Notes under the pieces: generated by a model | The model's input: the letters and a program-made list of their open reading frames with translations, nothing else | What the model was told of the DNA's origin: nothing | The model's database searches: none | Shown here: positions 1-33,752 of the stretch, in pieces | Numbering within the stretch: position 1 is the stretch's first letter | Layout: every line of letters begins with the position of its first letter | Program-made: the position numbers and the translations under genes | DNA from: Sterolibacteriaceae bacterium | Lineage (GTDB): Bacteria; Pseudomonadota; Gammaproteobacteria; Burkholderiales; Rhodocyclaceae | DNA length: 33,752 bases | Assembly: GCA_025360425.1 (NCBI GenBank) | Contig: JANYCD010000002.1 | Location: forward strand, 1-33,752 | Reading direction: 5' to 3'

Positions 1-168
1 GCTCTCCGCCCGCCAACCCATCGTCCATTGCACCGTGTTGTCGAACTGCATGTCCCAATCCGGACCTGCGTCCACTTTGAAAGCGTGCGCCGTGCCAGCC
101 GTACATACGGCCGCGACTGCTAACGTAAGCGCTTTCAACGAAAATCGGTTCTTTTTAATACCCCTCAT
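1..168 (-). CDS. DUF1302-like outer membrane protein, N-terminal part (runs off the window)
   Basis: The first 56 codons of a leftward gene are present; the rest lies beyond the left edge. The start ATG at 168-166 has an AGGAG ribosome site just upstream (about 174-179). The protein opens with a clear Sec signal peptide: basic residues (RGIKKNR), a hydrophobic core, and a likely cleavage after AHA near residue 29. The mature start, with FKVDAGPDWDMQFDN and then TVQWTMGWRAES, resembles DUF1302 proteins, which are large beta-rich envelope proteins often found beside steroid or hydrophobic-compound degradation genes. The family call rests on this short N-terminus only. An operator-like site at 209-222 lies about 40 bases upstream of the start. 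A role in uptake or binding of the hydrophobic substrate is inference. Confidence 0.66.
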   Translation of the reverse strand, partial: MRGIKKNRFSLKALTLAVAAVCTAGTAHAFKVDAGPDWDMQFDNTVQWTMGWRAES

Positions 169-208
169 TGCTCTTCTCCTTTATCACGAATTTAGTTCAC
201 ATTTACTC

Positions 209-222
209 AACAAACGCTGGTT
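209..222. promoter_or_regulatory. Putative TetR operator, site 1 (upstream of the DUF1302 gene)
   Basis: AACAAACGCTGGTT matches the island motif AACAA-N4-T-N-GTT. It is an imperfect dyad with AAC...GTT ends. It lies 41 bases upstream of the leftward start at 168. I could not assign a convincing -35/-10 pair here, so this is the least supported of the five sites together with site 5. Confidence 0.45.
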
Positions 223-315
223 TGACAGATGGCGAAACGGTGGCGATGGTAATTCAACTTCAGCGACTTGAAATAGCTAATTTCATTATTTGTATTATTT
301 ATACCACACTACCAC

Positions 316-1452
316 TCACAGCCCCATATCCTTGGCTATGATGCTGCGCAGAATTTCGTTGGTGCCGCCGCCGACCATGCCGTGCTTGGCCTCGCGGAAG
401 TAGCGTTCCATGTCGTATTCGGGCAGTTGCGCATAGCCGCCCAGGGCCTGCATGCCATTGAAGGCAATTCTGAACAGGGTTTCCGAGGTGATCAGCTTGG
501 CCATCGAGACTTCCTTGACCGCGCGTTCGCCGCGCGCCATCTTGCTCGCAGCGGAATAAACCAAGAGGCGGGCGGCAGCGAGCTCTGCCTCGTTTTGCGC
601 CATCCTGTGCTTGAGCACCTGGAATGACGACAGGGGTTTGCCGAATTGCTTGCGGTCCTTGGTATAGCGGATGGTGTCATCCAGTGCGGTACGCGCATTT
701 CCAACCTGCGAAGCGGCAATGCTGAGGCGTTCATATTCCAGATGCTCGCCGATGTAATGCCAACCTCTGCCCACTTCGCCAAGGATCGCGTTCTTTGGAA
801 TGCGCATGTTGTCCATGAAAAATTCCGTTGTGCCCAGACTCTTGCGGACGACGGTGTTCATCTTCTTGATGTCCAGGCCCGGCGTCGTGTTCGGTACCAG
901 GAAAAGACTGAATCCGTTATAACGGTCCTGGTCTGTCCGCGCCAGAATCGCGATGGTCGCCCCCGGCAATTGCGCCCCGGAGCACCACACCTTGTTGCCG
1001 TTCAACACCCATTCGTCACCTTCGAGGCGCGCCGTGGAACGCGCCGACGCGGCGTCCGAACCTGAGCCGGGTTCGCTGATCGATATTGAAAACTTGGCGT
1101 CGCCCTTCAGAAAGGGTTGCAGGTATTTTTGTTTTTGCTCAGGCGTTCCGTGGCGCGAAATATTCCCTGCGGTGAACATTGAGGTCATGATGCAGGCGGC
1201 GGTATCGAGGCTATGCTTGCCGATGGCCTCGCAAAAGATCGCGAACATGATGGGATCAGCGGCGACTCCACCATCCTCTTCCGGCACCATCAGCCCCAGC
1301 CAGCCCTGATCGGCCATTTTTCGATATACATCTTCAGGAAAATCGCGGTTGGCGTCATGTTCCCGGGTGTATTCGCGACTGACTTCCTTCTCCATGAATG
1401 AATGGAGGGTGTCGTGCCAGATACGCTGTTCTTCAGTGAAGCTGAAATCCAT
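316..1452 (-). CDS. Acyl-CoA dehydrogenase
   Basis: FAD-dependent acyl-CoA dehydrogenase of 378 residues, the usual family length. It should introduce an alpha-beta double bond into an acyl-CoA. I chose the ATG at 1452 (MDFSFTEEQ), which has AAAGGAAAG upstream. The reading frame stays open to 1620, but the added 56 residues do not look like this family. The FAD/substrate signature FSISISEPGSGSD is at 121-133. At the MCAD catalytic Glu position (normally YEGT) the protein has GGGT at 361-364. A Glu in LEYERL (residue 241) matches the alternative catalytic Glu of isovaleryl-CoA and long-chain acyl-CoA dehydrogenases. It is transcribed away from the acyl-CoA synthetase at 1718, with an operator-like site between them. 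It probably acts on the CoA ester made by that ligase; the substrate is unknown. Confidence 0.92.
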   Translation of the reverse strand: MDFSFTEEQRIWHDTLHSFMEKEVSREYTREHDANRDFPEDVYRKMADQGWLGLMVPEEDGGVAADPIMFAIFCEAIGKHSLDTAACIMTSMFTAGNISRHGTPEQKQKYLQPFLKGDAKFSISISEPGSGSDAASARSTARLEGDEWVLNGNKVWCSGAQLPGATIAILARTDQDRYNGFSLFLVPNTTPGLDIKKMNTVVRKSLGTTEFFMDNMRIPKNAILGEVGRGWHYIGEHLEYERLSIAASQVGNARTALDDTIRYTKDRKQFGKPLSSFQVLKHRMAQNEAELAAARLLVYSAASKMARGERAVKEVSMAKLITSETLFRIAFNGMQALGGYAQLPEYDMERYFREAKHGMVGGGTNEILRSIIAKDMGL

Positions 1453-1613
1453 GAACTTTCCTTTTTGAATCGTAGCGTTGACGCCGATTGCTGCAACCTG
1501 TCGTGCAGGTAAAAGTACGAGAGGCCGGATTGAAGCTGCGGTTGGTGTAATTGGCTTGTGTTCGTCGCAGGGTCCAAGCGCTGCTTGACGCTGCATGATT
1601 TCGCTACGGTGGT

Positions 1614-1643
1614 TTGACAAACAGCAATGGTGCGAAGTACATT
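1614..1643 (+). promoter_or_regulatory. Probable sigma70 promoter of the acyl-CoA synthetase gene
   Basis: TTGACA (1614-1619), an 18-base spacer and TACATT (1638-1643). Operator site 2 begins two bases after the -10 box. The same layout is repeated in front of the P450 and MaoC genes. Confidence 0.5.
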
Positions 1644-1645
1644 AA

Positions 1646-1659
1646 AACAAATGTTAGTT
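1646..1659. promoter_or_regulatory. Putative TetR operator, site 2 (divergent acd / acyl-CoA synthetase)
   Basis: AACAAATGTTAGTT is an imperfect dyad, 10 of 14 bases symmetric. It follows the rightward -10 box directly and overlaps the possible leftward -10 box, so one bound repressor could close both divergent promoters. Confidence 0.6.
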
Positions 1660-1679
1660 GGGTTGATTTATGTTGTCAA
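1651..1679 (-). promoter_or_regulatory. Possible sigma70 promoter of the acyl-CoA dehydrogenase gene
   Basis: On the minus strand, TTGACA (1674-1679), a 17-base spacer and TAACAT (1651-1656). The -10 hexamer lies inside operator site 2. The leader to the ATG at 1452 would be about 190 bases, which is long and lowers confidence. Confidence 0.35.
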
Positions 1680-1717
1680 GCCGACTCGAATCAACTCGAT
1701 AAAACCGAAACCTATTC

Positions 1718-3460
1718 ATGATTTTTACGCCGTCCCAACGCCGTGAGCTGCTCGAAGCGCGCTATCCGGTCTGGAAACCGATGACCATTTCGCAGGCGCT
1801 GGACGCAGCGACAGTTGAGTTCGGTACCCGACCGTTGGTCATTACGGATGAGCGGAACTACAGCTACCAGGACATCCAGGATTGGTCGCGACGCCTGGCT
1901 TCAGGCTTGATCGCCCGCGGCGTACGCGCGGGCGATCATGTCGCGATCATTCTCGCCAACTACCCGGAATATGTCGCAGCTAAATATGCCATCGCGCGGG
2001 TCGGCGCGGCGGCGGTGCCGATCAACTACCTGCTGAGACGCCAGGAGCTGCGCTACATACTTGAGCAATCGGATACTACCGTGCTCATCACCATGAACCG
2101 GCTGCGCGATCACCACTATCTGGACAACCTGGATGAAATTGCGCCCGGCTGGGCCACCGCTGGTGGCGGTTCGCATCTGCCCATGTTGCGTGACGTCTTT
2201 GTGTTTTCTACCGATGACGCGCGGCGCGCGGGCACCGCGGATCTCGACGATCTGGCGCGGCTGGCCACGGCGCAGAGCGACGCCGAGCTGGCGCGGCGCG
2301 AAGCAAGCGCCGACTCTGGCTCCCTCTGCGACGTAATTTATACCTCCGGCACCACGGGCCGCCCCAAAGGGGTCATGCTCAGCCACGACATGATTCTGCG
2401 TGCGGCCTATGCCTCGGTCTACACCCGCGCGTTTGAAGACGGCCGCCGCATTCTTTTTGCACTGCCGATGTATCACGTCTTCGGCTATGTGGAATGTTTG
2501 ATCGCGTGCGCCTTCAGCGGCGGCGCAATTATTCCGCATGTCGCTTTTGATGCCGAGCAGATGATCGCGGCGGCGGAACGCCATCACGCCAGTGAAATCG
2601 TTTGCGTGCCGGTGATGACGCTCAAGCTGCTGGAGGTGGTGCGCCAGCGTGGTTTTGATCATTCGAGCCTGATCGCCATGTTCAATTCTGGCGGGGCGTC
2701 GCCGGCGACGATCTGGCAGGAGATCCGCGATGTGCTCGGCGCGCGCGAGATTCTTACCGGTTACGGCATGACCGAAACGACCGCTTCGACGACGTGCACA
2801 TTTCCGGAAGGTCCGGACGACAAGCTGCTCACTACCAATGGACGACTCAAGTACGCGGGGGTCGCGGGCGATCCCGCGCTGGATGGGCTGCTTGCCTTGT
2901 ACAAGACCATCGACCCGGAAACCGGCGCCGACCTGCCGGTTGGGATGCCTGGCGAGCTGGTTGCGCGCGGCCCCATCGTCACCGCCGGTTACTATAAAAA
3001 GCCGGAGGAAACTGCCGCCGCATTCAACGCCGCAGGTTGGCTGCATACGGGTGATATTGGTATCGTCGATGCAGAGGGTTACCTGACACTCACCGGGCGC
3101 ATCAAGGAAACCTATCGTTGTGGCGGCGAAATGGTCATGCCGCGTGAAATCGAGGAACTCGTCAGCGAGCACCCATTGGTTGGTCAAGCCTTTGTCATCG
3201 GCATCCCCGATGCCAAGATGGGGGAAATTGGCTGTGTCTGCATCGTCCCTGCTGGTGAGCAGCGCCCGGCGCCACAGGAAATCGTCGATCTGTGCGCCCG
3301 CCGGCTGGCGCGTTTCAAGGTACCCGGTCATGTGATCTTCCTCTCCGCCCAGGAGATTCCTTACACGGCAACCGGCAGGGCGCAAAAATTTCTCCTTGCC
3401 GAGATTGCCCAGCAGCAACTGGTTGCCTCGGGCAATCCGCCCGCCTTGCGGCCGTCTTGA
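1718..3460 (+). CDS. Acyl-CoA synthetase (AMP-binding, FadD-like)
   Basis: ANL-superfamily ligase of 580 residues, expected to activate a carboxylic acid through an acyl-adenylate and load it on CoA. The P-loop YTSGTTGRPKG is at 208-218, YGMTE at 349-353, HTGDIG at 443-448, and the hinge region at 460-479 includes GGE and PREIE. In the C-terminal domain the A10 motif reads ATGRAQKF (551-558): the usual catalytic Lys of the GK pair is Arg554, with Lys557 three residues later. No strong ribosome site precedes the ATG at 1718. It lies between the divergent promoter region and the P450 operon. A likely substrate is the acid released by the ring-opening hydrolase at 4841, but that is inference. 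Confidence 0.92.
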   Translation: MIFTPSQRRELLEARYPVWKPMTISQALDAATVEFGTRPLVITDERNYSYQDIQDWSRRLASGLIARGVRAGDHVAIILANYPEYVAAKYAIARVGAAAVPINYLLRRQELRYILEQSDTTVLITMNRLRDHHYLDNLDEIAPGWATAGGGSHLPMLRDVFVFSTDDARRAGTADLDDLARLATAQSDAELARREASADSGSLCDVIYTSGTTGRPKGVMLSHDMILRAAYASVYTRAFEDGRRILFALPMYHVFGYVECLIACAFSGGAIIPHVAFDAEQMIAAAERHHASEIVCVPVMTLKLLEVVRQRGFDHSSLIAMFNSGGASPATIWQEIRDVLGAREILTGYGMTETTASTTCTFPEGPDDKLLTTNGRLKYAGVAGDPALDGLLALYKTIDPETGADLPVGMPGELVARGPIVTAGYYKKPEETAAAFNAAGWLHTGDIGIVDAEGYLTLTGRIKETYRCGGEMVMPREIEELVSEHPLVGQAFVIGIPDAKMGEIGCVCIVPAGEQRPAPQEIVDLCARRLARFKVPGHVIFLSAQEIPYTATGRAQKFLLAEIAQQQLVASGNPPALRPS

Positions 3461-3478
3461 ATCAGCCTCCATGCCGTG

Positions 3479-3508
3479 TTGACACGGTGTTCCGATAACG
3501 GGTAGAGT
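3479..3508 (+). promoter_or_regulatory. Probable sigma70 promoter of the P450 operon
   Basis: TTGACA (3479-3484), an 18-base spacer and TAGAGT (3503-3508). The predicted transcription start falls inside the palindromic operator at 3514-3529. Confidence 0.55.
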
Positions 3509-3513
3509 CGAAA

Positions 3514-3529
3514 AAACAATCGATTGTTT
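3514..3529. promoter_or_regulatory. Putative TetR operator, site 3 (P450 operon)
   Basis: AAACAATCGATTGTTT is a perfect 16-base palindrome, the most symmetric of the five island sites. It starts five bases after the -10 box and ends 68 bases before the P450 start, the expected position for steric repression. Confidence 0.65.
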
Positions 3530-3597
3530 GTCGCGTCCCACGGAATGCAATATCCTCGACAATCGCCACGAATTTTCAAACGCTTGAGGAAAAAATA

Positions 3598-4836
3598 ATG
3601 AGCACGTCAGTTAAGCAAGCCGATTCGGACAAGACACCGACGAAGGAAGAGTTGATCGCGCGATTTGGTCGCGACATATTCAACGACTTCGACTACAACG
3701 ATCCGATGTTCAACACCAAGTTCAACGAAACTCTGGAAGCCCATCTGGAGCATTGCCCGGTGGCGCACAGCAAGGTCGGTACCGGGTATTGGTGGGTGAG
3801 CCGCAATGAAGACGTGCGTCGTATTGGTCAAGATTGGAAAACGTTCTCCAGCGCCAAGGGTTACCAACCCAACCGGCCCGAAGGTCTGCCACTTCTGTTG
3901 CCGGAAGAAAGTGATCCGCCCATCCACACCGCGTGGCGGACTGTCATTGACCCGCACCTCAGCCCCAAGACGGTTGCCAGCTACGATGCGAATATTCGCG
4001 CCGACGTCAATACGCTGATCGACGGTTTCATCAACAAGGGAGAGTGCGAATTCCTTAGCGAGTTCGGTGTTCTGTTACCCGGATGGGCGTATTTCAAGAA
4101 CATTCTCGGCGTGCCGGTTGACGACCTTACCAAGTTGGTCGACGGCGTCGAGCAGGGAACATTTGGCCCGGTCGATGACCGCGGTGGGCATTTTGCCTTC
4201 GTATTCGAATATCTCGACAATTACCTCAAGGTTCGCGCCACGCAGCCACCAAAAGGTGACATGGTCGATACCATTCTCGCCGGTGTGATCTACGAAGGCG
4301 GCCAACCGTCAACATGGGCTGACAAGGTCAGCATCCTGGTCGACCTGACATTTGGCGGGATTGCCACCACGACCTATGTGATGGCATCGGCGATTCATTA
4401 CCTCGCCACCAACCCCGCTGATCGCGAATGGCTTCTCAACAATCCGGACCAGATGTCCAATGCAATCGAAGAATTCGCGCGGGTTTTTCCACCCATCGTT
4501 GGGCTGGGGCGCACCTGCACCCGCGACGTCGAGGTCGCCGGCACGCAGATGAAGGAGGGCGACTTCGTGATGCTGGCCTATTCCGCCAGTTCGCGCGATC
4601 CAAGGGTCATCGACAATCCGCACAAGGTGGATCTCACGCGCAAGAACGTGATTCACTCCACTTTTGGCGTCGGCAAGCATCGTTGCATTGGCTCCAATCT
4701 CGCCCGCCTGGAACTGCGCGCGACGTTGGAGGAATGGCTCAAGCGCATTCCGAAATTCTCAATGAAACCCGGTACGGAACCGACGTACGAGACTGCCTTT
4801 CTGCGCTCGATGCGCAAACTTGAACTGGTGTTCTGA
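3598..4836 (+). CDS. Cytochrome P450 monooxygenase
   Basis: Soluble bacterial (class I type) P450 of 412 residues with no membrane anchor. The K-helix ExxR is E292-R295. The heme-ligand loop [10 protein letters not shown] (356-365) carries the thiolate Cys363. The I-helix oxygen-activation motif reads GGIATT (253-258): Thr257 aligns with Thr252 of P450cam, but the preceding acid is Ala256. The start has a GAGG ribosome site. It heads a four-gene operon with a ring-opening hydrolase, a ferredoxin and an SDR. It should hydroxylate an unactivated carbon of the substrate, taking electrons from the ferredoxin at 5678. No ferredoxin reductase is present in the window, so that partner must be elsewhere. 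I cannot assign the CYP family by eye. Confidence 0.95.
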
Positions 4837-4840
4837 GAAC

Positions 4841-5629
4841 ATGTCTTCAGTCGCCGCACGATTCGATCAATACCGCAACCGCTATCAGAATATAAAACTG
4901 GAGCGTGAGGACGGCATCCTCACCATGACCCTGCAAACCAACGGGGGTAACTTCGTCTGGAGCGCCCTTGCCCATGAGGAACTGGGTTATTGCTTCACCG
5001 ACATTGGTACGGATCGCGACAACAAGGTCGTCATCATGACCAGCACCGGCGACAACTGGTGTGCCGAGATTGACGCGGGCAGTTTCAAGTTGAGCAACGC
5101 GGGCGACTGGGATTTGACCATCTATGATGGTCGCCGCTTGCTGCTCAACTTGCTGGATATCGAGGTTCCGGTCATTAGCGCGGTAAATGGCCCGGCGCGG
5201 ATTCATCCGGAAATTCCGGTGTTGTCCGATATTGTCATCGCCTCTGAAACCGCCTTGTTTCAGGATGCGCCGCATTTCATGTCCGGCATCGTGCCGGGCG
5301 ATGGCGCCCATATTGTATGGCCGCATCTGCTGGGCGCCAATCGAGGGCGCTATTTCCTGCTCACGGGTCAGGAACTCGACGCGCGCACCGCACTTGAGTA
5401 CGGCGCAGTGAGTGAGGTCGTGCCGCCGGCCCGGCTCATGGCGCGGGCAAAAGAACTTGCCACAATGATTGCCGCCAAGCCGCAGTTGACGAGGCGTTAC
5501 AGTCGTATTGCGCTCACTCAGCGCATCAAGCGTCTGATGCATGAAGGCCTCGGTTACGGATTGGCAATTGAAGCGCTTGCGGCGATCGACCAGTTGCCTA
5601 CCGAGGGTCGGATGAAGTCGTCAAAATAA
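4841..5629 (+). CDS. Crotonase-fold beta-diketone hydrolase, 6-oxocamphor hydrolase (CamK)-like
   Basis: Crotonase-superfamily protein of 262 residues. It closely resembles, from memory, 6-oxocamphor hydrolase of Rhodococcus, which opens a bicyclic beta-diketone by a hydrolytic retro-Claisen reaction without CoA. The four catalytic-site residues reported for that enzyme occur here at the same numbers: His122 (in IHPEIP), His145 (in DAPHF), Asp154 (in VPGDGAH) and Glu244 (in [10 protein letters not shown]). The stretch [16 protein letters not shown] (175-190) is also characteristic. I chose the ATG at 4841, four bases after the P450 stop, because the numbering then matches; an upstream in-frame start at 4820 would lie inside the P450 gene. 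Its place after a P450 and before a dehydrogenase fits a hydroxylate, oxidise, cleave sequence. The true substrate may be another cyclic diketone. Confidence 0.85.
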
Positions 5630-5677
5630 ACAATCCCCTTCCCGAAAATACAATTTCAAGCAACGAGGAGAAATGCA

Positions 5678-5878
5678 ATGAAAGCAATAATCGACGGAGA
5701 ACTATGCTCCGGCCACGGACGTTGCGAGGCAATGGGGGCGAGCGCATATACCCTTGATGACAATGGTTACAACGCAGAACGTGGCAAGACAATCGTCATC
5801 AAACCGGGAAATGAAGACGCTGCCCGGATGGGTGCCGAGGCTTGCCCGGAACGTGCAATCACACTCGTCGAAGACTGA
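5678..5878 (+). CDS. Small P450-type ferredoxin ([3Fe-4S] or [4Fe-4S])
   Basis: A 66-residue ferredoxin with the short single-cluster pattern C10-x2-H13-x2-C16 and C56-P. The second usual cysteine position is His, as in ferredoxins that pair with bacterial P450s. A GAGGAG ribosome site precedes the start. It sits 48 bases after the hydrolase and six bases before the SDR, in the P450 operon, so it is very likely the electron donor to the P450 at 3598. Whether the cluster is 3Fe or 4Fe cannot be told from sequence. Confidence 0.92.
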   Translation: MKAIIDGELCSGHGRCEAMGASAYTLDDNGYNAERGKTIVIKPGNEDAARMGAEACPERAITLVED

Positions 5879-5884
5879 GCCGTA

Positions 5885-6844
5885 ATGTCGGAACTTCGCT
5901 TTGATGGCCGGGTAGCCCTGATCACCGGCGCTGGTGGCTCGATCGGCCGCGCTCACGCAATGCTTCTGGCTGCGCGTGGTGCAAAGATCGTGGTCAATGA
6001 CTACAACATCACCGTTGCCGGCGAGCCAGGCAAACCCGGGGCGAACCCAGGCGAAAAAGTTGCCGCAGAACTTTGCGCCATGGGGGCTGATGCGATCTTC
6101 AATGGCGACAGCGTTGCAGATCCCGAAGGTGCCGGGCGCATGGTTCAGGCGGCGCTGGACAAATTCGGACGCTTGGATATTGTCGTCAATAACGCCGCAA
6201 TCGCCGTTTGCAATTTCGTTCATGAAGAACCCGGACCTTTGTACGAGCGCAACATGAAGATTCTGCTCGAAGGATCGATGTTCGTGGTGCGCGCTGCCTG
6301 GGAACAGATGAAGAAGCAGCAGTTCGGCCGCATCCTGAATACCAGCTCCGGATCCATTTTCGGCTTCAATCAGCCCGACGGTAACTGGTGGGGTTCCTAC
6401 GTGATTGCCAAATCAGCCGTCGTCGCTTACACGCGCCAGCTCGGCGGCTATGGCGAGCAGTTTGGCATCAAGGCCAACGCAATTCTGCCGCTGGCCTACA
6501 GCCGCCAGAACTGGGATCTGCTGAAAGGCACTCCGGAAGGCGACTTCATGGAGAAATACACACCGCCAGAAAAGGTCGCCACGGCGTCCGGCTATCTGCT
6601 GCACGACGAGTGCCCCATCAGTGGCGCTGCGTTCAGTGTCAGTGGTGGCCGCATCGCCCGGATCGTCTATGCAGAGCCGCTGGGCTACCACCATCCGCAA
6701 CTCACCCCTGAGGATGTCCGTGATAATTGGGCACAGGTCATGGGTCAGGTTGGCAGCGATTTCCGACTGAGCGAGTTTTTTGAGGTTCCCAGTCTGTGGC
6801 AGGAATCTGCTTTGATGCGCGCTGCCGGCGTGGGTAAGGACTGA
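5885..6844 (+). CDS. Short-chain dehydrogenase/reductase (MFE-2-like)
   Basis: NAD(P)-dependent SDR of 319 residues, longer than the classical 250. The cofactor motif TGAGGSIG is near residues 15-22, followed by NNAA, the catalytic serine region NTSSGS and the active-site YVIAK. The long insertion after VVNDYN and the C-terminal extension resemble the dehydrogenase part of MFE-2-type enzymes. It starts six bases after the ferredoxin and closes the operon. The simplest role is oxidation of the P450-made alcohol to a ketone, giving the beta-diketone that the CamK-like enzyme opens. Action on a hydroxyacyl-CoA is the alternative. Confidence 0.9.
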   Translation: MSELRFDGRVALITGAGGSIGRAHAMLLAARGAKIVVNDYNITVAGEPGKPGANPGEKVAAELCAMGADAIFNGDSVADPEGAGRMVQAALDKFGRLDIVVNNAAIAVCNFVHEEPGPLYERNMKILLEGSMFVVRAAWEQMKKQQFGRILNTSSGSIFGFNQPDGNWWGSYVIAKSAVVAYTRQLGGYGEQFGIKANAILPLAYSRQNWDLLKGTPEGDFMEKYTPPEKVATASGYLLHDECPISGAAFSVSGGRIARIVYAEPLGYHHPQLTPEDVRDNWAQVMGQVGSDFRLSEFFEVPSLWQESALMRAAGVGKD

Positions 6845-6892
6845 CCAGCCTTTCGAGCGGACGGTTGGATGCATCCGCGTTTTGGATGCAAC

Positions 6893-6922
6893 AAGTGGAT
6901 CGTCAACTGCGACGATCCACTT
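6893..6922. terminator. Bidirectional terminator between convergent operons
   Basis: A perfect 12-base stem (6893-6904 with 6911-6922, arm AAGTGGATCGTC) encloses a six-base loop and is followed by CTACTTTT. It lies between the ends of two convergent SDR genes and can serve both directions. Confidence 0.75.
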
Positions 6923-6950
6923 CTACTTTTGCGGCTGAATGCGGCTACCG

Positions 6951-7691
6951 CTATAAGGAGGTATAGCCTCCATCGATCAGAATGGTCGAACCGGTGATGA
7001 ACGAGGACTCGTCGCTGGCGAGGAACAACGCCAGATTCGCCACTTCGGACGCCTCGGCCATGCGGCCCATGGGCGTTGCCTTGTAAACCACATCGAGCGC
7101 CGCCTGATCCATGCCAGCGGTCATGCCGGTTTTGATGGGACCAGGCAGGATGGCGTTCACGCGAATTTTCTTGCCCGCATATTCCGTTGCTGCCGCCTTG
7201 GTCATCATGACCACCGCCGCCTTGGCACCACAGTAGGCAATTTGGGCATGGAACGCGACGACGGACGCCATTGATGCCGTGTTAACGATGGATCCACCGC
7301 CCTGCTTGAGCATGAGGGGAATGGCGTAGCGGATGCCGAGAAATACGGAGCGGGCATTAACGGCCATTACCTGGTCATAGCCCTCCTCGGAATATTCCCC
7401 GGCAAGGTTCATTTCGCCGATGATCGACGCGTTGTTGTAGAGAATATCGAGTCGGCCGAATTCGGAAACCGCCTTGGCCAACATGGCCTGCACGTCCTTG
7501 CCTTTGGAAACGTCGGCGTGAAAGGGCAGACAGTTGGCGCCAATACGCTTGGCCACATCTTCCTGCTTACCCGAAATATCGACGATGACGACTTTCGCAC
7601 CTTCGCGGCAAAACAGTTCTGCCGATGCGGCACCAATGCCCGAGCCCGCACCGGTGATAACGGCAACTTTTCCTGCCAGTCTTCCTGCCAT
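6951..7691 (-). CDS. Short-chain dehydrogenase/reductase (classical)
   Basis: Classical SDR of 246 residues: TGAGSGIG at 13-20, NNAS at 86-89, Ser140, Tyr153 and Lys157 (YCGAK), and the C-terminal FITGSTILIDGG. I chose the ATG at 7691 (MAGRLAGKVAVITGAG) with AAGGACGAG upstream; the frame is open to 7832, but that extension would overlap the CoA-transferase and has no family resemblance. It is the last gene of the ten-gene leftward operon, 37 bases after the CoA-transferase. It probably oxidises a hydroxyl on an intermediate, either free or CoA-linked; the substrate is unknown. Confidence 0.92.
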   Translation of the reverse strand: MAGRLAGKVAVITGAGSGIGAASAELFCREGAKVVIVDISGKQEDVAKRIGANCLPFHADVSKGKDVQAMLAKAVSEFGRLDILYNNASIIGEMNLAGEYSEEGYDQVMAVNARSVFLGIRYAIPLMLKQGGGSIVNTASMASVVAFHAQIAYCGAKAAVVMMTKAAATEYAGKKIRVNAILPGPIKTGMTAGMDQAALDVVYKATPMGRMAEASEVANLALFLASDESSFITGSTILIDGGYTSL

Positions 7692-7728
7692 TTCTCTCGT
7701 CCTTTTTAGTGTTAAAACCGAATCCGAT

Positions 7729-8904
7729 TCACGTCTTGCCCAGCCGCTCAATCGCAGCGGCGTCATAACCCGCCGCGCGCAGGATTTCCGCCGAGTGTTC
7801 GCCAAGTTTTGGCGGTGGCCGACGGATGCCACTGCCTGTCGGGTCCACCGGTAGCCGGAGTTGCGGCATGCCTTCGGCCCAACTCAAAGTGTTCGAATCG
7901 ATCAGGAGATTTCGTTCCTGCGTCACCGCCATGTCGAGACTGGCGCGAACGTCATTGACCCGTCCGACGGAAATTCCGGCGTTTCCCAGCCGATCCAGCC
8001 AAACGTCGACCCGCTCTTGGGCAAACAGGTCTGCCAGCATGGTGTCGAGTTCCTCACGATGCTCAAGGCGTGCAGGCATGGCACTGAATCGCGGATCGCT
8101 TTCCAGTCCGTCGAGATCCAGGGTCTTGCATAAACGGACAAATTGCGGATCACTCGCTGTCGCGAGCATGAAGGCGCCATCCGACGCTTCAAACACCCGG
8201 TAGGGTGCGGCACTCGGTGCACCGGAACCGAGTTTTTCCGGCGGACTGCCGGTCGCCAGGAATCCGAGAACCTGGTGATTCATCAGAGTGAATGCCGAAT
8301 CGAGGAGCGAAGGACGCACATGCTCACCTTCGCCGCTCACTGTTCGCCGCGCCAGCGCTGCCATGATGCCGATGGCGCCCCACATACCGGTCGTAAGATC
8401 CAGCACCGAAGGTGCAAGCCTGACCGGCGGCGTGTCGGGATGACCGGTGAAACTCATCAGACCCGACACCGCTTGCACCAGCGCATCGTAGCCGGGCATC
8501 TTGGAGCCTAACGGTCCGTCGCCGAAGGCGGAGATAGTGCAAAGAATGATGCGCGGATTGCGCGTGCGAAAGTGTTCAAAAGTGAGTTGAAGTTTTTCCG
8601 CCAACCCGGGCGGAAAGCTTTCAACCACGACATCCGCCGTCTCCACCAGCTTGAGCAGAGCCTCGCGGCCTTCAGCCGACTTGATGTCCAGCAATACGCT
8701 GCGCTTGTTGCGGTTGACGGCGATGAAGACCGTCGCCTCGTCGCCCCAGCGCGGCGGCAGGGCGCGGGTATCGTCGCCGATGGGCGGGCGCTCGACCTTG
8801 ACGACATCGGCGCCCATGTCGCCCAGGATCATCGATGCGAATGGGCCGGCGATATTGGTTGCCAGGTCGAGTACGCGCAAACCAGGATAAGTGCTGTTCA
8901 GCAA
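7729..8904 (-). CDS. Class III CoA-transferase (CaiB/BaiF family)
   Basis: Family III CoA-transferase that should move CoA between carboxylic acids. The N-terminal block GLRVLDLATNIAGPFASM and GADVVKVERP are typical, and VLDLTTGM carries the Asp aligned with the catalytic Asp169 of formyl-CoA transferase. I chose the TTG at 8904 because GGAG lies six bases before it, it overlaps the DUF59 stop, and it gives a normal N-terminus (MLNSTYPGLRVLDL, 391 residues). A GTG at 8949 would add 15 residues without a ribosome site. In the operon it may activate an acid at the expense of an abundant acyl-CoA. Confidence 0.88.
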   Translation of the reverse strand: MLNSTYPGLRVLDLATNIAGPFASMILGDMGADVVKVERPPIGDDTRALPPRWGDEATVFIAVNRNKRSVLLDIKSAEGREALLKLVETADVVVESFPPGLAEKLQLTFEHFRTRNPRIILCTISAFGDGPLGSKMPGYDALVQAVSGLMSFTGHPDTPPVRLAPSVLDLTTGMWGAIGIMAALARRTVSGEGEHVRPSLLDSAFTLMNHQVLGFLATGSPPEKLGSGAPSAAPYRVFEASDGAFMLATASDPQFVRLCKTLDLDGLESDPRFSAMPARLEHREELDTMLADLFAQERVDVWLDRLGNAGISVGRVNDVRASLDMAVTQERNLLIDSNTLSWAEGMPQLRLPVDPTGSGIRRPPPKLGEHSAEILRAAGYDAAAIERLGKT

Positions 8905-9215
8905 GATGGACTCCGCGGCAGCACTTGCCCCTTGCGGTCGGGGGTCCACAACTTGTCGACGGTCTGCCGAACCTCAACCTCGCGGACCCCGGGTATCTGC
9001 ATGACCGCATCCTGAATGTACTGACGCATCCCGCGGAAATGAACACAACCCGGATCGGTCAGGCACAGCGTGACGGACACGCGTCCGTCCGTGATTTCCA
9101 GGGCATCCACCAAACCCATTTCACAAATGTCCATGGGGTTACGCATGAGCAGGCTACAAGGCTCCTGCACGGTACGTAACTGCTGCAAGACCATGGCTTG
9201 CGTGATCTGGGTCAT
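8898..9215 (-). CDS. DUF59 / MIP18-family (PaaD-like) Fe-S assembly protein
   Basis: A 105-residue protein with the DUF59 pattern: MGLVDALEITDGRVSV, then LCLTDPGC with the conserved Cys, and IPGVREVEVRQTVDKLW. Family members act in Fe-S cluster maturation or, as PaaD, support a catabolic oxygenase. Its ATG overlaps the amidohydrolase stop (ATGA, 9212-9215) and its own stop overlaps the CoA-transferase start, so it is translationally coupled on both sides. The only Fe-S protein recognised in the island is the ferredoxin at 5678, so a role in maturing that cluster is possible but unproven. Confidence 0.8.
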   Translation of the reverse strand: MTQITQAMVLQQLRTVQEPCSLLMRNPMDICEMGLVDALEITDGRVSVTLCLTDPGCVHFRGMRQYIQDAVMQIPGVREVEVRQTVDKLWTPDRKGQVLPRSPSC

Positions 9216-10297
9216 GAGCGCGGCTTGGCCACCTTTCCCCCACGGAGCAGGTGCCAGGGATTAACTTCGCCGCGTGCGCGTGCCAATGCGAACTCGTCAT
9301 TGCAGGTGCCCTGGATTACCGCTTCTGGCGTGATGCCGTGCAGACGCATGGCGTTTCTACCAAGGATATTGAGCCGGTCCTCTGCCGTGATTTGGCGCAG
9401 ACCGAACTCCTGGACATGCGCTTCCGGGAATTCATAATTCAGAAACGCACTGATCAACGGAGACGGATGCCCAAGGTTGTTGCCGCTGGCGAACAAGAGT
9501 CGGTCGGAGCCGCACTCAGTAATCAACCTGCCAAGAATCTTGGCGAACACCCGCGGCTTTACCAGGATGTATTGAAACGTCGTTTCCAGCGTCAGGTAAA
9601 GGTTGCGGTGGTGCTTGAGCAACGCAATGGTTTCATCGAGGAACGCGATCGCGCCGTGCACCATTTCAAACTGAATATCCGGAAACCTTGCCAGTGGCGA
9701 GTCAAAATCATCGATCGCGAATGCCCATTTCGGCGCTGGTGCAAGCCACAAGGACTTGTGCACGGCGACGTGCCTGATGCCCAGGTCCATTGCCGCCTCC
9801 AGAAGCGGCGTGGCGAAGTCAGGGCCATCGAGCTTCCACCCCTGGCCTTTGCCGTCGTAATAGAACGCCGGGTAGAGCTTGATGCCGTCCACCTTCAGTT
9901 CCTTGACCTGGCGCTCGACGTCAGCAATTGCGGTTTCGATGATGGGGGTATCGACCGTGCCATAAAGCTTGAATCGGTTCGGGTGCAGGTCGCGAAACGC
10001 CGCTGCCTTGTCCGGATCGGTGATAAAGCTCAGGCCGAAGCCGAGGTTGGGGAGCGCATGAATAATGCCGAAATCCACGGGGGACTCGACAAACTCTGCA
10101 TGCGCGATGACGTCCCAGGATATGTCGGTGAAGAACTCCTCATCATTCAGCACATAGTCGCGATGTGCTTCGTCGACCGACAGCTTGTGGGAACCATGAA
10201 CTGCAGCAATGGCGTCGGGGGCATCGGGGTTCTGGTTCTCCGGGGACATGTTCCATGGGTGAACCACGGCATCGACGATGACGATGTCGTTGATCAC
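9212..10297 (-). CDS. Amidohydrolase-2 fold protein with degenerate metal site
   Basis: A 361-residue TIM-barrel protein resembling the amidohydrolase-2 (ACMSD-related) family. The usual HxH of strand 1 reads VVHPWN (His13 present, second His replaced by Trp15). Later His176, His180 and His214 are present. The canonical FGSD near strand 8, which supplies a metal-binding Asp, reads FASGNN (269-274). The metal site therefore looks incomplete. The GTG start at 10297 overlaps the preceding stop (GTGA) and has AAGGAAAG upstream. Similar proteins occur in aromatic and steroid catabolic clusters as decarboxylases or hydrolases. The reaction here is unknown. Confidence 0.8.
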   Translation of the reverse strand: MINDIVIVDAVVHPWNMSPENQNPDAPDAIAAVHGSHKLSVDEAHRDYVLNDEEFFTDISWDVIAHAEFVESPVDFGIIHALPNLGFGLSFITDPDKAAAFRDLHPNRFKLYGTVDTPIIETAIADVERQVKELKVDGIKLYPAFYYDGKGQGWKLDGPDFATPLLEAAMDLGIRHVAVHKSLWLAPAPKWAFAIDDFDSPLARFPDIQFEMVHGAIAFLDETIALLKHHRNLYLTLETTFQYILVKPRVFAKILGRLITECGSDRLLFASGNNLGHPSPLISAFLNYEFPEAHVQEFGLRQITAEDRLNILGRNAMRLHGITPEAVIQGTCNDEFALARARGEVNPWHLLRGGKVAKPRS

Positions 10298-11121
10298 GAG
10301 TCGCTTTCCTTGTCGAGACGATTGTATTCAGGCTCGCGCTTCTCTAGCGCGGCGTCGACGCCCTCAGGCAAGTCAGCGCCGTGATACAGCGCAGCTGCAC
10401 CCCAGAAGCTGGTGTTCATGGAAGAGATCAAATCCATGTGCCAGCTTTGTCGAAGCTGATGTTTGGTGGCCTCCAGCGCCAGACGCGAATATTTCGCGAT
10501 CCTGGCGGCCAGTTCAACGGTGGCGGGAATCAACTGCTCGTGCTCGACCACACGGTTGACCAGGCCCATGCTCAAGGCCCGTTCGGCGTCAATGAGATCG
10601 CCGGTAAATGCGAGCTCGGCGGCCAGACCGGACCCAATCAGGCGCGGCAGGAAGTAACTGCCGCCATTGCCGGGGTTCAATCCGAGCTTGATGTAGGTTT
10701 CACCCATCCTGGCTTTTTTGGAAGCCACGCGCATGTCACAGGCAAGCGCAAAGTCGAAGCCGCCGGCGGTCGCACCACCGTTGATGGCCGCAATGATGGG
10801 CAGACGGCACGTCACCAGGCGCTGCGTGACAGGAAACAGAACACGGGCGTTGTAGGGCTCATGTTCGATTTGCAGACGCTGTTCGAGAAAATGTTTGAAC
10901 CCGTTAAGATCAGCGCCAGCGCAAAATTGCTTGCCGGCACCAGTGATGATCAGCACGCGAACGCGCATATCCGATTCCAGTACGGCAAACGTGGAGAGGA
11001 GGTCTCGCGCCATTTCGGGTACGACTCCGTTACCCGACTCGGGCCGATTCAGCGTCAACATGACGACGCCATCCGCCACCGTCTCGTAATAGACGGTTTC
11101 GAGCTCCACCTTGTTGCTCAT
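10294..11121 (-). CDS. Enoyl-CoA hydratase/isomerase family protein, atypical active site
   Basis: Crotonase-fold protein of 275 residues. The oxyanion-hole segments CAGADL (67-72) and NGGATAGG (114-121) are intact, so acyl-CoA binding is likely. The two catalytic glutamates of classical hydratase (E144 and E164 in rat) align with Asp123 (GGFDFA) and Tyr143 (GETYIKLG), so plain hydration is doubtful. It has AAGGAAA before the ATG and lies between the thiolase and the amidohydrolase in the leftward operon. It could be an isomerase, a hydrolase or a C-C bond enzyme. Confidence 0.88.
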   Translation of the reverse strand: MSNKVELETVYYETVADGVVMLTLNRPESGNGVVPEMARDLLSTFAVLESDMRVRVLIITGAGKQFCAGADLNGFKHFLEQRLQIEHEPYNARVLFPVTQRLVTCRLPIIAAINGGATAGGFDFALACDMRVASKKARMGETYIKLGLNPGNGGSYFLPRLIGSGLAAELAFTGDLIDAERALSMGLVNRVVEHEQLIPATVELAARIAKYSRLALEATKHQLRQSWHMDLISSMNTSFWGAAALYHGADLPEGVDAALEKREPEYNRLDKESDS

Positions 11122-11134
11122 GAGTTTCCTTAGC

Positions 11135-12313
11135 CTAGTTGGCCTTTTGCAGAATCGTGGTCACGGCCAGCGCATACATCCCGCCCAGCCAACCGCCACC
11201 GTTCACGGCCATACCGCTGCGCGCACCCTCCACTTGTCTGCTGCCGGCGCGTCCCCGCAACTGCGTGCATATCTCAACCACTTGGGCACAACCTGTCGCG
11301 CCCAACGGGTGGCCGCGGCTGAGTAAGCCGCCACTGACATTGACCGGATGCGCACCGCCCAGGGCAGTCGCGCCGCGTCGCAGCAGATGGTGTGCCTGGC
11401 CTTCTTCGCAAAGACCAATCTCGGAATATTGAAACAACTCCGCCGGCGCCGCCGCATCGTGCAGTTCGAAAAGGTCAACATCGCCGGGGCCAATGCCTGC
11501 ATCGGCGTAGGCGGCAGCCGCTGCTCCGACGACTGGGCTCTTTGGATGGTTTTTTCCCTGGCCAGCGATTTGCGATGTCACCAGATGCACCAAGTCTCCC
11601 TTGAGGCGGCGTGCGTATTCCTCCGAACACACCACGAGTGCCGCAGCACCGTCGGTCGTTGGAGAACACATGGGCAGCGTCAGGGGTGAAACAATCATGC
11701 GCGCCGCCAGCACTTCCTCGACGGTCTGTGGCTTGCGCAAATGCGCCAGCGGATTCAGCGCCGCATGATTGCGGTTCTTGACGGCAACCAGGGCAAAGTC
11801 ACTCGGATGCGCTTGATATCGGTCAAGAAAGGCTTGCGCCTCGCCCGCGTAGTAGTCCATGAGGATCGAGTTGGTTGCGAGTTTCCCTGGCTCCGATTCG
11901 CCGATTTCCTCGATGTCGGTGGATCCGCGCAATGCGTTGAAGGGCCGCGACTTGTCGGGGTGGTTCAGTTGTTCAACACCCACCACCAACACAACTTCCG
12001 CACGCCCGCCGCTGATCGCCTCGAATGCAAGGTTCAACGCTGAACCGCCCGAGGCACAGGCATTCTCGACATTGATGAGTGGCACACTACTCAGTGGGTG
12101 ATAGCGCAGCGCAATCTGGCCGCGAATCATCTCCTGCTGTGAGACGATACCTGCCGCCGCATTGCCGAAAAAAATCTTGTCGACGTCTTCCAGGGGCACG
12201 CCGGCATCGGCCATGGCTTCATCAATCGCTGCCACCGCGAGGCTGCGGACACCGCGGCCCAACTGCTTTCCGAAAGGCGTCATGCCGACGCCGGCAATCA
12301 TTACCTTGTTCAC
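11135..12313 (-). CDS. SCP2/Ltp-type thiolase
   Basis: Thiolase-superfamily protein of 392 residues. The nucleophile Cys86 is in ENACASGGSA, His285 in FELHDAAAP, and His335 in GGLLSRGHPLGATG. The C-terminal second Cys of classical thiolases is replaced (AVNGGG), as is usual in the SCP2 group. The GTG start at 12313 has AAAGGA upstream and lies two bases after the ligase stop. It should cleave a beta-ketoacyl-CoA with CoA. It is the only thiolase in the island that keeps the catalytic cysteine. Confidence 0.92.
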   Translation of the reverse strand: MNKVMIAGVGMTPFGKQLGRGVRSLAVAAIDEAMADAGVPLEDVDKIFFGNAAAGIVSQQEMIRGQIALRYHPLSSVPLINVENACASGGSALNLAFEAISGGRAEVVLVVGVEQLNHPDKSRPFNALRGSTDIEEIGESEPGKLATNSILMDYYAGEAQAFLDRYQAHPSDFALVAVKNRNHAALNPLAHLRKPQTVEEVLAARMIVSPLTLPMCSPTTDGAAALVVCSEEYARRLKGDLVHLVTSQIAGQGKNHPKSPVVGAAAAAYADAGIGPGDVDLFELHDAAAPAELFQYSEIGLCEEGQAHHLLRRGATALGGAHPVNVSGGLLSRGHPLGATGCAQVVEICTQLRGRAGSRQVEGARSGMAVNGGGWLGGMYALAVTTILQKAN

Positions 12314-12315
12314 GA

Positions 12316-13905
12316 TTATCCTTTCTTGGGCAATTGCGGTCCGCCACCACCGATACGTCCTTCATATCCCTTCCAATAGGTCTCGCGAATTTCGCGGCGC
12401 ATCACCTTGCCATATCCGCTCACCGGTAACTTGTCCATGAACTCGACGCTCTTGGGCTTTTTGTATCCGGCCATGTTTTTTCCGCAGTAAGTAATAATGT
12501 CTTCGGCCGTCGCAGCAGCGCCGGGTTGCAGTTCGACGACGGCATGCACTGCTTCGCCCCAGTATTCATGGGGAATGCCGAACACGACCACATTTGCAAC
12601 GGCGGGGTGATGAACAATGACTTCTTCCACTTCGCGTGGATAGACATTGTTGCCACCGCTGATGATCATGTCCTTGGCGCGGTCGAGCAAGAACAGATAG
12701 CCGTTCTCGTCGAAGGAACCGATGTCACCCGTATGCAGCCAGCCATTGCGCATGGTTTCCGCCGTCGCCTCGGGATTATTCCAGTAGCCCATCATGACGA
12801 TGTCACCGCGCACCACGACTTCGCCGGCCTGGCCGGGTGGCAATTCGTTGTCGTGTTCATCCACGACCCGAGCCTCGATATCGGTGCGGATCGTGCCGGT
12901 GGAACCTATCCGCGGATCATCGGCTTCGGCCATTCGCGCCGTTTCGGTCGCGCTCATCCCGGTAATGGTGATCGGCGCTTCGCCCTGACCATATAGCTGT
13001 GTGAACACCGGTCCGAATGCCTTGATCGCGTTGCGCAAATGCTCGACATAGATCGGCGCACCGCCAAAACATATCGCACGTAAACTGGACAGGTCATATT
13101 CGCCGGGCGTGAACTCTTCCAGCATCTTGATGATCTGCGTCGGCGCCAGGAAAGCGATGTGGGAAACCTTCATGCGCTGCACGAGGGCAAACAATTCCTT
13201 GGGCTCGAAACTCTTGTTTTCGAAAATTATATTGACAGCGCCGCGCGCCACTGCGGGCAATGCAATGATCCCGCTACCGTGCGACATCGGCGCGGCATGA
13301 ACAACAGTCTCGCCGGGCAGTATATTGTGCAGGTCGGCGAGGTAATTCATGATCACGATCTTCACCGTGCGGTGATTCCAGGTCGCCCCCTTGGGCTTGC
13401 CTGTGGTGCCGGAGGTGTAGAACAACCAGCAAGGATCCGTTTGCGCGACTTCAATTGGCGACTTCAGCGCGGCGGCGGAATCCAGCAACGCGCTGTAAGT
13501 GACAGCGCCCTCGGCCTGCTCGATGCAAACCCGCTTTTGCAACCCGGAAAACTCGGCGATATGCTCGACGATGCCATCCTGATATTCCGGCCCATGGATC
13601 AATACCTTGGCGCCGGAGTTGGACACGATGTAGGCCATCTCCTTCGCATGCAGTCGGGCATTGACCGGGACCACCACAAGGCCTGCGGCGAAGCAACCGT
13701 AAATCGTTTCGAGGATGCGCGGACTGTTGGACAGGCAGAACGCTACGCGATCGCCTGCCTTGAGCCCCATCGCCAGCAGATTGCCGCCGATCGCCAACGC
13801 GCGCCCATAAAACTCGCGATAGGTGATGTGCTCGGCGCCATGCACGATCGCTAAACCATCCGGGCGCTGGCGCGCAACCTTTTGCAGGAAAACACAGGTG
13901 TTCAT
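12316..13905 (-). CDS. Acyl-CoA synthetase (AMP-dependent)
   Basis: ANL-superfamily ligase of 529 residues. The P-loop YTSGTTGKPKG is at 163-173, YGQGE at 305-309, HTGDIG at 391-396, GGNNVYPREVE at 417-427, and the A10 lysine is Lys500 in SGYGKVMRRE. Unlike the ligase at 1718, it keeps the canonical A10 Lys. It starts 12 bases after the DUF35 gene and ends two bases before the thiolase, in the leftward operon. It probably activates a later or alternative carboxylic acid intermediate; the substrate is not predictable from sequence. Confidence 0.94.
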   Translation of the reverse strand: MNTCVFLQKVARQRPDGLAIVHGAEHITYREFYGRALAIGGNLLAMGLKAGDRVAFCLSNSPRILETIYGCFAAGLVVVPVNARLHAKEMAYIVSNSGAKVLIHGPEYQDGIVEHIAEFSGLQKRVCIEQAEGAVTYSALLDSAAALKSPIEVAQTDPCWLFYTSGTTGKPKGATWNHRTVKIVIMNYLADLHNILPGETVVHAAPMSHGSGIIALPAVARGAVNIIFENKSFEPKELFALVQRMKVSHIAFLAPTQIIKMLEEFTPGEYDLSSLRAICFGGAPIYVEHLRNAIKAFGPVFTQLYGQGEAPITITGMSATETARMAEADDPRIGSTGTIRTDIEARVVDEHDNELPPGQAGEVVVRGDIVMMGYWNNPEATAETMRNGWLHTGDIGSFDENGYLFLLDRAKDMIISGGNNVYPREVEEVIVHHPAVANVVVFGIPHEYWGEAVHAVVELQPGAAATAEDIITYCGKNMAGYKKPKSVEFMDKLPVSGYGKVMRREIRETYWKGYEGRIGGGGPQLPKKG

Positions 13906-13917
13906 CTGGCGCTCGTT

Positions 13918-14319
13918 TTATGTCTTGGCGTGTTTGAACCAGGCACAGGGGCGTTTTTCAGCGTGTTCCGCCGACATGGGCGCAAACTCCACCCGCTCGT
14001 CGCACTTGTAGCTCTTCCACTCGCCATCGGCATCGGGGACCAGGCGGCCGAGCAGCTGCACGCCCTCATCCAACTTGACTACACCCAAAGCATAGGGCAA
14101 CTCATTCTCGAAGCCTTCCGGAGGACCCAGACGCAGAATGGTGAAGCTGTGCAGCACGCCCTTGCCGGATGCCTTTTGCCACCCCAGCGATTCCGACTGG
14201 CAGTGCGGGCAGGCATAGCGCGGATACATGTTGAACTTGCCACAGGAATTGCATTTTTGTACCAGCAATTCACCGCGAATGAGGCCTGCGCGAAAATCCG
14301 CAACGATAGGTGGCGTCAT
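13918..14319 (-). CDS. DUF35 zinc-ribbon/OB-fold protein, partner of thiolase-fold protein
   Basis: A 133-residue protein with a four-Cys zinc ribbon (CNSC...CPHC) followed by an OB-fold with the typical GKGVLHSFTI segment. DUF35 proteins form complexes with thiolase-like enzymes, for example the DUF35 part of ChsH2 with the Ltp2 aldolase in steroid side-chain degradation. The ATG at 14319 overlaps the stop of the thiolase-fold gene (ATGA) and has AAGGGGG upstream, so the pair is translationally coupled. The frame is open upstream to 14598, but that part only shadows the thiolase gene. Confidence 0.92.
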   Translation of the reverse strand: MTPPIVADFRAGLIRGELLVQKCNSCGKFNMYPRYACPHCQSESLGWQKASGKGVLHSFTILRLGPPEGFENELPYALGVVKLDEGVQLLGRLVPDADGEWKSYKCDERVEFAPMSAEHAEKRPCAWFKHAKT

Positions 14320-15548
14320 TTGGCACCCCCTTTCCCCGTCCGCTCCAGCAACAAAACCTGCGCATCCATATAACTTCCTCCAGAGCCGCCAATGATGCAG
14401 CGTTGTGCGTTTTTGATTTGGCGTTCCGACTCGGCGCGGCCCAGCAACTGGCGCACACCTTCCACCAGCAAGGCGGTGCCGCCACCGACGCCGGTGTGGC
14501 CGGCTGAAAGCAAACCGCCGTTGGTGTTGCAGGGAAACTTGCCGCCGGGCGAGGCATTGCCGGCGGCGAACCAGCGCGCGCCCTCGCCGGGTTCGCAAAT
14601 GCCGAAGCCTTCGACGGCGATCGTGGTAACCGCGGCATAGGAATCATAGATCTCGCCAAACTGGGCATCTTTCGGACCCCAGCCCGATTGTGCGTAGGCA
14701 CGCTTGGCCGCAGTGGCCCAACCCAGTGCCGCCAGGTCATTTTCCTGACCGATGCTGTAATGGCTGACACAGCCGCCCGATCCGGCGACACGCACCGTAG
14801 TGTCGAGGCCGCGCTTCTTGGCATTCTCGGCGCTGGTCATGACAAAAGCGGCAGCGCCGTCGGCGAGCATCGGACACTCCATCACATGCAGCGGGTCCGA
14901 GGCCATGCGCGAAGCGAGCACCTGCTCCACCGTCAATTTCTTGCCGCGGTACATGGCGTTGGGGTTGAGCTGCGCCCAGTCGCGCAGTGCCACACAGACC
15001 GAGGCCATCTCGGCTGGCGTCGATCCGGTGCTGGCCATGTAGCGCTGCGTGATCAAGCCGCCAATCGCGTTGAACTGTACGCCGGTGGGCAGTTCCCATT
15101 CGCCCGGAATCCCGTTCTTGCTGAGGCTGTTGATCATTTCCATCACGTCGGCCGAACCCCAGCGTTCGCATTGCAGAACCAGCACCGTGCGCGCATGGCC
15201 GGAAGCGATCAAGCCCGAGGCCGCGCGCACCGCGTTGTCACTGGTTGAACCGCCGGAGTGGATCATGAAGCTGGCTTTTGCATGTCCGGCAAGACCCAGC
15301 TCTTCGACCATGCGCGAAAACACCAGGTCGGCCTGGTCGGTAAATCCGTGCAAACAGGGGATCAGCAATATGGTGTCGACATCGCGTGGCACCATGCCGG
15401 CGTCCTTGAGCGCTAGGATCGCGACCTTGGTCAGATCGCCGATGAAAGTGCGCTGCGGATATTTGCCGGAAGGAATTTCGCCGATACCAACGAAGACCGG
15501 GTCGTTGGGTGATTTCGCATCAACATTGAGTGGCCAGGTATCACTCAT
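14316..15548 (-). CDS. Thiolase-fold protein without nucleophilic Cys (Ltp2-like aldolase candidate)
   Basis: Thiolase-superfamily protein of 410 residues. Aligning SGGS at 98-101 with CASGGSA of the other thiolase puts Ile96 where the nucleophilic Cys should be. His351 (GGLLSAGH) is kept, and HD of the SCP2 thiolases is replaced by YD (Tyr301 in GEIYDSY). Loss of Cys with Tyr in this place and a coupled DUF35 protein fits Ltp2-type retro-aldolases, which split a tertiary beta-hydroxyacyl-CoA. I prefer the ATG at 15548 (MSDTW), which is spaced seven bases from AGGA; the ATG at 15554 is only one base away. It overlaps the end of the MaoC gene. Confidence 0.9.
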   Translation of the reverse strand: MSDTWPLNVDAKSPNDPVFVGIGEIPSGKYPQRTFIGDLTKVAILALKDAGMVPRDVDTILLIPCLHGFTDQADLVFSRMVEELGLAGHAKASFMIHSGGSTSDNAVRAASGLIASGHARTVLVLQCERWGSADVMEMINSLSKNGIPGEWELPTGVQFNAIGGLITQRYMASTGSTPAEMASVCVALRDWAQLNPNAMYRGKKLTVEQVLASRMASDPLHVMECPMLADGAAAFVMTSAENAKKRGLDTTVRVAGSGGCVSHYSIGQENDLAALGWATAAKRAYAQSGWGPKDAQFGEIYDSYAAVTTIAVEGFGICEPGEGARWFAAGNASPGGKFPCNTNGGLLSAGHTGVGGGTALLVEGVRQLLGRAESERQIKNAQRCIIGGSGGSYMDAQVLLLERTGKGGAK

Positions 15549-16035
15549 TGGCATTTCCTTTTACTGCCTGGCGCCGCGCCAGCATGATTTGCAGGAATGT
15601 CATGACTTCTTCCTCCTTTTGATTGCGTATTGAATAATTGACATGCAAGGTGCCGTACTTTGGATTGCTGCCAGCACTGAGTTCGACAACCTCGGCATGG
15701 ACTTTGATTGTGTCACCGGGCAACACCGGTTTAAGCGCACGCAGACTTTTGATTTCCAGCAATGCCACGATCGCGTTACCGTAAAAACCGCTCATTCCGA
15801 CCAGACCGACGGCAATGGCAAAAGTCAGCGGGCCGTGTGTGATCCGCGTCCCAAATCGGGTGGACTTTCCAAATTCTTCATCAATATGGAGCGGATAATG
15901 ATCGCCGGTCAAACCGGCGAAAGTCGTGAGATCGCCAATATCAACCGTGCGTCCTCGCGTCACCATGACATCGCCAAGGATGAAGTCGTCAAAGGTCTTA
16001 TCTTGCGGATCGCTCAAAGTGCGCCCAGCACTCAT
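15541..16035 (-). CDS. MaoC-family hydratase
   Basis: Hot-dog-fold (R)-specific enoyl-CoA hydratase-like protein of 164 residues. The hydratase signature FAGLTGDHYPLHID is at 39-52, with catalytic Asp45 and His50, followed by GTRITHGPLT. I chose the ATG at 16035 (MSAGRT), preceded by GGGGGA; the upstream in-frame start at 16056 lies inside the operator. It heads the ten-gene leftward operon. Its stop overlaps the thiolase-fold gene. MaoC, Cys-less thiolase and DUF35 in a row recall the ChsH1, Ltp2, ChsH2 hydratase-aldolase set, so it likely hydrates an enoyl-CoA for the retro-aldol step. Confidence 0.92.
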   Translation of the reverse strand: MSAGRTLSDPQDKTFDDFILGDVMVTRGRTVDIGDLTTFAGLTGDHYPLHIDEEFGKSTRFGTRITHGPLTFAIAVGLVGMSGFYGNAIVALLEIKSLRALKPVLPGDTIKVHAEVVELSAGSNPKYGTLHVNYSIRNQKEEEVMTFLQIMLARRQAVKGNANE

Positions 16036-16046
16036 GCTCTTCCCCC

Positions 16047-16062
16047 AAACAATCATTTGTTT
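16047..16062. promoter_or_regulatory. Putative TetR operator, site 4 (ten-gene leftward operon)
   Basis: AAACAATCATTTGTTT has 12 of 16 bases symmetric. It lies between the -10 box and the MaoC start, 12 bases from the ATG, so it probably overlies the transcription start. Confidence 0.65.
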
Positions 16063-16071
16063 AAGAGGGCA

Positions 16072-16101
16072 AGAATACCTGAGACCGGGCTACGGCGTCA
16101 A
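16072..16101 (-). promoter_or_regulatory. Probable sigma70 promoter of the ten-gene leftward operon
   Basis: On the minus strand, TTGACG (16096-16101), an 18-base spacer and TATTCT (16072-16077), followed ten bases later by operator site 4. This is the same layout as at the P450 operon. Confidence 0.5.
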
Positions 16102-16163
16102 CCGGCCACGGTGGTTACGGAGGGGTGGTGACAGGCTCGCGACGGTGGGAACTTCGTCGATTA

Positions 16164-16817
16164 TTAGCCTGCGGTATTTTTTTTGCGCTTTATGCTTGCT
16201 GTCGTGGCATCTAGCGGTGCCTCATAACCGCCTGCACACAATCCATGCAGCAGATAGTCAGCAAGTTTTTCGCCAATTTCCTCTGCCCCGGCGGGTCCGT
16301 GTGGCGAATACCATTCCGGCGTCCAGTTGAGCGCCCCGAGTATGGTTAACACCGCAATCCGGCTATCAATCTTGGCGCCGAAATCACCGCTTTTAATGCC
16401 GTCATCCATTATTTTTTCAAATATCTTCTGGTAACGGCGGCGTTTGTCCTTGGCGCGCGGAAGATTCTGATCGCTGAGAAAGCGCCATTGGTGAAATACC
16501 ACGAGCGCACGCTCGGGGTTCTCTGCCGCCACTGCTACATGCGCCTTGATTGCCTTGCGCATGCGCGCTTCGGCGGACGCTGTCGACGCGGCAAGCGGCT
16601 TTTCAATCGCGAGAAACCTTTCGATTCCAGACTCGACCAGCTCGACGAGAAGCGTTTCCTTGCCATCGATATGCGCATAAAGGCTCCCCGGTAACATCGC
16701 CACAGCGTTGGCAATGTCGCGCATCGTAGTTCCCGGATATCCATGCTTGCTGAAAAGCAGCATCGCGGCTTCGAGAATGGCTTCCCTCGGGTGAAGGACG
16801 TCTTGTGGGGTGCTCAT
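16164..16817 (-). CDS. TetR-family transcriptional regulator
   Basis: Regulator of 217 residues. The N-terminal TetR helix-turn-helix spans about residues 10-57, with GTTMRDIANAVAMLPGSLYAHI as the core (quoted split: GTTMRDIANAVA, MLPGSLYAHI). The C-terminal part, with WTPEWYSPHGP, resembles KstR2-type and other acyl-CoA-sensing regulators of catabolic clusters. It lies directly upstream of the ten-gene operon on the same strand, with a 128-base gap to the MaoC start. The motif AACAA-N4-T-N-GTT found at five places in the island is its best candidate operator and has the same half-site style (A-n-CAA...TTG-n-T) as KstR2. The likely inducer is a CoA ester intermediate. Confidence 0.92.
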   Translation of the reverse strand: MSTPQDVLHPREAILEAAMLLFSKHGYPGTTMRDIANAVAMLPGSLYAHIDGKETLLVELVESGIERFLAIEKPLAASTASAEARMRKAIKAHVAVAAENPERALVVFHQWRFLSDQNLPRAKDKRRRYQKIFEKIMDDGIKSGDFGAKIDSRIAVLTILGALNWTPEWYSPHGPAGAEEIGEKLADYLLHGLCAGGYEAPLDATTASIKRKKNTAG

Positions 16818-16979
16818 GTACGAATGATTGGCATAAGAGGAATGAGCGATCTCATGGTATCGAGACTATCGGGGACAATCCAACGCACAGTTCGTATCAG
16901 TCCTTAATTCCTTGCGCCATAGCGCCATAGCGATACAAACTTGGTCATCGCAGATTATAGCTGACTCCTCAAAGGATAA

Positions 16980-16993
16980 AACAAACGTTTGTA
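16980..16993. promoter_or_regulatory. Putative TetR operator, site 5 (between tetR and the AAA remnant)
   Basis: AACAAACGTTTGTA contains the perfect 12-base palindrome ACAAACGTTTGT (16981-16992). It lies 163 bases upstream of the tetR start and about 30 bases from the truncated AAA gene. It may serve tetR autoregulation or may be left from a lost neighbour. I saw no clear promoter hexamers next to it. Confidence 0.5.
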
Positions 16994-17020
16994 ATCGTTG
17001 GACTGGGCTACGGAGGAAAA

Positions 17021-18417
17021 TTCGCAGATGACCTCAGAAAAATATTTCACGATGCGCAGGAGTATCCCGCGACCATTATCTTCTTTGATGAGATCGATGC
17101 CCTCGCCCCCAGTCGTGATACGGTACTTGGCGATGTGGAAAAGCGCGTTGTTGCACAGCTTCTTGCGCTAATGGATGGTCTCAAATCGCGCGGCAAGGTT
17201 ATCGTCATTGCAGCAACCAACCTGCCCAACAATATCGATCCGGCACTCCGCCGACCCGGCCGTTTCGACCGGGAAATAGGCTTGAATACTCCCGACAAGG
17301 CGGGACGACTTGAGATACTCGAGGTCCATACGCGCGGCATGCCGCTTGCGAAAGAGGTAAATCTGGAACGGGTGGCAGCAATGACGCATGGCTTTCTTGG
17401 CGCAGACATTGCGGGACTTTGCCGAGAAGCTGCGATGCTGTGTGCACACGACGTATTGCCAAGAATCGACTTTGCACACACGGAACTACCCGAAGAAGTA
17501 CTCGCCGCTATCAGAGTTGAAACGAGACACCTTGAACTGGCACAGAACGAAATCGAGCTTTCAACCACCCGACAGGTGATCACCGAGATTCCCGATGTAA
17601 GTTGGGATGAAGTCGGCGGACTGGATGACGTAAAGCGCCTGCTGCGTGAGACCGTGGAATGGCCTTTGAAATACGCTGACCGTTTTGAGTATGCGAAGAC
17701 CAGTCCGCCCAAAGGTGTCTTGCTCACGGGGGCCCGGGTACCGGCAAAACCCTTGTCGCCAAGGCAATGGCTTCCGAAAGCGGAGTTAACTTTATTACCG
17801 TCAAGGGACCCGAGCTTTTATCCAAATGGGTAGGCGAATCGGAAAAGGGCATTCGTGAAATATTCAAGAAAGCGCGTCAGGCTGCGCCATCGATTGTTTT
17901 CTTTGATGAAATCGATGCAATCGTGCCGACCCGAGGTAAAGGAAGCGCTAGTGGCAATGTAAGCGAGCGCATGGTGGGCCAATTTCTTCTTGAAATGGAC
18001 AGCATGGAAAAACTGAACGGTGTAGTTGTTCTCGGCGCAACAAATCGTCTCGATCTGATTGATCAAGCGCTCCTCCGCCCGGGACGTTTTGATTTCGTTC
18101 TGGAACTGCCAAATCCCGATTACGCTGCGCGCCTGGCCATTCTTGAAGTGCACTGCCGCGGGCGAAAATTGGCTGATGACGTTTCTTTTGCTTTCCTCGC
18201 AAAAGCCACGGAAGGGATGAACGGCGCCGAACTGGAAGCACTTTGTCAGCGATCAGCGATGATTGCGATCAGAGAGTCCATTGATCGCTATCCAAACAAG
18301 GAGTTTTCCCCCTTCGACGTGAAGGCTTGTCATTTTGATACTGCCTTATCCGCGCTTCGCGGGGAGGTCAAGTCTGAAGTGCAACGGCGTTTCAAAGACA
18401 ACGTCACAACTTTATAA
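17021..18417 (+). pseudogene. CDC48/VCP-type AAA ATPase, 5'-truncated and frameshifted
   Basis: The remains of a double-AAA ATPase. Homology begins abruptly near DLRKIF (17031), so the N-domain and first Walker A are missing. The first Walker B FFDEIDALAPSR, then ATNLPNNIDPALRRPGRFD, the linker and the second AAA domain follow. At the second Walker A, expected GPPGTGKT, the DNA at 17729-17733 lacks one base: GVLLTG is in one frame and GTGKTLVAKAMA in the next. The frame resumes through FFDEIDAIVPTRG to a stop at 18417. Continuous reading requires one inserted base. The open frame upstream of 17021 back to a TAG at 16958 shows no AAA similarity. No ribosome site or start fits the truncated end. 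It lies between the catabolic island and gyrB. A sequencing error could explain the frameshift but not the truncation. Confidence 0.85.
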
Positions 18418-18465
18418 AACCAAGCCTGTTTTAATCCTCAGCTCGACCGAGCCAACTCTACCGCT

Positions 18466-22073
<3,608 letters not shown>

Positions 22074-22280
22074 ATTTATAATCTCTTAATAGTAATAGGA
22101 GTTAGCTACAATCTGTGGAAAACATCGATTAGTTATTATTAATCAAGTATATGGATACTGTATTAAACACTGGATAACTTGTTTTTTTGCTGTGTGTGAT
22201 TGTTAATATGTTTTGACATAGAAAAAAATATGGTCGTTGTACACACTCGTTCTGGTTCTACACACAATCTTATTAACCGG
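22074..22280. other. Candidate oriC: AT-rich dnaA-dnaN intergenic region with DnaA-box-like sites
   Basis: This 207-base gap is much richer in A and T than its surroundings, with a run of TTAGTTATTATTAATCAAG near 22129. Three 9-mers differ by one base from the DnaA box TTATNCACA or its complement: TGTGGAAAA (22114-22122), TTGTACACA (22237-22245) and TTCTACACA (22256-22264). A weaker ACTGGATAA is at 22169. A perfect box is found on the other side of dnaA at 23758. Either gap, or both together, could be the origin. Confidence 0.5.
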
Positions 22281-23642
22281 TTAACTCTTGATCGTTTGCA
22301 TTAATACATGGACATCGTTGTTGAGTAAATTATCACGTGAACGCAAATCTAAAATAGTACGGCAAGCGTGAAGAACGGTGGTGTGGTCGCGACCACCGAA
22401 GGCTTCGCCAATTTCAGGCAAGCTGTGCGATGTGAGTTCTCGAGCAATCCACATAGCGATTTGGCGCGGACGTGCAATAGCACGAGTGCGTTTGTGGGAG
22501 TACATGTCGGCGACTTTTATTTTGTAATAGTCAGCCACGGTTTTTTGCACAAGATCAAGAGTAATTTGTCGATTGGTAGCTCCCAACACATCCTTAAGTG
22601 CTTCTTTCGCAACGTCGATGGTAATGTCATTACCATGGAAACGCGCAAATGCGAGCACCCGGTTAAGTGCACCTTCAAGTTCTCTTACGTTAGAGCGTAA
22701 ATTTTTGGCGATCAGGAAAGCCACATCATCACCAACTTCAATATTGGAAACTTCTGCTTTCTTTTTAAGTATTGCAACGCGCATTTCGAGTTCTGGCGGC
22801 TCGATCTGCACAGTGAGGCCACAGTCAAAACGCGAAATCAGTCGATCTTCCAGTCCCTGGATATCTTTAGGATAAGTATCACATGTAATGACTATCTGCT
22901 TTTTGGCTTCTACAAAAGCGTTAAAGGCGTAAAAGAATTCCTCTTGAGTGCGATCCTTACCGTTGAAAAACTGAATATCGTCTATCAATAACAGATCAAG
23001 ACTGCGATAGGACTGTTTGAAGCTGTCGAAAGATCTTTGATGATAGGCACGAACGACATCAGATACATAGTCTTCGGCATGGAGGTAACGTACCACCGCC
23101 TGAGGGTTATTGGCGCATACCGTATTTCCGATAGCATGAAGCAAATGTGTCTTGCCGAGGCCCACACCACCATACACGAACAGTGGGTTGTACGAGACGC
23201 CCGGATTGGTAGCAACTTGCTGGGCTGCAGCCCGGGCCAAATCATTGGCACGACCAGTGACAAGGGTATCGAATGTAAAGGCTGGGTTTAGCCGGGATCG
23301 TTCATAAGCCGCGTTGTCAATAGCGGTGGAATTGGAGCCACCTAACTTGATTGTGTTGCCTGGGGTTGTTTCGGCCTGCTTGCTTTCTGCCGGTTCTGTT
23401 TCCAGCACCCCAAGTGTGACATTAACTGGTTCGCCGTAATACTGACGGCTCAGTGCTTCAATTTGGTTAAGGTAACGCTCACGCACCCGCTGCAAAACAA
23501 AACGGTTGGGGGCCATGAGACGTAAACGGCGTGGTGACTCTCCCTCATCCTCAATCTTCAACGCCTTGATCCACGTATTAAATTGCTGGGTGGAAAGTTC
23601 GCGCTCCAGATGACTAAGACAGGTAGACCAAAAATCGCTCAT
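22281..23642 (-). CDS. dnaA: Chromosomal replication initiator DnaA
   Basis: Initiator protein of 453 residues with all four domains. Domain I starts [20 protein letters not shown], and a variable linker spans roughly 80-115. The AAA+ domain has Walker A GGVGLGKT (158-165) and LLLIDDIQF as Walker B. The C-terminal DNA-binding domain has [16 protein letters not shown] and the box-recognition motif [12 protein letters not shown]. It binds DnaA boxes and melts oriC. It leads the leftward dnaA, dnaN, gyrB group; rpmH diverges from it 217 bases away. Confidence 0.98.
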
Positions 23643-23661
23643 CGTGAAAGTGGGTCCCTAA

Positions 23662-23690
23662 GTTCCTTGGTAATGCTGACTACCAGGAAC
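23662..23690. promoter_or_regulatory. Hairpin in the dnaA leader
   Basis: GTTCC-T-TGGTA (23662-23672) pairs with TACCAGGAAC (23681-23690), giving ten pairs with one bulged T and an eight-base loop. It lies 20 bases upstream of the dnaA start, where it could affect translation or bind a protein. Function is unknown. Confidence 0.4.
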
Positions 23691-23757
23691 ATTGATTATG
23701 TTTTGCTGTGGAATTTATGGCCACCAGAGGTTTGAATTCTAGCGGTTTCGCCGCCAG

Positions 23758-23766
23758 TTATCCACA
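23758..23766 (+). promoter_or_regulatory. Perfect DnaA box upstream of dnaA
   Basis: TTATCCACA matches the consensus at all nine positions. It lies 116 bases upstream of dnaA, in the dnaA-rpmH divergent region, where it may serve dnaA autoregulation or belong to the origin. Confidence 0.7.
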
Positions 23767-23798
23767 GGCATGCAGATTCACTGATGACCACTCCAACC

Positions 23799-23827
23799 TT
23801 GACAAGGTTGGTCAAAAAATATCTAAT
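23799..23827 (+). promoter_or_regulatory. Strong sigma70 promoter of rpmH
   Basis: TTGACA (23799-23804), a 17-base spacer and TCTAAT (23822-23827): a 6/6 and 5/6 match at ideal spacing, 32 bases before the rpmH start. The -35 box lies inside a perfect 19-base dyad (23793-23811, arms CCAACCTTG and CAAGGTTGG). Confidence 0.75.
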
Positions 23828-23859
23828 TGCGTGTTTAACTTTCGTCGGGTAATGCCTCC

Positions 23860-23994
23860 ATGAAACGTACTTATCAGCCCTCCGTAGTCCGCCGCAAGCG
23901 TACGCACGGCTTCCTGGTGCGAATGCGCACCCGCGGGGGCCGCGCCGTTATCCGTGCCCGCCGTGCCAAGGGCCGCCATCGCCTGAGCGTCTGA
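23860..23994 (+). CDS. rpmH: 50S ribosomal protein L34
   Basis: A 44-residue, very basic protein: [19 protein letters not shown], then [15 protein letters not shown], ending RHRLSV. This is the full L34 sequence pattern of the large ribosomal subunit. It is followed 13 bases later by rnpA, the near-universal order. It is driven by the strong promoter at 23799. Confidence 0.98.
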
Positions 23995-24007
23995 ACGCAA
24001 CTGTAGG

Positions 24008-24373
24008 GTGGTGGAAGACGCCTGCTTCCGTCCCGCATACAGGCTGAGTCGAGTGGTCGGGTTTGCGGCGGTATTTGCCAACCGAAGAGTGTTGCGGGGC
24101 GCTCTGTTCGATCTTCATTATCGGCCCAACGAAGTCTGTACTGCGCGGTTCGGCGTTGTAATTCCCAAGCGAAATGCTCGTAGAGCGGTGTTGCGCAACC
24201 GGTTCAAGCGACTGGCACGCGAGGTATTTCGTCAGCAGCGAAAAGATTTGCCGAAAATGGATCTGGTATTGCGACTGGCAAGGTCTGCGGACTTAAAAGC
24301 GGTGGAAAATACGGTTGTGCGAGATGATATCCAGCGCCTGCTGTCTCGTCTGCTGGCGGGGGCATCGCATTGA
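24008..24373 (+). CDS. rnpA: Ribonuclease P protein component
   Basis: Protein subunit of RNase P, which matures tRNA 5' ends, 121 residues. FDLHYRPNE is at 34-42, and the RNA-binding signature RNR with [11 protein letters not shown] is at 62-72. The start is a GTG (24008) or the adjacent GTG at 24011; the upstream TAGGG is the only ribosome-site candidate, so the exact start is uncertain by one codon. It overlaps yidD by four bases. Confidence 0.96.
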
Positions 24374-24591
24374 AGAATCTTCTTATCGGTTTTTTTGTCA
24401 TGCTGATTCGCTTTTATCAACTGGCGTTCAGTCCTCTGTTGGGTCGTAGTTGCCGATTCCATCCCCGCTGCTCGGATTTTGCCCTTGAGTCATTACGTCG
24501 TTATGGGTTGATTAAGGGCACGTGGCTGGCCGTCAAACGTGTCAGTTGTTGCCATCCATGGCATCGGGGTGGTTTCGATCCGGTACCATGA
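24370..24591 (+). CDS. yidD: Membrane protein insertion efficiency factor YidD
   Basis: A 73-residue protein with an N-terminal amphipathic helix ([19 protein letters not shown]), the Cys-rich block [14 protein letters not shown] and the conserved end [14 protein letters not shown]. It aids YidC-dependent membrane insertion. The TTG start overlaps the rnpA stop (TTGA, 24370-24373), so it is probably translationally coupled. yidC begins 30 bases after it. Confidence 0.95.
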
Positions 24592-24621
24592 TTTTTTTCC
24601 TATTTTATTGACCGCCAACCG

Positions 24622-26277
24622 ATGGACAACCAACGTCTGATTCTTCTAATGGTGTTTTGTTTTTCCGCATTCATGCTGTGGGAAGCGTGGCAAAAGCATG
24701 AGCACCCCGATCTTTTTACAAGGGCTACAGCTACTTCCGTCTCGACAGCGTCCAGTGCTACGGTGCCAACGTTGTCCTCGATACAGGCGGCCACCGACGG
24801 TGTACCGATTACCACTGCTACAGTAGGCAATGTGCCCAAGGCGGTGGTCAAGACGGACTTGTTTATTGCTGATATTTCAGCCCAAGGCGGGGATCTGATT
24901 CGGCTTGAGCTAACAAAACATCACGCGACCAACCAGCATGACAAAAACTTTGTTCTTTTCGATAACGGCGAGAAGCATATCTACCAAGGCCAAAGCGGCC
25001 TGATTGGCGAAGGCCTGCCAAACCATAAGAGTCTTTGGCAACTGGTCCCGGGTAATTACGAGCTGAAAGATGGACAAGATAGTTTTACACTTCAGCTGCA
25101 AGCCAAGGGAGCAGGAGGTATTAGAGTAATCAAGACCTACACTTTTCACCGCGGCAGTTACCTGATCGATGTCGACCACGAGATCATCAACCAGGGGTTA
25201 ACTCCTGTTACACCAAGCGTCTATTTTCAGATCACCCGTGATGGCAAACCCCCAGAGAGTGCAAGCAGCGGCATGATGGGAATGGGAGCGACGACATTTA
25301 CTGGTCCGGCGATATACACCGAGCAGGACAAATATCAAAAGATCAATTTCAGTGACATTGAAAAGGGTAAAGATAAACACGCGACGAAATCCGACAATGG
25401 ATGGGTGGCGCTGGTGCAGCACTATTTTGTTTCTGCATGGTTGCCACGGGACAAGTTGGAGCGGGAGTTCTTTACACGCAAAGTGAGCGACAATCTTTAC
25501 TCTGCTGGTGTGATCCTCCCTGTTCCGACAATCGCTGCTGGCGGAAGTACACAGTTGTCGGTGCCACTTTATGCCGGCCCGCAGGAACAGGACAAGCTGA
25601 AAAATATTGCACCCGGCTTCAGTCTTGTAGTTGACTACGGTTGGTTGACTGTAATTGCAGCACCAATCTTTTGGGTGTTGGAGGCAATACACAGGGCAGT
25701 GAACAATTGGGGTTGGTCGATCATTCTTTTGACTGTAATGATCAAGATGATATTCTTTCCGCTCTCTGCCGCCAGTTATAAATCTATGGCAAAAATGCGT
25801 CTGGTCACGCCAAAGATGGCCAAGCTCAAGGAAACCTACGGCGACGACAAGATGCGATTGAACCAGGAGATGATGGAACTGTACAAGAAAGAAAAAATCA
25901 ACCCACTTGGGGGTTGTCTACCTATCCTGGTACAGATACCGGTGTTTATCTCGTTGTATTGGGTGTTGCTGGGTGCTGTGGAAATGCGTAACGCCCCTTG
26001 GCTGGGCTGGATCACTGACCTTTCGGTGAAGGATCCGTACTACGTGCTGCCCCTGATCATGGGCGCGACAATGTTGATTCAGACCAAGCTCAATCCAACA
26101 CCGCCCGATCCCATGCAGGCAAAAATCATGATGATTATGCCAATCGTGTTTACCGGCATGTTCCTGTTTTTTCCCTCGGGTCTCGTGCTTTACTGGGTGG
26201 TCAACAACATGTTGTCGATCGCGCAACAGTGGCAAATCACCCGCATGATAGAAGGCGGTGGAAAAAAGGCCGCCTAG
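24622..26277 (+). CDS. yidC: Membrane protein insertase YidC
   Basis: Inner-membrane insertase of 551 residues (548 in E. coli). It has one N-terminal membrane segment (about residues 6-20), a large periplasmic P1 domain to about 330, and the conserved membrane core with [32 protein letters not shown] and [14 protein letters not shown]. The groove arginine of E. coli (Arg366, in FIVRGIM) is aligned here with a Lys in VMIKMIFF, which keeps a positive charge. The last 20 bases overlap the mnmE start. Confidence 0.97.
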
Positions 26278-27607
26278 TGATGTTATTGCCGCTGTCGCCA
26301 CGGCGCCCGGCCGCGGCGGCATTGGCGTGGTCCGGATATCAGGGCCTCAACTGAAGGCCTTTGCAGAACAACTCAGCGGAAAGCAGCCTCAGCCACGCCT
26401 GGCAACATTGGCGGATTTTTGCGGCAGTGCAGGTCAGGTTATCGATCAAGGCCTGCTCCTCTATTTCCCCGCGCCTCATTCCTTCACCGGTGAAGACGTG
26501 CTGGAGTTGCAAGGGCACGGTGGACCGGTGGTGATGCAGATGCTGCTGACGCGCTGTCTTGAATTGGGCGCGAGACTGGCCGAACCGGGCGAATTTTCGC
26601 GGCGCGCATTCCTCAACGAAAAACTGGACCTCGCCCAAGCTGAGGCGGTGGCGGACCTGATTGATGCTTCGACTACCGCAGCAGCGCGTTCGGCACTGCG
26701 TTCCTTGACCGGCGAATTTTCCCGAACCGTGCACGGTCTTGTTGAGCGTCTGATTGAACTGCGAATATTGGTCGAGGCGACGCTCGATTTCCCCGATGAA
26801 GAGATTGATGTTTTGCGCGATACCGACGCGGCGCTGAGGCTTGTCCGCTTGAGCCATGATCTTGCTGAACTGCGTACCCGGGCGAAACAAGGCAGGGTTC
26901 TGCGTACTGGTTTATCTGTAGTGTTGGCCGGCCTGCCCAATGCAGGCAAGTCTTCGTTGCTGAATTGCCTCGCTGGCGAAGAGCGCGCCATCGTCACTGA
27001 CATCGCCGGGACGACTCGCGATGCGGTTCGCGAAACCATACAGATTGAAGGCATTCCTCTGCATATCATCGACACCGCAGGCCTGCGTGAAACAGACGAT
27101 GCGGTAGAGCGAATCGGTATTGAGCGTACCTGGCGTGAAATCGAACAGGCCGATGTGGTCGTGCAGATCGTTGATGCGCGCAGCGGTGTTACTCCCGCTG
27201 ACAAAAACATCGCGTTGCGTTTGCCGTTGGGCGAGCGCCGCATCGTAGTCCACAATAAATGTGATCTTGCCCACCGCCAGCAACAACGCTGGGAGGAGGA
27301 CGGCAGCGCACATCTGCTGCTCTCGGCCAAAACCGGCGAAGGAATGGTGTTGCTCCATGATGAACTGCTTCGGATTGCCGGCTGGCAAGGGCATGGCGAA
27401 GACGTTATCCTCGCTCGAGAGCGGCATCTGAGTGCACTCGAAGACGCGCAGCAACGGCTAGCGTTCGCCGCAGCGCAGCTTCAGCAGATTGAGTTGAGCG
27501 CCGAAGAGCTGCGCCTCGCACAGGAGGCTCTGTCGCGCATCACTGGTGAATTCAGCGCTGACGATTTGTTGGGGGAAATTTTTTCCCGTTTTTGTATTGG
27601 CAAGTAA
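26258..27607 (+). CDS. mnmE: tRNA uridine-34 modification GTPase MnmE
   Basis: GTPase of 449 residues that works with MnmG on the wobble uridine of certain tRNAs. The N-terminal domain begins [15 protein letters not shown]1 is GLPNAGKSS (225-233), G2 lies in [13 protein letters not shown] is at 272-275, NKCD follows, and the C-terminus is the invariant CIGK (Cys446). The GTG start at 26258 lies inside the end of yidC; no other in-frame start precedes the conserved N-terminus. mnmG follows after the parS-bearing gap. Confidence 0.97.
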
Positions 27608-27651
27608 TCAGTATTCCATGGCTGTTTCACCATTGGGCTGAGCGAGGTTTA

Positions 27652-27667
27652 TGTTTCACGTGAAACA
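27652..27667. promoter_or_regulatory. parS centromere site 1
   Basis: TGTTTCACGTGAAACA is the perfect 16-base palindromic consensus bound by chromosomal ParB. It lies in the 163-base gap between mnmE and mnmG, near the origin, with parAB about 2.6 kb downstream. Confidence 0.95.
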
Positions 27668-27687
27668 GGGTGAAGCATTAGCTTGAA

Positions 27688-27703
27688 TGTTTCACGTGAA
27701 ACA
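27688..27703. promoter_or_regulatory. parS centromere site 2
   Basis: A second identical TGTTTCACGTGAAACA, 36 bases from the first (start to start), in the same gap. Paired sites would nucleate ParB spreading strongly. Confidence 0.95.
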
Positions 27704-27770
27704 TAAAGACGACGATTCAGTTTCCAGTTTCAAAGGCGTATGATCACCGCTCTTTTTTGGTTGTCTCCAG

Positions 27771-29666
27771 ATGCTTTTCCCTACCCGTTTTGACGTTATT
27801 GTGATCGGTGGCGGTCATGCCGGCACAGAGGCGGCCTTGTCCTCAGCAAGATCAGGTGCGAATACGCTCCTGTTGACGCACAATATTGAAACGCTCGGCC
27901 AAATGTCTTGCAATCCATCAATTGGGGGCATTGGCAAAGGCCATCTAGTCAAGGAAATTGATGCTCTTGGCGGCGCGATGGCTGCGGCGACGGATGAAGC
28001 TGGCATTCAGTTCCGTATTCTCAATGCATCCAAGGGACCAGCGGTGCGCGCCACCCGCGCCCAGGCAGATCGCTTGTTGTATAAACAGGCGATTCGCGGC
28101 CGGCTTGAAAATCAGCCCAATCTCACCCTGTTCCAGCAGGCTGTCGACGACATCACGGTGGTTGGTGACCAGGTGACCGGCGTGACTACGCAGCTTGGCA
28201 TCCATTTTGAAGCAATGGCGGTGGTATTGACCGCGGGCACTTTCCTCAACGGATTGGTGCATGTAGGGTTGGAAAACTTCAGGGCAGGACGTTTTGGTGA
28301 CCCAGCCGCGATCTCGTTGGCTGAACGTCTGCGTGATATGAAGTTGCCGGTAGGCCGGCTCAAAACCGGCACCCCGCCGCGTCTCGATGGCCGCACCATC
28401 GATTACTCAGTGCTGCAAATCCAGCCCGGCGACGATCCGGTGCCGGTGTTTTCCTTCCTCGGCCGCACTGAACAACATCCGCGTCAGGTGCCATGCTGGA
28501 TTACCCATACCAATCTGCACACCCACGAGATTATTCGTTCCGGTCTCGATCGATCACCGATGTTTACCGGGGTCATCGAAGGAGTAGGGCCGCGCTATTG
28601 TCCTTCCATCGAAGACAAGATCCACCGCTTCGCAGACAAGGATAGCCATCAGATCTTCCTCGAGCCGGAAGGACTCCACACGCATGAAATCTATCCACAA
28701 GGGGTTTCCACCAGCTTGCCATTTGATGTTCAGTTGGCGATGGTGCGCAGTCTCAAGGGCCTCGAAAATGTCCATATCCTGCGCCCCGGCTACGCAATTG
28801 AATACGATTATTTCGATCCTTGCCATCTCAAAGCCTCGCTGGAAACCAAAGCCATTGCGGGCTTGTTCTTCGCCGGCCAGATCAACGGTACGACAGGTTA
28901 TGAGGAGGCGGCGGCCCAGGGCCTGTTGGCAGGAGTCAATGCCGCCCGTCGCGTCAAGGGACAGGAAGGATGGTGTCCGCGCCGCGACCAGGCCTATCTG
29001 GGCGTGCTGGTAGACGACTTGATTACCCGCGGCGTTTCCGAGCCATACCGGATGTTCACCAGCCGTGCCGAATATCGTCTCTCATTGCGCGAGGACAATG
29101 CTGACCAGCGTTTAACTGAAGTTGGTCGCGCGCTAGGTCTGGTGGACGACGTACGTTGGGAAACTTTCAGCCGCAAGCGTGAAGTGATCGCTCGTGAAGT
29201 TGAACGACTCAAGTGCACCTGGGTGAATCCTCGCCTGATGCCGGAGTCAGAGGCCGTTCGCGTGCTGGGCCAGTCGATGGAGCGTGAATATCGACTATTC
29301 GATCTGCTGCGTCGCCCTGGAGTGACCTATCCAGTATTGATGACTCTTCCTGGAGCCGGTAACGGAATAGGTGAATTACAAGCCGTTGCACAATTGGAAA
29401 TTCTGGCCAAGTACCAAGGCTATATCGACCGCCAACAGGAAGAAGTGGAGAAGACGCTCGCCAATGAAAACATGGTCCTGCCGATGGACCTGAATTATTG
29501 TGAAGTCAGAGGTCTTTCGATTGAGGTGCAACAGAAGCTCAATCAACATCGTCCCGAAACTCTGGGGCAGGCGTCGCGCGTTCAGGGCGTGACACCGGCG
29601 GCAATCTCATTATTGCAGGTCCATCTCAAACGACGCACTTTGGCAACGCAGGATCGAGCAGCGTGA
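27771..29666 (+). CDS. mnmG: tRNA uridine-5-carboxymethylaminomethyl modification enzyme MnmG
   Basis: FAD enzyme of 631 residues (GidA), partner of MnmE. The dinucleotide fold [11 protein letters not shown] is at 12-22. Cys47 (MSCNPSIGG) and Cys277 (RYCPSIEDK) match the two functional cysteines of the E. coli enzyme at identical numbers. The C-terminal region with GYEEAAAQG and [16 protein letters not shown] is typical. The stop overlaps the rsmG start (GTGA). Confidence 0.98.
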
Positions 29667-30289
29667 ATTTGCCGCAGGAATTGCATCTGGGCATCGATGC
29701 CTTGGGGTTGGTATTGCCAGAAGGTGCGGAAACGAAACTGCTCGAATATCTGGCGTTGCTGTCGAAATGGAATCGCACCTACAATCTGACCGCGGTGCAC
29801 GACGAAGGGGAAATGGTGTTCCATCACCTGCTCGATTCCCTTGCAGTCCTCCCCCATCTTGGCGATACCGAGACCATGGCCGATATCGGCAGTGGCGCCG
29901 GTCTCCCGGGTTTGGTGTTGGCGATTGCCAAGCCTGACTTGAAAGTTACCTCAGTTGAAGCGAATCAGAAGAAAGCAGCTTTTCAACAGCAAGCAAAAAT
30001 AGATTTTCAGCTTGAAAATGTAAGTATTCACTGTGGCCGTGTGGAGCTATATCGAGGCTACGTACCGTTCTCTAGCGTTATATCCAGAGCATTTTCAAGC
30101 TTGACGAAATTCATACATCTGGCTGGAGAGATGGTGCGACCGGGCGGGCGTTTGCTCGCGATGAAAGGGCAATTTCCGGAAGAGGAAATTGCGAATCTCC
30201 CTGTCGGCTGGAAAGTTGCCGAAGCGATTCGTCTTGATGTGCCAGGCCTTTTCGCCGAAAGACATTTGATTGTGTTGAAAAGAGGTTAG
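29663..30289 (+). CDS. rsmG: 16S rRNA m7G527 methyltransferase RsmG
   Basis: SAM-dependent methyltransferase of 208 residues (GidB) that methylates G527 of 16S rRNA. The SAM motif [10 protein letters not shown] is at 74-83, with [10 protein letters not shown] and HHLLDSL before it. The GTG start at 29663 overlaps the mnmG stop by three bases. parA starts two bases after it, so the run from mnmG to parA is tightly packed. Confidence 0.97.
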
Positions 30290-30291
30290 AC

Positions 30292-31059
30292 GTGCATATT
30301 TTTGCCATTGCGAACCAGAAGGGAGGCGTGGGTAAAACTACCACGAGTGTCAATCTTGCCGCCGCGCTTGCCATTCAGGGTCAGCGTACTTTGCTGGTTG
30401 ATCTCGATCCACAAGGTAACGCAACCATGGGCAGCGGGGTCGATAAACGGGCGCTTACGACCTCGATCTATCAGGTGCTATTGGGACTGGCGACGCTCGC
30501 CGAGGCACGTGTTGCTTCGCCGTCGGGGAAATTTGATGTACTGCCGGCCAATCGGGATCTTGCCGGTGCCGAGGTGGAGCTGGTCGATATCGACCAGCGA
30601 GAGACGCGCTTGAAAGAAGCGCTGGATCGACACAGCGAAGACTACGACTTCGTCTTGATTGATTGTCCGCCCTCTCTATCCATGTTGACTTTGAACGGTC
30701 TGTGCGCCGCCCATGGTGTAATTATTCCGATGCAGTGCGAGTACTACGCGCTCGAAGGTTTGTCGGATCTTGTTAACACTATCAAGAAAGTGCATGCCAA
30801 TCTCAACCGCGATTTGAAAGTCATCGGTTTGTTGCGCGTCATGTTTGATCCGCGCAGTACGCTGTCCAATCAAGTATCGGCCCAGCTTGAACAACATTTC
30901 GGCGACAAGGTGTTTAAAACAATGGTGCCACGTAATGTGCGGCTGGCCGAAGCACCGAGTTACGGGGTGCCGGGCGTATTGTTCGACAGGGCATCAAAGG
31001 GTGCCCAAGCCTATCTGACCTTCGCCGAGGAAATGATCCAACGTGTCAAGACACTTTAG
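30292..31059 (+). CDS. parA: Chromosome partitioning ATPase ParA
   Basis: Deviant-Walker ATPase of 255 residues. KGGVGKTT (10-17) carries both signature lysines (Lys10, Lys15), followed by DLDPQGNATMG and LIDCPPSLS. It moves ParB-parS complexes apart after replication. The GTG start has AGAGG upstream. It is followed by parB after 36 bases. Confidence 0.97.
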   Translation: MHIFAIANQKGGVGKTTTSVNLAAALAIQGQRTLLVDLDPQGNATMGSGVDKRALTTSIYQVLLGLATLAEARVASPSGKFDVLPANRDLAGAEVELVDIDQRETRLKEALDRHSEDYDFVLIDCPPSLSMLTLNGLCAAHGVIIPMQCEYYALEGLSDLVNTIKKVHANLNRDLKVIGLLRVMFDPRSTLSNQVSAQLEQHFGDKVFKTMVPRNVRLAEAPSYGVPGVLFDRASKGAQAYLTFAEEMIQRVKTL

Positions 31060-31095
31060 CATCATAAATTCAAGAACTGGTACCAGGAAAATCTG

Positions 31096-31941
31096 ATGAA
31101 TCCTCCAAAAATGAAAGGCCTCGGCCGCGGACTTGATGCCCTGTTGGCCGCCAATAACACACCCGAGAGTCATCGCCAGGAAACCTTGGCTGTTGGAGCG
31201 TTGCAGCCCGGCAAGTACCAGCCGCGAACGCGAATGGATCCGGGATCGCTGGAGGAACTGGCGGCATCCATCAAGGCACAAGGTTTGATACAGCCGATCT
31301 CGGTTCGTCCTGTTGGTGCCGCACGCTACGAAATTATTGCCGGTGAACGTCGCTGGCGTGCCGCACAGATTGCGGGCCTCCATGAGGTGCCGGTACTGAT
31401 TCGCGACATTCCGGACGACGCGGCGCTGGCCATGTCGCTGATCGAAAACATTCAACGTGAAGATCTCAATCCGCTTGAAGAAGCAGCTGGTATCCAGCGG
31501 CTTATTGACGAATTTGGCATGACCCATCAACAGGCGGCTGATGCCGTGGGTCGCTCACGTCCCGCAGCCTCAAATCTGCTGCGGTTGTTGAATCTGGCCA
31601 AACCAGCGCAGGACATGCTGATGGCCGGCGATATCGAAATGGGCCATGCCAGGGCGCTACTGCCGCTGCATAAATCGGATCAAGGACGTGTTGCCGCAGC
31701 GGTGGTCGAGAAAGGTTGTTCTGTCAGGGAAACGGAACGCATGGTCGCACGTGAACTTAATCCTTCCGTCACAAAAGCAATGGCGAAGGACAGAGATCTC
31801 GCCAGACTGGAAGATGAATTGTCGGACAACCTGGGCGCCACCGTCAAAATTGCCGCCAATCGAAAGGGTGTTGGCAGCTTGACGATCCGGTTTTCGAGTC
31901 TTGACCAGCTGGATGGAATTCTCGGCCGGATCAAAAAATAG
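31096..31941 (+). CDS. parB: Chromosome partitioning protein ParB
   Basis: ParB CTPase and parS-binding protein of 281 residues. The N-terminal MKGLGRGLDALL is followed by the CTP-binding core GERRWRA (83-89) and ENIQREDLNPLEEA (117-130), then the helix-turn-helix with TQQ-like HQQAADAVGRSRPAASN and a C-terminal dimer domain. Its targets are the two parS sites at 27652 and 27688. Confidence 0.97.
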   Translation: MNPPKMKGLGRGLDALLAANNTPESHRQETLAVGALQPGKYQPRTRMDPGSLEELAASIKAQGLIQPISVRPVGAARYEIIAGERRWRAAQIAGLHEVPVLIRDIPDDAALAMSLIENIQREDLNPLEEAAGIQRLIDEFGMTHQQAADAVGRSRPAASNLLRLLNLAKPAQDMLMAGDIEMGHARALLPLHKSDQGRVAAAVVEKGCSVRETERMVARELNPSVTKAMAKDRDLARLEDELSDNLGATVKIAANRKGVGSLTIRFSSLDQLDGILGRIKK

Positions 31942-31997
31942 GTATTGCTACAAGGCTGTTATGTTTATCGCCTTCAGGGTTTGTTCGGTACATTCCA

Positions 31998-32027
31998 TTG
32001 ACTGGAATCCGCAAGATTTGCTAAACT
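31998..32027 (+). promoter_or_regulatory. Possible sigma70 promoter of the atp operon
   Basis: TTGACT (31998-32003), an 18-base spacer and TAAACT (32022-32027), about 55-60 bases before atpI, in the 141-base gap after parB. Confidence 0.45.
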
Positions 32028-32082
32028 TCGCGCTTCGTAAAATTCAGGCGGCGCAGTTTGTGGCCGTCTTCTGATTGGGTAC

Positions 32083-33310
<1,228 letters not shown>

Positions 33311-33323
33311 TTTTTTATCTTAA

Positions 33324-33646
<323 letters not shown>

Positions 33647-33660
33647 GCTAGGAAATAGCC

Positions 33661-33752
33661 ATGAACATAAATGTAACCATGTTCTCGCAGGCGATCGCCT
33701 TCGCGATCTTCATCTGGTTTACGGTGAAGTTCGTTTGGCCGCCTCTGTTGAC
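33661..33752 (+). CDS. atpF: ATP synthase Fo subunit b, N-terminal part (runs off the window)
   Basis: The first 30 codons are visible: [17 protein letters not shown], then [13 protein letters not shown]. This is the membrane anchor of the b subunit stalk. AGGAAA lies upstream of the ATG. It directly follows atpE, as in the standard order. Confidence 0.95.

Follow-up and report, generated by a model that had tools for sequence, protein, structure and literature searches.

Five 14-mers in the stretch of DNA analysed here (33,752 nt; the window) are very probably the operators of a TetR repressor encoded at 16164..16817 (minus strand), which, judged from sequence, would govern an alicyclic catabolic regulon. 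All five follow AACAA-N4-T-N-GT, and their coordinates in the first-pass annotation agreed with the sequence: AACAAACGCTGGTT at 209..222, 5' of a DUF1302 gene that reads on the minus strand; AACAAATGTTAGTT at 1646..1659, between the divergent genes for an acyl-CoA dehydrogenase (acd, minus) and an acyl-CoA synthetase (plus); AACAATCGATTGTT at 3515..3528, at the promoter of a P450-ECH-SDR unit; AACAATCATTTGTT at 16048..16061, at the promoter of a minus-strand unit running from MaoC to SDR2; and AACAAACGTTTGTA at 16980..16993, about 160 bp 5' of the tetR start (no strand is assigned to these sites). The operators at 209, 1646 and 16980 each lie one mismatch from a perfect palindrome. We computed the sites, the promoter-like sequences beside them, their conservation, their co-occurrence with the regulator and further sites in the host genome. 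Because the same switch and the same regulator gene occur in distantly related bacteria, this palindromic switch very likely exerts real on/off control of the pathway. The protein appears to be a TetR repressor of known kind, for which the comparative support is unusually clear.

Within the window, the loose pattern AACAANNNNTNGT has nine matches on both strands, corresponding to seven distinct places (209, 984 on the minus strand, 1646, 3515, 16048, 16980 and 26203), against 0.91 expected, and none of 100 window shuffles reached nine. The motif had been described from five non-coding sites; the five sites stand, and two coding places had been overlooked, 984 inside acd and 26203 towards the end of ORF 24622-26277. 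A position weight matrix built from eight loci of other species, chosen by the similarity of their TetR proteins, ranks exactly the five operators first to fifth: 3515 (score 26.6), 16048 (26.4), 16980 (24.5), 1646 (18.3) and 209 (16.0). Ranks 6 and 7 overlap the 3515 site in a shifted register; this site carries weaker overlapping matches at 3511 and 3519. The best coding match scores 10.4, against 16.0-26.6 for the operators, and neither 984 nor 26203 is among the 14 best positions. A matrix trained on Actinobacteria only again placed the five operators at ranks 1-5. The lowest-scoring operators are 209 and 1646.

The proposal that at three sites a TTGAC(A/G)-N18-TAnnnT promoter lies directly 5' of the motif proved right. 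On the plus strand, TTGACA-18-TACATT ends at 1643 with operator 1646 beginning 2 nt later, and TTGACA-18-TAGAGT ends at 3508 with operator 3515 beginning 6 nt later; on the minus strand, TTGACG-18-TATTCT ends at 16072 and operator 16048 begins 10 nt later. A divergent promoter for acd (TTGACA-17) has its -10, TAACAT, inside operator 1646. Across ten promoters examined in four genomes, several of them weak (7-8/12 matches), the operator starts 2-10 nt past a -10-like box. Exceptions to this geometry are acd of Sphingomonas echinoides, where the operator sits in the spacer of the best-scoring promoter, and two sites in the window: 209, beside which the promoter scan of the region recognised no good promoter, and 16980, which precedes rather than follows a TATAAT box (minus strand, read by eye). 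That scan was only moderately above chance, with 14 promoters found and 8.0 expected.

The island begins with the DUF1302 gene (1..168, minus; PF06980, E 1.9e-7), cut by the contig start to its N-terminal 56 residues, followed by acd (316..1452, minus, likely start 1452), which recurs at full length and 67-78% identity in six of nine outside clusters, and the synthetase gene fadD1 (1718..3460, plus). Also on the plus strand are the genes for the cytochrome P450 (3598..4836), an enoyl-CoA hydratase/isomerase (ECH1, 4841..5629; the called ORF begins at 4820) and a short-chain dehydrogenase (SDR1, 5885..6844). A terminator-like 12-bp stem (6893..6922, no strand assigned) separates this unit from the converging one, which lies entirely on the minus strand. 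Its first gene encodes a MaoC-type hydratase (15541..16035, likely start 16035), followed by a thiolase of lipid-transfer type (thiol2, 14316..15554), a ChsH2-type Zn-ribbon/OB-fold protein (DUF35, 13918..14343, start coordinate provisional), an acyl-CoA synthetase (fadD2, 12316..13905), a thiolase of SCP2 type (thiol1, 11135..12313), an enoyl-CoA hydratase (ECH2, 10294..11121), an amidohydrolase (Amidohydro_2, 9212..10297) and a CaiB-type CoA transferase (7729..8949); the last gene is a second short-chain dehydrogenase (SDR2, 6951..7832), whose true start lies inside the ORF start. The 255-bp gap between ECH1 and SDR1 and the 262-bp gap between the amidohydrolase and CaiB genes, both inside presumed operons, contain no operator, so promoters of their own could sit there; one promoter-like match was found before SDR1. 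That control covers the whole island is inferred from gene direction.

A protein search identified relatives of the regulator at 46-59% identity in Sphingomonas, Pseudonocardia, Nocardioides, Aeromicrobium and on a Rhodococcus plasmid, that is, in both Pseudomonadota and Actinomycetota, and they sit among the same enzymes as in the island. Seven of 16 loci were kept from the first search; one at 28% identity (L043) and eight from Exiguobacterium in which only 61-75 residues matched (L044-L051) were dropped. A later search added the Rhodococcus plasmid, and two Deinococcus matches (32-35%) were left out. Sampled surveys for more orthologues returned 2 of 246, 2 of 298 and 1 of 293 genomes, each count including the query's own genome. 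In the host's order, 17 of 150 sampled genomes, the host among them, had TetR matches; the others, at 28-33% identity, were judged non-orthologous and excluded from the footprint.

When 5-mer inverted repeats with spacers of 0-10 were counted de novo in the eight outside loci, which come from GC-rich relatives, AACAA-N4-TTGTT came out on top, with 14 observed and 0.035 expected. A tally over 17 loci was discarded, since the motif itself had served to pick several of them; the count given here uses solely the loci selected by protein similarity. Six carrier genomes hold 33 exact sites, against one in total for the reversed control, and for 32 of the 33 the regulator is at most 30 kb away or the contig carries cluster enzymes or a paralogous regulator. 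In two further carriers, six of nine (control 4) and six of six (control 0) exact sites are on the regulator's contig. A sample of 200 genomes from the Pseudonocardia order contains two carriers (E up to 1e-40), and these have the highest numbers of exact sites, 11 and 6; 66 of the 198 non-carriers have any exact site, at most five, which resembles control counts. The Rhodococcus sp. 008 plasmid stretch contains eight sites at up to one mismatch (0.30 expected), all between listed genes, and a matrix not trained on it placed its best 11 positions entirely in intergenic DNA, although 82% of the stretch is listed as coding; on the whole plasmid the exact palindrome occurs in three places, all within the cluster (reversed control 2). 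Placement is conserved as well: S. echinoides (ATCC 14820, regulator orthologue 59% identical) has AACAAACATTTGTT between the same divergent acd and synthetase genes and another site ahead of a TonB receptor gene, and an exact site lies just 5' of the P450 gene, or of a preceding SDR gene, in all six outside clusters with a P450 at 55-64% identity, of which only three are unbiased because the other three stretches were fetched via the motif.

Chance or base composition, with AT-rich intergenic DNA mimicking AACAA...TTGTT, is an extremely improbable source of these sites. Such an explanation can draw on the host genome (2.47 Mb assembly, 83.8% complete), where the bare palindrome at one mismatch is barely above its reversed control (78 places vs 60), as is AACAANYRNTTGTT (18 vs 11). 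It runs against the five top ranks given by a cross-species matrix, the excess of palindromes in GC-rich relatives, the site clusters in carriers and the recurrent -10 box geometry. The abundance of the bare palindrome does mean that the consensus alone fails to define the host regulon, and we rejected a bare consensus scan as a regulon finder on account of these near-control counts and of the 12 other one-mismatch sites, nine of which fall inside script-called ORFs. Six of these nine score at least 16, so in the host genome score alone cannot separate operators from background. The exact host palindromes C9:30198 and C80:803 were likewise rejected as operators, since both are inside called ORFs and score below 11.

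Three further promoter sites were found on two other host contigs. On C13, which holds two of them (22106 and 31283), one precedes a P450-paralogue operon (an SDR-ZnADH-Rieske-oxidoreductase-P450 unit) and a second precedes a hydrolase-Baeyer-Villiger monooxygenase-SnoaL unit; the site on C22 (21667) precedes an SMP-30-like gene. The regulon therefore probably acts in trans, with the same regulator reaching both units of this second island and the SMP-30-like gene. The earlier proposal of one TetR regulator over the island is thus supported by the joint occurrence of regulator, enzymes and operator elsewhere, and had drawn the regulon too small, as it appears to extend to at least two other host contigs.

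It is likely that AACAA-WYRW-TTGTT and a TetR clade of its own, undescribed in the searched literature, spread with an alicyclic pathway and in this host serve two further loci in trans. The package would then have moved between Actinomycetota and Pseudomonadota with its operator sequence preserved and, for the most part, still placed just after the -10 box, in genomes that differ in GC content; a single regulator would govern a multi-island pathway running from oxygenation of the ring through to beta-oxidation. In literature coverage that leaves out most subscription journals, searches for the string AACAANNNNTTGTT and for TetR footprinting together with host names returned nothing, and we recognised no published description of an AACAA-N4-TTGTT regulon. 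As a sequence tag, the operator may lead to the genes with which several bacteria carry out a poorly known alicyclic degradation pathway, even where these lie at a distance from the cluster, such as those on the two other contigs here, and the regulator-operator pair could become a biosensor part once the ligand is known. It would also represent an operator grammar kept across phyla alongside a transferred pathway.

The regulator combines an N-terminal TetR_N helix-turn-helix (PF00440, E 2.8e-12, 46.7 bits against a cut-off of 24), which places it in the TetR family, with an all-helical TetR-type ligand domain (PF17932, TetR_C_24, E 2e-34). Its structure model (pLDDT 87) matches solved TetR proteins at Z of about 22, and an alignment of eight carriers shows no variation in GSLYAHI, a stretch of the recognition helix. 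That the operators instead serve another DNA-binding protein, such as a second pathway TetR or a global regulator, with the neighbouring tetR a passenger, is improbable. Actinobacterial clusters often contain two or three related TetR genes, which makes the pairing of regulator and site ambiguous there, and since regulator, enzymes and motif travel together, linkage of the motif to the regulator and to the enzymes is not fully separable. Against another protein, the host assembly yields, at E 1e-20, a single protein of this regulator family, though its incompleteness means that another could be missing; motif clusters occur in carriers and are absent from the 198 sampled non-carriers of one order; and the invariant helix resembles that of KstR2, whose operator shares the dyad frame.

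The operator of KstR2 (Rv3557c, Mycobacterium) is AnCAAGnnCTTGnT (Kendall et al. 2010, PMC3068626). The first-pass annotation had noted a likeness to KstR2 operators, and the likeness is real: both systems share a 14-bp dyad with a CAA-N4-TTG core and sites between divergent catabolic operons, the recognition regions read GSLYaHi here and GSLYhHf in KstR2, and the modelled TetR fold superimposes on KstR2 (4w97; Z 22.5, rmsd 1.9, 189 aligned, 25% identity). The regulator itself is not KstR2. Its operator has A at position 2 and a centre of (A/T)(C/T)(G/A)(T/A), where the KstR2 motif has G-nn-C; position 6 of the outside matrix prefers A or T. An exact match to the KstR2 operator is absent from the window, with two mismatches at 209, 3515 and 16048 and more at 1646 and 16980, and none of the five operators has both G6 and C9. 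The ligand-domain signatures KstR2-3 (ED-DE-RM-N-RK-QE-Q-R-K) and KstR2-5 (YRFIRDTTW), taken from PMC13176608, are absent from the regulator, where the aligned stretches read kdkrrryqk and vltilgalnw. The KstR model NCBIfam NF033703 gives the regulator 25.8 bits (cut-off 280), and a FadD3-family model gives fadD1 328 bits, below its cut-off of 657. The KstR2 regulon serves degradation of steroid rings C and D (fadD3, ipdAB and others).

A steroid catabolic regulon under a divergent KstR2 is unlikely. Besides the similar helix-turn-helix and dyad, family matches to a ChsH2-type OB protein, lipid-transfer thiolases and SnoaL-type proteins speak for it, as such proteins also occur in steroid pathways. 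The operator and ligand-domain differences speak against it, and so do several of the enzymes: the nearest solved relatives of the P450 are of the CYP101 family, many of these chains being camphor 5-monooxygenase, and the Baeyer-Villiger, hydrolase and SMP-30-like genes are consistent with an alicyclic ketone whose ring is opened, though a steroid monooxygenase is also among the solved relatives of the Baeyer-Villiger enzyme. Gene content also differs from that of KstR2, in that the island has a P450, a CoA transferase and an amidohydrolase, and the second island a Baeyer-Villiger monooxygenase. A different precedent is EdcR of Caenibius tardaugens, described as the TetR repressor of an estrogen catabolic cluster with putative palindromic operators overlapping the -10 (PMC8700777). 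EdcR is alike as a TetR repressor of an alicyclic catabolic cluster and unlike in its operator, TnnCnnTACnAnTnGTAnnGnnA, which is unrelated to AACAA-N4-TTGTT and has no match in the window at up to two mismatches.

For the regulon proposed here, we infer that a dimer of the regulator binds AACAA(A/T)(C/T)(G/A)(T/A)TTGTT at the core promoters of the DUF1302 gene, of the divergent acd and synthetase genes, of the P450-ECH-SDR unit and of the unit from MaoC to SDR2, where RNA polymerase could then not start. It would also bind near tetR's own promoter; autoregulation is less certain, as in several relatives the site nearest tetR lies downstream of it, before the next gene. Among the closest solved folds to the model are PfmR (3vpr, Z 22.3), AibR (5k7z, an isovaleryl-CoA complex, Z 21.2) and FadR-type TetR repressors (Z about 19-20, one entry an acyl-CoA complex), with which the regulator shares only 19-28% identity. 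The acyl-CoA complexes favour a CoA ester as ligand, while equally high scores go to DarR, solved with cyclic di-AMP, and to proteins whose ligand is unknown, so the class of ligand cannot be read from the modelled fold. The inducer may be the CoA ester of a ring-cleavage product. In the pathway, the P450 would hydroxylate the substrate and an SDR would oxidise it to a ketone; the ring would then be opened by the Baeyer-Villiger monooxygenase, and the product hydrolysed, activated with CoA and degraded by beta-oxidation. The substrate would be an alicyclic, terpenoid-like compound; cineole, camphor, ionone and a steroid were considered as candidates.

An inverted repeat derived from the loci of regulator relatives, with the window left out, gave a matrix whose best matches in the window were the five predicted operators. 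Using the TetR-family regulator protein (encoded at 16164-16817, minus strand) to search genome contigs, we kept seven loci (Sphingomonas echinoides, three Pseudonocardia, Aeromicrobium and two Nocardioides) at 47-59% identity, each holding several orthologues of the window enzymes; a plasmid search added the Rhodococcus sp. 008 megaplasmid, with a regulator relative of 46.5%. When every 5-mer inverted repeat with spacers of 0-10 was listed across all eight loci (160,066 bp), AACAA-N4-TTGTT came out on top, with 14 occurrences versus 0.035 expected. A matrix grown from the eight loci alone had the consensus AACAA(A/T)(C/T)(G/A)(T/A)TTGTT and gave the five sites the top five ranks in the window, with scores of 26.6 (3515), 26.4 (16048), 24.5 (16980), 18.3 (1646) and 16.0 (209). 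The matrix was seeded with the palindromic form, and the listing that yielded this form was independent of the window. Ranks 6 and 7 were shifted overlaps of 3515, the top coding position scored 10.4, and a matrix from Actinobacteria alone left the top five unchanged.

The first-pass annotation had listed these five 14-mers as non-coding; all are present as written and lie outside coding sequence, assuming the likelier starts of acd (1452) and MaoC (16035). Its estimate that the loose pattern AACAANNNNTNGT should occur about once is close to the expectation of 0.91, but it missed two coding matches, at 984 (minus strand, in acd) and 26203, among 7 distinct places (9 strand-wise matches). Operator 3 (3511-3532) is flanked by overlapping weaker matches with a 4-bp shift on each side (scores 14.0 and 13.7), and a similar pair occurs on the Rhodococcus plasmid (24888/24892 of the stretch L091); such overlaps could perhaps accommodate two dimers.

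The exact palindrome was also counted across genomes carrying relatives of the regulator. Six carriers contain 2, 2, 11, 9, 5 and 4 copies (33 in sum), against 1, 0, 0, 0, 0 and 0 for a reversed-pattern control, and all but one of the 33 are either no more than 30 kb from the regulator or share a contig with cluster enzymes or a paralogous regulator. In two further carriers, 6 of 9 and 6 of 6 copies are on the regulator's contig (controls 4 and 0), and the whole 694-kb Rhodococcus plasmid has three places, all within the cluster (control 2). A sample of 200 genomes from the order to which Pseudonocardia sp. KRD291 belongs includes two carriers, defined by regulator matches with E up to 1e-40, with 11 and 6 exact palindromes; 66 of the 198 non-carriers have at least one, with a maximum of 5 and control counts of similar size. 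The regulator is rare in three orders (2/246, 2/298 and 1/293 sampled genomes, the query's own genome counted each time), and no match above about 33% identity was found in 149 other sampled genomes of the host's order. This rarity among sampled genomes points to probable horizontal transfer.

The Rhodococcus stretch has eight sites with one mismatch or none (0.30 expected), all of them between listed genes, and the 11 top positions of a matrix not trained there are all intergenic, with about 82% listed as coding in an incomplete plasmid gene table. An exact site lies just upstream of the P450 or a preceding SDR in 6/6 outside clusters where a P450 of 55-64% identity was seen, a count unbiased for three clusters only, because the other three stretches (both Pseudonocardia, N. 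gansuensis) were chosen by motif. As had been claimed, three window sites directly follow TTGAC(A/G)-N18 promoters, starting 2, 6 and 10 nt past the -10, and the 1646 site overlaps the -10 of a divergent promoter. Corresponding gaps are 2, 5 and 7 nt at the host's other loci, 6, 6 and 5 nt on the Rhodococcus plasmid and 3 nt on the fadD1 side in S. echinoides, several of these promoters being weak (7-8 of 12 matches). Exceptions are 209, beside which no good promoter was recognised, 16980, which lies upstream of a TATAAT box, and the S. echinoides acd side, where the site is within the spacer. A promoter scan of 1-18500 found 14 versus 8.0 expected. A repressor bound just past the -10 would block initiation.

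The island extends from the DUF1302 gene, truncated by the contig start, to tetR, and encodes an acyl-CoA dehydrogenase, two acyl-CoA synthetases, a P450, two enoyl-CoA hydratases, two SDRs, a CoA transferase, an amidohydrolase, two thiolases, a ChsH2-type OB protein and MaoC. Judging from gene direction, it could comprise five transcription units (DUF1302; acd; fadD1; P450-ECH1-SDR1; MaoC to SDR2) plus tetR. One predicted operator is common to acd and fadD1, a divergent pair with a predicted operator in S. echinoides as well, and the other four each have their own. Since gaps of 255 bp before SDR1, where there is one promoter-like match, and 262 bp before CaiB are site-free within presumed operons, these genes may have separate, uncontrolled promoters. 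A 12-bp hairpin (6893-6922) where the SDR1 and SDR2 units converge is likely a shared terminator. Right of tetR (16973-18417) lies a two-domain AAA ATPase remnant lacking its N-terminal part, with a change of frame close to the second Walker A that could also be an assembly error; it abuts operator 5, placing the island edge about there. Beyond it are genes that we take, from their translations, to be gyrB-, dnaN- and dnaA-like.

Candidate trans targets lie on two other contigs of the host assembly, C13 and C22. Exact AACAANYRNTTGTT occurs at three places, two in the window and one at C13:31283, 5 nt past TTGACA-16-TATAGT and reading into an ORF that, from its translation, is presumably alpha/beta-hydrolase-like, a Baeyer-Villiger monooxygenase and a SnoaL-type gene. 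C13:22106 precedes genes for an SDR, a zinc alcohol dehydrogenase, a Rieske oxygenase, a GFO/IDH oxidoreductase and a P450 that shares 63.6% identity with the window P450. The SnoaL-type protein has 57-69% identical relatives in 8/9 outside clusters, which makes it very likely that this second island serves the same pathway; no relative of the Rieske gene was found in those clusters. The C22:21667 target, an SMP-30/Vgb-lyase-type gene, is the least certain, because no relative was found in outside clusters. Against trans targets, 9 of 12 other one-mismatch host sites lie inside called ORFs, six of those nine scoring at least 16. The second island (1966-12511 of the C13 stretch L093) contains Rieske oxygenase, Baeyer-Villiger monooxygenase and SnoaL genes alongside P450 and SDR genes paralogous to those of the window island; no regulator of its own was recognised within it, and the host assembly yielded one member of the regulator family.

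The proposed likeness to KstR2 holds for the operator frame, and the helix-turn-helix is also alike. The KstR2 operator is AnCAAGnnCTTGnT (PMC3068626); every window site differs from that motif by at least two mismatches, and the KstR2 ligand-domain signatures described in PMC13176608 are absent from the regulator. By fold, 3him, 2ibd, KstR2 and PfmR are the nearest structures, followed closely by AibR and DarR (Z 21-23). We call the regulator a putative new TetR-type catabolic repressor that would work like KstR2. Three TetR genes occur in one Rhodococcus cluster (L091 5982-6590, 17345-17959 and 19974-20570).

The nearest solved relatives of the P450 and the Baeyer-Villiger monooxygenase are the CYP101 family and 6jdk, respectively. 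Together with the SDR and the hydrolase or SMP-30, these enzymes fit alicyclic ketone oxidation and ring opening, and the CoA ligases, acyl-CoA dehydrogenase, hydratases and thiolases fit subsequent beta-oxidation; we infer a terpenoid-like substrate. In S. echinoides, a predicted operator (L068 4832-4845) lies ahead of a gene for a TonB-dependent receptor, suggesting that uptake across the outer membrane is part of the regulon, and DUF1302 may likewise be an uptake member in the window. In the Pseudonocardia cluster L074, a RibBA (riboflavin synthesis) gene (8577-9875) and an NtaA/DmoA-type FMN monooxygenase gene (13847-15616) stand amid predicted operators, as if flavin supply were co-regulated.
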